From Turritopsis dohrnii (taxonomy: Eukaryota > Cnidaria > Hydrozoa > Anthoathecata > Oceaniidae): a DNA stretch of 64,000 bases. The translations under genes were made by a program, and so were the position numbers. The stretch covers positions 62,001-126,000 of the forward strand of contig BQMF02000590.1 in NCBI GenBank assembly GCA_027922465.2, in the 5' to 3' direction. Below, piece after piece: positions 1 to 64,000 of this stretch (the first letter of the stretch is position 1; every line of letters begins with the position of its first letter). Below the pieces are notes generated by a model. It was given only the letters and a program-made list of their open reading frames with translations, was not told the DNA's origin and did not search any database.

Positions 1-691
1 TCTTTGGAGACTCCCTTTACGATTTAAAGATGGCTGTGCCCTATCCACACGCCACATTCTTGTACGGTTTGCAGGTGGTTGCCCCCTGTACACACGACAC
101 ATTCTTTTGCGATTACCTCACTTTACAAGACAGTTTTTTGTATATTTTTTTTTCTTGAATGTTTTTTATAACACACACACACACACACTTCACGAAACGC
201 AGTCACTGTTTTTTCAACAGTCTAAAGTTTTGTTGAAAGTGAATTCCCCTAACGTGTAGCGTGGTATTTCAAATAGGAATTTTTTGTATGTTTATTTTGG
301 TAGATTATGGTGCTGGAATCAATTTTGAATAAAGTATCTCATCCAGTGAAATATGATCTCCACTCAATGTTCAACAATGTTCATCAACTCAAATATTTTT
401 TCATTGCTTTAAAGTTTCTCTTGGTTTTTCTTACTTATCCGGTTTACTTATCCGGTTTACTTTCTTATCCGATGGACTAAATGTTCCTCGGTCCAGTTCT
501 TGCGATGTTCAATCAGAATTGTCTAGACATGTTCTGATTACGTTTATATTTTCAACTTGTAGACATAAAAAAAAGTATTGAACCATACGACGCGAGAGAT
601 GTGATGGTCAGTCTTATGTTCTTTCGCTTATTATTTATTGATTTATCTTTTCATCTGAAAATTCTGTTTTGTCTACTTCAGCGCGTAAATC
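1..691. other. No gene seen; leader region of the ankyrin gene
   Basis: I see no convincing coding region. An (AC)n microsatellite lies at about 171-188. The last part is presumably promoter and 5' UTR of the first ankyrin-gene exon that begins translation at 692. Confidence 0.5.
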
Positions 692-839
692 ATGGCAGAG
701 TTTGTTTTGCACGAGTTGGCATTTCATGGAGATTGGAAGCAGCTAGAGATATTTTTCCGCGTCAAAGGTTCAGGAAATATCAATTATCAAGATAAGGACT
801 TTGAAGGACCTTCAGCATTGCACTGGGCTGTCAGAAAAG
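692..839 (+). CDS. Ankyrin gene, alternative first coding exon A
   Basis: ATG at 692 opens a 49-codon exon that ends in the first half of an ankyrin repeat (residues ...SALHWAVRKG). It reaches a splice donor, AAAAG|GTGTGT, at 839/840 and would hit a stop two codons later if unspliced. The exon length is 148 nt, so it ends in phase 1. The only downstream exon that continues the repeat is at 2981, which starts with the two bases needed to finish a Gly codon. Exons B (2007-2208) and C (2639-2834) have the same phase and the same type of end, so I read A, B and C as alternative first exons. Ankyrin repeats mediate protein-protein contacts; the specific partner is unknown. Confidence 0.6.
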
Positions 840-2006
840 GTGTGTAGTTTGTTCTCTTCACCCACTAAAGAAAATAATGAATATCAGTTGTGTAGCTAGT
901 ACCAAAAGTGTGACCACGATTTTCGTTGCAGGAGATATCTCCTTCCACAATTTCTGAATTTAAGGGTTTAACAGTGGATCAGGCATGACGTCTGATTGAA
1001 ATTGAAATAGCATATGTGAAAGCATAGCACGAATGTTAGCAATGAGTTTTTCATGTGACAGATCAAGAGACATAGCGAGTTAATCGTCAGGTGATGAACT
1101 CTAAGAGATTGACGACATATTGGCTTTCATCAAGATGAAGGTTGTTGAGAGCAAAGGTTTACACAGCTCAAGAAGACATGTGATGGAAGGAATACCTCTT
1201 CCATATATCAACAAATTTATTCAGCCTCTTTTTCACACTAAAAACATATCGAAAACGAGGCGGAGGTAATTGGAATATTTTGGCTAATTATGCTAATTAT
1301 GAATATACGATTATGAATATATTTCTTATTTATATCACACAATATCGCACCATCTAAACTTCATAAAACAAATTTTGGCTCGTTTTATCAAACTCTTTTC
1401 TCAAAGTTTTTAGGAAGGAATGTCTATTAAGAGAGAATCTTATTAGTTTTTTTATATGGAAACATTCGCATTTCAAATTACCAAGATGATTCTAAAAATT
1501 TATTTGAAAAATTTAATATAAAACTTAAATCTCAAACAGCGAAGATGTACCGCCTCCTCCTATGAAATATCAATATTCGCTTGCTTGTAGATAATAAGCA
1601 GCCGTTATAATGTGCTAATGTCAGCATTTGGAATCCCTCTTTAGAACAACAAAAAAGGAATCTGGAACGAGTTAGGTAAAAAATTGATTGGTTCTCTCGT
1701 GGAGATCCCCTCGTAAAAAACTGCTGATTCTGCTGATTCTATTTCTCACGACCTTTTGTCATCCAAATAATAATTTCGAGCAATAAATTTTAAGTTTTAC
1801 CCTCCTCCCCTGTGTTATTCTTTCGTAATTATCCAATCAAAATGCCATTTGAGTTGGGAATATTTATTCGTCTCAGTATTTCTGAAAACAATTTACTGCG
1901 AAAATATTTTAATTAATAAACATCCATCAAATTTCTCGACTAATTTCTCGATACTTCATCATATTATGCTACGTTCAACTTCGTAATTCATCATCAAATC
2001 TCTGCA
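840..2006. other. Intron/upstream region, nothing recognised
   Basis: AT-rich sequence between alternative first exons A and B. I saw no open frame of note, no RNA gene and no clear repeat. It should hold the promoter of exon B if that exon is a true alternative start. Confidence 0.4.
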
Positions 2007-2208
2007 ATGAATAAGTATGGCAGCCGAAAAAATTCGATGGTCAAGTTTACGGTGGCCGGTGATTTAGTTCTACACGATCTTGTATTTCAAAATGCAGACG
2101 AAAAGTTACTTCAACAAATGTTTTACGTAAAAATGAAGAAAATTAATATCGACTATGCTGACGATGATTTCGGACATCGGACTGCTTTGCATATAGCCTC
2201 TTCAAAAG
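2007..2208 (+). CDS. Ankyrin gene, alternative first coding exon B
   Basis: ATG at 2007; 67 codons plus one base, ending at donor AAAAG|GTAAAT. The C-terminal residues (...DFGHRTALHIASSKG) form the first half of an ankyrin repeat. It is phase 1, so it can join the acceptor at 2981 without changing frame, exactly as exons A and C can. The N-terminal half differs completely from A and C (basic, MNKYGSRKNSM...), so the isoforms would differ in the first 50-67 residues only. Confidence 0.62.
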
Positions 2209-2638
2209 GTAAATAATGCTTAGTGAAAGTTTTCTGAGACTAGAGCCCGGACTGCTTGTTTGAACATTTCCATAAAACCCCTTGCTTTGATAGTCTAACC
2301 AGGAGTAACATTACCAGGGGTTATCATCTTAAATTTTCGCACGCTATACAGTTCTTGTAACAGATATTATTGGACAGGAATGTGTGATTCAGATATTTGT
2401 CACGTCAAACATATTAAAGAAATTTCAACAATAACTTTAAATGAAAGAAATAAAAGATTCACTCAAGATTCGTTGTCATGGGTACGAGATTGATGTTCAT
2501 ATTGGTTTATTTTTCTTCTCATATTTCATCAGTTTTCCATACTTCGTCACCTTGTTATGACACAGTATAGTCATTTCAAATGTGTATAGTTGTTTTTTAT
2601 CTCTGTTGTTCTCAATAAAATGTTTCGATTGTTCAACC

Positions 2639-2834
2639 ATGGAGAAACGAAGAAAAAAAAGCACATTTCAAACTTCCCTACTGCTTGATGAGAATGCTAT
2701 ACATGAAGCTTGTTGGCATGACAATTTGACGCAATTAAATAGACTGTTAGTATTGTCGATTCTAAAGGAACGTGTGAATCATCGAGACAAAGAGTGGGGT
2801 TTTAGAAGCCCACTACATATATCTGCACAACGGG
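2639..2834 (+). CDS. Ankyrin gene, alternative first coding exon C
   Basis: ATG at 2639 starts MEKRRKKSTFQ; an in-frame ATG at 2582 would give a longer N terminus. The exon ends ...SPLHISAQRG at donor CGGG|GTATTT (2834/2835) and is phase 1. It is the nearest of the three first exons to the shared acceptor (intron 2835-2980). The half repeat resembles exons A and B. The basic start may be a short localisation signal; this is a guess. Confidence 0.62.
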
Positions 2835-2980
2835 GTATTTTTTAATTTTCTGTCATTGCCTTTATTCTGCAACACAGTATCTCTATTTTTATGTTAAATA
2901 AAAGGTTTTACTAAAACCGATCAGTTAGTGACAGAGACAAAAATAAAACCTGGAATGATGTCATTCTCCTTATCTTTCAG

Positions 2981-3209
2981 GTCACGTGCGTTGCTGTAAA
3001 ATTTTGCTTGATCATGGCGCTGACCCTTCGTTGCGCATGTATCAAGGTTGGACGCCCGCGCACTGTGCTGCTGAAGTTGGCAGCCTGGACATCTTGAAGT
3101 TATTGTTGGAAGTCTCAGGAACCTTGATATCAAAAGATGACTACGGAGCCACTCCCAAAGACATTGCGCGAGTATATGGATTTGAAAATTGTGTTGAATT
3201 CTTACAAGC
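2981..3209 (+). CDS. Ankyrin-repeat protein, shared second exon (ANKRD66-like)
   Basis: The acceptor TATCTTTCAG|GTCACG precedes an open frame that completes the repeat begun by each first exon. It then adds a full repeat (HGADPSLRMYQGWTPAHCAA...) and a third, degenerate one (KDDYGATPKDIARVYG). The combination GWTPAH-AAE, GATPKDIA and the spacing match my memory of metazoan ANKRD66-type small ankyrin proteins. That assignment is from memory, not a search. The exon ends after FLQ at donor GC|GTATGT, two bases into a codon. Confidence 0.7.
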
Positions 3210-3298
3210 GTATGTTATGTTCCATTTTAACTTGCTGAAACCTATCAACTATTTGTCACTGATTAAACTTGTTCTTGTTTTCAAAAGATTTCACTATA

Positions 3299-4209
3299 CA
3301 GTTTAACTCATGTAATTCGAACTCCTATAATTCGAATAATCATGTAAATCGAACAAAGTCTTCGGTTTCGTCCGAGTTAACCCTTATAAGAAAACTCCTA
3401 TAATCCAATACTCTTGTAATTCGAACAATTTTGAATCCCCGTGGATTATAAAGTTAACAAGAGCCAGATGGCGCAAAACGGTAGCAGCAAAAGTACTTGC
3501 CACAAGAATACTTTTAAATTTGAAATTTTACTTAAAGTTCTTAAACGTTCTGTAAACGTTATTTCTTGAGATATCTTACTGGTGGAAAACAGGCATAAAC
3601 GATATTATAATGTTTAAAATTACTAACTCGTGTAAATAGGGTCTAATCGCAACACACCAGCAATTAATTTATTAGAAGACAAAAGAATTATACATGCATG
3701 AGCTGTTTATAACGTACGTTTTTTTTATAAGAGCTTATGTAGAAAAAAAAAACGCGTTTCTTCGAAAAAAAAATGTATGTTTTGAATTATAATTTTTTGA
3801 AACCGAAAATGAATTCAAACAGATAACAGCCTTTTTTTAACTCGATTTTTGAAAACCTTGATGTTCAAAGACAGAACAGATAGCTAGCAAACGTAGAAAG
3901 TAATAAGAAAGTCTGATCTGTGCTTTACTGACACGAAAAACCTATTTTCAAGTGCCAAAGTTCATTGATTCAGTACCATAAAAGTAACTAAAAGTCCCAG
4001 TTTTATGTAGACCTATTTGATTAATATCCATTCCTTCATCAATTAAGTGATAAAATATCAAAGAAAACGTATTTTAAATGTATGTGATTGAAAACCTTCG
4101 AAAATTCAAAAGGCTGCGTTCGTTCATTAGAATGTATATTGAGTTTTTAGTGGGGACTCGCATACTCTAAATCGTAGGCTAAAAACTGCCGTTTCGGCCG
4201 GAGGAGTAG

Positions 4210-4248
<39 letters not shown>

Positions 4249-4330
4249 TCCAAGGGTGTTTTAATACGGTATTCGCTTTCGCTGCTACCGTAATTACTAA
4301 CCAGCAAGTTTTTGTACATGAGTTAAACTG
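3299..4330. mobile_element. pogo/Tigger-like MITE with TA target duplication
   Basis: A 1032-bp element in the last intron of the ankyrin gene. The 16-bp terminal inverted repeats are identical: CAGTTTAACTCATGTA at 3299-3314 and its complement at 4315-4330, flanked on both sides by TA. Subterminal motifs such as TAATTCGAACTCC are typical of pogo/Tigger ends. No transposase is present. A GTA/GGA microsatellite lies at about 4200-4250 inside it. Confidence 0.72.
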
Positions 4331-4998
4331 TAATACTTCGCAGTTTTATAGATCTGCATTCAAAAGTCGAATTTCAATAGTTCGAATCTTCTTGATTCGA
4401 ATGAATTCACTCAGTTTGTTTGAACAAGCCTCCATAAAGACTTCTATTAGGTGTAGTATTCGTTTACGGTGAAAGCTAATGACCTTTCCCGAATTCAACA
4501 TTTTGAATAATTTCAACCAAAGACTAACTTCCCCATCAATAAAATTTCCGGTTACCTTGAGTGCTACCTAGATGGATTTTTTCCTTGTCTATCTGTTTAA
4601 AGAGCGTGTTAATGCATAACCATCAAGTTTTTGCCTCGTTTTCGTATATACTATTGTTCTATTAACTTACTTAGTAATATTCCTTTAGTATTTCCATTCC
4701 ACAGTGGAATAATTAAAATCTTTAAAACGAGGCTTCAGGTGTTCAGAAATACAAGAAATTTTTTCTGCCGAAAGTTTCAGATCAATTTCATTTTTTCTTT
4801 TTTTTTTTTTTTTTTTTGTTGCTCTGCCAACCAATCAGATCGCTTAGTTTGTTGTTCCAAAGGAAAACGCCACGTAGTAACGCCACCTTGTGGAAAATCA
4901 GTTTGAATTGTACTTTTTTTTGAATATTCGACTAATAGAGATGGAAGTGGAACATTTCAATGTTGACAATGTTTAACTGATTGTTTTGGCTCTTGTAG

Positions 4999-5101
4999 AG
5001 TCGAGAACCATCCATCACAGCGCTCCGCCATTGTCAAGGATCGTATGGTCAATGCTGCAAGGAGAACTTTATTGAAGTTCGATAAAAAAGGCCTGACGTA
5101 A
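4999..5101 (+). CDS. Ankyrin-repeat protein, terminal exon
   Basis: The acceptor TTGGCTCTTGTAG ends at 4998. One base completes the codon left open at 3209, and the frame continues for about 33 residues (VENHPSQRSAIVKDRM...) to TAA at 5099-5101. The basic tail after the last repeat, rich in Arg and Lys, agrees with the charged C-terminal tail of ANKRD66-type proteins. The long intron 3210-4998 carries the MITE at 3299-4330. With first exon A the protein would be about 159 residues. Confidence 0.55.
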
Positions 5102-5730
5102 TCGACAACCAATCGTTTCTTTGGAATTTGACATATTTCACAAAAGATCAAGCTGATTGGTCGGTTTCTCGTTTCATGCCGTTTTTCGTGGTAGTTTTCC
5201 GAACCTCTTTCTAAATCATACACATCAAATCATATTATATCTCTCTTATATATTTATATATATTATATTTTAATGTAATTTAATTTGTACATATTAGGTT
5301 TGATAAAAACAGATGGCAGTCTTATCAATGTCAACAAAGGATTTTTTCTGTCTGAAAATATCACATGATTAGATGTTGATGCAATTTTGCTCATTCCGAA
5401 AAACTTCCGTTAAATTTTCGGATTTTCTTATTGCGGATTTTCTGTGTGCAGACGAAGTAGATGATTTTTATTTTCAGTGTTTCGTAGACGTCAGTAGGAT
5501 AGACTTTTCCTGGGCTCCAGTTTAAACGTCAACATTGGAAACCAGGTTGCTTGAATGATTTGACATCCTTTTCATAACAAGTAGCTTCGTGAGTTCAAAA
5601 TTTCATAAGCACGATAAAGACACAGGGATATTTTAATAGCAAATGGCGACCGGTGTGATCAGTTATCTTGTGGTTGATATTTGATCCTTGGATCGTCAGC
5701 TTTCAATTTCAATTACCTTATCGGCCCTTT
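5102..5730. other. Non-coding, nothing recognised
   Basis: AT-rich sequence after the ankyrin stop codon, presumably its 3' UTR followed by intergenic DNA. No coding or repeat signal seen. Confidence 0.4.
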
Positions 5731-6257
5731 TTACGCCGGCCCTAATTTAACGCCGGCCCTTTTTACGCCGGCCCTTATTCTGCCACCCCAAGATTTTGCC
5801 TTAACGCCACGTAGGGCCGTTATTTACGCCTCAAAAGTAAAAAAGAAAAAAAAAATTTTTTCAGCACTATTTTTCACTTTTTCTGTTCAAATTTTAACTT
5901 ATACTACAAATGTCTTCTAATATATATCATCTAATACATCGTAAGACTTAATCTATTACAGCTATTTCGTCCTCTTTTTCATTAATGCTTCATTATTTTC
6001 TCTAATTCTCTCATCGTCATCTGATTCTACCTCTATTTCTGCTTCAACTTCCCCTTCATCTGACTCCTCATTGTCTCCAAAGAGTTCTTTCACATCTAAA
6101 GTTTGTTTCATTTTTTCAAATCCAAATTTCAACTTTAAAAAATAACGCCGATTTTTTGAAAAATTTCCATTTTTTGGCCCTTTTTACGCCGGCCCTTTTT
6201 ACGCCGGCCTTTTTAACGCCGCGCACCAAAATTAACGCCACATTAGGGCCGGCGTAA
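5731..6257. mobile_element. GC-rich-ended repeat element (TTACGCCGGCCCTAAT TIRs)
   Basis: The same 16-mer, TTACGCCGGCCCTAAT, stands at 5731-5746 and inverted at 6242-6257. Between them the motif TTTTTACGCCGGCCC recurs several times on the same strand near both ends. The element is about 527 bp with no credible ORF. I could not see a clear target-site duplication, so the exact ends are uncertain. It is probably a non-autonomous DNA element. Confidence 0.45.
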
Positions 6258-6393
6258 TGTTCAAATTATAAATGTTGCACCATTCGAAAGAGCATCAAAA
6301 AATAGGTATTAGAACCCATATCAGATATTGAGCAAAAGGGTGAATAAAATGACGTCATCATCCGTGATGTTAATGGAGAAAAAAAATAAAAAA

Positions 6394-6700
6394 ATTATCC
6401 GGTACAGAATATTCCGGGGAACAATTATAGTACGAAAAAGTTTCAATCTAAGAAATAGTACCAAAAATTTTAGGCCTCCCCAGCCCAGTACCAAAACAAA
6501 AATAAATTCGAAATATCAATGAAAACAGATCAAAAGAGATGTAAGAACCCACGAAGATGTCTAGTTCACCAGATATTAGGCAAAAAAGGAGACCTAAATT
6601 TCGTCAGGGATGATGACGTCATCCAAAAATAAAAATTCCCCAAATATTGAATTTTATACTTTATCATAATTGTTCCCCGGAAAATTCTCTGCCGGATGAA
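6394..6700. repeat. Inverted repeat pair, possible small MITE
   Basis: The sequence ATTCCGGGGAACAATTAT at about 6411-6428 recurs inverted (ATAATTGTTCCCCGGAA) at about 6666-6682. The outer stretches (ATCCGG.ACAGAAT and its partner) also match. No target duplication was established. Confidence 0.35.
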
Positions 6701-7079
6701 AATAACTTTTTCAAATTCGGTCACTTTTTCACTGTCTAAAGGTTTTTTTTGCTGAAGTGCTCAGTCCCTTTGATAAACTTAGCAATTGATCTAAGAATTT
6801 GATGATTGGTTGCATCCTCAAACATTGGATTTCCATACAAAAGCAGTTGCACAAGAGCGTTTCTACAAAGAGGCATAAAAGGAACATTCGCATCATGGAG
6901 GTCATTAAATAAAACATTACGTAAGTTTGAATAATTTGGGCAGTGAAGCAGTTACAGTGCTCAGTAGATTCATCCAAATTAGTACTCAGGGTCAAGTGTA
7001 TTCATGAAGTTGTGCCTGAATTTATGTGCTCTGAGGTGAATAAAGCTTACTCTTACTCGCGAAATCAAGGTCACTCCAG

Positions 7080-7912
7080 GTAGCCTATAAATCGAGTTGG
7101 GCAATGGTTTACGACCTTTCAAAATCTCCCTTTTGGACATTAACAAATTTGGAAGACCCGTTTTAGCCCAATGTCAAGCTTCTTCCATTCACTTATACAA
7201 TAAGGAAAAAAGAGTTTCTGAAAGATTCAACTCAACCAAACATTGGGGATATTGCACTGGTAGCCCTGAGAGGGTACTTTTGGGAAAAAGTCCTTTGTAT
7301 TATGTCTTGCAAGTACTGAGGTACTGTGTCATTTACAATTTTGCAAAACATGCACATTCGTCTACAGTACCTTCGGTCTGACAATGACTCGAGTCCAAGT
7401 TCATTGTACAGTTTCTCACTTAAAGTTCCAGAGAAACATCCAGAAATGGCTAGGGCAGCTTGATATTGAATGGATTCAAGACGCCGGGTAAACGATGTGG
7501 CCTAATGAAAGATTTATATATTGTCAAAAGAGTGTCTCTTGGCAGATAACCTCACAGTCGCTTTAACATTCCTATGTCGTGATTGACTTTAGATATCTTC
7601 TCATTAAGATGATTACGAAAGTTTAACTCGCTGTCTAAATAAAAGCCAACATGTTTTTGAATATCTTCGCAAGCAACAGGTACACCGTTGAAATAAATAT
7701 CATAAGTTGCGGCAACACTTATCCTTTTTAAAAATAAGTCCTCGACGACTTGTTTAGATGGATCCGGATTAAAAGATATTTTCCACTGACGAGCTCACTC
7801 ACTCACTCGACTAAGATCAGCATTTAGTTCCCTAGCTGAGACAGCAGCATTTAATACCAAGGAAAACAGTGAAGTGTCATCAGCAAAGACATCGACTGTC
7901 GATTTCATATTT
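7080..7912 (-). pseudogene. Decayed non-LTR retrotransposon reverse transcriptase
   Basis: Read on the minus strand from about 7905 downward, the sequence encodes a degraded RT C-terminal half. The catalytic FADD box (FADDTSLFS) is at 7876-7887. It is followed by an RT thumb-like stretch (ARQWKISFNPDPSKQ, then NHLNEKISKVNHDIGMLKRL). At least two in-frame stops interrupt it, and further frame breaks follow below about 7480. This is the pattern of jockey/CR1-like LINEs. The N-terminal part and endonuclease are absent. It is a dead 5'-truncated or eroded copy. Confidence 0.7.
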
Positions 7913-8554
7913 TCGGGGAAGGTTTTTTAGAGGTCCCAAAAATTCTTCCAAGTATCATAAGCGAAATCCCATCACCGATGTCCAACATTCACACGTTCTC
8001 GGTAGCTTAACCTTTTATAGAGAAAACAGCTTGTGTAAGTTTTTCCGAGTTCGCAAAATGATCTCGGTTAAAATTGAATTTCCATTCTAACCTATTGAGT
8101 TGAGTTCATCAAACTTTTCCCAGGGAAAGTCCAGTAAAAGTGTTTAAAAGAATGAGACATAACGTAATGTTTTCTCCATGATCCAAACAAATTAATTTCT
8201 AATATCCTCAAATTGTCAAACGATAACGAGATAACGAGATAACGAGATTTATAGCGGGCTGTATATGCTGACGGGATCAAGGTTTTTGTTCTAGAAACGA
8301 GTGTCAACTATCTAACTCAATCGAACTGTATTACTTTACATTAAGTAACGGGTGGAAAGGGAGAGAGAAACAAAATTGACTTCAATTATTTTTTCTATCT
8401 GGAAGTAAACGAGATGAATGTATGTATAACTCGCTTATCATGTAGATAAATTCTTACTGTTGTGCCAATAAGGGTTATGAACACTTAGAAAAGCTTCAGA
8501 TTTGTATAATTTGTTAAAGTAGCTATCTTAACGCACACGTACGCCCAAACATGA
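7913..8554. other. Non-coding, nothing recognised
   Basis: Between the RT remnant and the 3' end of the minus-strand secreted-protein gene. A short direct repeat, CGATAACGAGATAACGAGATAACGAG, lies near 8219-8245; otherwise nothing is evident. Confidence 0.4.
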
Positions 8555-10250
8555 TCAGTTGATTTGATTGCGTTTTTTGACGTCGTACTCCATGACAACC
8601 GGTTTGTTATCGTTACTACCGACACCGTCAGTCATTCGGACGTACGGGTTTATGGAAGGTCTATTACTGAAAAAGTTTTCTTCCTCTCCGTATCTTATGG
8701 GTACATCTTCATTTTCATCACGTTCATCAAAACGAGGCTCCAACAATTCATCGTCGTCGTTGACGCTATCCAGCTCATTTTGATATGGCGGTTCATCCGA
8801 CGGAACAACTTCTTCATCGTCGTCGTCGTCCTCCTCGTCTGCAAAGTTACTTAAAAATAAATTCTCTCCAAATCGCCGTCGCTGTGGACTTATGTATCCG
8901 TCATCAAAGTCTTTATTGTATTTTTCTTCATTGTCCTCAACTACTTCGACTTCACCGTTGCTTGGAAGTGACAGACGTCTCAGTAACGATACGACGCTAT
9001 CCAAATGACGTCTGTCTCCATTACTATCATATTCCTGCTCATCATTGTTTGAGTCATCGAGTTCAATCACGTAATCTTTTCGTTCTCGGAAAGTACTGTT
9101 AAAGGAGCTATGATTTTTTTTCATAGGGTTATGTCTTGGTCGTTGTACTTTGACTGACAAAAGTTTAGCAGTTTTACCTTTGAGATCAATAGTTGGCTTT
9201 GGTTTAGCTCTTACTAAGGTGTATTGAAGGTTTTTGTTCTCTGTTGAATTAGATACAGGTTTTAATTCGTATTTTGACAATTTGCGTTTTCGTGCTAACA
9301 TACTTTTAAGTTTTTTATTAATATATTTCCAAGCTAGTTTGTAAGCATCTCTTGTTTTCGCCCTGTTAATTCGTTGTTCAGCGTAATTGCGTCTCTTTGT
9401 TGTTGTTCTTGCTTTGAATTGCGACACATGCTCAGAATTAGACATTTTTTGTGTTGTCAGCACATCTGACGCTTTGGATTTTTTTCTCTTTTTCTGTCTT
9501 GTGCGATTTTTTTTGGATGCTAACCTTGACAACTTTGGCGAAGTTCCTATCGCAAAATGTTTGTTGGCTTTTGAAAGAACTGATATCTTGATCATTTCTG
9601 CGCCTAATTCACCCACGGCGCCATGTGTGGGCAGAGAAGGTTCGAGGGCTTTTCGAAATATCTCATTTGCTAAGTTAGCTTTGCTTGGATCGCCTTGAGC
9701 GTCAAATATCTTTTCCAAAATGGCTGTTTTCATACGCGTCGGTATTGGCTTGTTCAAAACACTTTTTAGTTCTCCTACAGCTTGCTTGATTAAATGAGAT
9801 TTATCTCCTCCGTCTTTCTGCTCTAGTTTAGCAAAACTAGATTTTGTTGTCAGTCTATTTTCATTCGATATTGTTAGCGATGGCGCCTCATCATCATCTC
9901 CACTGTAATCTGAATTAGTTAAGATATGTCACGTATGCAATTCGAGAAGCAGTCCAATGATTCAATTCACAAAAGAAACTTCAAAACCAACAATTCTTAA
10001 GTTATCTACTTATCGGGTTTTTCGGAGTTTTTTTCTCTTAAGATTTTACATGAAGAATGTATTTCAAACCTGTGGGATATTCCAGTTTTCGATATGTCAA
10101 AATCTCAAAACCCGACGCCACCAAAAAATGAATGCCACCAATGTAAATATGAAGTGGAAACAAAAACTTACCTTCATCTATAGCTATAATGAATTTGCTC
10201 AAAAACAACAACTTGAAAAACAAACTTAAAGCCTCGCCAAAACACCTCAT
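8555..10250 (-). CDS. Uncharacterised secreted charged protein (two exons)
   Basis: Exon 1 (10250-10172) starts at ATG with MRCFGEALSLFFKLLFL and then SKFIIAI, a typical signal peptide. It ends at donor GAAG|GTAAGT in phase 1. Exon 2 (9909-8555) follows acceptor CTAATTCAG|ATTAC and supplies the two missing bases. The joined frame would be about 477 residues. After the signal there is an acidic patch, then a long Lys/Arg-rich middle with possible dibasic processing sites (SKKNRTRQKKRKKSK). The C-terminal third is very acidic, with runs of Asp and Glu. No known domain was recognised. It could be a matrix or biomineral-type protein, or a precursor of cleaved peptides; that is inference from composition only. 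The exon 2 frame has no internal ATG start near its 5' end, which supports the splice. Confidence 0.68.
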
Positions 10251-11784
10251 CTTGTTCGTCTGTTTATCACATCATGACAAGATTGTGTAAGCGCTTCTTC
10301 CAAGTACTTACTTACAAAATATATATATATATATATATTTGCTAATTAACTTCTAATTATTTCAAATCTCGGTAATTTGTTAATTGAATTAAGCAGATTC
10401 GATCGAGACCTTGATTTCTCAATTTTATGAATTGTGTAACTGTGAATACTTCAACCTGTAAACGAAACGAACGCTCAATGTGAGCTCAAACACTTGAACA
10501 TAAATTCGAAACATTTAAAAACAAATTTGTTTGAAAAATTCACCGCGGCTTATATCATGCGCAATGAAATGGCAAAAATAAACTGTGATAGAGAGAAACT
10601 TTTTTTTTATTATTTACTTATATTTCGCCAATATCATATACAAATCTCAAATATAATCGTATATAATGTACGATGGCCCTGAAGGCTCACTGCAACACGC
10701 AAAAAAACTTGTCACGCGCACAAATTGTTTTTCACGCAACCTATTTTTTTTACACGCAACTTTTAATTTTTTTTTACACGCACACATTTTTTTGCACGCA
10801 CAATTTTTTTTACGCGCACACAAGAATTTTACTGCACGCACCGGAAAAACTGATATGCTGCGCACGCTTAAAAAGAAATCTGGTCCTGTTTTTATGTACT
10901 ATTTCGTGTATCAGTAATATCAAACTACCACAAATCTTTCCCACGAGGAGAGACTCACTCAACTGAACTCAACGAAGTTCCCTTTTTGACTTTCATGACT
11001 GACTTTTATAGAAAGGCAAAGAGATTGACAGGAATCTTGTCTTAGCGAAGGAAACAAGAAGAGAGGATGGACATATCGAATACACAGGAACCGCCAAGTG
11101 CTAGCGTGGTGAAAACAAGTCACGAAATTGCCTAAAATCCATACCAGACCATCAGCAAGAGTGTTCCTTTTTATGGGGATTAAATAAATAAAAAAAAATG
11201 CGTGCGTAAGAAAAATAACTGTGTGAAAATTTTTTTAAAAAGTTGCGTGCATTTTCAAGTTTCACAAGACAACAAATTGTTTAATGAGTAGTGTAACCTT
11301 GTGGCATAGTGTACAGTGGCTACACTAACTTGGAATATGCGAACCAAATAGATCTACTTACGCAGCTGAAAATCTGCATAACACTTTCTTACTTTTTGTA
11401 ATCTCTTAGGCCTAATGCTATACGTCACTATAATGCTATGCTACAATGCTATGCTATACGTCACTATAATGCTATGCTACAATGCTATGCTATATGTCAC
11501 TATAATGCTATAACTTGTAAAAAGTGTAAATAAGGCTTAACAAGTAATATCAGAAAGTATTGCTACAAACAAAAGAAGTGAACTGCTGTGTAACAGCAAC
11601 ACAAAAATTTGGAAGATGGACGAGGAGAGATAGGAATATGCGGATGTTGAGACAATTCATCTTTCCATCTCAAAATTGCAAAACTTGCATTATCCCTCGT
11701 TTAAAATTCACGCGAAATAGCGTGAATTTATATGGCGTGAGTTTTGTTGTTTTTTTGTCTCTTACCTCTTACCTCTTTGTTATC
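10251..11784. other. Repeat-rich non-coding stretch
   Basis: (AT)n lies at about 10319-10339. A run of CACGCA-type units separated by poly-T lies at about 10690-10850. Opposite-sense GCGTGC/GTTGCGTG units with poly-A lie at about 11190-11260, so the two could be arms of one element. A unit of about 35 bp (ACAATGCTATGCTATACGTC...) is tandemly repeated two to three times at about 11405-11515. No gene seen. Confidence 0.45.
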
Positions 11785-12531
11785 TTATGCGTGCTTATAG
11801 TGTCCTCTGGCGTGTGTGGTAATACCATCTTTTGCAATAATTCGTTTGTCATCATTCGCATTGAGAGCGAGTTTGTTTGTTTTTATGGTGTGAACATCAT
11901 GTTTAATCGATCGGAAGGTCATCTGCTCTCTGTAAATGTTCTCACCATCTAACAAGCATCTCTTATAATCGTCAAACCCCATGGTCTTCTTTACTACGCA
12001 CTTCTTGACTCCCTTGCACTTCTTGTCTTCTTTTCCATCTAGCTGTTTATATGCATAGGTCTTCGCTCTAAGAGCGACAAACTCCGTCATTATCTTACCA
12101 CCTAACTCATCTTTCATTAGACCGATGACCTTTTTATTCAAACCTTTGGGTAAAGGTCTGTTGTCTTTCTTGTCATATCCTGAAGTGTCAAATCTCAAAG
12201 CTACATCGTCAGCAATATCTTTGTAGAAGTCGTCGGTTTTGATATGATAGACAAATGAATCTGTGTTCATGTAGCAAAGCTTTAGATTGTCACCATATTT
12301 TAGTCTCATATAGTCGTAGTGGAACTCATACATAACTATCTTTGACAAATCGAGGACTGCAGGTCCTAGATAGATTGGCTTATTCAACACGACTTTGATT
12401 TTCTGCATTTCAACACCCATCAGTGCTTCTGAGAAACAGATGCTGCCTTTGAAGTTGGGCTTCATCACTAGTTTCTCATATTGTTGTTTCTTGGTAGCCA
12501 AGCGTATGTCTTTGGATTTCTGCGAAAGCAA
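11785..12531 (-). pseudogene. Polinton-1 DNA polymerase B, C-terminal fragment
   Basis: The last about 245 codons of a Polinton/Maverick protein-primed family B DNA polymerase. The fragment opens just after motif B and contains motif C around residues 87-92, but reads YMNTDS where the family has Y-x-D-T-D-S. The first catalytic Asp is replaced by Asn (GAC to AAC), which should inactivate the enzyme. The tail follows the usual pattern (KTYAYK..., a KGVKKCVVKKTMGFDDYKRC block, GITTHARGHY). It lies in the same orientation as the other two pieces at 27.4-27.8 and 28.6-31.4 kb, and is separated from them by an insertion of about 15 kb. Confidence 0.85.
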
Positions 12532-12583
12532 GAAATACCTTAAAACCGGCTTTGGTTTTTCTTCTTTTTCTTACTGTCCAAAC

Positions 12584-12850
12584 CTAGCGGTTTTTTGATA
12601 TTTCGTGTGTGCATTTACATGAAACGAATGCGTGCATGCGTATGAAGCTTTTCTTCTCGTTGCACGAGGTCTCTCCCACGAGAAATTTAGCGAACGGTTG
12701 TAATTGCGATAAGAAAGATATTTTGAATAAACTCTCTTCTCTTACTTTGGCATTTGAAACTTCTATTTTTTGGTAGGCTTTCCTTAGTGCTCTTTTATCC
12801 TCCATTTGCTTTCTTGGAGGCTTATATCCAGGGGTATCGTAGTAAAAGTG
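12584..12850 (-). other. Possible coding exon of unknown origin
   Basis: A minus-strand frame open for about 85 codons encodes a Lys/Arg-rich stretch (YYDTPGYKPPRKQMEDKRAL...). It is followed by AAA|GTAAGAG, a good splice-donor match. I cannot identify it, and it may belong to the insertion rather than to Polinton-1. Confidence 0.25.
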
Positions 12851-12917
12851 AGGTCTGTGTGAGGTTCGTCAGCAAGCCCCTAGCTGACCCAAAAGCAGCA
12901 AAGCATTGAAGCAAACT

Positions 12918-13070
12918 TGAGAAATACCAAACTAACTATTGAATACCAAACTAGCTATTGAAATACCAAACTAACTATTGAAATATCAAACATATTGCAA
13001 TATACCATATTGTATACCACATATATATAATATACCGTATTATTTTGTCAGTTTTAACTGACTGCATACA
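12918..13070. repeat. Short tandem repeats and hairpin before the Helitron ORF
   Basis: Units close to AAATACCAAACTAACTATTG repeat three to four times at about 12922-12990. A perfect hairpin, GTCAGTTTTAACTGAC, stands at about 13048-13063, and GTCAGC...GCTGAC at about 12868-12888. Hairpins are usual near Helitron ends, but no CTRR terminus was found here. Confidence 0.4.
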
Positions 13071-13157
13071 CAACAGCAACAACATTATTGTATACTCAGA
13101 CATAATACTTAGCTAATATTCCTGCACTTTTCATTTGCATTTATATCTTGTATAATC

Positions 13158-13722
13158 ATGATTACTGTTGACCAATGGCGTGCAGCATGTGGCATCTTTT
13201 ATTGTAAAGTTCGTGCAGACATTGTGTATGTAAACCACTTTAAACTGCTATTGTTATTTATGCACAACTTTTGTATTGTAACGATACAATTAATTTACTT
13301 TGTTGGAGTTATTATTGATCTAACCTTCCTGAAAAACATTCAACTTCTTGTTGACGGTGATGTTGAAAGCAATCCTGGCCCAACTTATAACATAGTTAAA
13401 TTGACCAAGGCATCTTTCCATCAAGGAAATCCTATGTTTGGTGAAAGTGCTGGTATGCAGTGTGCATGTAATGCATTATTGAGTTTGTGTTGGTCACAAT
13501 TCAAACGAATGTCTTTCTGGAAAACAACCAACCTAGATTTTGTAATGATTAAAGGAAATGAATTATTTCAAGATTTGAATTTGTTACGATACCTATCAGT
13601 TGATGATTTACCTCCTCAAGTCTCTATCGAAAACAATAAGTACACTGTGAAATATGGAGAGAATGTTACAGCAGAAATTACTGAAGGCAGACCTGACTTT
13701 TTGAAATCGTTCAAAGACTATT
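13158..13722 (+). CDS. Helitron-like 1, N-terminal piece: 2A peptide plus cysteine-protease-like domain
   Basis: ATG at 13158. Residues 1-75 form a hydrophobic leader ending in the 2A consensus GDVESNPGP (nt 13356-13382), with the ribosome-skipping point between Gly and the last Pro. Next comes FHQGNPMFGESAGMQCACNA. It resembles the active-site Cys block of herpesvirus tegument-type (peptidase C76-like) or OTU-like cysteine proteases. The D-x-H partner motif (YLFDSHSRN) is found only after 21,630, because the Academ-like element interrupts the gene after the codon for Tyr in FKDY. The frame resumes correctly on the far side if a 3-bp ATT duplication is discounted. The same module appears at 34,898. 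Confidence 0.7.
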
Positions 13723-14202
13723 TAGTACGGGTAATTTTGATCATTTTGTCAACTTTTTCCGGACAAATTCCCATTATGATTTTCGAAAAGTATATGGTCT
13801 AAGGTTCCAGAAAAGTGATGGTGTTTGATGTGAACAGGTGGCAATCACTCAGAACAGGGGGTAAAAGATGGGGTACTCCATGTTTTTCACTTTAATAAAC
13901 GTATTTCTTTTATATTGAAATAACGACTTTGTGTCATTCCATACAAGTCATTTTGGTGTAAGATGATGTTATATATATTCTATAACATATATGATTAACA
14001 ATTTTGCATATTTAATATATTTTTGGCACCTGCCAGGGGGTAAGTTTGACTGAAAATGGAAAAAAATCGACATTTTTTGTCAAAAATCATGTGAACTTCG
14101 TACAATTCTCCCTCTTTCAGACTCTTGACTGCTTGATGATGTTGATTCATGTAAATACACTATTATCCAATCATAGTTGACAAAAAATTTTAAGTCAGGG
14201 GG
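13723..14202 (+). repeat. Left terminal inverted repeat of the Academ-like element
   Basis: Matches 21149-21628 in inverted orientation over about 480 bp. The visible differences are a single base near the tip (GATCATTT versus GGTCATTT) and a 13-bp insertion at the inner border of the right copy. Confidence 0.85.
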
Positions 14203-14449
14203 TTAAATCAATTTCATTAAAATCTTCAAAAATTGCTGTTTTTATAATAATGGCTTTATCCTCATACAAAAGTTGTTCAGGTGAATTATCGTAATCCCAT
14301 TTCTTGTTAACAAATTTACAAATTAACAAATTGTATGTTTTTGACACCAGTCGGGGTAGAATTCTTTGAAATTAAGAAAAAATGCTAACATAATAACTAT
14401 GACCATTAAAACTGTTCTGAAATTACTTCTAGAAGAAAATAACTATAAA

Positions 14450-16267
14450 TCAAGCATCTATTTCTTCGTCGCTACCATCAGTGTCACTCTCAAAATCAGT
14501 GTCTACATCCCCATCATCTGAATTAGCACCACTTTCTTCATCATAAAAACTATCGAAAAGCAAAGACTCAATATCGTTTGGAAATATTTCATTACACCAT
14601 TCGATTTCCATGTCGTCATTCCAGCCAAATTGCCCTGGATGAGGACAATCAAAACTTGCTAGATGTGATGATTTCCAAATTTTTGCAACGTAATTAGATC
14701 TTAGCAAATGCTTCACTAACCTTGATTTGCAGGGCGGAATTAAAGATAAATCGATGGCTTTGTTTTCGCGAACAAACTTCTTGTTAAATAGTTGGAAACG
14801 TGCTGCATCGACAGAAGTTTCTTTACTGCTGTATATTTGGCACACAAATTTCTCCAAGATATTCATGACTTCCTCAGGTAATTCCCAATCATCTCTAACA
14901 ACCCGAAATGCTTCTTGGAATTCCTCATAAGCCTTAAGAATTTTCCAGCACACTTTCTTGCCTTTCCTAAAAAACGACGAAATATAATCGTTTCCAGTCA
15001 CAGCGTGAAAGCCAATCAGCATACTTTTATCATTGCCATCCACATTATACATGTCCAGTGTGAAACATTTTCTGCTCTTGCCTGTACCATTATCAAAGTA
15101 CACTCTTTCAGGATTCGTAATTAGTGCCAAGGCTATTACAATTATATCTGTATCAGCAGAAGGTGATCTCAAGTGGACTTTCGCGGCTGAGTTCTGAAGA
15201 ATATGGATCGTATGCAATATGACTTTTGTGTCCGCTGCTTCCTGGTTGCTGTTCAATTCTGTAGCTTCTTTCACTGAAGAAAGAGTGACTTCTTTACAAA
15301 CACAATCACCAGAAAGAACTATCTTGTTTGACCTTTTGTGATGCCATGGATTAAATCTTGTGCATACGAATCTATCAGAGGATTGTTTTCATTGTTGTTA
15401 GATTTGAACAGTGTTTGTAGAAACAAAACTATTGATTCGGGAGGCTTCCTACGGTCAGTGGACAAACTTTCAACGGTGGGTGGCCAAGCCAAATCATCAA
15501 CAGAGTTGGCCATCGAAGTAACATCTTCTCTTATATATGCAGCTGCTTTTTTGATAACGTCCTTTCTCTTGAAAGAATCATCATTCAAATGATTTGTGGC
15601 TATGGCATACTCACATGGTTTTGGAGCTGTTGAGATGAGAAAAGTAATGTCATCCTTGAATTTCTCTTGCACAAGCTTTTTGACATAGTAAGTATACCGC
15701 CTGTCATTGATACCGATTCCGTAAACTTCTTGGAGCTTTTTCAATGGAATTATTTTTCGTTTCTCAATTATTTCACTGTAAACGAAATCTTTCAATGCTT
15801 CAATATTCCCTTTATCGTACTGCAAGGTTTCATTAGTTGAACATTCGGTCGCTGTTAATTCTTCTCTGCTATATTCCCTATAGCCAATGCCTGTGATATT
15901 TGAATTCTTTTGCAATTAGATCTTGGTCACGAATTTGAATTGACAAAGCATCTTTAGCCAATTCAGCTACTTTTCTTATAGTCTGTTCAGCAACTTTAGT
16001 GGTGATTGTTATAGGCGAAACTTTCTTTCCTCTGTGTTGGACACGATTTTTTCCACAAAAATTACAATTTTCGCCATATACGGTGGAAGATGAGCAAGAT
16101 GATATTGTTGAGCCAAGGGAACCTCCGCTTGATGACCTTGTTAAAGTGCGCTCTTCTTCTTCTTCTTTGTAGTCGTCTTCTTCCTCCTTTTCAGCAACTT
16201 TTGAGAATCTTTTATCAGCAAGAATTCTTGTAAATCTAGAATTAAGTTTTACAACTATTTGGTTCAT
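14450..16267 (-). pseudogene. Academ-like element protein (XPG/FEN-like), broken
   Basis: Three consecutive minus-strand pieces. 16267-15878 has an acidic/Ser-rich head and a CNFCGK zinc-type knuckle followed by DLIAKEFKYH. 15915-15319 continues after a frame change and ends WPPTVESLS...SYAQDLIHGITKG. 15274-14450 holds NQEAADTKVILHTI, then SPSADTDIIVIAL and GFHAVTGNDYISSF, which resemble the acidic metal-binding core of XPG/FEN/PIN nucleases, then an Asp/Glu-rich tail. The usual middle region is missing between pieces two and three, so there is an internal deletion as well as a frameshift. Proteins of this kind are abundant as repeats in cnidarian and sponge genomes. The role as Academ transposase is inference. 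Confidence 0.62.
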
Positions 16268-16531
16268 GCTCCAAATCTGTCAGGAGAAACAGGATTGAAC
16301 ATAACAAAACATGAATATTTTTTTTTCATGGGAATTAAGTGGACACTAAAGATTTCATTGGTACAATTATGTCATACAAACAAAGAAACAACAAAACCAA
16401 ACCTTTTATAACATGGATCCAAGTGAACACCATGTAGGTTTAGATCATAATCTTCGGGAATCAAAGCTAATTGATCTTGGTGAAGATTTTCTCCCCCAGC
16501 AGATATTCTTCTTTCTTTGGCTTCTAAAACC
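16268..16531. other. Academ element interior, non-coding
   Basis: Upstream of the minus-strand ORF start at 16267; probably its promoter/5' region. Nothing specific seen. Confidence 0.35.
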
Positions 16532-17525
16532 CAGAGGCGGATCGAGCATTTTGGGACACCTAGTCAAAAAATATCGGAACATTCATGTTTCCCGATTGAT
16601 AACCGGATTTCCCGAAAAATGTCGTAGCGCTTCTCGACAAAGTTTGTTGCCTAAACCTTACAATTCTTGTTGGGCTGCTGGCATTAGACATTTATGGGAC
16701 TTTTCACGGGGTATTTAGGTGATCAGAAAAAAGAAGTCATTTTTTTATTATTCTGATGTCCATGCAAAACAGAATATTTATTCACTTTGCCTACTGACTT
16801 AACTACATTGAAAACACCATGATGTTTGTTACATACACATCAATCACTCATAGTCACTGTTTCTGCCAATATCAGGCTTCATCAGCATGCCTAGGTTCGC
16901 ATATGGAACCAGACATGGACAGCAACATAGCACATTGATTTACGCATTTAGGCAAAAAGAAATAACATGTCTAAAGCGAATTAAACAAAGTTAAAAAAAA
17001 ATTATATACATGTGTTAAAACTAAAATGATATACCCTTCATATTATATACAACATTTAAGAAAGTCATTTGATAAATGAGCTTTTATGAAAGCTAACACT
17101 TTATGGAAAACCTCCACACATCCATCGCACACATCCTACCATGCATTTGATAAAAACATTAACATAGTGTTGAAATTCAAATAAAAATGAGTAATGAATA
17201 ACTTCGTATCCATAGATACAAAAGAAAATAAGAAAAGCTAAAATTAAAGAAACACAAGTAATCTTTTTTTCTGGTGATTAATTCAAATAAATTTCATCTT
17301 CCTTATCAAGTTTATCAGAACATAAATAAAAAAAGTCCATCTTTTGGCAGAAAACCTGTCAAAGATCTTAGATATTATACGCAAAAAATCCTTAGCGGAT
17401 AGATATACATGAATGACAAGCCATTTGACTTGTCAGCTGACTTAGTATTGTGTAAAGCTGTCTTTGATTAAAATCCTTTCACACGTATGTGAATACACAA
17501 GATCTTACAAGTAACATTCCAAGGA

Positions 17526-19042
17526 CAGGGTTCGAATTAACTTTTCGAAAGTGATTCGTGAAAATTTTAGGGTCTTTTAGTAAAAACTAGGGATGAGTTA
17601 GTGATAAAGGAGACAAGTGAGAAATGAACAAGACCAGGCAGAGAGACTGAAAAACGAAAAAAATGGAACAAATCCATTGTTCGAATTCGCAAAAATATGC
17701 GAGCGAAGCGAGCCGTAAGAGTGCTGCAGACGAATTTTTTTTTGGTTTTGCCATAGCATTTTACCCTTTTGCGAAGTATTTTTTGCCTTAAATTAATAAA
17801 TAAAAATTAATAAATATCTAAAGTTGCGATGCACAATATTGTCTCTTCGATAATTAATACGACCGTACAAGAATCAAAACGAAAAAAACAAATTTACATT
17901 ATAAAATCAATGCACCTGTAATATGCACATGCATGATAATGAATTAAAAAATCGTATCGTTTGCACATTATGTGAATGCTTTCTCCTTCTTTTTCAAACG
18001 ACAGATATAGCGTTATTAATAATTAATGACTACCTGTTAAGCCCGGCTGCGTAATAATGATGTTCAGAGGAAAAGGTTTTAATTTTACGTAAAAGTATGT
18101 AAAACACTTTAAGTAACTAAAGAAAAAAGTAAAGAAAAGAAAAAACTAAAGAAAAAAATTCATCAAACATCAAACTTTCTATTAAAATATAACATCAAAA
18201 GTTTCTTACTAATGTACTATAGACACATTGAACATGTACGCATAAGTTTCGTACTTTTTCAAAGTTTTTCACTTATCGCATATCGAAACGCTGCAAATGA
18301 ATGTCTTTGGAAGCTAAATTATATTTCCAGGATTTATGTTATTTACGAAGAGTATTTGAATATCGCACAGTGAAAAACAGCCTTTATAAGCAAAGAAGTA
18401 AATATTTTAATAATCAACACACCTGCTATGTGGCATGTGCAGGAGAATGAATTAAAAAAAGTTTTTAAAATTTTCGTTGGTCACGTACAACTATTATATA
18501 ATTGTTAATTTCATTTTCATTCGAAATTAATCAGGAGATCATTCAAGTGAGTCTTCGTAGGCGCTTTCGCTTAACGGCAGTATTTGCGAAGTAAATTATC
18601 TTATGAAAACATACCAGACAAAAAGTCAGGGCAAACTGATTTCAACAATTACGTGTCTGGGTTGCACAATGTTCGATGTTTGACCGCTATATCAAGGCTT
18701 GCTCTCGTGCTTCAAGTAAAAATCACAAGCTTCTGATCATTAATATAGTGAGTAAATAGGTTTTACGCGACGCAAAATTATTTGATAAGAAGCTAGTACC
18801 AAGGTTGAAGTAGTTTTCTGTACTAAGTAGAAATGAAAGAAACATGTTGAAGTTCATGTCTTCATCAGTATTTAACATTAGTACATGCAAGTACTAATAC
18901 TGAGATGGACAAAATTTTTTTTTTTAAAACTTTTAAAATATAGATTGATTCGTGATTTTCCTTTCATGTACTAAAAACTGATTCGTGAAAATCTAAAATC
19001 CGTTCGTAATTCACGAATCACGAGTCGTTATTTCGAACCCTG
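17526..19042. mobile_element. hAT-like MITE, 1.5 kb, 5-bp duplication AAGGA
   Basis: The tips CAGGGTTCGAA (17526) and, inverted, TTCGAACCCTG (ending 19042) are flanked by AAGGA at 17521-17525 and 19043-19047. Subterminal GATTCGTGAAAAT motifs also occur inverted at both sides. No coding capacity. It is the innermost layer of the nested insertions. Confidence 0.68.
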
Positions 19043-19583
19043 AAGGATTCTCAGAGCCATTTTGATACCATCAAACCCAGTATATTTTAAAATATAACAC
19101 TCCCTGCAGGAGGTAGAGCATATAGCCAAACAATGACTGGCCCCTAGCAGAATCAAGACGTCCACATAGAAAAATGGTATATATCTATTATGAGTATAAA
19201 CAGTTTCGCTTTTCGGTGATATTCTTACTTACTTTGTTGAACCAATTTGTCTTTCTTTGCTTCTTGACTAAGAAGTGTGATAAATGAAAGAAGCGTATTG
19301 ATGAAAAGATTTTTTACCATCTACTGATGCCTTTTCATGATTTTTATTCTAAGAACAGGCACTTGAGCTGGGCCTTGACAGCTTGAAAAAGTAGATTCTT
19401 ATTTTTAAGTGTCATGTTAGGAAATTTATCAGCAAAGAGAACACAAGGTAAACAAAATCACTTAAAAGCCACTTAAAATTGTTTAGCCAATCAATGCAAA
19501 AACTACGACCATGAATGGTAAATGAATGTTACCATTAGACAAGGCATCACTTCTAGGATTTATGACTTGATTGAATAGAAATT

Positions 19584-20455
19584 TTAACTTATCGGTGCCA
19601 CATTCTGGGTAAATGGTACTGATTGGCCTACAGATGACTGGTGACAACCCAAGAATTGCCATAAAGCTTGACCAAGTCTTGTCATTAGTAAAACTTGAGC
19701 CTCTTCTTTAATTAAATCTTCTGCAAGTTTACATGAGTCTAATGCAGAATGTGAAACCAATAAACCCATCAGATTTTTATAATTATAGAAGAAATTATCT
19801 TTCCCTTTTTGAAATGCCTGTATTATTATGCAAGGGTGCTTAACATAATAGGAACTGTTAAGAAATAATTCTAATGTCAAAATTCTTAATGAGTAAACCA
19901 AAGAATTATTACCTACCAAAGCAAGGGATACAGAACTAAACAAGCAGTTACCTGTCCGCTGTGATCAAATTATCATAATAAAAATAAAGCTATATCCTTT
20001 TATTTACTTGCACACGTCTTACGTACCATATTGAGTGAAACATTAAAATGATCAGTCATATTTGATGTACCAAACACATTATCAACAATGTCTTTCACAT
20101 TATGAGAAAATAAACAAGCTTATAAACAATTTATATATATACACATGACTCATCACACAATACATATTTGTATTTTATGTCATTTAAAACCGTCAATTAT
20201 CTACAATTGTAATATTTAATACTTACTGAAGGGTGATGAATTTCTTTTCAGATTGTAAGCGGTCTGGTATAAACTTTTCAGCAGTAAAATCACGAAGAAC
20301 TAATCTCGACTTTAATTTTTCTTCAAAATCCTCTCCAGACGAAATTTTGTTTTCAGTTTTTATTCTAAGTCTTCCCTTAATTTTTCAAATACCGACCTAA
20401 ACTTGGTAATGTCGCCGTTACTCATCATTTGCTCTATGAAACTTATGGATGCCAT
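19584..20455 (-). pseudogene. Coding remnant in the hAT-like element
   Basis: A minus-strand ATG at 20455 begins MASISFIEQMMSNGDITKF. After one frame change the sequence continues to a donor-like CA|GTAAGT at 20227/20226. A second open stretch runs from about 19930 to a stop at 19584 (contains SALDSCKLAEDLIKEEAQVL). The two could be exons of one gene, possibly the element's own, but I do not recognise the protein and no transposase motif was found. Confidence 0.35.
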
Positions 20456-21148
20456 TTCTTTTGACTGAACAAACGTTTAGGATGATAATGCCTTCGGACG
20501 AATTCTTGCGAAATTATTACACAGAGAGGCCTTTATGGGATGCAAGATAGTCAGAAACAGAGAGTTGTGGGATGCAAGATAGTCAAAATAAACCTTGGGT
20601 TCCCTCGGATTCCATTATTTTCACTGTTTGACATGTACCCTGGGTTTTATATGACTAAGTAAGAACTAGCCTGGTCCGTTTCCATAATCACAAAAGGAAC
20701 AATTGTCCAAGACTGGAGAAAGCGCAGCGACTTTTACTACGAAAGCCGCAAGAGAGCGGAAGTGCGTACAAAAAGAAGAAGTACAAACATTTTGAAGCTG
20801 AGTTTTTCACCTAGTCACACTGACTAGGTTGACTAAGTCTCGGTCCGCCTCTGAAACCCTTCTTTTATTGATGTCAGATAACTCTTTGATGTTTGAATAA
20901 TTAGTTTGGTTTGGATAGTGTACAACACATTGTAAATTTTTGTTTCTCTTTTTCATTTCTGCTTAAAGGAGAAATTAATTTTTTCCGCTTCAATGTGCCA
21001 CTCTCACTACTGCACTGTTTGTTATATTTCTCTTGATTTCTACAATACAATGACTTCAATCATTTCATTTTCAAATGCTCCATCTTCAAAAAACATGCAA
21101 GTAAAGCATAATTACAGAAACGGCAATCCATTTAACCCCCGTCTTTTA

Positions 21149-21628
21149 CCCCCTGACTTAAAATTTTTTGTCAACTATGATTGGATAATAGTGTATTTAC
21201 ATGAATCAACATCATCAAGCAGTCAAGAGTCTGAAAGAGGGAGAATTGTACGAAGTTCACATGATTTTTGACAAAAAATGTCGATTTTTTTCCATTTTCA
21301 GTCAAACTTACCCCCTGGCAGGTGCCAAAAATATATTAAATATGCAAAATTGTTAATCATATATGTTATAGAATATATATAACATCATCTTACACCAAAA
21401 TGACTTGTATGGAATGACACAAAGTCGTTATTTCAATATAAAAGAAATACGTTTATTAAAGTGAAAAACATGGAGTACCCCATCTTTTACCCCCTGTTCT
21501 GAGTGATTGCCACCTGTTCACATCAAACACCATCACTTTTCTGGAACCTTAGACCATATACTTTTCGAAAATCATAATGGGAATTTGTCCGGAAAAAGTT
21601 GACAAAATGACCAAAATTACCCGTACTA
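21149..21628 (-). repeat. Right terminal inverted repeat of the Academ-like element
   Basis: Inverted copy of 13723-14202. The ATT duplication follows at 21629-21631, after which the Helitron coding frame resumes. Confidence 0.85.
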
Positions 21629-21631
21629 ATT

Positions 21632-22493
21632 CTCCTGAATCCAATGGCATCCTGTTCTTTGTTAACGAAATGACGTTTAGTATAACTTGGGATACAAAAT
21701 CATTCTATTTATTTGATTCACATAGCCGAAATGAATTAGGGATTAGTGTTGAAGATGGCACGGGCACTTTAATAAAGTTTTCTAGCCTCTCACAACTTCA
21801 AAAATACATCAGTGCAGTACAATCACATGGCCATGGACATGTTTTTTGTCAAATCCAATACATTTTGATAGAAATGGAACAAGCATTTCCTACAATTTCT
21901 AAAGGTGGTGCAGCGAAAAAAAGGAAACGTGATCTAGCAAAAATGCTTGAGCCTGATAACCATGAACAAACATTGAAACGTTGGCGAGATGAGCACTCAA
22001 ATCTGATTGGGTCAGAACGACATACTCACATGATTAGAAATTTAAAAGAAAAATATATATGCCAATATTAAGAGTTCACCAGAAGGTAAGATTCATCTCC
22101 ATAAATTACAGCAAAAGTACAGCGAAAATCAAGGAACACCTAAACATGCGGAGAAAATGAAAGCCATGCGAGATAAATATGGAAAGTAAAGGGACTCCTG
22201 AACATTCACAAAAATTGAAAGCCATGCAAGATAAATATATGGAAAGTAAAGGAACTCCTGGACATGCTGAGAAATTGAAAGCCATGCATGATAAATATAA
22301 GGAAATCAAAGAAACTCATGAATATTTCGTAAGGTTGCAGCAAAAAAGAGAAAGATACTCCATGACAAGCATATCTACCTTGAAAGCTAAGAACCGAGTT
22401 AAAACATTCAAAGACATGATAATTCAAGGACCTTACTACATATATGTGTTGTTTGCAATCGTTGTTTGTATAAACGATCTGTTGTATTATTAA
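21632..22493 (+). pseudogene. Helitron-like 1, middle piece: protease D-x-H motif and repeats
   Basis: Continues the ORF begun at 13158. It carries YLFDSHSRN, which contains the D-x-H pair expected to complete a C76/OTU-like Cys-protease site. A frame break follows around 22,071-22,180. Then come two to three degenerate repeats of about 22 residues (ESKGTPEHSQKLKAMQDKY type). These are the counterpart of the 15-residue repeats in the second Helitron-like copy. The stretch ends in FKDMIIQGPYYIYV with another frame change before the Cys-rich segment near 22,560. Confidence 0.6.
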
Positions 22494-22533
22494 TGAATGT
22501 AATTATGCAATTGATTCTAATAGTTTCGAATTT

Positions 22534-24309
22534 TCACTTGTCGAAAGCTTTGATGGTTGCCAATACATCTGTAAAACTTGTCATCAGAAGTTAAAAAGAA
22601 AGAACATCCCAGTTCAAGCTGTTTGCAACAATCTCGAAGTTGATAATCTCCCGTCTGATCTTTCTGACATCAACCGATTGGAGAAAGTTTTGATAGCTAA
22701 ACGAATTCTTTTCAAGAAAGTTATAATTCTACCCAAAGGCAATTTTCCAAAGGTAAAAGGAGCCATTTGTAATGTACCAATTGAGGCTGAAGATGTCTGT
22801 AATGTTTTACCAAGACCAGCTGACAGTAATGGTTTACTTTTGTTGAAATTAAAAAGGAAACTTATGTACCGTGGACATGTCTACTTTGAACCTGTTCGAC
22901 CCGAGTTGATTCTGAGATCTTTAGATTTTTTGAAAGAATACAATCCATTATACAACAATGTTATTGTTGATTTGAATGGTCTTTCTGAAGAACTAATCAG
23001 CTTTGAAAATGAACAAATTGATATGAATTCCAGCTCTTCACAAGAAACGGATGAAGAGGATGACAATCCATTAGACGCAAACAGAACTGCTACAAATGAA
23101 ACTATGATGGCCTCCAAAGTACCTATTCATATCAATGAAGACACGGTTACTATTGCACCAGGTGAAGGTATTACTTCAATTCCAATTTACGCAGATAAAT
23201 TTTGTGAAGAGATGGCTTTTCCACACCTATTTCCTTTTGGCAGATTTGGATACGATGATGCCGATAGGGAAATGAAAATTTCACTTGTGAAGTACTTTAA
23301 CCAAAGATTGTTAAATTATACTCAAAAATTTTCTTCTGATGCTGATTATATATTTTTTGCTAATTATGTCCTTCAACTGACAAATTTACATAGCAAGATA
23401 AATATTGCAATGAAGAAATTATCAGGATGTAATTTAACGGCTGGCATGTTGACTCAAGGTTTTAGTGAAACTGTTCGGACTTTCATTGCTAATGATGAAG
23501 CATTTAACTTCATGAACCAAATTAAAGGCACCCCAGCATATTGGAAAAGATTTTTGCTTGAAGTACTAGCTATGGTGAAACAACTTGGTGTTCCAACATT
23601 TTTCTTGACATTATCATGTGCAGATTTGAGGTGGTTCGAGTTGCCTTCTATACTGTCAAAATTGTATAAAATGAATTTACAGGATGATGAAATTCAAAAC
23701 ATGACATACCAAGAAAGATGTGAAATATTGAACATGAATCCTGTGTTTCTGGCAAGGCATTTTCAGTATCGAGTGGAAACATTTTTCAAGGAAATTGTCT
23801 TATCTGGTCCGTTAGGAAAGGTTGAATATTATGTAATAAGGGTTGAATTTCAAGTACGTGGAAGCCCACATGTTCATGTATTCATTTGGATAAAAGACCC
23901 ACCCGTATTAACTGAAGCTACTAAGGATGATTATATTGCATTTGTTGATGGTATCGTAAGAGCTGACATGCCTGATCCAGAATTAGAACCACAATTGTTT
24001 GAGTTGGTAAAAGCATACCAAGTACACAATCACTCAAAAACCTGTCGCAAGTACAAAAATAGTACATGCAGATTCAATTTTGGTCATTTTTTTACAGATC
24101 GCACTATAATTTCTAGTCCACTTCCTGTTGAGGTGAGCCCTGATGACAAAGAAACAATATTAGAAAGTAGGAAAGCACTGTTAGATACTGTGAAAAGTTA
24201 CATCGACGAAAACCTATGTCCTAAAAAGCATAATGTTGTTGATCCATTAAAAGATAATTATATGAAGATGCTGGAACTATTTCAGAAATTTTGGATAAAC
24301 TCGGCATAA
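22534..24309 (+). pseudogene. Helitron-like 1, Rep (HUH) region
   Basis: Coding starts before the first ATG at 22678 with a Cys pair segment (YICKTCHQKL), so no true start is present here. It continues through the conserved Helitron block FCEEMAFPHLFPFGRFGYDD, the two-motif region FFLTLSCADLRW, and RGSPHVHVFIW. The last holds the His-x-His metal site of rolling-circle HUH endonucleases (about residue 397 of the frame from 22678). CRKYKNSTCRFNFG adds a zinc knuckle. The frame stops at 24309 through a frameshift, and the catalytic tyrosines are in the next piece. Role in an intact element: nicking and rolling-circle transfer of one strand. Confidence 0.85.
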
Positions 24310-24825
24310 CTGAAGAAGAATATTACACTGCACTCTCAATTTCTAAAAATGATGACTTTGAAATTCACCTTAGACGCCCACCAAATTCTTGTTTTGTCAA
24401 CAACTATTTTGCAGAAGGTTTGACTGCATGGGAAGCAAATTTGGACATTCAGCCTGTCTTCAATCACTATAAAGCCATAACATACATGTGTAAATATCTT
24501 TCAAAGGCAGAAGATGATTGCTCCAGAGCAATGAAACAAGCTTTGGATGAGGCAAAGTCCAATAACTTGAACAAATTTGAACAAATGCTTACTATTGCAA
24601 AGGCATATTCCTGTATATAAAAGAGAATGTTCTGTGCAAGAAGCTGTGTATCATGTAATGCCTGAATTGTGGTTGCGTAAAACATTCCCAAAAGTCATTT
24701 TTGCCAACAGCAATGTTCCAGAAAACAGGTTTCGAATTTGCAGATCTGAAGAAGAGTTAAATAATCTTCCTGCTGAAAGTATATACAGATATTTTCAAAA
24801 CAAACATGTTAGATCCTTACCTTGA
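24291..24825 (+). pseudogene. Helitron-like 1, Rep catalytic tyrosines, two shifted frames
   Basis: The frame from 24291 contains ITYMCKYLSK (about 24,478-24,507). Two Tyr are spaced by three residues (YMCKY), as in the paired catalytic tyrosines of Helitron Rep. It stops at 24620. The sequence continues in another frame from about 24600 (HIPVYKRECSVQEAVYHVM) to 24825. Both breaks are single-base type shifts, so this copy cannot make a full transposase. Confidence 0.75.
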
Positions 24826-25855
24826 CCGACCTGATAATTCTTTCAAAAATGGAAAGTTTGCAACTCTGAATAACATGTGTTTTGCTGAGTTTTTGGCACA
24901 TTATTATTTGGAATCTAAGCCCACTGACAGCAACGAAAATGATAACCAGCCCGAAATTTTGAACGAATTGCTAATGGAAGAAAACCATCAGTCACCACAT
25001 CCCCCTGTTGTACCATTGATGAACAGTAAATCTAAATTAAAATGCAGGAAAATCCGTGCAGTTTTAAGGTATCACATTCCTAATAGACACAAATATCCAG
25101 AGAGATATGCTCATCATTTGTTGTTTATGTACTATCCTTTTCGATCAGAGCAAGAACTATTACACAATACGTATGTTGAAAAGCTTGGTCAACCTGGTGT
25201 TCTGGACATAGTTAATGAAAATAAAGCAAAGATTGAACCATACGATGAACTAGTAGATGATGCTTTCCAAAACTACAGAGCAGACCTGGATGTTAGTTAC
25301 AATCCATTTGCACAACAAGAGAATGAGGCTGTTCAAGATATATTGGATGCTAACAATGACATGTCTGATGAGGAAGAATTGCAAGATACACCATGTGCAA
25401 CATCAGGAATTGCCCCTGAAAGGCAGTATGTATTAGACGATAATGTATTGAATGACAAAATTCGATCACTTAATATCAAACAGAGAGAAATTTTTGATAT
25501 TGTGTTAACATGGTCACGACAACTTGTCAAGAGGAGAAATTGTAAGGAATTCAAAGATCTAGAGCCATTGCATATTTTCTTAACAGGCCAAGGTGGTTGT
25601 GGAAAATCACATCTATTGAAAACTATCTATCATGTTGTATCAAAGGTCCTACTTCGCAAAGCCACAGATCCAGTAAAACCAAGAGTCTTATTGCTGGCAC
25701 CTACAGGTGTCGCTGCAGTAAATATTGGAGGTACTAAGATTTATATTCATGTTCATATTAATGTCAAAAATTTGTGTTTAAAAATTCATGAATTAAGTTG
25801 GAAATCAATTGTAATATTGATGTCAAAATTTGTGAAAACTTATGTATCAATTTAA
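24806..25855 (+). pseudogene. Helitron-like 1, Pif1-type helicase N-terminal part
   Basis: After a linker, residues about 258-270 read FLTGQGGCGKSH (Walker A, nt about 25,576-25,611), followed by LLAPTGVAAVNIGG (motif Ia of Pif1 helicases). Recognisable helicase ends at about 25,730, where G|GTACTAAG could be a splice donor. What follows to the stop at 25855 is probably intron read-through. No later helicase motifs (II-VI) are found before the polB junction at about 27,440, so the C-terminal half is missing. Confidence 0.8.
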
Positions 25856-27424
25856 GTTGGAAATTATCTGAATTTTAATTTTATATTTCTACACTAATAT
25901 ATTTTTTGGGAGGGTTGTCAGTGGTTGTGTATGTGGTGGTCATAAAATGCTCCATTTTTCTCAAACAGGGTCCTTATGATGTGAGATCTTTCTACGAAAC
26001 GTTTATAAAATTCAACATGTGAATTTCAATTTCAGTTAATTTCGCAACTTTTCTTACTATTCTTATTTTCTGTAATTTCACAGTGTTTAAAAGTATAGCA
26101 TTTTCATGATCACATTGTGCTTGTGTGTTAAACTAACGTGAGGCGAACATCATTTCTCATTTAATATACGTCCCAATAGCCCGCACAGAAAAGAAATAGT
26201 TTTGCACTGTTGAATGATGATCTTTTCGCGTTGGTTTAGATGTATGTTATGCCACAGGAGGTTACCAAACAAGATAGCAATGCAAGTAATCATCACAGTT
26301 AATATAACATGAAGATTTAAAATGCACTTCCAGAAAATCTACATTTTGTCTTCAGTGTTTGTTAGTGTTGTAAAAATTGTGAGTTAGTGATTGTGTCACC
26401 CTCTCTATTTTCTATTGGATAATATAGGGAATTAATTTTAAATAATTTAATCAATTTTAATATTTATTCAAAAGAATTTGTAAATTATTGAATGTCTTTG
26501 TGAGATGAAAGTGTAAGCCTTCGCTCCAGTTGTAATCGGTGAAGTATAATTGCAAGAACTGATGTGTGTATGCAAATGTTGACGAACTGTGTGGGAGCAA
26601 AATGTGACGTTTATTACGAAATGATATTGTTGATTAAAGCTGCCGTTATGGTTTATGGTTCTACATGTTATTCGACGGGGATTCCGGAAAAGATGCTAAA
26701 ATGTATGTGGAAGATTAACTTTGATTGTTATTGTATATACTTTCGATATTTTATTAACGGTATTTTTTCTCTCTTTTAGACAGCCGTCTTAACCTTTTTG
26801 GTTGTAAACGATAGCAGGCAAAATGAAAATCAACAACAAAATTTAATGACGTTTGATATGAACATGACAGAATTTTTCTGGATGGACGAACTTGAATTTC
26901 GATCGATGTTTTAAGCATGCGTACCAGATATATCCTCCGAAACAGATAATCGACCGTGCTTTAAATCATTTATATGTAACAATGTAAACTATTGTGTGCA
27001 GCTCGTTTGTTCATTACACACGGAACTTTGAAGACATTGATGAAGTGGTTCAAATTCCTGTATAGATGTATTCAAGATAATGATTGAAGGCTGTTTCAAC
27101 AATCGGGAAACCGGATTATTGATTAAAAATAAAGATCTGATTTAATGATGATACCTTTTCGATATAAACCGCAATTCGTTTTGTCTCTCCCATTTTGGAG
27201 TAAATGATGCTGTCAATCATGAAGAACTCATTTAATTTATATTTGTATCAAAATTTTAAAAAAAATGACATCAAATTGTTACTTCTCTTTTGTTTTGTTT
27301 TTTCCAGATTTTTGGGGAGTACATGATCAGAACTTTAATAAATATATATTGCGGAAATGATTAAACCTTTCTTAAACTTCATAGTCTTTCTTTTTTCATA
27401 CTTCAGCTGATTTTGCAGAAATCC
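25856..27424. other. Unassigned AT-rich DNA inside the insertion
   Basis: No helicase continuation and no strong ORF. It may be a remaining Helitron intron or a further unidentified repeat. The Polinton-1 polymerase frame resumes at about 27,425-27,440. Confidence 0.4.
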
Positions 27425-27788
27425 TTATGCCTGCAAGGGCATCTTGTTGTGTTTACGTTGGTTTTCCATAGTTTTACCAAAGACCGAATTATTCATCAGC
27501 TTGAAGAAGTCTTTTTCAAAGTCGTTCTTTGATTTTGTGCGCAAATCGGTGTTAAAATCGATGTACGGTTTCAACCATGCGCTTTGTTCAAATTCTATCA
27601 CCCTATGAACCTTATCAAGAACAAGACCATGTTTCAACGCTTGATCAAGCGCACGGATGTGAATAACATAATTTTTTCTGTCAGAAAGGCATGGAGTTAG
27701 CTTTTCGACCCCATTAATCTCTATTTGCTCAGGCATGAAAGGAAGATCGTTATGCATATCATGTAACTCTTTTGGATATCTCACATCT
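27425..27788 (-). pseudogene. Polinton-1 DNA polymerase B, middle fragment (motif B)
   Basis: Carries the segment between motifs A and B of the Polinton polymerase, with motif B KLMNNSVFGKTMEN (conserved Lys, Asn, Tyr-position Phe and Gly). It is bounded on the 5' side by the MITE duplication at 27,789-27,794 and on the 3' side by the insertion of about 15 kb. The open frame extends artificially into the MITE up to 27,913. Frame and residue order show it belongs between the fragments at 28,620-31,423 and 11,785-12,531. Confidence 0.85.
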
Positions 27789-27794
27789 ACCTCG

Positions 27795-28619
27795 TACCGT
27801 GGCTGATTCGAACAACATGGTTTTCTTTTTAAACCAATAAAAATGATGAAAACTAAAATATGCGGCCGCACGTTTAAAATATGCGGCCGCACGTTTAAAA
27901 TATGCGGCCGCACGTTTAAATATGCGGCCGCATGTTATAAGGTGCGGCCGCATATTATAAACGTGCGGCCGAACGTTTAAAATGTGCGGCCGCATATTTT
28001 GATGACAGGATGTTATTTCTGGGCGTTTTCTATTAAACATGGTCTGGAAACTTTACACTACAACTTGATGGCGTATAATTATGAGGTCTGTCGAATTAAA
28101 ATCTACAGCATCGTCAGCATATTTTAAGTTACAAAATATGGCGTCGTATGTGAAGGTATGTTGTTGTTGGAGATTGATATTACAAATGTGCTCATACTTG
28201 AGCTTCGGTTTGATGTGGAAGTAATACTCCACCAAACTATCTAATACCGTGGACCCACACCAGTTTGTATCAACAACATCCATTGTGAAATGAAATGTAT
28301 GCTGTAATGTGGTGTTTCAAATAATTTCTATGGACAGGGAGTCAACAACTTGTGAATTCTTTCGACACTGAGATTTACTGACCAGAAAAGATAAAAATAT
28401 AGACTAGATAAATATATTATTTAAAGCCATCGACGAAATATGCGGCCGCATATTTAAAACATGCGGCCGCATATTTAAACGTGCGGCCGCATATTTTAAA
28501 CGTGCGGCCGCATATTTTAACGTGCGGCCGCATATTTTAAACGTGCGGCCGCATATTTTAGTTTTCATCATTTTTATTTGTTTAAAAAGAAAACCATGTT
28601 GTACGAATCAGCCACGGTA
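27795..28619. mobile_element. NotI-octamer-rich MITE, 825 bp, 6-bp duplication ACCTCG
   Basis: The ends TACCGTGGCTGATTCG (27795) and its inverse (28604-28619) are flanked by ACCTCG at 27789-27794 and 28620-28625. The inverted arms run on for about 90 bp. They then pass into arrays of GCGGCCGC joined by short AT linkers (ACGTTTAAAATAT), about six perfect octamers per side. Discounting one copy of the duplication puts the two polymerase halves in the same frame, which confirms the borders. The superfamily is unclear; 6-bp duplications occur in several groups. Confidence 0.75.
28053..28283 (-). CDS. Small ORF inside the NotI-rich MITE
   Basis: A 76-codon frame, MDVVDTNWCGSTVLDSLVEY..., sits between the two octamer arrays. 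It looks protein-like (mixed composition, no low complexity) but is unknown to me. It may be a captured host or Polinton fragment, or chance. Confidence 0.25.
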   Translation of the reverse strand: MDVVDTNWCGSTVLDSLVEYYFHIKPKLKYEHICNINLQQQHTFTYDAIFCNLKYADDAVDFNSTDLIIIRHQVVV

Positions 28620-31423
28620 ACCTCGAGTATGTAACCCTTTTCTCCGTTTTCCTCAGCCAACATAGAAATGAGTTTAGTCGTGAATTTATTAGGATCATCA
28701 ACCCACTTGAACTTTCCCGTTGGTAATTTTTGAATCATAGCCCATCCATATAGATTGTTTGCATCAAGATACTGGAGATAGCTGGTCTCTTCGGTTGTCT
28801 TATATCGAACACCCATATATTTGTTGTTAGCTTTAGCATGTCTATGAACAGCCTGAGTGAGACCTCCTCTAATACCTTTCTCCATAAACAGAAACATATC
28901 CATATCATGCAACAAATCTAGCTTAATCTCGGTCTTTTTCAAACATGCTTGCCAAGCTAACCCAGGAGCAGTGTAAAAATGTGCAGGATCCAGTTTATAG
29001 TTTGTTATGCATGTTTCCCTAAAAGTCTCAAAAACATCAGCAAGCAATAGAACGTCTGTCTTGAGGTAGATATCATGATACACACCCATATTTTTGATTT
29101 TCATGTCTTTCCACACCTTCTGCGCATGCGCATAATCAGCATCACTGATACCGCTCATGTTCAACTTGCTGTAAAAAGCATCTTTTGCCGGAAGCTTAGT
29201 TTCATTGAACTTATCGAAAGAATCAACGTATTCATATGGATAAACTCCTTTTCTTCTCAATAGTTTGAATTGCTCATCACCCTTGAAGAATTTTCGAAGA
29301 TTTTTACACTGATCATCAGATAGATTGTTTACCAACTTATCCAGGCTACTAGCCATGAAACGCACACTATCGATGAATCTCAACTTTATCTTTTTGACTT
29401 TAGTCTCCCCATTTTTGTCAGTGTATTCACCAACCTTAACATCCAATGAGAAAGAGATATATTTCTCTTTATTTTCAGCGATGACGGTCATTTTTTCTTC
29501 TCCATACTGTTTTGCAAGCTCTTTGATAAACAGATGCGCATCATAACCGCTCAGATTGTGAAAGACGATCGGAATATATTTGGGTACTTTGTAGCGGAGA
29601 TTACATTCTTGATGGGCGGCTCCACAAAACTTACCGGTAAAATGACAATGATCTCGGACTCTGAGCTCGTCGTTAAAATATTTCATACATATGTGACACT
29701 TATCAGAATTGACGTATCTTTGTAGCTCTTCATCTGTGAGATCTTGCATTCTTCTTTTTGGAAACATATTGTATAGCCTTTTCACTTCACCTACTACATG
29801 ATTCACAAAGCGTAAAACACAGTCTTCACCGCGGTAAAGCGTTAGAGGGTCTGAAACTTCACCATGAGCAAATTTGCTGTAACAACAGAAACCTGTGGGG
29901 ATATGTATACCAACCTTTTCAGTGGATGATCCGCTATTTTTCTCTTCTTCAGACACCTCTTTTGACAAAGCTTCGAAATCGGCATACATGATAAATGGGG
30001 CTTTGAGCTGGTACTGACCATTGATAAATTTAACGGTGCTACCCTCTTTTGGGAGTTTGATTTTAGCAGCTTCATTGTTTTTACAATATTCAAAGTGCTC
30101 ATCTCGGGTTTCCTCACTATTAAAACCAGAGAGACAATTTAAGCAATAATGCTCTTTATTTTTGTGCTTCGAGTTGGCCTTGCTCAAGACACCGCTCAAG
30201 TTCTTTACAGCTATATAATGTCTCTTTTCCTCTTCACATAGTAAAAACAAAACAACTGTTTCTTTACGATCAAGATGCTGTGACTTACGACACAAATAGA
30301 CACCTTCTCTCACGTCTTTTGTCAAAACATGCACAGCGATATCAGGGTTCCTCCTCTCAAACAAATCTATTTTATTTAGCGCCATCGGAAACGATAAACC
30401 ATTCCAATTATAGTTATCATACTTTTTGAGAGTTGAGATTCGTTCAGGATGATTATCGATCTTATCATTATTGAGAGCTGCGATAATAGCCCACCTAAAA
30501 CATTCATCATCATCTTCATTTTTAGGATTGATTATCGATTTCTTACCGCTGAAATTCTTAGGCAACGGCATGTAAGAGCTGCCTCTCGTTAATTTTAGCT
30601 TGTGAAAGTCCACATCAATATTTAAAATCTTATCGATAACAAAGCCGGATTGAGGTAACGCAGGGTTTTCAATCTGCTCGATTATCTTTTTGAACATCTT
30701 ATTAACAACATCAGATATATCGCTTTCACTGTGAATTGTTTCCATATTGCTATTGAACGCCTTATCAACATAGATTGTCGCTTCAGGATTGGATAAATCC
30801 TCCTTTCCCCATTTGATCCACACAGTTGCTTGAATTTTTATTGATATTTTGTTTTTGAGTTCCCTCTTAATCAGATCAATTAGGATGGGTCGAACCTTTT
30901 TGAGAAACGAATCAACATCCTTTTTTCCATCTGAGTTTATCTTGAACCTTTTGTAAGAACCATCAAACGCCGTTTCAATGGGGACAAACGCTTTTGGTTT
31001 CATCAATTTTTCATCTTTTTCATCATTCTTCTTGTAGAGATTAAGAATCTTCTTCTTCATCTCTCTGAAAGCGCTACTCACTTTCTCACGAATAGGTTTA
31101 GGTGTGTGATTTACCAACCACTCCTTCAACTCATCCAACTTGCTTTTTACCTGAGGTCTATTTTTTGCCATTTCTTGCTGCTCAAACAAATCCATGTCTT
31201 GTCGGTTAGGAATAATTGCAACAGGTCGGACTGGTTTGAACCGCCTAGTAGATCTTGGTGGTGGAATAGGTTGGTCATTCCTCGTTGGTGTTGGTGTAGA
31301 CAAACGAGCTGGTGAGCCAGCTAATAATTCAATGAGCTCAGCCTTTCTTAGTTTCGAGTAGCCCCGTAGGCCGCGTTCTCTTGCAAGAGCTTTTAATTCA
31401 ACAACTGTATTACGTGAAGTCAT
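28620..31423 (-). pseudogene. Polinton-1 DNA polymerase B, N-terminal two thirds
   Basis: Starts at ATG 31423 with a SAP-like DNA-binding motif (residues 7-36, LKALARERGLRGYSKLRKAE). A linker and viral-type N domain follow. A C2HC zinc knuckle (C427, C430, H443, C447) precedes ExoI, whose acidic pair is D482 and E484 in MYADFEAL. A treble-clef endonuclease VII-like block comes next (VRDHCHFTGKFCGAAH...CN), then ExoII (FHNLSGYDAHLF) and motif A (YLDANNLYGWAM). The last about 16 codons before the in-frame stop at 28574 are MITE sequence. Protein-primed B polymerases of this layout copy Polinton/Maverick genomes. This gene is split into three pieces and its motif C is mutated, so it is dead. Confidence 0.9.
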
Positions 31424-31456
31424 GTTGTATAATTATTATTTGTGTGATATATATAA

Positions 31457-31476
31457 GTGATCATGATCTCTTTATA
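31457..31476 (-). promoter_or_regulatory. Candidate Polinton-1 promoter element before polB
   Basis: On the minus strand: TATAAAGAGATCATGATCAC, about 35 bases before the polB ATG. A nearly identical block precedes the 34,165 gene. Confidence 0.5.
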
Positions 31477-31583
31477 GCAGTTTGAAATATCATTTTTTTT
31501 CAATTTGTAAATGAAAAGACCCTCTGGCTAACCTTTGTTACTCGGATTTAAGTAACAAAAATAAAAAAAACAGCCTCTACGAC

Positions 31584-32684
31584 TCAAACCAATTTATTTT
31601 GTTTGCGAGCCATCCTTCTCTTCTCGTTATAACTCTCTCGATAGCTGAGATATTTTTCTTGGTTGTTTTTCATCCAGTTTGAATAGCGTGTATAAAATGC
31701 TTGTCTCGTATCAGGATCACAAAGAAACAATGGATCCTTATCATTCTTTTCAAGTACCTCAAGCATTTTAGCTTTACTCATTTGCTTAACATATTTTATT
31801 TTTCGTGATGCACATAAGTTTTGCGGTTCTAGGATAACTCCCCCCTGGACAATTCCCCCCCGGATGATTACCCCCTAGTAAATTGCCCCCCGGAGCATTA
31901 CCCCCCGGACAATTGCCCCCCGGACAATCGCCCCCCATATAGGTAGGAAAATTCCCCCCCGGAATATTGCCCCCTAAAAAACGTGTAAAGTATTTTTTAC
32001 GATAATATTGCTTCTAAGGTATTTTTGCTCGAAAGCAGAAAGGGAAACAAGATTTACAAATCAAAGAAAGTTAATATATTTCAAATATACATATGTTTGT
32101 TATAAAATGGTAACACAATGGATATCATGTAAATATTTGTTTTAAAAAGAGTCGTTGGCGGTTTGGGTAATCATCAACTATGCGTAGAATTCGAGCGTTA
32201 CAATCAGCGTATCTCCGTCTTTGAGGAGGTGGTGGATGCCCTGCTAGATTTTGAAGCATTCAGACACGCACAACACTTTCCTCCTTACGTAATATTTCCA
32301 AAAATTTCCAGAACGTCGGGTGGCAAGAAGAAACGTTAGGGCTAAAAGTAATTCTCCAAAGTGTATTGACTAACGCGCTGTCAATATTCCTTATTTATAA
32401 ACCGATTCTAGTGATCTTTGTCGGACACTCCGGTGGACTGTGTCGTGAATAAACACTTCAAGTATCATTTTAGTAGACAATGAGAATATATGAAACTTTG
32501 TTGGTTTGGGGGGCAATATTCCGGGGGGTAATGCTCCGGGGGGCAATTTACTAGGGGGCAATCGTCCGGGGGGGAATTGTCCAGGGGGGAATTGTCCTGT
32601 CACCAAGTTTTGCAACGTATTAATATTCATTGATTGGTAATCTGATACTCCAGTATCGTAGTATGATTCTGTTTTGTCGGTCAT
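31584..32684 (-). pseudogene. Small Polinton-1 ORF split by a MITE
   Basis: An ATG at 32684 (MTDKTESYYDTGVSD...) runs into the MITE at 32604. On the other side an open frame continues to the stop at 31584 (contains DPDTRQAFYTRYSNWMKNN). Discounting one 9-bp duplication leaves a single continuous frame of 104 codons including the stop. An internal ATG at 31781 would allow a 65-residue protein from the downstream part. Function unknown. It lies directly upstream of polB on the same strand and has a TATATAAA box before 32684. Confidence 0.6.
31825..32604. mobile_element. MULE-like MITE with C/G-run repeats, 9-bp duplication
   Basis: The 9-mer AAGTTTTGC occurs at 31816-31824 and 32605-32613, immediately outside inverted ends that start GGT and pass into AGGAYAAYTCCCCCCTGG. 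The arms are about 110 bp of imperfect tandem units of the type ATTGCCCCCCGG. A 9-bp duplication is diagnostic of Mutator-like elements. No coding capacity. Confidence 0.75.
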
Positions 32685-32797
32685 GTTTATTCTTTATATA
32701 AAAGAGATAAACTTTTAAGCCACTTTTTTTGTTGTGTCACACCACGTGTTATATCGTAATAAAATGAGATAAATAATAAAATATGTATAAATAAAAG

Positions 32798-33781
32798 ATG
32801 TCAAACTCTAAACTTCAAGAGATTTACTATCAACCTCAAAACTTATGGAAAGGACAAAAGGCTATTCGCAATCTAAGAGGATTTGGTTTCAAACCGAAGG
32901 AAATTAAGAAGTGGCTATCAAAACAAGCGCTTTGGCAAGTACATTTACCTGCTCCAAAACAAGTTGAACGTCCACATTATGAGGTGACTAAACCGAATGA
33001 GATTCATCAATTTGATATATTGTATATGCCTAGTGTTATGCTGTATGGTAATAAATACAAGTACATTTTGTCTGGTGTTGACACTGCTTCACGCTATAAG
33101 GTGGCCCGATCTTTGAAGACTAAGAGAGCGAACGAGGTTGCCGCTATGATTGAAGACATCTACACGGTTGGACCGTTAACTTATCCAAAAGTATTTCAAT
33201 GTGATAACGGTTCAGAATTCAAAGCAGATGTATCAAAATTGTTGGAGAAGAATAATGTTGAAATTAAAAGAGCAACTACAAAATATAAGCATACCCATAC
33301 AGCTTTTGTTGAGGCATTGAACAAGATACTTGCTGAAAATTTATTCAAAATACAAGATGCTCAAGAACTGAATGATTCGGAAAAGGTATCATCTACATGG
33401 GTCAAATATTTGTATAAACTGGTTGATAGATTAAACGATACGAAGACTCAGATGATCGTTATGAAACCGAAAGATGCCATCAAATTGAAAGAGGTGCCTC
33501 TCGCTAAACGAGAGAGCTATCCACCTGAAGTAGAGCTACCTCAAGATGGTTTGTATAGATATCTATTGCAACCGGGTGAAGAGCACGATGACCATCGAAA
33601 AAGAGCAACAGATAGGATATGGTCAAAGAAGACATATAGATTGAGTGAGGTAATAGATCAACCAGGTAACCTTGTACTATATTACCTTCAAGATGGACCT
33701 GAACAAGCTTTTGTGAAAGAAGAGTTGATGTTGATACCTGAGGATACAGAGCTACCTCCTGATTATGTGCAAGGTTGGTGA
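32798..33781 (+). CDS. Polinton-1 retroviral-type integrase
   Basis: A full-length frame of 327 residues starting 15 bases after a TATAAATA-type box. The rve catalytic core has D73 (HQFDILYMP), D136 (FQCDNGSEF) and E172 (AFVEALNK), a DD35E triad. The C-terminal part (GEEHDDHRKRATDRIWSKKTYRLSEVI) resembles the chromo/SH3-like tail of Polinton integrases. In an active element it would insert the linear DNA copy and make 5-6 bp duplications. It runs opposite to polB, as usual for genes at the two ends of these elements. No internal stops, unlike its polymerase. Confidence 0.9.
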   Translation: MSNSKLQEIYYQPQNLWKGQKAIRNLRGFGFKPKEIKKWLSKQALWQVHLPAPKQVERPHYEVTKPNEIHQFDILYMPSVMLYGNKYKYILSGVDTASRYKVARSLKTKRANEVAAMIEDIYTVGPLTYPKVFQCDNGSEFKADVSKLLEKNNVEIKRATTKYKHTHTAFVEALNKILAENLFKIQDAQELNDSEKVSSTWVKYLYKLVDRLNDTKTQMIVMKPKDAIKLKEVPLAKRESYPPEVELPQDGLYRYLLQPGEEHDDHRKRATDRIWSKKTYRLSEVIDQPGNLVLYYLQDGPEQAFVKEELMLIPEDTELPPDYVQGW

Positions 33782-33829
33782 ACCGTACATACAAAGTATC
33801 TTTACTAGAAACAAGTAAAGATGAGTCGT

Positions 33830-34165
33830 CTAGCGACGAGGTTTAGCGCCACAGAATTGCCTTCCATGATTCTTTTCAGATTGTTTGAGCCCCTTCGGTC
33901 TGACAAAGGCTTCTCTAGAACTCCAACCATAACCCTTTAATTCAACGCAAAGTCTTGCAGGCAACCACGTCTTATATAAATTTCCTGTTTTGTCTTGGAC
34001 CTCTGCATACATAGCTGTTCCAGAACCAAATTCAGATGCAGGTGTGTCTATCTCACCTACAGATTTAACATGATAAATCACGTTTTCAGTTAGCTCTCTC
34101 CACTTTATGATTGGAACAATTTGTTCCATGTGTTGTTCAAATGTTTCAACTGTTGGTAATTTCAT
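33830..34165 (-). CDS. Small Polinton-1 protein of unknown function
   Basis: 111 residues, MKLPTVETFEQHMEQIVP.... It contains a segment typical of small Polinton/parvovirus-associated proteins, where a YHVKSVGEIDT strand is followed by MYAEVQDKTGNLYKTWLPARL. That pattern is compatible with a small beta-barrel, perhaps ssDNA-binding; this is inference. It faces the integrase tail to tail (gap 48 bp). A promoter-like block stands about 27 bases upstream. Confidence 0.6.
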   Translation of the reverse strand: MKLPTVETFEQHMEQIVPIIKWRELTENVIYHVKSVGEIDTPASEFGSGTAMYAEVQDKTGNLYKTWLPARLCVELKGYGWSSREAFVRPKGLKQSEKNHGRQFCGAKPRR

Positions 34166-34191
34166 TGTCTCTTTTTTTGTCTATTATACTT

Positions 34192-34210
34192 GTGATCATA
34201 TCTTTTTATA
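34192..34210 (-). promoter_or_regulatory. Candidate Polinton-1 promoter element, second copy
   Basis: On the minus strand: TATAAAAAGATATGATCAC, matching the polB upstream block at 31457-31476 except for one base and one gap. Confidence 0.5.
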
Positions 34211-34897
34211 TCATTTATCACTTTTTATATATTTCCCCATAGGGCGAAATATATGTTAAAACCGGCATTTTCTTCTCCTTATCCTCCTCCTCCTCCTTTT
34301 CGTTCACTTTTATAGCCGCGCATTTGAGGTTTGAATAATACAGGCTAGTGAAAGCGTTTAATGTGATAGAGAGGCCCTCACCGTCTCTCTCTCCTGTTGA
34401 AGTTTAGCGTGCAGCAGTGAGAGTGAATTGCTGTCAGAAATCCAAATCAATCGGAGGACTTGGAATTTTATTGTTAGTCTTCCCAATACTTTTATTATTC
34501 CTTTAATATTATTATTTTATATTTGTGTTTGGTGTGTTGTTTAAGACACTTGCCACTTGTTAGATTGGTGTGCATGAACAGTGCTCTGCCAACAACCCCT
34601 TACACAGTGCCATTTGTGTACTGGTGTAGTCGTATGACACTTGCCACTAGTTCAGTCGGTGAGCATTTCTGTGTTAGACCACCGAAAGTACCAGGCAAAT
34701 TTATTTACTTACCTGCAAGAGCGGTTAAAAAACTTTCCACGCAAAGTGCGTGATTACAACATATTCCTGCAGCAAATAGCGCAGTTGATTTAAACTTTCC
34801 ACTTTATAGTGGGCGATCTATATTTACGCTTGTTTAAAGCAAACAAGCTTTCCACACACTAGATTGAAAGAATAAAGTGACTTAGCCGACAAACGAA
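34211..34897. other. Junction of Polinton-1 and second Helitron-like element
   Basis: Contains a TCC microsatellite (about 34,278-34,300) and a TC run. The segment GACACTTGCCACT appears twice about 95 bp apart (about 34,545 and 34,638). A short frame at 34,523-34,753 spans these repeats and is probably not a gene. The element border was not resolved. Confidence 0.4.
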
Positions 34898-37056
34898 ATG
34901 GCAGAAACAAACTTTACCAAAATAATTTTTGGCAATTTCCACCAAGGGGATTCAAAATTTGGAGGCTCTGCTGGCAAGCAATGTTCATGCATGTCACTAA
35001 TGTCTATAACTTGGACTTGCGTAAGAAAAATATCGATATGGAAGGATGTTGACTTAGATTTTGTTTTGAATCAGGGTAATGGGCTGTATGAGAAAACTCA
35101 AATATCTAGAACCTTGTATGTCGATGAGTTACCTTCAGAAATTGAAATTGAATATAGTGGTGTTATTTTACATGCAAATTTTGTTTGCATTACTGATGGG
35201 TATGCTAATGCTATTACTGATGGAAACACTAATGATGCATTTACATTTTTAAATGAGGATCTTTTTTACAGTAATGATATATCAGGTGCCATACTTTTTA
35301 TTGAGGGTTACTGTATTGCATTATTAAAAGATTTCAATAGAAATATTTATTTATTTGATTCACACAGTAGAAATAGCCAAGGACTTCCAGAAGCAGAGGG
35401 AACATCTATATTAATGAGGTTTTTATCTGTTGAGTGTGCCAAGCAATATATTTTTTCAACTTACGGTTACTCAATATATTTTCAAATTGTTTATGTGAAA
35501 ATTACGCCTCTAAGTGTTGCAGAGAAAAAAGCACTTGATAAATACTTTAGTAAGTTTAAGAGATCAATATCATATGAAAAGAAGGGAAGAAAGGTCAAGC
35601 AGGACCATTATCAAAGAAATTCTGAAATAATCAAAGAAAAAAGACAAGAATATTATGGGGAACATTCTAAGACAATAAAGGAAAACAAGAAACGCCATTA
35701 TGAAAGAAATTGTAAGACGATAAAGGAAAACAAGAAAAGCCATTATGAAAGAAATAGTAAGACGATAAAGGAAAACAAGAAAAGCCATTATGAAAGAAAT
35801 AGTAAGACGATAAAGGAAAACAAGAAAAGCCATTATGAAAGAAATAGTAAGACGATAAAGGAAAACAAGAAAAGCCATTATGAAAGAAATTGTAAGACAA
35901 TAAAGGAAAACAGGAAAAGCGATTATGAAAGAAATAGTAAGACGATAAAGGAAAACAAGAAAAGCCATTATGAAAAAAATTCAGAAAAAGTAAAAGCAAA
36001 AAGAAAACAACAGTATCAAAATTATTCAGGGACAATTAAAAAACATAAGAAAGATCACAGAATGAGTGTTGGTCAGCAGGGTTTAGATCCTTATTCAAGA
36101 GTCAAAAAATTTAAAGACTCCATTGTTGAAGGGCCATATTATGTATGCGTGTCATGTAATCGGTGCCTTTACAAAAGATCTGTTAAAATCTATTGTGAAG
36201 AAAAGTATACAAAAAAGGGTTTTAACCCTAAATGTAGTCCATCAATATCCTTTGATGATTCACTATATATATGTAAAACATGTGATAAGAAATTGTGTAG
36301 GAAAGAAATACCTTGCCAAAGTGTTAGCAATAAACTAGAATTGTTTGATTTGCCAATGCATTTTCAGGATTTAAATAAACTTGAACGCATTGTAATTTCC
36401 CAACGAATATTATTTGCAAAGGTTCGAATTATGCCAAAGGGTCAATTTCCTAAAATTAAGGGAACTGTTTGTAATATTCCTATTGAAACGGACATTGTTT
36501 GTAATACTTTGCCTAGGAATATTAATGATAGTGGTGTCATCTTTATGAAATTGAAAAGGAAATTATCCTATAGTTCTCATGTTATTGCAGAATCAGTTAG
36601 GCCTGAATTGGTGCTTTCCCTTTTACAATATTTTAAGGCTGCTAATCATCTATACAAAGATGTTGATATACAGGATGTCATTTCAGCCAGAGATGATGCT
36701 TTTGAAGTAAAATATATTGATGATGAAGATGATATAGATTTTAATATTATACAAAATAAGTCTGAGGATTATCCCAGCATCAATTTTGTTGATGATAAAG
36801 ATGTTCTATTGATTAAGTGCAAATACGAAGTTGATGATTTTGAAGATAATGACCCCTTGGATGAACATCGACTTAACTGTGTAGAAACTACGTTGATATC
36901 TAAATGCCCACATGTTGTCGCTGATGATGAAAATATCATAATTGCACCAGGCCAAGGAAAAGCACCTGTAAATATTTTGAAAGATGAATTTGTTGAAGAA
37001 CTTGCTTTCCCAGATTTATTTCCATCAGGAAAGTTTGGTTATGATGATGATGTACG
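34898..37056 (+). pseudogene. Helitron-like 2, N-terminal part, truncated
   Basis: ATG at 34898. FHQGDSKFGGSAGKQCSCMS is the Cys-protease-like block, and YLFDSHSRN supplies the D-x-H, as in copy 1. Here the two are uninterrupted. A 15-residue tandem repeat region follows (35663-35977). Then come a GPYYVCVSCNRCLYKRS zinc segment, YICKTCDKKLC, the DUF-like PKGQFPKIKGTVCN block, and the start of the Helitron N domain (FVEELAFPDLFPSGKFGYDD). Homology to copy 1 stops at about 37,056, where a G-rich run starts. The open frame continues to 37,246 in unrelated sequence. No 2A peptide is visible upstream of the start. The HUH and helicase regions are absent. Confidence 0.75.
35663..35977 (+). repeat. 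Seven 45-bp coding tandem repeats in Helitron-like 2
   Basis: About seven units encode variants of NSKTIKENKKSHYER (15 residues), strongly basic and probably helical. Some adjacent units are identical at the DNA level, so expansion is recent. The opposite-strand open frames here are shadows of this repeat. Confidence 0.85.
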
Positions 37057-37534
37057 GGGGTGGGGGGGCAGATGTTGTTTTTCTATAGTAAAGTCTTGTA
37101 TTTTCTTAAAAAAGCGCTCCGATTTTTTTTCACCCTCCGTTGCGGATGTTGTGACTAAATTCTATAGATTGAGACCACCGTTTTGTCAAAAGTTGCGCAT
37201 GCGTACATGTGTACATGACGTCAGAGTGGTATTGTTTTCTGTTTGAAATGGTTTGCAGGTGGTATGTTTTGAAGTATAACCTATAGTCGGCATATTGTTG
37301 ATTACTGGTTGACAGGTGTAGAATGTATTACAATAGGTTATGATTCATTGTTTATTTTTAAAAGTTCGTGTTACAATGAAAGTAGAAACATAACAAGTAA
37401 ATATTGATATATAACCATAGTAACCGTGAGTAAATATAATTTTCATAAGAAAAAAAATTAAAACCAAATTAAAAATAAAATTATTCCCCATACAATCATA
37501 AATACAATTAAAAATATTTCTTCACATTCCATAT
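37057..37534. other. Left end region of the virus-like element
   Basis: Begins with a G-rich run and is non-coding. It contains the alternating CGCATGCGTACATGTGTACA stretch (37,196-37,215). If the element has terminal inverted repeats, this should be the left one; the right copy is beyond the window. Confidence 0.4.
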
Positions 37535-38134
37535 TTAATTACTTTTTCTTTGAATTACAGGTTTTATGTCGTTAAAATTAAGTGTTTCCAATAATAAGTG
37601 TGTTGATTTATGTAGTTTTTGTTTTTCCATAAATTCCAAGGGATCCTTTTGAAGTTGTTCATTCACTGTTTTAAGGCAGTCGTCGTCGCTTTTTCCAGGC
37701 ATAAATAGAATACCTGAAAGGAAAATCTCAGTTTTTACTTCATTATTAATGGTGTGTGGACAGTACGGATGACCACGGTAGTGAAAAATTAACTTGCTAT
37801 TGCAATAATCACAAAAACATGATTCACATGCCTGTGAATTTAAAAAATTCTCAGGTTTTAATGATTGTAAACAAACATGGCATTTTGCAATGAGGTTATT
37901 CCTTTTTAAGGTGTCCCACAGTTGTAGAGTTGCACTATTTGTAATACCAAAAAGTTCCTCTTCATCATCCTCTTCATCCTCTTCGTTTCCATTCCCTTTT
38001 TCCTTTTTTGATATAAAGTATGATGCGTGAAAACGACATTGTTTCTTTGTTTTATCATCTGCCTGACAAAATTCATTGACAGTGACAATTTCTTCTTCTT
38101 CCTGGTTTGTTAGTTTTGTCAAGATTGTTCCCAT
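37535..38134 (-). CDS. Zinc-ribbon-type protein, main part
   Basis: 199 residues from an ATG at 38134. Two Cys groups, KCHVCLQSL and ACESCFCDYCNSK, then a GHPYCPH motif, suggest a treble-clef/zinc-ribbon fold, preceded by an acidic run. The frame at 38073-38300 upstream, also Cys-rich, overlaps it by 62 nt in another frame, so the two may be one protein separated by a +1 shift or two overlapping genes. It is the only clear minus-strand gene of the element and lies next to its left end, so it may be an early regulator (inference). Confidence 0.6.
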   Translation of the reverse strand: MGTILTKLTNQEEEEIVTVNEFCQADDKTKKQCRFHASYFISKKEKGNGNEEDEEDDEEELFGITNSATLQLWDTLKRNNLIAKCHVCLQSLKPENFLNSQACESCFCDYCNSKLIFHYRGHPYCPHTINNEVKTEIFLSGILFMPGKSDDDCLKTVNEQLQKDPLEFMEKQKLHKSTHLLLETLNFNDIKPVIQRKSN

Positions 38135-38300
38135 TGTTTTTTTGTTTAAGGTAATACTTTAGTAATTCCGTTCTGTCAATAACTGGTACTGGTAGATATT
38201 GACAACAGTAATTACACCGTTTATCTCGATTTAAATAATAACTTAGTTGTATTTCTTTTGGTGTGTCAACCTCATCGTTCTGTGTAATTTCACCTGACAT
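38073..38300 (-). CDS. Short Cys-rich ORF overlapping the zinc-ribbon gene
   Basis: 75 residues, MSGEITQNDEVDTPKEIQLS..., with DKRCNYCCQYLPVP, a Cys cluster that would suit the N terminus of the following frame. Just before the downstream ATG the sequence reads CAAAAAAACAATGG, an A-run suitable for slippage or for an assembly indel. The last about 20 residues are in the shadow of the downstream gene. Confidence 0.45.
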   Translation of the reverse strand: MSGEITQNDEVDTPKEIQLSYYLNRDKRCNYCCQYLPVPVIDRTELLKYYLKQKNNGNNLDKTNKPGRRRNCHCQ

Positions 38301-38592
38301 CTGTATTTATGTGTTTGCCACTTTCGCTTGTTTTATTAACTTCGTTTTGTTGTGTAATGTCACCTGTCACCTGTCACCTGTATTTATTTGTTATGGTACC
38401 TTCGTTAATACTTTTTTTGTAACTAATGAAAGTAAATAAAAAACATACGTTTTCATTTATATATTATTTAATCACGCGTGTGTAAATACTTTACTTATTT
38501 GTTTCTATTGTTTTAAAACACTATAAAAAGGGTGAAATTTGGAACCAAAAAGACATAATCAATTGTAGAACATAGTTGTGTGTCAACTAATT
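38301..38592. other. Divergent intergenic region of the virus-like element
   Basis: Between the minus-strand zinc gene and the plus-strand gene series, so likely a bidirectional promoter. TCACCTG repeats occur at about 38,360-38,380, and a TATAAAAAGG box lies at 38,522-38,531, about 60 bases before the ATG at 38593. Confidence 0.45.
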
Positions 38593-39951
38593 ATGTCAAG
38601 TATAATGGATGTTGCTGACGAAGTAGGTGTAGTTAATATGAATACACAAATGACAAAAGCACGTAAACATTTTGCAATTACAAAAGCAATATGGGATAAA
38701 TTAACTGAAAGTGAAAGATTAACTACTTTAAATAAATACAAACAAGAAGTTGGTGGAAAAAATAATGTAAAAAAGAAGACAAAGAAGGGAAAAAAGATTG
38801 TTGTTGCTGATGATGATGATGATGATAATGATAATATTGACATTGATTTTAAGAATGATGATAATGATGTTGACGGTAGTGATGACGAGGACAATGGTAA
38901 TGATGATAATGAGGACAATATTGTTGTTGTTAAAAAGAAGAAAGTTGTTAAAAAGGGAGGAAGTGGTAAAAGAAATAGTAAAAAAAGAAAAAGAGTTGTT
39001 GTAGTAGACGATTCTGATGATGACGTTGATGATGTCAATGATGATGATGATGATGATAATGTCGTTACAGTCAACAAAAAAGGAGGTGTTGGTGAGTCTG
39101 TAGTAATTAAAAAGAAAGCAAAACGTCAAAATATTTTTGATGAAAACGGAAATGTTGCTCAGTCTTTTGTTATGTCTGAACAATTAAAAGTAACTGATAA
39201 GTCTATTGATGTTGACTTAATAGTTGGGTCTAATTACTTTGATGATAATGTTGAGGTTCCTGGTTCCGTTTTTGATACTTCTATCGGACGGAAAGAAACA
39301 CCTTTTAGAACATTGTTTGCTTTAAAAAATGCGTATAAGTGTAAGGCAAAAAAAGATGGTCAGTTATTTTATATGTGTGAAGCATATATTATTGCGCAAA
39401 TTGTTGAAGTTACGGAAGATTGTTATATAACACAGGATAATAAAGATTCTTTCGTTGATTTAGTTAAATTTGTTTTTAACCCTGCTACTAAAAAATATGA
39501 TAAGGTTGTTGTTAAGGGTAAAATAATTTTGTTTACTGACAAAGACAGACAATTTGTTGACGATCTTGGTCAATGTATTCCAGCAGGTGTGAAAATGTCA
39601 GCACCTAACTTGTTAAAACAAGAGTTGTTTTTGGAAAAGCTAAACAAATCATTAAATGTTAATCCTTATGTATTTTCTTTTGCTCCGCAATGTGATCGTA
39701 CACATAAATTAAATACGTACATGAAGTCTGTGCATATAAAACAATTACAACATTCATCATTATTGAGTAACATATGCGGTGGATTGACAACACAGCAGCT
39801 GTTGGATATGGAATATGATGACGACAATGACGAGTTAAAATTAAAACGAATTTCGGCACTGTATGGTGAAATGAAGAAATTGTCGAATATCTGGAACAAA
39901 CTGTTGACAGAAAACGGCAGTAAATTAAATCGAGGAGAAGTAACTGAATAA
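38593..39951 (+). CDS. Acidic/basic low-complexity protein, possible DNA-binding
   Basis: 452 residues from ATG 38593. The N-terminal 170 residues alternate Asp/Asn runs with Lys-rich blocks such as KKRKR and KKKTKKGKK, which could act as nuclear signals. The C-terminal 270 residues look globular (GRKETPFRTLFALKNAYKC, then VVVKGKIILFTDKDRQFVDDLG) and may be an OB-like nucleic-acid-binding domain; that is inference. Candidates are ssDNA-binding or terminal protein, but nothing confirms either. Confidence 0.6.
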   Translation: MSSIMDVADEVGVVNMNTQMTKARKHFAITKAIWDKLTESERLTTLNKYKQEVGGKNNVKKKTKKGKKIVVADDDDDDNDNIDIDFKNDDNDVDGSDDEDNGNDDNEDNIVVVKKKKVVKKGGSGKRNSKKRKRVVVVDDSDDDVDDVNDDDDDDNVVTVNKKGGVGESVVIKKKAKRQNIFDENGNVAQSFVMSEQLKVTDKSIDVDLIVGSNYFDDNVEVPGSVFDTSIGRKETPFRTLFALKNAYKCKAKKDGQLFYMCEAYIIAQIVEVTEDCYITQDNKDSFVDLVKFVFNPATKKYDKVVVKGKIILFTDKDRQFVDDLGQCIPAGVKMSAPNLLKQELFLEKLNKSLNVNPYVFSFAPQCDRTHKLNTYMKSVHIKQLQHSSLLSNICGGLTTQQLLDMEYDDDNDELKLKRISALYGEMKKLSNIWNKLLTENGSKLNRGEVTE

Positions 39952-40026
39952 ATATTTATATTATGACTATTTACTTGTTATTATTTTAGTGATAATTAAT
40001 GAATTAAATATTTACAACAATCAATT

Positions 40027-40794
40027 ATGGTAGATATTAATAGTTTTAATGGTGTTATGATTAAATATTGTGGCTTATGTAAGAAAAAGTATGAGACATT
40101 CGATAATTTGGAAACGATAATCCATCACTTTGAAGTGCAACATAAAGATAAAGAGGTTGATAGTCAATTATATCGAGTCGTTTATTCACTTAATAAGTCA
40201 CTTGTAAAGAAACGTTTTTCATGTTTTGTCTGTGGATCAATATTTAAAAGTAATAGACACTTGACGATTCATAATCTATTGTATCATTTTCAATTATTAT
40301 TTACAAACACTAGCGATATATATATGTTGCATAAACGGTCAATACAATTAGCTAGTATTGATATTATAAATTTAATATTTGATAGACAATTGGTGCATAA
40401 TCAACATGGTCAATTATTTAATTGGAAAGATCCAAGTATTGTGCATGTATTTTTATTATTGTGTATGAAAGTATTTTCACGTGATGTTATTATCAAACAA
40501 TTGCAATTAACCATTCCTGCAATAATAAATTTTAAACTTCAAACGGAGGCTGGAATTATAAATCAAACAATAGTTCGTGATGAAGATGGAAATCGAACTG
40601 GTGTAGAATATTCACCCGTGAGAAACTTTTCCAGTATGGTATATACTCACAGTGCATGGAAATCAATACATCATTTGTTACTTTCTGATATAAATCAACG
40701 TATTTTACATTCAAATTTTGAGAAGGGCTATAATTTTTATTTTCATAAATTTCAATATTTACGTTGTCATTTATTTCTTGGTGATGTATTTTAA
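40027..40794 (+). CDS. Two-finger C2H2-like protein
   Basis: 255 residues. Two zinc-finger-like units near the N terminus: YCGLCKKKYETF...HHFEVQH (residues about 14-39) and FSCFVCGSIFKSNRHLTIH...H (about 61-85). The remainder is hydrophobic/aromatic-rich and unknown. Probably a DNA- or RNA-binding regulator of the element. Confidence 0.6.
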   Translation: MVDINSFNGVMIKYCGLCKKKYETFDNLETIIHHFEVQHKDKEVDSQLYRVVYSLNKSLVKKRFSCFVCGSIFKSNRHLTIHNLLYHFQLLFTNTSDIYMLHKRSIQLASIDIINLIFDRQLVHNQHGQLFNWKDPSIVHVFLLLCMKVFSRDVIIKQLQLTIPAIINFKLQTEAGIINQTIVRDEDGNRTGVEYSPVRNFSSMVYTHSAWKSIHHLLLSDINQRILHSNFEKGYNFYFHKFQYLRCHLFLGDVF

Positions 40795-40863
40795 CATATA
40801 TTATATATATTACGTTTTGTTTTGTTCTCATTATAGTAAAGTAGTTAAATAAATGTGATTATT

Positions 40864-41175
40864 ATGGATGATAATGATGATACGTCAATTGTAATCTCTG
40901 TATGCCCTGCATCTTATCAATTATACCTTATGTGTTTACAAAAGTATATGACCAATACGTATGGTGCGTATACCTTCACTGTCTTCGTTGCTATAAAGTT
41001 TTGGGAATCGTCACCATTTTGCAGAACAGTTTTTGATGAATTGAAATCAGCAATTAGACATTGTTTGATTTCAAATAACTTTTACATGTTAATTTATGAA
41101 GAACAATATTATGCATTCTCTAACTTTGACAATTTTTTAGTTGATCATTATTCAATTAATAACAATGAACAATAA
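40864..41175 (+). CDS. Small paralogue family protein, copy 1
   Basis: 103 residues from ATG 40864 (MDDNDDTSIVISVCP...). Contains KFWESSPFCRTVFDELKSAI, an instance of the element's recurring W-x(6)-R-x-[FY]-[FY]-type motif, here in its most degenerate form (V-F in place of the aromatic pair). It overlaps the next gene's ATG by 11 nt, a tight viral-type arrangement. Function unknown. Confidence 0.5.
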   Translation: MDDNDDTSIVISVCPASYQLYLMCLQKYMTNTYGAYTFTVFVAIKFWESSPFCRTVFDELKSAIRHCLISNNFYMLIYEEQYYAFSNFDNFLVDHYSINNNEQ

Positions 41176-41989
41176 GCCAGCTACAGCAGACAAAACAATA
41201 ACAGGAAAAGAAGAAGTGGAAATGATTGCTGTTCCTATTTTTACGCCGTCAACACCACGTAGGAAACAAAGAGCGATTAACAACAATGACGGTGAAATTT
41301 TGAAGATTCAATTATCACAAAATGATTTGTTGAATCGCTTTTGCCAACAAGAGTTTGAAAAGTGTCGACAATTTAAGGCGTTATTTAATGGATATAATCA
41401 TGCCAAAAGAGGTGTGAAATACATTGATGGTGATTATTTTGCATTCTGTAAGGAATGTGAATGCGTTCTGGTAAGGAATAAAGCAACAGCAACTGATGAA
41501 TTTCAACATATTGTTTACCGTGCTACAAAGACACAGAATGGAAGTGATGTTGACAGTGATTGCGGTGGGTATGCTATTGTTGATAAAGAAGCTATGTATT
41601 TCACTGATTGTCCTTTAGTTAAGGGAGATGACGGTGATACAAATAATGGGTACGAAGCTTACGTCGATTCAACGGTTTTACTTATGTCATTTATTAATGA
41701 CAAATTAGTTAAGTCGTTGAAGGATGAAAATATCTTCGTGTATGTTAAGTTACCTGTTGGTGAGATTGTGGAAGATGTTGTATTTATGGAGTATCGATCA
41801 AACCAACATTATTATTCAAACCCACCACATAGTTATTTATGTGGATTGATGACAGGTACAAGTGTGTCTGTTTCTAAACGACATGTGCATGATGAGTCCC
41901 TGATTGTTTATTTTAAAGCAATGATGAATGAGTTTTTAGATGAGTATTTTTCTTGTAATAATAATATGAAAAGACGACGTATTCGTTAA
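41165..41989 (+). CDS. Uncharacterised virus-like-element protein
   Basis: 274 residues from ATG 41165 (MNNKPATADKTITG). Contains a single CXXC-type pair (FAFCKECECVLV) in an otherwise mixed alpha/beta-looking sequence, and a basic end (KRRRIR). No family recognised. The 41141 in-frame start would overlap the previous gene more and is less likely. Confidence 0.55.
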   Translation: MNNKPATADKTITGKEEVEMIAVPIFTPSTPRRKQRAINNNDGEILKIQLSQNDLLNRFCQQEFEKCRQFKALFNGYNHAKRGVKYIDGDYFAFCKECECVLVRNKATATDEFQHIVYRATKTQNGSDVDSDCGGYAIVDKEAMYFTDCPLVKGDDGDTNNGYEAYVDSTVLLMSFINDKLVKSLKDENIFVYVKLPVGEIVEDVVFMEYRSNQHYYSNPPHSYLCGLMTGTSVSVSKRHVHDESLIVYFKAMMNEFLDEYFSCNNNMKRRRIR

Positions 41990-42248
41990 TATATATGTAC
42001 AACAATATACTGTTATTGTTATATTTAAAATTGGTTAATGATTAGTTTTGTTTGTAATGTGTTTATTTAAAAATGAATAATTACTTTGAAATGAAATATA
42101 TGGATGTCCTTCCTTTGGAAAATATATTCATTTGTTTTGTTTGTCATTGTTTGTCATTGTTTGTTACGTACTAACAATGTGCTATTTGCATAAATAATAA
42201 AACATATCATTATTATGTTTTTAGATATAATATAAATCAACAATTGTA

Positions 42249-42728
42249 ATGAATTATCGCAAGTGGATTTTAACAATATTGGATTTTTCACATATTGCTG
42301 ATGCACAATTTCTATTTGTGTTGGTGATTGCTGCATTATACGATGAGAAAATAAGTCGGCAAAAGATGTATCAATTAAGAATAAAGTTAATGTTTCCAGA
42401 GGAAAGAGACTGTTCGGTAAAAGAATATTGGGCATTGGATGAGAATCTTCGTAATTTTTTCATTAACCTATTTAATGATATCAAAAGTAGAAACTTGAAA
42501 AGTGTTGATATTGATTTATATAATATTCAATATTGTTTGTGTAAACGTAATATTCTTGTTGATGCACGATTCTTTAATTTGTTGACAATGTATGAAACAC
42601 AATGGGTTATGTATTATACACATTTACTTTATGTCAAAGGTGTTGAAAAACGGTACTTAATGACCGTTGAGCAGTATGTAAGGACACATATGTTACATCA
42701 TTTATTTAAATTGTCATATGATGTTTGA
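42249..42728 (+). CDS. Small paralogue family protein, copy 2
   Basis: 159 residues. Carries KEYWALDENLRNFFINLFNDI (about residues 60-80), the same W...R.[FY][FY]..L..[DE]I motif seen in the 40,864, 42,805 and 49,694 proteins. Hydrophobic N-terminal helix (FLFVLVIAALY). Function unknown. Confidence 0.55.
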   Translation: MNYRKWILTILDFSHIADAQFLFVLVIAALYDEKISRQKMYQLRIKLMFPEERDCSVKEYWALDENLRNFFINLFNDIKSRNLKSVDIDLYNIQYCLCKRNILVDARFFNLLTMYETQWVMYYTHLLYVKGVEKRYLMTVEQYVRTHMLHHLFKLSYDV

Positions 42729-42804
42729 ATTATACTATATATAAATATAAATATTATGTAAATGTGTTATATAAAATTGTAAATTCCTGTTTCATTTAGT
42801 GGTG

Positions 42805-43293
42805 ATGATTAGAAATATTATAAGATATGTTATAATTGTTATCGTCTCCATTATTCTGTTTTTAAAACAACCTCATGTTGATCACATGTATCTTTTAATA
42901 ATATTAACATATGTGTTTTTAATTTTAAGAATAATGAAATACTTTCAAAAGAAACAAGTGGGTAATCCATATTGGTTGTTTGTGCTAGACGTAAGTGTAT
43001 ATACCTTTGCGTCACCGTATGAATTAAAAAATCTTTCATCTGTCGATGATATGTGGAAGCAGGAAAAAATTCGGTTATTTTATAAACAATTGCGGAAGGA
43101 AATACTCCAAATAATCGAAAGTAATGGGTATTTCACACGGGATATGCTGGAGGAGTATCCATTTCAAGAAGAGTTCTTTGATGAATGCGATGATGAAGTT
43201 AAGCATATACGATATGCAATGAAGGAAGTAAGGACTAATGATAGTAGAGATGTTAATGATTTTATTGATTATTTGCAAGATTGTTACCAATAA
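42805..43293 (+). CDS. Membrane protein, small paralogue family copy 3
   Basis: 162 residues from ATG 42805. Two N-terminal transmembrane helices (about residues 2-20 IIRYVIIVIVSIILFL and 28-45 YLLIILTYVFLIL) precede a soluble part with MWKQEKIRLFYKQLRKEI, the clearest form of the family motif. The C terminus is acidic. Possibly an envelope or membrane-associated factor; inference only. Confidence 0.55.
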   Translation: MIRNIIRYVIIVIVSIILFLKQPHVDHMYLLIILTYVFLILRIMKYFQKKQVGNPYWLFVLDVSVYTFASPYELKNLSSVDDMWKQEKIRLFYKQLRKEILQIIESNGYFTRDMLEEYPFQEEFFDECDDEVKHIRYAMKEVRTNDSRDVNDFIDYLQDCYQ

Positions 43294-43492
43294 CTTATAT
43301 ATATGGTGGTTGTTAATTATATATAAATAGTTATATAATATATATTTTTGTTTTTCTTCTTTGAGCATTTTCATGTGTTGTGTCTTCTTATATATAATAA
43401 TAAAATATTATTGTGTTTTTAATTATATATATAATTAATTGTTAAAAATATATTATATATTTTAGATGACAAAAGAAATAATTAATATATAA

Positions 43493-46400
43493 ATGAGTAA
43501 ATTCATAGAATATGAATGTGCTGGACAGGAAGGTGGTAATAATGATATTGACAATGATGATTTGGTGGAACTTATGGAACTGGAAAAGGATGAAATCCGA
43601 AACCATGCTGACTTTATAAATGACGAATCGGAAGAATCTAATTATTCAAGCAGTGATGACGACAATCACAATAATGATATTGATGGTGATGATGATGGTG
43701 ATAATGTCGCTGACGATGAAAATAAAGAAAATCATAATTTCATTGCCAAATTTGATCATGAAAATAATGAGGAGCTGTTTGCGGAACAACAACAACAAAA
43801 TGAAGAAGTCGTAAGTATAATAAATAATAACAATTGCGAAATGGTAAGTGATATTGATTATACTTATGATGATACTAATATCGATACATTAACATATAAA
43901 AGTTCACTTTTAAGATGTAAAAAGGTTATTGCAAATGCTGTTAAAAAACAGATGAGATGGATGAGAGATATAAGAGAGTTGTTGATGATTTGTATTAAAA
44001 AGAAAGTTTTGAAAAACAACGAACAAATAATTAATCATGAAACAATAATTAACAAGGAAGATAATGATACTGTAAATAAAGTGTATAATCTTTTGTATAA
44101 TGTACATGATTTGGGTGAACCAAATGTAGATTTAAGTTTGTCCTATCTATTAAAGGTTCTTCATGATTTAAATTACCTTTTAAATGAAGAGTGCAATGTT
44201 CTGTACAGCGTAAATGTTTACGAACTGTCATTGAAATTAAAACGTGTACAAAATAACTTTCAATTCGTTCAACAAATTGATTCAGCGATAATAACAACAA
44301 CTACAAATAGAAATGGGAAGGAATTATTTTCGTTTCTTACACCGTTTTACGCAGACAATAGATTAAGTAGAAAAATAAATATTATTATGAAAATAGTTAA
44401 TCAGATACCCACTTTTTCGTATGTTGAATGTTTAGATGATTTCTTTAAGATATTGGAAAAAGATAAATATTTAGCAAAAGTTAGTGTTTGCAATGTTTGT
44501 CGTGGCATTTTAAATTGTAAACGAGGGAGTAAAAAGAATGAAAACCACATGAAAGCTTGTAAAACAAAATGGATGAGGAAAACCGTTTCACAATATGACT
44601 TGTATTCGAGAAAGTGCACAAACAAAGTATTGTGTTATGAAACTGATTTGTATAGATTGAAAAGTACCTATTTCGTTTTTTTTTATGATTTTGAAACGAC
44701 AACATCATTAGATTTAAATTTACAAAACAATAATGATAATAGTAAAAAGGAAAAGAAAACTAAAGTCAAATATTTTGAAAACATGACACCTATGCGTGTC
44801 ATGTCATATTGTGTGGGTGTTATGTTTCACCCACAATTAAATATTAAACCAATAGTATGGTATAAGTCATGTATTTATAATAAAAAAAAACTTGGTAATG
44901 TAGATTTTCTGCCTGATTTTATATATAGATATATAACAGATAGGTGTTTTAAAAATATGGCACGAATTTTAAATACATATACCAACGGTAATGCGTCTTT
45001 GGCTACTGTCATGAGCAGTGAAATTGCCTTGATTGGAATAGCAATTAAGCGGTATTTAAAAATAGAAGTTGTCATTGTCAATAAGGAATTAACAATGCAG
45101 GAAAAGAAAGAATATCGTAATCAAAATATTATAACAAAATGTTGCATTTGTGATTTTCCAATTACCAATTGTAATAGTAATAATGACATTTGTCATAATT
45201 ATGAATTCGTTTGTTTTAAGATGAGATATTTCATGTTTTGTAGAATTGAGGAATTTGCTAGATTAATAGATCAATATGAAGATAGAACGTTTGACAGTGC
45301 ATTCAATGAAATAGTTTACCTATTGACTAAACGCTATTGTTCGTTAATGAACTTTGTTTTATTTATTCAAAATCAAAGGAAGCGTAATGATGAAACAACT
45401 TGTTATTGTCAATCCGAGTATGTACAATCGATACTGTGTGTAATAGGTTTAACAAATGTAGAGGACATTTTTGATGTTTTAGGTTATTTAGAAGTGGATA
45501 GGTTTTATGTAGGATGGGAAGAAGATTTGATTTTGAAGGTTAGCAATTCAGATTTGTGGTTATCAACATGTTCAGTGATGGGGTTTTTCCAGAATGATTT
45601 CATTAGGAAAACATTGGAAAATGCGTGTGACTACAATATTGTAATACATCACGATCACGTGACTCGTGTCATCCATGGTTATGCACATGATGTATGTAAT
45701 AAGCGATTACAAGATAAAAGTGATTATAACGACGATGTATTAAATTGTATTGTTCCAGTATATGCACATAATTCAGCTAGATTTGATGTAAAGTTTATTG
45801 TAAAGTATTTAGATGTACAAATGTTTAATACTTCTGAAATTAAGTTCTTAGGTGGTAGTATGTATAATGTAACAGACGTAGTTGTAGGTGATTTTCATTT
45901 TAAAGACACTTTAAAGTTTTTTGCAACATCATTAGCTAACTTCTCTAAGAATAAAGATGATACACACGTGCAGCAAATAGTAGAAGTATTTGAAACTTTT
46001 TTCTTTAATGATACTGTTTTTAACAAACCCTATAGTGAACTGTCAGATGAACAAGAAAAGAGGTTATTCTCAATTATTCTAGATAAAGGATGTATGCCTT
46101 ACGATTATTTCGTTAATGGTAATGAATTGTGTAAACCATTTCTTCCGTGTAAGGAACTGTTTACTAATAAATTAAAATTTGAATCTGTAAGTAGTGAAAC
46201 ATACGAAAATATTCAATATTTGTGGGATGCATTAGGTATGGGAATATTAGACGATATGAATCGTAGTTATAATGCAGGTGATGTTATCTTGTTAATGGTA
46301 GTTGCATTTGATTATTTTAATAAATTACAACTATTGTTTAAATACAATCCCCATTTATTTACATCAATGACCACTTTCTCCAAATCAGCAAGCTTGTTTA

Positions 46401-48821
46401 GATCTAAAGCATTATTGAAACGATTGCCAGATACAGGAAAAATAAATATGTTTGAAAGCGCAACATTTGGTGGTTTTTCACAAACTTCTTTACGATTAGC
46501 ATTTGATACCAGATATTTGATTAATTATTTGTATACTTGTGGTATATTAAATAAACAACATATTGACAAAGGAATATTGCGTTATGATTATTCGGATGTG
46601 AGTTGTCGTGTTTACTCTTATATACTTATGCTTGATGAAAATAACCAATACGGTAATGCTATGAAATATCCAATGCCAATAGGTAATTTTGTTGATGTAG
46701 AATTGACTTTAGATGAATACAAACAATTGTTGGATACCTACGATGTTAATAGTGATAAATATGGGTATTTGTCGTATGTGTCTCTGAAAGCCCCACCTGT
46801 TGGTCACATAGGTGACATTTACAATCAATTTTTTGTGCCATGTTTTGAACGAAGCGTTGTATGTGGTAATAAGGTGTCTCTTTTGCAACAAGTTCACGGT
46901 AAAGGAAAATCAACAACTAAAAAAACTCATATGAGAAGTGGTGATATAAATTACATTCCAATGTTTATACATACTATACAATATTTGGTACATGAAATGG
47001 GATACAAATTAACTAATGTATTTCATACTCTGTCGTATTATCAGTTGCCTTTTTTGCGAGATTATGTTGTAGGAAATCAAGTACTTCGACAGAACTCGAA
47101 AAATGCCGACGAATCGCAATTGTATAAAGACATGAATAACAAATGTTATGGCTCGTGGATGATACGTGCAGATAAACCGAAACTTAGTGCGTTGATAAAT
47201 CGAGAAAAAGAAAGTCTACAATTTGACGACAGCAATCGTACTAATAATAATGTCAATAATTATGTCAATCCTTTTGACAGGTTAATAAATAATATATAGT
47301 TTTTATTTATATTGTTGATTAATTATCATATGAATATATATGATACATTATTAATTTTATAGTGTTGAAGATGCATTACGTAAATTGCAAGATGAAAGAC
47401 TTCGAGAGAAACATATGGTGTTGGAGGATGTTAATTTAACAGAAGATACGCGGCTTGGTATGTTGGAAATGGTAAATGAAAAGTATGATAAGCAAGCATA
47501 CATAATGGAGAAACGGATAAATGACAAAAGGAAGAATAAAAAACGAATATCAAAGCTACCAGACGCAAGCGAAACGTTAGCACGCGCAATTATGAAACCC
47601 ACCTTTAACGGTTACAATGAAATTGACCATCGTAGATATGGTGGAAGCATACAAGGTATAATTTCAGAAAAGAAAGAATTTCCTGATGGTGGTACACGAT
47701 TTGTTGGTGGGGTTATACTATCACATGCCAAGATTTCAATTGCTAGAATGATGCATAAGCTGGTGAAATTCTGTTATTTACCGTCTCCAAGGTATACATT
47801 ATAATTTTTTTTTAATAATAATAATAATAATAATAGGAATTAAGTATAGTTATATTTTTTTAGATTAAAATTGGAAATGCAAAAGTTGAATATCGTCAAG
47901 ATATTTCCATATTTGATTCTGACGGATACCGATTCATGTAGTTATCAGTTTCACTTACTTGTTGATGATAGTACAAAAAGTAACCATCAACCTATTAGTG
48001 AACAAAGTATGTATGAATGGCTTATTCACCAAATATGTTTAGAATTTCCAGACACAATCGATACGTCATCACCTTTCTTTGATCGATTTGGTATTCGTGA
48101 TGAAAGTTTGCGTAAACGTATTGGTTATTACGCATTCGAACATGCTTTTAATTTTAACGATAAAGTTAATAAAGAAAAGTATGCCTACACGGATCTTGCA
48201 ATTGCAACCCAACCAAAGGAATACTATTTGCAGTTATCCGATGAGTCGTTCGTGTTTAAGAATAAGGGAAATAAAACACGACGTGATGATTCTGCAACCG
48301 GTGGTAATGAAGTACGTGTATTGGATAAAAAAGGATATTTGTCGCGTGTTTATGGATTCGATGAATATCGAAAGGGAGGATACAATGATGACATCGTGAC
48401 CGTACAAACCAATCGATTACAATTGATTAAAAACGACATGAAAAAGGTGACGTACATGAAGAAAATCTTTTGTAATATGGGGGAAAAGAACTTTTTATTT
48501 TCAAATAATGGTATAACGACGTTACCACATGGACATAGATTATTGCATAAAGTTTATGAATTTTGTTCCGATACAAAGTATCAACAATATATTGCGTTGA
48601 AATTTAACAAACGAAATAAGAAGAAAGTGCTTGCTGAAATTGGTGGTGTACAAAAAGCAAATGATTTCGTCACTCGATATGAAATGGAGCTTTTGAAACT
48701 TGAAAATGACATTATAAATAATGATGATCGATTATCATTTATTAATAAGATTTTGTATTCTTCTATCAGCGGCAATTTTTCGCTGTATACAATTGATATT
48801 TTAAAATATTGTGATTTATAA
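43493..48821 (+). CDS. polB: Protein-primed family B DNA polymerase in three exons
   Basis: Exon 1 is 43493-47280, exon 2 47363-47791 and exon 3 47864-48821. Introns of 82 and 72 bp have GT-AG borders and keep the frame (about 1724 residues). The N terminus is acidic/Asn-rich. A zinc knuckle (CNVCRGILNC...H...C) precedes ExoI with D399 and E401 (FYDFETT). A second Cys/His block and a degenerate endonuclease VII-like block (HHDHVTRVIHGYAHDVCN) follow. ExoII is N760...D765 (HNSARFD). Motif A is D1048 (LDENNQYG). Motif B is K1212...N1216...Y1219-G1220, and motif C is D1427-T-D1429. All catalytic residues are present. The layout matches Polinton polymerases, but the protein is far longer and very divergent. 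It should replicate a linear genome from a protein primer. Confidence 0.9.
47281..47362 (+). other. Spliceosomal intron 1 of polB
   Basis: GACAG|GTTAAT ... TTTTATAG|TGTTG, 82 bp, AT-rich with in-frame stops, lying just after polymerase motif B. Removing it keeps the frame (phase 2). Confidence 0.75.
47792..47863 (+). other. Spliceosomal intron 2 of polB
   Basis: CCAAG|GTATAC ... TTTTTTTAG|ATTAA, 72 bp, including a (TAA)n run. Phase 2 again. It separates the region after motif B from motif C. Confidence 0.75.
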
Positions 48822-48828
48822 GGAAAAC

Positions 48829-49050
48829 ATGCAGAAATGTCCTAATGTATTAGGTAATTATATTGTAGATTATATATTTTTGTTAATTATTATGTTATTG
48901 TTGTCGATTTTGGTTGTTGTTGTTTGTCTTCAGTATATAACAGTTATTATCCTTTTATATTTAGTTAATCTCATAAAGGAATATTTAACAAAATGGGTGT
49001 TGCGCATAGTTCAATACTTAAAGGCGACAAAGAATTGTTCACATGCTTGA
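48829..49050 (+). CDS. Possible small membrane protein
   Basis: 73 residues from ATG 48829, 5 bases after the polymerase stop. Two hydrophobic stretches (IFLLIIMLLLSILVVVV and ITVIILLYLVNLI) suggest a two-pass membrane peptide. Its end overlaps the next gene by 58 nt. AT-rich DNA easily gives such hydrophobic frames, so this is tentative. Confidence 0.35.
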   Translation: MQKCPNVLGNYIVDYIFLLIIMLLLSILVVVVCLQYITVIILLYLVNLIKEYLTKWVLRIVQYLKATKNCSHA

Positions 49051-49640
49051 TTAAATATGCACAAAGAAGATTACAATCTACAACATGTAAGTGTACAGTA
49101 TGTGAAAGAATAGCAAATGACGGTGAATTGAATGATGATTTAATGCATGTAATTAATGAAATTGAAAAACATGAATTATTGTGTGACGACGATAATCCAG
49201 CTGAAAGAGTAAATTATACCATATCAATTGAAAAGGTAGAGGAAGAAGATGAAGACGAAGAAGAAGCTGTTGATGAATATAATGTTGTAGATGAATATCG
49301 TGATTATGCAACTGATGATGTTGATGATAGTTATGGAGATAATGATAGTGTTTCCATTGATGAAGGATGTGTGACACAGGAAGAAGAAACTGTCGATGAT
49401 GATAATGAAGAAGAAGAAGATGTTAATGCAACACATCAAATTCATTTACCAAGTGGGTACACAATGGATGCACGTGATTTTGACTTTCTTGTAAATGAAA
49501 TGATTATTAGGACAAGACTATCAACAATTTTGAGTGATATTTGTATTGATTTTGGTGAATTTATAAATTTACGTCGTGCTGCATTACCTCTGGTAAATAC
49601 TAATAATAATAATAATGATGATGATGATGTAGATAGATAA
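48993..49640 (+). CDS. Acidic protein with N-myristoylation signal
   Basis: 215 residues. It starts MGVAHSSILKG, a good N-myristoylation consensus (Gly2, Ser6), as in many virion and membrane-anchored viral proteins. A CKCTVC pair (residues about 32-37) could bind metal. The middle is extremely acidic (Glu/Asp runs), followed by a short conserved-looking segment (SGYTMDARDFDFLVNEM). Possible membrane-targeted matrix-like factor; inference. Confidence 0.55.
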   Translation: MGVAHSSILKGDKELFTCLIKYAQRRLQSTTCKCTVCERIANDGELNDDLMHVINEIEKHELLCDDDNPAERVNYTISIEKVEEEDEDEEEAVDEYNVVDEYRDYATDDVDDSYGDNDSVSIDEGCVTQEEETVDDDNEEEEDVNATHQIHLPSGYTMDARDFDFLVNEMIIRTRLSTILSDICIDFGEFINLRRAALPLVNTNNNNNDDDDVDR

Positions 49641-49693
49641 TTTTAAATTATTGTAATATATTATTTCTTTTTTAATATGTAGGTAGAAAAAAA

Positions 49694-50059
49694 ATGAATA
49701 GTACAATAGCTATTTACGCTAAAGGTAAACCAACTGCCTTTCAAGTATTTTGTACAACATTACGTAGTTGTTGTACCAACCTATATGAACATCAACTTTA
49801 TGGTTTGAAATGCGTAAATGATTATTGGCAGAATGATGAAAGAGAAGTACGTAATTATTATAAACAATTACGATATGATATGATAAAAGGAGGTAAATCA
49901 TTAGATGATGTATTTGCTGAATTTGAATTCGTCTCTGGGGGTGTAATAAGTGAAAAGCTACTTGAAGATATTAGTAAAGAAGTTTATAATGATTATCAAC
50001 AAAATAATACCTTTACAAAACAAAAAGGCGAATGTTGTTGTAAACAATTGTTTTTTTAA
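49694..50059 (+). CDS. Small paralogue family protein, copy 4
   Basis: 121 residues. NDYWQNDEREVRNYYKQLRYD (about residues 44-64) matches the motif of the 42,805 protein closely (YYKQLR versus FYKQLR). This indicates duplication within the element. It ends with CCCKQLFF, a Cys cluster that could be lipidated. T-rich tandem units (TTTTTTTCAATTGTTTG) follow at about 50,094-50,155. Confidence 0.55.
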   Translation: MNSTIAIYAKGKPTAFQVFCTTLRSCCTNLYEHQLYGLKCVNDYWQNDEREVRNYYKQLRYDMIKGGKSLDDVFAEFEFVSGGVISEKLLEDISKEVYNDYQQNNTFTKQKGECCCKQLFF

Positions 50060-50218
50060 AGAATATATATATATTTTTTTGTTTACATGTTACTTTTTTT
50101 TTCAATTGTTTGTTTTTTTTCAATTGTTTGTTTTTTTTCAATTGTTTGTTTTTTTTTAATGTGCAGGTGTTTTTTTTTAACATTATAAAGCTTTTTTTGT
50201 TAAAACTGGTATGTGATA
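50060..50218. repeat. T-rich tandem repeat between genes
   Basis: Three to four units of about 20 bp (CAATTGTTTG plus poly-T) at about 50,094-50,155; no coding potential. Confidence 0.6.
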
Positions 50219-51215
50219 ATGTTTTATTTCATTGTAACTATTACACAATCGTATATTATTTATAGACTTGTAAAAGAAAAAATCAAAAGTGATTTTGAAA
50301 GAAATCATTTGCATAAAAAAATAATAAGGATGGAAAAAATTATGAATGAGATTGAAATTGGAAAAAAAAAACAACAAGAAGAAGTAGTTGATGATACAGA
50401 AAAACAAAAACAACAAGACAAAGAAGAAACAAACGACAACGAAGATGTTATTATTGTTGAATCACCACCAATTCAAAGAATAAGATTTTTTAAAGCAAGA
50501 GATGGTTCTAGTATTATTGAGAAGAAAATTTTTAAAGCAGGAGGAGGTATACGTTATTTTCATTTACTGTTGATGTTTCTTCTTTATATACATTATTATT
50601 CATCATTAACAATGATCAATGTTGTTGTGTAAATGTAATTGTTTATTATAATATTTCAGAATTTGTGTGGGTTAAGTGTTGTTTGTGTATTGTCTGATGA
50701 TGCTGCTGGTGTGTGTTGTGGATGAAGTGTCATCGGACATGTAGATTGTGTAAGAGTAGTATGCAGATGCTGCTTTAATTTTTTAATTACAGCATAACGT
50801 TGCAGCATTTGTTAATGGCAACAGCCATTATTTTGATTGTTGTGTGTTGACTGTGTGCACATTGTTTATTGTCAGTGATGAATAATAATGTATATATTTA
50901 TATCAACACTGATGAAAATAACGTATGTATTATTAATATTTTATAGTTGCATGTGATGATTATGATGATGATGATGATGATGAAGATGATGATGTTGATG
51001 GTAGTATAGTAACGAAACACAACAGCAGTAATCGTAAACGCCAACGACGACGACGTTCGTTGTTGCCATACAACATAAAATTGTTTATCAGAGTATTATG
51101 TGATGTTGACGAAAACAGTGATGACGATTGTGGTGTTCTTAGAAAAGAAAAATGTGAAAATGATGAATCAAAAACAACAACAAAAACAACAACAATAGAT
51201 AAAGTCGAATGTTGA
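50219..51215 (+). CDS. Spliced membrane/charged protein (two exons)
   Basis: Exon 1 is 50219-50546 (MFYFIVTITQSYIIYRLV..., an N-terminal membrane anchor followed by a Lys/Glu coiled region). Exon 2 is 50947-51215. The donor GGAG|GTATAC and acceptor ATTTTATAG|TTGC are both phase 1. Exon 2 adds an Asp run, then RKRQRRRRSLLPYN, then a Cys/Asp tail, about 198 residues in total. The 400-bp intron has no ORF. The unspliced frame would instead end at 50632. Function unknown; the polybasic cluster could bind DNA or act as a processing site. Confidence 0.45.
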
Positions 51216-51356
51216 TGATGATATTATTATATGATATTCTGTAATAAATATATTATATGTTAACTATTACATTATTTTGTTATTATTTTATTGTAACTGT
51301 AACAACAATATATTATGTGATGATGCTGGGGTGATAATGTGAAAAAGAAAATTGTT

Positions 51357-52655
51357 ATGTCAACGACAATAGAAACTACTTCTTACTTTAGTCCTTTAAT
51401 AACAGGAAACGTTGGTGTGATAGGTAGAGATGGAACAGGTAAAACCAGTGTTATTCAAAGATGGGGTGAACAAAATATGCTTATTGGAAATATTGTATTT
51501 TGGTTAACACCTATTGATTTGTCCGACAAACGAAAAAGTGAGATAAACAACAGCTTTAAAAGACAATGTAATTTTATAAAGGTAAAGGATGTAGAGAGAT
51601 TAGAGGTTGTTTTACGTGAACTACTTGCTTTTGCACATCATCATGACAAAAACAACAAAAGTAGTAAAAGTGAAAATAATAATGATAATAATGAAGAGAA
51701 AGCTTCTTCCTTTTTAAATAATGGTGGTATGATGAGCGGTAAAGGTGAAGCACGAATAGCAAAATATATATTAGTTTTAGATGACATGACAGGAATATTA
51801 GACAAGAGTAATCAATTTGTTCAATTCTTAACCGTTTGTCGAAAGTCTGGCTTTACTACCATATATGTCATGCATAATTTACGAAATAGTGAAAGGACTG
51901 AAAATATATTATCTAATTCACACATTATGGTGTTATTTCGTACTGGAACTGTATCCAATCTGTTATCTAAATTAATTTCTGAATGGTGCGTACGTGGTTC
52001 AAATAAATACGTAAGCAAACGAAACGTTTGGCTTTATAAATTATACGTAAACACTTTAGAAAAAGAATATGCTGATAAAAAGGACGTTGAAATATTCCCT
52101 GAGTCTGGTAAATATTTACCACATTTACTATTAGACAATAGGCAGGGGATAAATGTTTTATCAAAATTTCGAATTGATACAACCAATAAAAAAACACAAT
52201 GGTGTTATGTTCCAAAACAAACAGGTGATAGTGAATACGACAGACTTGAGGCAATTTGGGATTTAAAATCAAATGCATTTCGAATTGCACGTTTATTTGG
52301 TGGAAGAGCATCTAGAGGTAACACATACGAACAAGAAATATCGAAATCAGCAGACATATTAGAAAATTACGATAACGAAATAATTGATGATGACACAAGT
52401 GCAAGTAGATCAACAAAACAACAACGTTATGATGGATCTGGACGATCTGTTGAGGGAATCAATGATTCAAGTGGCGGAAGAGAGTGCACCACCAGTACTC
52501 ATATTAGACGAAATGTTGGAAGAAAAACAGCAAGGTGTGAGCGACGAACACCATACTACTGTTTCATCAACAGAAACAAACAACAACGTAGACAAAGAAG
52601 GAAAATTAAAAAAGCAGGCACAAGCGGGTGGAGTGAAAGCGACGATGGCGAATAA
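51357..52655 (+). CDS. FtsK/HerA-type genome-packaging ATPase
   Basis: 432 residues from ATG 51357; the upstream GTG start is not needed. Walker A is VGVIGRDGTGKTS (about residues 18-30). Walker B is YILVLDDMTG (nt 51,765-51,794) with the DD pair, and a VMHN sensor-like motif follows. This is the order found in packaging ATPases of Polintons, adintoviruses and adeno/NCLDV relatives, which drive DNA into the capsid. A Lys/Ser/Asn insert lies between Walker A and B. After about residue 345 the sequence is Arg-rich and overlaps the next gene out of frame for 272 nt. Confidence 0.85.
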   Translation: MSTTIETTSYFSPLITGNVGVIGRDGTGKTSVIQRWGEQNMLIGNIVFWLTPIDLSDKRKSEINNSFKRQCNFIKVKDVERLEVVLRELLAFAHHHDKNNKSSKSENNNDNNEEKASSFLNNGGMMSGKGEARIAKYILVLDDMTGILDKSNQFVQFLTVCRKSGFTTIYVMHNLRNSERTENILSNSHIMVLFRTGTVSNLLSKLISEWCVRGSNKYVSKRNVWLYKLYVNTLEKEYADKKDVEIFPESGKYLPHLLLDNRQGINVLSKFRIDTTNKKTQWCYVPKQTGDSEYDRLEAIWDLKSNAFRIARLFGGRASRGNTYEQEISKSADILENYDNEIIDDDTSASRSTKQQRYDGSGRSVEGINDSSGGRECTTSTHIRRNVGRKTARCERRTPYYCFINRNKQQRRQRRKIKKAGTSGWSESDDGE

Positions 52656-53397
52656 TAATAATAGTAATAATGAAGGAAAATGTTCGGCAAATGGAAGTGT
52701 TACTGCACGTAATTCATTAACAAATCCATTAATGAAAAGAATGGAGTTGGACTTGCATTGGGCAGACGTTATATATTTTATTATTCGTAATTTCTTTTGT
52801 TTTAACATGGAAGGAAGGAATTTACGAGAAGAAACTAAAGTGTTAGTGTCATTATTGTGGAACAATTACTTGCCTAGGTCATTGAACAATGCTGTTCATT
52901 CAAACGATGCATGCTTGCGTACACTATTTCAAGAACCAAGTTCTAAGACGGCGCGTAAATTCGTAGAGTCAATATTGCAGAACAAACAAATTATGGAGGA
53001 AAGTAAACTATATGTATTTACAAATTGGTCAATGATTCGCGCTATCTGTAATTTTATATCGTATGATATGATTACGTCAAATGCTTACCAACATCAAACA
53101 GAAAATGAAATGCGTAGTAACATTTTATTCTTACTTCGCAAATATAATTATCAACAACAACAACAACAACAATCACAATCACAACAGAATAACGTTAAAA
53201 ATATACATAATGTTCAACAGCAACAAATTGTTGAACAACAAGTACAACAGAGTAACGTTTATTATAATATGATGCATGAGAAATTACGAGTTGAAATGAA
53301 TGAACGATTAACGAAGATGGAAAATTGTATGGGATCAATACAACGCATTAATCAAAGTATTGTAAATTATTTAAAAATTGGTAATAATAAGAAATAA
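52384..53397 (+). CDS. Gln-rich protein overlapping the ATPase gene
   Basis: 337 residues from ATG 52384 (ATG 52429 also possible). The N-terminal 90 residues are encoded in the same DNA as the ATPase tail in another frame. The middle is a globular helical region (HWADVIYFIIRNFFCFNMEG..., then LYVFTNWSMIRAICNFISYD). The C-terminal third has poly-Gln and a coiled coil. Unknown function; virion structural or assembly role is plausible by position. Confidence 0.6.
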   Translation: MMMTQVQVDQQNNNVMMDLDDLLRESMIQVAEESAPPVLILDEMLEEKQQGVSDEHHTTVSSTETNNNVDKEGKLKKQAQAGGVKATMANNNNSNNEGKCSANGSVTARNSLTNPLMKRMELDLHWADVIYFIIRNFFCFNMEGRNLREETKVLVSLLWNNYLPRSLNNAVHSNDACLRTLFQEPSSKTARKFVESILQNKQIMEESKLYVFTNWSMIRAICNFISYDMITSNAYQHQTENEMRSNILFLLRKYNYQQQQQQQSQSQQNNVKNIHNVQQQQIVEQQVQQSNVYYNMMHEKLRVEMNERLTKMENCMGSIQRINQSIVNYLKIGNNKK

Positions 53398-53427
53398 AAT
53401 TATTTATGATATAGAATTTGTATTAAT

Positions 53428-54300
53428 ATGTTGAATCTGCCTGATTTTACAATTGTCAACAGTGCTTTGTCACTTTCTAGTAATTCTTTGTCACCGTATG
53501 TGACATTGAGCAGACCAGATAATGTTACGCAAATGGGATTACAACCTTTTAACATTAACAATGTGAAGGATAGATTCGATAAAGGGCAAGTTAGTGATGG
53601 TGAGGTACGAAATTATTTTAATCAACAGGATGAAGGAACAATGATTGGAAATGGACATAATAATATTGAACGCATGAAATTCCTTATGAAGGAAAGGCAA
53701 CTTGCCGATGCGTATCAACAGGATATGGATTTTATGTTCGAAACGCATACACACGCGCCAAATTTACGTGCTGGTTTAACACGTGCTGATATGATTCCTA
53801 GTTTAATGTCTGATTCGAGTATATATAATTTAGCGTTAGGTAACGGAAACTATTCGAATGTTAAAGTTGATCCGTCATTGTTTTCTAATACTAGAGGAAT
53901 TGACATAAACGGTACACTAGACAGTGAACTTAAACGGCGGAAAGGTCAATTGAAAACACAATTATATTCTAAATTGTTAAAGGATGAAAAGTTAAAAAAA
54001 ACTTTAACACCAGCAGTTTCAGATAAGGACACAGATAGTAATGTTATACTTAGTCGATTAGACGATTTAGCGAATAAACTAGTAGAATTAAACGATAAAG
54101 CTGGAACATTGGAAAGAAATATATTGTCAACTAAAAGTAGCACTAACAATTTAAATAATGATAACTTGCAACAATTCCTTTCTAATTTAAAAACCGTTTT
54201 AAATAAACAATCATACCCACATAATGTTGAAAATGACACGATGGTGATTATAATGATTCAGATGATGATAATGATGATGATGATAATGACAAAGATATAA
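53428..54300 (+). CDS. Structural-type ORF, first segment of a frame-broken gene
   Basis: 290 residues, MLNLPDFTIVNSALSLSS.... Contains NNVKDRFDKGQVSDGEVRNYFNQQDEG, which recurs in spirit in the capsid candidate (ISKGEVQQGVVEKYFPG). In both cases a turn is followed by EV..YF, which hints at a shared virion-docking peptide. The last about 20 residues are Met/Ile-rich because the Asp-coding run is being read out of frame, so the true frame probably shifts near 54,240. Confidence 0.55.
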   Translation: MLNLPDFTIVNSALSLSSNSLSPYVTLSRPDNVTQMGLQPFNINNVKDRFDKGQVSDGEVRNYFNQQDEGTMIGNGHNNIERMKFLMKERQLADAYQQDMDFMFETHTHAPNLRAGLTRADMIPSLMSDSSIYNLALGNGNYSNVKVDPSLFSNTRGIDINGTLDSELKRRKGQLKTQLYSKLLKDEKLKKTLTPAVSDKDTDSNVILSRLDDLANKLVELNDKAGTLERNILSTKSSTNNLNNDNLQQFLSNLKTVLNKQSYPHNVENDTMVIIMIQMMIMMMMIMTKI

Positions 54301-54701
54301 TGATAATAGATTACCAAACAAAAATTGTCAATGATTTCAGTGAATTTATGGACGTTGAGGATATTGTTGATACTTTAGGTGGAAATAATGTAGAGGAACA
54401 GTTAGAGTGGGATAACGAAAATATACTACCCGAACCGAAAAGTGATGATGTAATAGCTAAAAACTTCTTTCCGTCACAAACTGGAAATAACGAATATGTT
54501 AATCCAATTGTTAACAAATCCGTTGTTAAGGTAAAGTCATTGGAAATGAGGTATTTAGATTTGGTAATGTCTAATCCTACGGTTATTGATATACTTCAAA
54601 ATAACGGAATAGTTGTCACAAGTTTAAATGGTGGCATTTTGGTAAATGGACAAATAGTATCAGGAAAATGTATTACAATTTTTGGAAGTTTGTTTCGATG
54701 A
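54300..54701 (+). CDS. Second segment of the frame-broken gene
   Basis: The frame is open from the upstream GAT run (acidic), continues MIIDYQTKIVNDFSEF..., and carries AKNFFPSQTGNNEYVNP, another motif ending in an aromatic pair. It stops at 54701 just after the coding signal has moved to the next frame. Confidence 0.5.
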   Translation: MIIDYQTKIVNDFSEFMDVEDIVDTLGGNNVEEQLEWDNENILPEPKSDDVIAKNFFPSQTGNNEYVNPIVNKSVVKVKSLEMRYLDLVMSNPTVIDILQNNGIVVTSLNGGILVNGQIVSGKCITIFGSLFR

Positions 54702-54882
54702 ACGTAGAAAACGTTATCCAATTGCATGGAAATTTAACATGCCAATACAGGATTACGATGTTTGGTTAATGGCAAATACCGACTATTTATTACAAGAAGA
54801 GAAATTTATTAATTTCTATTATTGTAAATACATATTTGGTGTCGTTAATCATTTTATCGATGGTGATTTCGGCCGACGATAA
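54667..54882 (+). CDS. Third segment of the frame-broken gene
   Basis: Protein-like stretch NVLQFLEVCFDERRKRYPIA, then DVWLMANTDYLLQEEKF. It begins without a plausible start inside the preceding frame and ends inside the following one, so it reads as a continuation rather than a separate gene. Confidence 0.45.
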   Translation, partial: NVLQFLEVCFDERRKRYPIAWKFNMPIQDYDVWLMANTDYLLQEEKFINFYYCKYIFGVVNHFIDGDFGRR

Positions 54883-57253
54883 TTCGATTGAAGGTTTACC
54901 ACCTGTACTACACTACCGATATTTTAACGAGAAAACATTTGAAAGCAGTTTAGAAGGTGTCACGTGGACACAATTTCTGGAGCGAATAATGACCGAAGGT
55001 GGAATAGCCGATGTTTCAAATAATAATAACCTTATACAAAGCATGCCCGAGATAAATATATTTTTAACCCAATTTCGTAGAGTCGTTTCAGACTTTATAA
55101 CGCAAATTAATGAATTACACTATCTAGTAACTTGTGTGTTCACACGGAATGAACGATTGGATAGGGAAAAAGTACGTTTGTATTTAAAATCATTAAAATC
55201 AAGAATCGATGGATATTTTCATACAGATGTGGATTCCCTTTTACAAAGATTATGTAAAGATAGTGGAAATGACACTGTTGATTATTATTACAATAGTGAA
55301 GATAATATCGGAGCAATTTTCATTCGTTTATTTGCGTATATGAGTGCTAATAACATTAATTGTGGATTCATACAGAAACATTTTGAATTACCAATTGGTG
55401 ATGATTCAGTTGATTATATACAAGAAAAATATGGGTTTAAATCACCCATCAATTTTCAACGTTTATTTAACAATTATGTTGATGACTCTACATACTCTAA
55501 ATTCCTATCATTTCCAATGATTACAAAAGTTATTTTTTCGTTATCTACATTAGACGAGAATCAACAATACATTAATTCCACATTGGTAATGTATGACAAT
55601 TTCTTATCAAATATAACACCACATTCATTAAAGAATAATAGCAGTAGAATAGACGTACATATATGCAGATCTACATTTACATACTTTTCGAATTTGATTA
55701 GACAATACTTTTATAAGGATGATATAATTAATAATCAATTACCACCTCATTATCCACCTTCCAATAAAATAGAAATAACTACTCAAACAACCGAAGATGA
55801 TATTGTATTTCTAAACAATAATAACAATGTGGATGATGATGATGATGACGATTATGATAATGACAACGTTGGTAGAAATGTTTTTATTTCAAACAATGAT
55901 AATCAGCAGTTTCAAAGAAAGAAACCAATATTGACTAGAACCGATATAACACAAGTGGAGGAAGTAATACCAACAGAAATAAAGCAACCTTCATCATTAT
56001 TAGGATATAGTGGTATTATTAATGAACATAACATAGAATCAGAAGATATACCAGAAAGGAAAACAAAACCTATTCAATATGATGCAGCATTGTCATTTTA
56101 TAAATTCTTTAATACTCTAGATAGTAATATTGATAAAACATATTTAGATAATGATAATGATACTATTATGGTTACAAATAATAATAATGATGATGATAAT
56201 GATGATGATGATGATAATGATGATAGAATATTAATTCGTAAAGGTAAACTAGATGAAATTGCAGAGAAAGCAGAAAGTAGAGTGTTACGAATGAAAGAGA
56301 TATATAATAAACAATTAAACATAAATAAAAACAAGATGGAAGAATTAATATCTAACGCTAATCAAACAATAGACAACAATAAGAATGAATATGAAGAAGC
56401 ATTACAAAATGAACAACAACGATTATTAAAAATACAACAACAGATGTTACAACAACAAATGACTTCACAAGTACGCGAACGTGAATTGCGAGACGCATTA
56501 GATAATGAAAATAGAATTGCACGCGAACGTGTAATGTCTTTACAATTACAAGCTGATTCTGCATTAAAAAATACGGAGATGACATACAAAGATAAACAGG
56601 AAAAACTAAATAGTAGATTAGAAGAAAGTAATAACTTGATTACTAATTTGGAAAATGATCTACAAAATGACAGAAATGAAATTGAAAGATTGAATGATAG
56701 TTTACAAGAACAAATTGGACAAACAGAACAACAAAAATTAGAATTGCGTAAACGCGATGAACTGCTAGCAAGTACAAAAGAACAATTATCTGCCTTAACA
56801 ATATTAAAACAAAATCAGGAAGAGATAATAGCAAGACAAAAAACACAATTTGAAGAGGAAATAGCTAGACAACAAAAACATTATGTTGAAGAACTAACTA
56901 ATAACAACGAGCATAATAAATTGGAAACAGAAGAATTACTTAGACAAAATGAAATTTTAATTAGGGAAAAGTTAAGTAGTGAACATTACAATATTATTTC
57001 TCAATTAAAATCAACACACGAAGAAATTGTGGGAAAAGGAAATGAACAGATAAATTCATTACAAGATGCAGTTGACAAATTAACAAATCAAAGGCAATTG
57101 TTAGAAGATCAAAGTGCATTAGCTGCAAAAACATGGGAAAGTCTTTTGTCAGATAAAGAGATACAATTAGAAGAACAAAAACTAAATTATGAAAATACAA
57201 ATAATGAATTACGTGAACAATTAAAATTATTACAAGAACAATCGCACAATTAA
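54836..57253 (+). CDS. Large protein with long coiled-coil C terminus
   Basis: Up to 805 residues; the first ATG in frame is 54860, but the sequence looks like a continuation of the preceding segments. The N-terminal about 300 residues are globular. Asn/Asp tracts lie at about residues 325-345 and 450-465. From about 470 to the end there is an almost unbroken coiled coil (EIAEKAESRVLRMKEIYNKQ...). It is probably a scaffold, core or tape-measure-like virion component; inference from architecture. A further frame change at about 57,245 seems to extend it. Confidence 0.6.
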   Translation: MVSLIILSMVISADDNSIEGLPPVLHYRYFNEKTFESSLEGVTWTQFLERIMTEGGIADVSNNNNLIQSMPEINIFLTQFRRVVSDFITQINELHYLVTCVFTRNERLDREKVRLYLKSLKSRIDGYFHTDVDSLLQRLCKDSGNDTVDYYYNSEDNIGAIFIRLFAYMSANNINCGFIQKHFELPIGDDSVDYIQEKYGFKSPINFQRLFNNYVDDSTYSKFLSFPMITKVIFSLSTLDENQQYINSTLVMYDNFLSNITPHSLKNNSSRIDVHICRSTFTYFSNLIRQYFYKDDIINNQLPPHYPPSNKIEITTQTTEDDIVFLNNNNNVDDDDDDDYDNDNVGRNVFISNNDNQQFQRKKPILTRTDITQVEEVIPTEIKQPSSLLGYSGIINEHNIESEDIPERKTKPIQYDAALSFYKFFNTLDSNIDKTYLDNDNDTIMVTNNNNDDDNDDDDDNDDRILIRKGKLDEIAEKAESRVLRMKEIYNKQLNINKNKMEELISNANQTIDNNKNEYEEALQNEQQRLLKIQQQMLQQQMTSQVRERELRDALDNENRIARERVMSLQLQADSALKNTEMTYKDKQEKLNSRLEESNNLITNLENDLQNDRNEIERLNDSLQEQIGQTEQQKLELRKRDELLASTKEQLSALTILKQNQEEIIARQKTQFEEEIARQQKHYVEELTNNNEHNKLETEELLRQNEILIREKLSSEHYNIISQLKSTHEEIVGKGNEQINSLQDAVDKLTNQRQLLEDQSALAAKTWESLLSDKEIQLEEQKLNYENTNNELREQLKLLQEQSHN

Positions 57254-57289
57254 GTGAAAAACTAGGACAAAAAGTCTATTATTGTTAAT

Positions 57290-57628
57290 AACCAACGTAA
57301 AGTTGCAAAACGAAAAGTCAAAGACGATGCATTAACGAATAGTGTAAACAATCAAGATACACAACCACAACAACCAATATTATATCAAAATGGAAATGAT
57401 TTAATGGAACAAATGCTATTTGAAAATACGTCAAAAGATTTCCTTGAAAGACTTGAAAAAGAAGCAGAATTTAAAGCAAAAGCTAAATTCCTACAAAAAA
57501 ATAATGACATTGTGGGAAAGGATATATTAGATGCAATATTTACAGAAGAAGAGAAAACGAAAAAGGGACATGATGATAATAATACAGGTGTAAATATAGC
57601 ACGTGACGGGATACGACAGTTTAATTAA
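57290..57628 (+). CDS. C-terminal continuation of the coiled-coil gene
   Basis: Open from about 57,290 (SIIVNNQRKVAKRKVKDDAL), with an in-frame ATG only at 57404. Charged and helical (DFLERLEKEAEFKAKAKFLQ). No convincing own start, so it is likely the end of the preceding gene after one or two frame changes. Confidence 0.45.
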   Translation, partial: NQRKVAKRKVKDDALTNSVNNQDTQPQQPILYQNGNDLMEQMLFENTSKDFLERLEKEAEFKAKAKFLQKNNDIVGKDILDAIFTEEEKTKKGHDDNNTGVNIARDGIRQFN

Positions 57629-57662
57629 TAGAACAATTAGAGAAGAAGAACATGTTAAGGAA

Positions 57663-58151
57663 ATGGAATTTAATAATTACGATGACGATGATTTTGGTCA
57701 AGCACAAGAGGAATATAGTGAAACGATAATCGCTGATGCGTTAGCGAAAAGTAATACGTTAACTGCACGTGTCGATATTCAAAATCAATTTGATAATGGT
57801 CTTGACATTGACAGTGTCAAGTTAATTGTTAAATTGGTAAAGTCAAATGGTAAAATGTATCCATTAGTTAAGAATGTAAAACGGGTATTAAGTAAACAAT
57901 CAGAATTACGCAGCATTAGTGGATTGAGTTATATGGTTATGAAATTATTGAAAATGAAGTTAATAAAACTTGGAGAAGAAACATTGAATAGATATGAATT
58001 ATCAATTATAAAAAATGTCGACATTAGTTTGGCTAACTTATTAGATGAAGATAAAAGTGGAAATGGTATAAGTGTAGATGTTGCACAGACTTTTTTAGAT
58101 GATTTTAAAAACTTTGAATATTTATTAACGAAGAATAATGTCAAAGAATAA
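57663..58151 (+). CDS. Uncharacterised helical protein
   Basis: 162 residues from ATG 57663 (MEFNNYDDDDFGQAQEE); the frame is open from 57,603. Mostly helical, moderately acidic at the start. Overlaps the integrase start by 14 nt. Unknown function. Confidence 0.5.
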   Translation: MEFNNYDDDDFGQAQEEYSETIIADALAKSNTLTARVDIQNQFDNGLDIDSVKLIVKLVKSNGKMYPLVKNVKRVLSKQSELRSISGLSYMVMKLLKMKLIKLGEETLNRYELSIIKNVDISLANLLDEDKSGNGISVDVAQTFLDDFKNFEYLLTKNNVKE

Positions 58152-58299
58152 TAACGATAAAGAAGTGTCAGTGGAGAGATTACGAAGAACATTAACAAAC
58201 GATCCAAAAAGTGCTTTATTTTTAGAAGATAAAAATGTAAATATTAGAAAGCTAAAACGATCAACATATTTAAAAGATAAACAATTATTAGAATTATTA

Positions 58300-58332
<33 letters not shown>

Positions 58333-59298
58333 TATGAAAATAATAGTGGAAATAATTATAGAACAGTTTTAAAAAGAATAAGAAATGTGTATGATAATGA
58401 TTATTCTACTCTTTACTCATTAAATGCACCTTTACAAAGAATGCAAGTTGATTTGGCAGATATTAGATATTATGGAATAGCTAGTGTTAATTATTTACTT
58501 GTTTGCGTAGATTTATTTTCTTCATATGTTTTCTGTTATCGTATGAATAAACGTTCTAGTATAGGTGAAAAAATGAAACAATTTTATATCGAACTACAAA
58601 AGTATAGGAACAATAATAATGATGTAATAAGTATACAAGGTGACGAGGAATTTACAAGAAATAATTTTATTGCTAATTTAAGTAAACAATATAATATCGA
58701 ATTGTATTCAACGAAAAAAAATGGTGGACATGCATTCGCTGCTGAACAGAAGATTAGAGTAATAAAGGAAATGTTGACTAAATTAAACTTACAAAAGAAG
58801 CGAAAAAAGAGCGCAAGTATTTCACCTATTTTAGATGTTATCGAAAATATGAATCATAAAATTTCTGAGAAATACGGATTTTCACCTCATGAGATATTTA
58901 ATAAGTCGTTAGAAAGTGATACACAAAGAGTGGTATTTAATTTCAATAGAGTAGAAAAATCACAAAAATTACATGGACGCTTGTCACGTTATTTTGACAA
59001 GAAAAATGTAAACGCAAGAAATAATCTATATGAATTAAATGTTGGAGACAGAGTGTTGGTTGCTATGCATAGATTAAAAAAGTCAAGTGTAGGGAGAACA
59101 GAATTTGTTAAATATACAACACAAAATGTGAAATTATTTGACGAAGATAATGTTTACATAATTAAATTTAAACGGAAAATGACAGATTTTAATGAGTTAA
59201 CAAATCATAAACAATATTATTATTGGTTAGAACACAGCGAAACAGGAAGGACTTTAACTGGTCGTTTCGCAAGGCGTGACCTTTACAAAATACGATGA
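58138..59298 (+). CDS. Retroviral-type (DDE) integrase of the virus-like element
   Basis: 386 residues. The rve core has D105 (MQVDLADI), D169 (IQGDEEFTRNNF) and E203 (AFAAEQKIRV), with 33 residues between the last two. A 13-residue Asn tract encoded by (AAT)n sits at about 55-65, before the core. The C-terminal region (YELNVGDRVLVAMHRLKKSS..., then YYYWLEHSETGRTLTGRFARRDL) resembles the SH3/chromo-like tail of Maverick integrases. Divergent from the Polinton-1 integrase at 32798. It would mediate chromosomal insertion of the element. Confidence 0.85.
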
Positions 59299-60413
59299 TT
59301 ATATGTTTTGATAAAGTTGACATAGACGAAGACACAGGCGAAGTAATATTTAACCTACGTAATACAGATATTGATCAACGAACAATTAACATAAAGGAGA
59401 ACGAAAAGATATTTCTTCTTAAGGCGTTAATACACCGACTTACAAAGTATATTATCGATTCAAACATTCGTGTTTATCAAAAACAATTAGCAAACATCAG
59501 TAAATACAACGAGACAAAACAATTTTATAATGCAACATTAACTTCAACATCTCGTATTAAGTGGATATGTCCATTATTTAAAACTATGGGAAGTTTTAAA
59601 GGAAGTGGAGTAAGTGTTAGTGAAATATATCGTACTACTAAAACTTTCAATTTAACATATCCAATTGAAAAAAAATATATTTACAAATACGACAGGGTAT
59701 TAAAGGACGATGACATTGAAATTGTCGATCCACCGTACGAATATTACGACATATATAGACAGTATAGAGATACTGATAATAATGTATTATGGACAACAGT
59801 TGACAAAAATAGTGCATCAATACGTACACGTATAAATGCTAAAATGGTACGTGGTGATGATGGAAGAATAAAAATTGAACAACAACTTGCTTTTATTATA
59901 CCTGATTCTATAGCAAAAAATAACACATGGTGGAATATATATGGTATATATGATACATACAGTAAAATTACACGTAGTGACAAACGAACACAAATGTTCT
60001 ATAAGAATTTAAGTGTTGAAAGTGGTATTTACAATCCAACGTCAGAAATTTACAAATACAAAAACGAAATGGACTTCATATTAAGTGGAAAATTTGATTT
60101 TCCATATTCTAATGTATTTACGTACGAGAGAATTTCTTCAGACGCAGAATTTTTTACGAAGGTTTTAAAAGGAAATGTTGATCCTTCTAATCGTGGTTTA
60201 TTTTATATATTTGGGAAACAAAATAACAATGTCAAGCTCATGAAAAGTGACTTTTACATAGCTATTATAAAAAACACAAAAACTGAATTATATGTAACAA
60301 AAAGACTTTTTGAAATATGGAAAAAGACATTTGTTTTTCTAAACTTATGTTTAAAAAGCGGAATTTTAAATGCAGACGACGTTACCTGTTTCGGAAATGA
60401 AAGAAATAAATAA
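59295..60413 (+). CDS. Uncharacterised 372-residue protein
   Basis: Starts in an ATGA overlap with the integrase stop. Rich in Tyr, Lys and Asn, mixed alpha/beta appearance (GRIKIEQQLAFIIPDSIAKN; GKFDFPYSNVFTYERISS). No motif recognised. Its place between integrase and capsid genes suggests a virion or maturation function. A cysteine protease triad could not be assigned. Confidence 0.55.
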   Translation: MIICFDKVDIDEDTGEVIFNLRNTDIDQRTINIKENEKIFLLKALIHRLTKYIIDSNIRVYQKQLANISKYNETKQFYNATLTSTSRIKWICPLFKTMGSFKGSGVSVSEIYRTTKTFNLTYPIEKKYIYKYDRVLKDDDIEIVDPPYEYYDIYRQYRDTDNNVLWTTVDKNSASIRTRINAKMVRGDDGRIKIEQQLAFIIPDSIAKNNTWWNIYGIYDTYSKITRSDKRTQMFYKNLSVESGIYNPTSEIYKYKNEMDFILSGKFDFPYSNVFTYERISSDAEFFTKVLKGNVDPSNRGLFYIFGKQNNNVKLMKSDFYIAIIKNTKTELYVTKRLFEIWKKTFVFLNLCLKSGILNADDVTCFGNERNK

Positions 60414-61049
60414 GAATGTTGACATTTCAAGTGGTGTAAGTGAATATATATATCGAGTACGGACATTATCCAAATGATGAAAAACAACCAAGACAAAGAT
60501 ATTATTTAATGGACGGATACGTTAAAGTGTATTTTCCACCTACTGCACGTGCAGGACAACTTTTAGAAATTAACTTAAAAAAAAGCGATGTTGGTGAAAA
60601 TTTAAATGGATTTTTTCCAATTATAATGCCAGCAACTTGGAATGGATTTGAAAAGTGGGACACAAAAAAAAGTCGTTTTTCGCTACTTAACATATTGTCA
60701 CAAACTTATACATTAACAACACCGCTTTTCAAGGATCAAACAATAGGCAAAAAGTTTACAAAACAATATACAGACAAACAAAATGATAGTATATCCATCA
60801 TAGTAAATGATATTGCAGGCAAAAACAAATTGTACGGATTAGAAGACCCATCATTTGTGTTCAATAGTAACACAAATAAATACGAAATTAATAATTCCAT
60901 TTTAGTTGCATATCAAAAAGCAATAAAGACGTCCTGTTTTAACGCAGGAAATTAACGGACAGGAAACAAGTACACAAGCTGTTATTGTAGATGTTATAAA
61001 TCTACCTGTTGCTGAAAAAGACAATAATGAAATTAGTAAATGGTACTAA
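60370..61049 (+). CDS. Possible minor capsid-type protein with two frame changes
   Basis: The long middle frame is 60440-60955 (YYLMDGYVKVYFPPTARAGQ...). It has no ATG. A start at 60370 (MQTTLPVSEMKEINKNVDIS) leads into it through a TATATATA run, where one indel would join the frames. Near 60,940 the frame changes again and runs to TAA at 61047-61049 (EINGQETSTQAVIVDVINLP). Beta-rich composition and the position before the capsid gene make a penton-like minor capsid protein possible, but this is not shown by a motif. Confidence 0.45.
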
Positions 61050-61833
61050 TTTATGTAAAGATAAGTCATTACAGTCACGTGCAGCATACAATTTCGATTT
61101 AAGTGAATTGTCTTATACATTATTACAAGTTAATGGAAAACCATTTAAATTAGGAGAACAGAAGTATTTAAAGGACATTATTTTTTTCATAAACAACACA
61201 TCATCATCATTGCACCATCAACAATTATTGAGAGTTGGTACTAAAAGAAGAACAACAATGATGGAGGAAAATAATAAATTAAAAATTGTTAAAGCAATCA
61301 ATATTGACTTTTCAAATAATGATAGTAACAATATGTTTGTTTTTGATTTCGTAACAACGAGTAAAGAAGTGGAACAATTTTTTCGCGACAATTCAAAAAA
61401 GGCAAGTAAATATGAAATGAAAATAACAAGTATAATTTGTCCATCTAAAATGAGAACAAATAAAAAGACAGAACCACAAAATACTGTTTTTGTTACGTCA
61501 TACGGATTAAACAATGCAATGAAAATTTTATTTCAAAAAGATAACAGTACAATAGAGGATAGAGTTTTATGTATCTTAAATTTAAGTGAAGACAAATCAT
61601 ATACAGAATTACAAAACAAAGAAAATGAAAATTACGCATTCAATATTGTGGATAGTTTAGACAGTAGTGGTAGAATGCACCATCATTCATTTCCAATAGT
61701 ATTTAAAAGCATAAGTGACATTAACAATTTCAGTTTGTCACTAAAAAATAGCAAATACGAAACTATTACTTTTGAAAAGTCAGACGCTTTAAATAAAATT
61801 ATATTTATTTTTGAAATAATTGCATATGCTTAA
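61027..61833 (+). CDS. Uncharacterised protein upstream of capsid region
   Basis: 268 residues from ATG 61027 (MKLVNGTNLCKDKSLQSRAA). Overlaps the preceding stop by about 20 nt. Contains beta-rich segments (NNMFVFDFVTTSKEVEQFF; YEMKITSIICPS). Unknown. By position it is a virion protein candidate. Confidence 0.5.
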   Translation: MKLVNGTNLCKDKSLQSRAAYNFDLSELSYTLLQVNGKPFKLGEQKYLKDIIFFINNTSSSLHHQQLLRVGTKRRTTMMEENNKLKIVKAINIDFSNNDSNNMFVFDFVTTSKEVEQFFRDNSKKASKYEMKITSIICPSKMRTNKKTEPQNTVFVTSYGLNNAMKILFQKDNSTIEDRVLCILNLSEDKSYTELQNKENENYAFNIVDSLDSSGRMHHHSFPIVFKSISDINNFSLSLKNSKYETITFEKSDALNKIIFIFEIIAYA

Positions 61834-61839
61834 ATAAAG

Positions 61840-62568
61840 ATGTTTGGGAAGCAAAGACGATATACAAATAGCAGTTCATCATCACAACAACATTTGTTTA
61901 GGAAGAATGTTAAAGGTGCTATATTTCAACAAATACGTAATGCATACGAAAAACATGCTAAAGATGTAAATAGACTGAATGAATTAATAAAAAAAAGTAA
62001 TGAAGAAGCAAACAATTATAAAAAACAATGTGAAGAAATGAAACAACGCGAAAAAAGTGCAGTTGCTGCATTAAAAGAAAGATTTGATAGTTTATCAGGT
62101 GAATTACAAAGTAAACTTGCAATAATAAGAGAATTACAAATGAAACAACGTAGAAACAATCAACATCAAGAACAACAACAACAGAAGAAGCATCAACAAC
62201 GATATAATAATAATAAACAAATAAAGAAAATAAGGAGGAGAAAAAATTGTCATAATAATTTCACAGACGACGAACAAGAGGAACACGAGTTTGTCGACGG
62301 TGTTGATAATTACGGGTATGGAAACAGAAGCAGATGTAATTCAAGATATGATGATAATGTCGATATTTATAGTTCTTCTGATGATAACGATTATCATGGT
62401 GGTGATGATAGCGAATATGATGATGATAATGTTGAACATACTGCAAAAAAAACAAAAGCAAAGAAACAAAGACCGAGTAGTATTAAACAAAGACGAACAA
62501 CAAACAACAACGATACAAAGAAGAAGACGAAGTCAGCGACTAATGAATCAAAATATTTGTACTACTGA
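61840..62568 (+). CDS. Coiled-coil, basic/acidic-tailed protein
   Basis: 242 residues, 6 bases after the previous stop. Ser-rich N terminus, a coiled coil at about residues 25-105 (KDVNRLNELIKKSNEEANNY...), Gln/Asn and Arg-rich linker, Asp-rich segment with YDDDN repeats, and a Lys/Arg-rich tail. This mixture suits a DNA-condensing core or scaffold protein; inference. Confidence 0.5.
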   Translation: MFGKQRRYTNSSSSSQQHLFRKNVKGAIFQQIRNAYEKHAKDVNRLNELIKKSNEEANNYKKQCEEMKQREKSAVAALKERFDSLSGELQSKLAIIRELQMKQRRNNQHQEQQQQKKHQQRYNNNKQIKKIRRRKNCHNNFTDDEQEEHEFVDGVDNYGYGNRSRCNSRYDDNVDIYSSSDDNDYHGGDDSEYDDDNVEHTAKKTKAKKQRPSSIKQRRTTNNNDTKKKTKSATNESKYLYY

Positions 62569-62655
62569 GAAAGACATAGTATATTAATTTATTTTAAATA
62601 AATTGCGTTGATTTGACAACTTTTATTTTATTTGTGTTATTGTCTGCCTATAAAC

Positions 62656-64000
62656 ATGGTACAAATGCAGACACCGAAAGGTGTCTTCGACACAGCAGAA
62701 ACTAACAACATAGACAGTATGGAAACAGATGATGTTATGAGTAGAGCGGTTAACGTTAATGATATTCAGGCTAAATTAAATAATGTAAATTCACTTATAA
62801 GTAAAGGTGAAGTACAACAAGGTGTTGTAGAGAAATACTTTCCTGGGTACTTAAATTTAAAACGTTCTGGTTTAATAGTATCTACAAAACGAAGGAAAGT
62901 TACTGCACAACCTGGTTACAGTTCAAAACAAAAATTAACGTTTAACATTGAAGTTGGACAAAATAAGAGGTTCGTACCAAAGACATGCAGATTAATATTG
63001 CCAATAAAATTTACAAAACCAGACGGTACAACGGCATTACCGGACACGGTTGCGTTAGCTAACTTTTGGACATCCAGATGGATACAGGACATTGTTGTGA
63101 AAAATCTTTACACTGACGATAATATAAATAAGCAAACTAATGAAAAAGACTGTGCAGAATTTGCAGACGAAAAAATGTCTGTTATACCAATTGATAAATT
63201 GTACATGTTTGATGACTATCATTATTTACCTGATAGTCAAGCTGATAAAGGAAGGCGGGCATTTACTGCACCTACTGACGTTAATATATCTAAGAGAATT
63301 ACTAAATGGAAAAGCGATTGGCAAAATACCAATGGAAAAGAATATGAAATTTGCTTAGAACATCTGTCGGAATTTTTTAACATTGAAGATGTATTTAAAA
63401 TAGGTATTAAAATAGAATGTAATCTGTGTGTCGATATGAACAAGATATTCGAAAGTATTAAGGTACTAGCTTCCGGTTCAACAGCTACGTCAAAGCAGAC
63501 AGTTGGAATGATACATTTCACACGTGCACCTTACATAGAATATGTTGAATTAACCATGGCACCAGTATTCTTAACTTACGATAACCAACTTGAGAAAACG
63601 TTAAAGAATTACTACTATAAAATAAATAAAGTCTACGACAGGCGTATTGAAGAATTAAATACTAGTCAAAACATTAAAGAAATGAATTTCGCTGGTACAA
63701 ATTACCAATTCGATTTTATTGTTATTTATGTTGAAAATAGACAATCGAAACAACATCTATCTGCATACGATACATACGGAAGTGAAGTTGCATCCTTAAA
63801 TCTAAAGACTATCGAATTATCTAACAATAATTTACATAATGATGGAAATTCTTATTTCCTTTTAACGGATGATTCAGATAAAAGGGAATTATATAGGCAA
63901 TTCTGTGCATGGAAATTAGGTACATGTTCTATGTTAACAGGTAACCAAATGTTAGATTCAGAAAGTTTAACTAGATTGCCAAATTATAAGCAATATTGGA
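62656..64000 (+). CDS. Probable major capsid protein, 3' end outside window
   Basis: ATG at 62656 opens 448 uninterrupted codons to the window edge. It has the feel of a double jelly-roll capsid protein. The N-terminal arm contains GEVQQGVVEKYFPGYLNLKR. Many beta segments follow (KLTFNIEVGQNKRFVPKTCR; IKIECNLCVDMNKIFESIKV; PYIEYVELTMAPVFLTYD), then an FDFIVIYVENRQS region like the late strands of Polinton capsids. Length, lack of low complexity, and position downstream of ATPase and integrase support the call. A TATAAACATGG context precedes the start. Structure prediction would settle it. Confidence 0.6.
   Translation, partial: MVQMQTPKGVFDTAETNNIDSMETDDVMSRAVNVNDIQAKLNNVNSLISKGEVQQGVVEKYFPGYLNLKRSGLIVSTKRRKVTAQPGYSSKQKLTFNIEVGQNKRFVPKTCRLILPIKFTKPDGTTALPDTVALANFWTSRWIQDIVVKNLYTDDNINKQTNEKDCAEFADEKMSVIPIDKLYMFDDYHYLPDSQADKGRRAFTAPTDVNISKRITKWKSDWQNTNGKEYEICLEHLSEFFNIEDVFKIGIKIECNLCVDMNKIFESIKVLASGSTATSKQTVGMIHFTRAPYIEYVELTMAPVFLTYDNQLEKTLKNYYYKINKVYDRRIEELNTSQNIKEMNFAGTNYQFDFIVIYVENRQSKQHLSAYDTYGSEVASLNLKTIELSNNNLHNDGNSYFLLTDDSDKRELYRQFCAWKLGTCSMLTGNQMLDSESLTRLPNYKQYW

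What the first reader, a model, noticed from the sequence alone, without database searches (positions are those of the whole stretch)
37057..64000. Large, divergent endogenous virus or giant Maverick with its own PolB, ATPase, integrase and capsid
At least 27 kb with about 22 genes and the four hallmark functions, extreme AT content, tight plus-strand packing and many proteins with no recognisable family. It is only distantly related to the Polinton-1 copy 5 kb away: the polymerase is longer, the genes are spliced, and the left end carries novel genes. It may represent an undescribed lineage between adintoviruses/Polintons and other PLV groups.
Basis: partly seen in the sequence, partly recalled or inferred. 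Interest (0 to 1): 0.88.

Follow-up and report, generated by a model that had tools for sequence, protein, structure and literature searches.

The report
Multi-copy divergent Polinton-type endogenous virus
A 31.5-thousand-base virus-like DNA element sits in this genome in more than ten assembled copies, bounded by inverted repeats and a 5-base duplication of the target; it carries a very divergent relative of the Polinton DNA polymerase and likely inserts, copies and packages itself as a virus would.

Summary
The block is real and larger than reported: 31.5 kb, from window 37042 to 4527 bases past the window's end, bounded by ~450-bp inverted repeats (92% alike). The left repeat has 36 matches in the same genome; of 91 pairs of 14 clean ends, 6 share a 5-bp target duplication and none share 6. 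Polymerase, integrase, packaging ATPase and, in a sister copy, an adenovirus-type protease are supported by profile tests. The 535-aa capsid candidate matches no known capsid, but 13 full-length copies (98-100% identical) are assembled, and ten that differ show dN/dS 0.02-0.07, as expected for a replicating virus rather than decaying DNA. The polymerase is the outlier: end branch 6.8 against a median 0.8, two tiny introns, a split zinc module and no recognisable terminal-protein/vOTU region, which five control polymerases all show. The window copy's two flanks come from two insertions whose other halves lie on contig C83, so flanks were exchanged, by recombination or in assembly. Some genes of this copy are interrupted. 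Verdict: a new, very divergent variant of Polinton-type integrating virus. It is not filed as a classical Polinton (5-bp duplication, no detectable TP-vOTU); its place among adintoviruses and PLVs is unresolved.

The parts
37042..64000 (+). the element, cut by the window's end; it runs on to contig position C590:130527 (L028 4527), about 31.5 kb in all
   Evidence: terminus and inverted repeat, composition and ORF density
37037..37041 (+). GGTTA, left half of a 5-bp target duplication whose other half flanks the C83 copy
37042..37485 (+). left terminal inverted repeat, beginning TGATGATGATGTACGGGG
   Evidence: inverted at L028 4527-4061, 91.9% over 467 columns; 36 genome matches
37535..38134 (-). 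Cys-rich, zinc-finger-like ORF reading towards the left end; no family
38578..39951 (+). 457-aa acidic/lysine-rich protein, no family; dN/dS 0.014 against the C83 copy
40027..40794 (+). 255-aa protein with a C2H2-like finger (Pfam zf-C2H2 E 0.011, below cut-off)
43493..47280 (+). PolB exon 1: exonuclease motifs I-III, palm motifs A and B, split zinc module; N-terminal 530 residues unrecognised
47281..47362 (+). PolB intron 1, 82 nt, 90% AT, GT-AG (predicted)
47363..47791 (+). PolB exon 2 (predicted; no homology signal of its own)
47792..47863 (+). PolB intron 2, 72 nt, 90% AT, GT-AG (predicted)
47864..48821 (+). PolB exon 3: DTDS motif C and C-terminal region
   Evidence: profile match 5.6e-7
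51339..52655 (+). packaging-type ATPase (Walker A GRDGTGKT)
   Evidence: PHROG terminase 3.8e-5; 2.2e-5 against two PLV ATPases, only 18 columns aligned; 4.7e-4 against one of them alone
54300..58151 (+). region of ORFs of 133, 805, 74 and 182 aa, arranged as other frames in the C83 copy; no family
58138..59298 (+). retroviral-type (rve) integrase
   Evidence: Pfam rve 1.7e-5, under its cut-off; 9.2e-7 against five Polinton/PLV integrases; D105 and E203 invariant
59295..61833 (+). three ORFs in three frames matching one 844-aa ORF of the C83 copy; interrupted here, no family
62632..64000 (+). capsid candidate, 535 aa in all, continuing past the window
   Evidence: 68 genome matches, 13 full-length at 98-100%; dN/dS 0.022-0.073; no capsid family matched

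Best explanation
This is a 31.5-kb integrated DNA element of Polinton type, present in more than ten assembled copies, which likely inserts with its own retroviral-type integrase, would copy its linear DNA with its own divergent family-B polymerase, and is predicted to package it with its ATPase into a protease-matured capsid. Shown: inverted repeats, 5-bp target duplication, copy number, homology of polymerase, integrase and ATPase, a partial protease match in a sister copy, and strong purifying selection on the capsid candidate between copies. Inferred: protein-primed replication, capsid assembly, and that new insertions came from virus particles rather than from transposition inside one cell line. 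The window copy has some interrupted genes, and its two flanks come from two original insertions.
For: TIRs 91.9% over 467 columns; 36 TIR matches in the genome; 6 of 91 pairs of 14 clean ends share 5 bp and 0 share 6 or 7, about 0.1 expected by chance (the expectation is my arithmetic). PolB exon 1 2e-25 and exon 3 5.6e-7 against a pPolB profile; integrase 9.2e-7; ATPase 3.8e-5; Peptidase_C5 9.8e-5 in the C83 copy, above the curated cut-off but over 38 of 179 columns. Capsid candidate: 13 full-length copies at 98-100% without stops; dN/dS 0.022-0.073 for the ten that differ by more than one residue.
Against: No capsid recognised by sequence or profile, and both single-sequence fold predictions failed. 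No related virus contig or protein was found for the capsid candidate. Exon 2 of PolB has no signal of its own. The window copy has interrupted genes. Copies share history, so the ten ratios are not independent, and some may be alternative haplotypes of one insertion.
Confidence: 0.82

Rival explanations
1. A host-confined giant transposon: the Polinton-type genes serve only self-copying inside the nucleus, and the 535-aa protein is not a capsid.
For: No capsid family matched; no free relative in viral contigs; many copies in one genome.
Against: ATPase and an adenovirus-type protease belong to particle assembly in known relatives (PMC11071308). The 535-aa protein has dN/dS 0.02-0.07 between copies, and identity between two copies runs from 74% to 99.7% along the element, as with mixing virus lineages; a transposon under selection for its own copying could still show both.
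Confidence: 0.15
2. The window copy is an assembly chimera of two real insertions of the same family, not one physical element.
For: C590 left end matches C83 left and C590 right matches C83 right, each with its own 5-bp duplication, restoring a Helitron frame and an open gypsy-like frame. C590 left TIR is 99% like C83's 309609 end but 92-93% like its own partner and the other C83 end. Several TIR ends lie 8-20 kb from a contig end.
Against: A real reciprocal exchange between copies gives the same picture. The two copies differ in nearly all of the 1-kb pieces compared, which leaves little identical sequence for a silent switch, though I did not locate a switch point. The family does not depend on it: the C274 copy has its own CACCC duplication.
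Confidence: 0.45
3. An ordinary Polinton whose polymerase simply evolves fast, so that TP and vOTU are present but too diverged to see.
For: End branch 6.81 for PolB and 3.19 for the integrase, both the longest in their trees; the region where TP and vOTU would lie (530 residues before the zinc module) is present; gene set agrees with Polintons.
Against: Between copies PolB exon 1 is conserved (97.1%, dN/dS 0.255), so it is not evolving without constraint now; the duplication is 5 bp, not 6; the zinc module is split, 170 against 8-21 residues.
Confidence: 0.4

Closest known systems
Polintons/Mavericks, including the Polinton-1 family of the same genome
   Same: family-B polymerase of pPolB type, rve integrase, packaging ATPase, adenovirus-type protease (in a sister copy), terminal inverted repeats
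   Different: 5-bp duplication where vertebrate Mavericks have 6 (passages of PMC8097293); no recognisable TP-vOTU; PolB with two introns; zinc module split; PolB only 24% identical to Polinton-1; 31.5 kb where 15-25 kb is typical and 40 kb the reported upper size (passage of PMC6431247)
Polinton-like viruses (PLVs), here L001 and L002 from IMG/VR
   Same: related PolB (L001: 25% over 512 aa), integrase (L001: 25% over 216 aa) and ATPase (L002)
   Different: no detectable relation in the putative capsid, penton or fibre ORFs of L001 and L002 (those gene names are my reading)
Adenoviruses
   Same: no recognisable fused terminal protein in the polymerase; protease of Peptidase_C5; Arg-rich small proteins after the capsid candidate (the parallel is recalled)
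   Different: integrase and chromosomal insertion; FtsK/A32-like ATPase; a separate terminal protein was looked for in 25 window ORFs and not found
Stylophora (coral) polinton with a separate terminal protein (section 11 of PMC11071308)
   Same: terminal protein not fused to the polymerase in a recognisable form
   Different: that one keeps an active vOTU on its polymerase; none is recognisable here

Membership tests
Polinton/Maverick | family-B polymerase with exonuclease and palm motifs of pPolB type | tested here: met
   exon 1 2e-25, exon 3 5.6e-7; motifs
Polinton/Maverick | TP-vOTU region fused to the polymerase | tested here: not met
   no match of residues 1-530, five of five left-out controls match at 2.4e-34 or better; too diverged cannot be told from absent
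Polinton/Maverick | retroviral-type integrase | tested here: met
   Pfam score is under its curated cut-off
Polinton/Maverick | packaging ATPase | tested here: met
   alignment core short
Polinton/Maverick | Ulp1/adenain-type cysteine protease | tested here: met
   in the C83 copy only: Peptidase_C5 9.8e-5, 38 of 179 columns; the window copy has two ORFs there
Polinton/Maverick | double jelly-roll major and single jelly-roll minor capsid proteins | tested here: inconclusive
   no sequence or profile match; fold predictions of no confidence
Polinton/Maverick | terminal inverted repeats | tested here: met
Polinton/Maverick | 6-bp target duplication (as in intact vertebrate Mavericks, PMC8097293) | tested here: not met
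   5 bp in 6 pairs, 6 bp in 0
Adintovirus | falls with adintovirus PolB/capsid lineages | not testable with these tools
   no adintovirus reference held; PMC8502044 not held
Adenovirus-like | stand-alone terminal protein | tested here: inconclusive
   none of 25 window ORFs matches the TP-vOTU profile; seven right-end ORFs were not tested

The most novel reading that the evidence does not exclude
A deep, unnamed lineage of integrating animal DNA viruses, recently infectious in this host, that shed or replaced the fused terminal-protein/vOTU half of its polymerase on a path parallel to adenoviruses, and that marks its insertions with a 5-bp duplication.
Probability: 0.35. Interest if true: 0.85.

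Novelty: new variant of a known kind. Interest (0 to 1): 0.68.

Why it matters
Polintons are placed at the root of adenoviruses, virophages and PLVs largely from the domain make-up of their polymerases (PMC11071308). A multi-copy, apparently recently active relative whose polymerase keeps exonuclease and palm but not a recognisable priming/protease half bears on how that split arose. Copies of the capsid candidate range from 100% down to about 30% identity in one genome, so selection, recombination and age can be measured directly.

Tried and rejected
No relatives found: PolB exon 1 (4912 candidates, none at E 1 or better) and capsid candidate (3520 candidates, none at E 10 or better) against 5.8 billion proteins, a search that needs shared 5-residue words; single-protein scans of viral contigs with integrase, capsid candidate, PolB and ATPase and with Polinton-1 PolB; PolB against plasmids. 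Pfam misses this PolB, but it also gives no polymerase family for the Polinton-1 PolB, so that absence means little. AlphaFold on single sequences failed: capsid candidate pLDDT 29, 61009-61833 pLDDT 31, and the second target proved to be a fragment of an interrupted gene. A weak pairwise hit of 59295-60413 to a Polinton-1 ORF (0.0094) was dropped, since another unrelated pair in that table reached 0.0082. A death-domain-like stretch at L028:3182-3439 rests on Pfam E 0.11 and recall. Rfam and tRNA scans found nothing. The host was not identified; 'animal' is an inference.

PolB comparators (17): two protein hits, two IMG/VR contigs, Polinton-1, and contigs from bacterial or archaeal MAG bins that look like eukaryotic contamination. 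Four short rows were dropped before the tree. In one search the script's own regular expression gave 83, not 170, for the window's zinc spacing, because it took a later CxxC; 170 uses C550-C553, which the profile alignment supports. In the same call L002 gave no zinc match and L018 matched elsewhere.
Full report
Observation. The window is contig C590:62001-126000 of a 436-Mb genome in 891 contigs. From about 37 kb on, GC falls (0.294 in 38300-64000 against 0.352 in 1-37000) and GC skew turns positive. 23 ATG-started plus-strand ORFs of 120 aa or more cover 86% of 38300-64000; there is no ATG-started minus-strand ORF of that size, and 100 first-order resamples gave at most one on the plus strand. 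The block ends in the window only because the window ends.

Ends. The 10 kb after the window (L028) hold the inverse of the left end: window 37042-37485 pairs with L028 4527-4061 at 91.9% over 467 columns. The element is therefore about 31.5 kb. The left repeat has 36 matches in the genome at 75-100% identity, four of them fragments on one contig. Ends facing each other give whole insertions on C590, C83, C274 and C158 (about 31-35 kb) and a 63-kb pair on C79. I examined 22 ends (20 and the two of C590); 14 have the exact terminus TGATGATGATGTACGGGG and the other 8 were left out of the next test. Of the 91 pairs of these 14, six share a 5-bp duplication, one other pair shares 4 bp, and none share 6 or 7. 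C274 carries its own CACCC on both sides; three of the six pairs join ends on different contigs.

Flanks of the window copy. The left flank is a Helitron-like protein frame; the right flank is a frame I recognise as Ty3/gypsy RNase H (name recalled). They do not belong together. Each matches, with a 5-bp duplication, an end of the C83 copy: GGTTA and ATTCT. Joining the host flanks gives a Helitron frame through the site (57% over 162 aa) and an open gypsy-like frame. The repeats agree: C590's left repeat is 99% like one C83 end and 92% like its own partner. So two insertions exchanged halves, in the genome or in the assembly.

Enzymes. PolB exon 1 matches Polinton-1 PolB at 24% over 424 columns and a profile of nine pPolB C-terminal parts at 2e-25; exon 3 matches it at 5.6e-7; exon 2 does not match. 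Exonuclease motifs I-III and palm motifs A, B and C are present. Two GT-AG introns of 82 and 72 nt, 90% AT, keep the frame, and the C83 copy also has the three parts as separate frames. Residues 1-530 do not match a TP-vOTU profile of 11 PolBs, while five of five left-out controls match at 2.4e-34 to 3.1e-64; none of 25 window ORFs matches it, and the seven right-end ORFs were not tested. The two halves of the zinc module are 170 residues apart, against 8-21 in the comparators (with the exceptions told under Tried and rejected). In a tree of 18 PolBs the window's end branch is 6.81 against a median of 0.81, and it is 19-29% identical to the others, which are 28-76% identical to each other; on well-filled columns 4.64 against 0.68. 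AU tests of five groupings reject one, with P0001 (p 0.034), and not the other four (p 0.062-0.156), so the attachment point is open.

The integrase has Pfam rve E 1.7e-5, under the curated cut-off, 9.2e-7 against five Polinton/PLV integrases where left-out controls reach 1.2e-14 to 1.2e-29 and no other ORF does better than 0.086, and D105 and E203 invariant among six. The ATPase has a PHROG terminase match at 3.8e-5 and 2.2e-5 against two PLV ATPases, over 18 columns. The protease is a 297-aa ORF of the C83 copy, Peptidase_C5 9.8e-5, just above its cut-off, over 38 of 179 columns; its counterpart in the window copy lies past the window as two ORFs.

Capsid candidate. The 535-aa ORF starts at 62632 and ends in L028. 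No capsid match by sequence or profile. Reference capsids from L001, L002 and Polinton-1 mostly do not match each other either, so this is weak negative evidence. The 844-aa ORF is an alternative candidate and is equally unmatched. The genome holds 68 matches to the 535-aa protein: 13 full-length at 98-100% without stops, one partial at 99%, then relatives at 71-82% and others down to about 30%, many with stops. Two copies are identical to the window's and one differs by one residue; the other ten near copies have dS 0.076-0.198, dN 0.0036-0.0096 and dN/dS 0.022-0.073. A few pairs not involving the window were also tried: 0.048-0.058 for two, 0.218 for one with dS 0.048, 0.28 for one almost identical pair. 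Decay in the chromosome would give a ratio near 1, so the copies descend from lineages replicating under selection on this protein. They share history and some could be haplotypes of one insertion, so ten ratios are not ten tests.

State of this copy. Against C83, 1-kb pieces are 74-99.7% identical, a mosaic that suggests recombination between lineages. 59295-61833 is three ORFs in three frames here and one 844-aa ORF in C83; the protease gene and 54300-58151 also differ in frame between the copies. dN/dS against C83 is low for the 457-aa protein (0.014), the ATPase (0.097) and the integrase (0.168), 0.255 for PolB exon 1, and 0.4-0.9 for several small or interrupted ORFs.

Mechanism. Best reading: an integrating virus with Polinton-type enzymes. 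Integration with a 5-bp duplication is shown by its products. Replication by its own polymerase, packaging and particles are inferred from the gene set. How replication is primed is open, since the usual priming domain is not recognisable.

Comparison. It works like a Polinton in polymerase, integrase, ATPase, protease and TIRs. It is not filed as a classical Polinton, because the TP-vOTU region and the 6-bp duplication were tested and not met. Adintovirus membership could not be tested. Papers: PMC11071308 (abstract and outline, passages, sections 6, 9 and 11); PMC10120064, PMC8097293, PMC10328495 and PMC6431247 (passages); others as search listings only. I make no claim that this family is absent from print beyond those searches.

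Noticed in passing
window 28574-33781 and 11785-12531; L025-L027, L030-L033: A separate Polinton-1 family lives in the same genome; three copies found by Pfam DNA_pol_B_2 are about 84% like the window's Polinton-1 PolB, one with stops inside.
   Followed up: partly
window 13158-25855 and 34898-37041: Helitron-like elements whose proteins start with a herpesvirus tegument-like domain (Pfam Herpes_teg_N); the 13158 ORF carries GDVESNPGP, which I recall as a 2A-type sequence.
   Followed up: no
window 13722-14207 and 21144-21629: A perfect 486-nt inverted repeat pair 6.9 kb apart inside the Helitron region, apparently another insertion.
   Followed up: no
window 27795-28619: Arrays of a 21-bp unit with a GCGGCCGC palindrome at the edge of the Polinton-1 PolB.
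   Followed up: no
L028:338-873: Two small Arg-rich ORFs (72 and 77 aa) right after the capsid candidate, resembling by eye the core proteins of adenoviruses.
   Followed up: no
L028:2052-3580: A Cys-rich ORF with a signal-like start, then a 336-aa ORF with a weak death-domain-like stretch (Pfam Death E 0.11 on the cut piece).
   Followed up: partly
window 53428-54300 and 62632-64000: The 290-aa protein and the capsid candidate share a short N-terminal motif (G.V..G.V..YF); BLASTP E 0.005 for the pair.
   Followed up: partly
window 42799-43293 and 49694-50059: The 164-aa and 121-aa proteins look like paralogues (BLASTP E 0.002 within the element).
   Followed up: no
G000:C79:816092-879379: Inward-facing repeats 63 kb apart, about twice the usual length, perhaps a nested or tandem insertion.
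   Followed up: no
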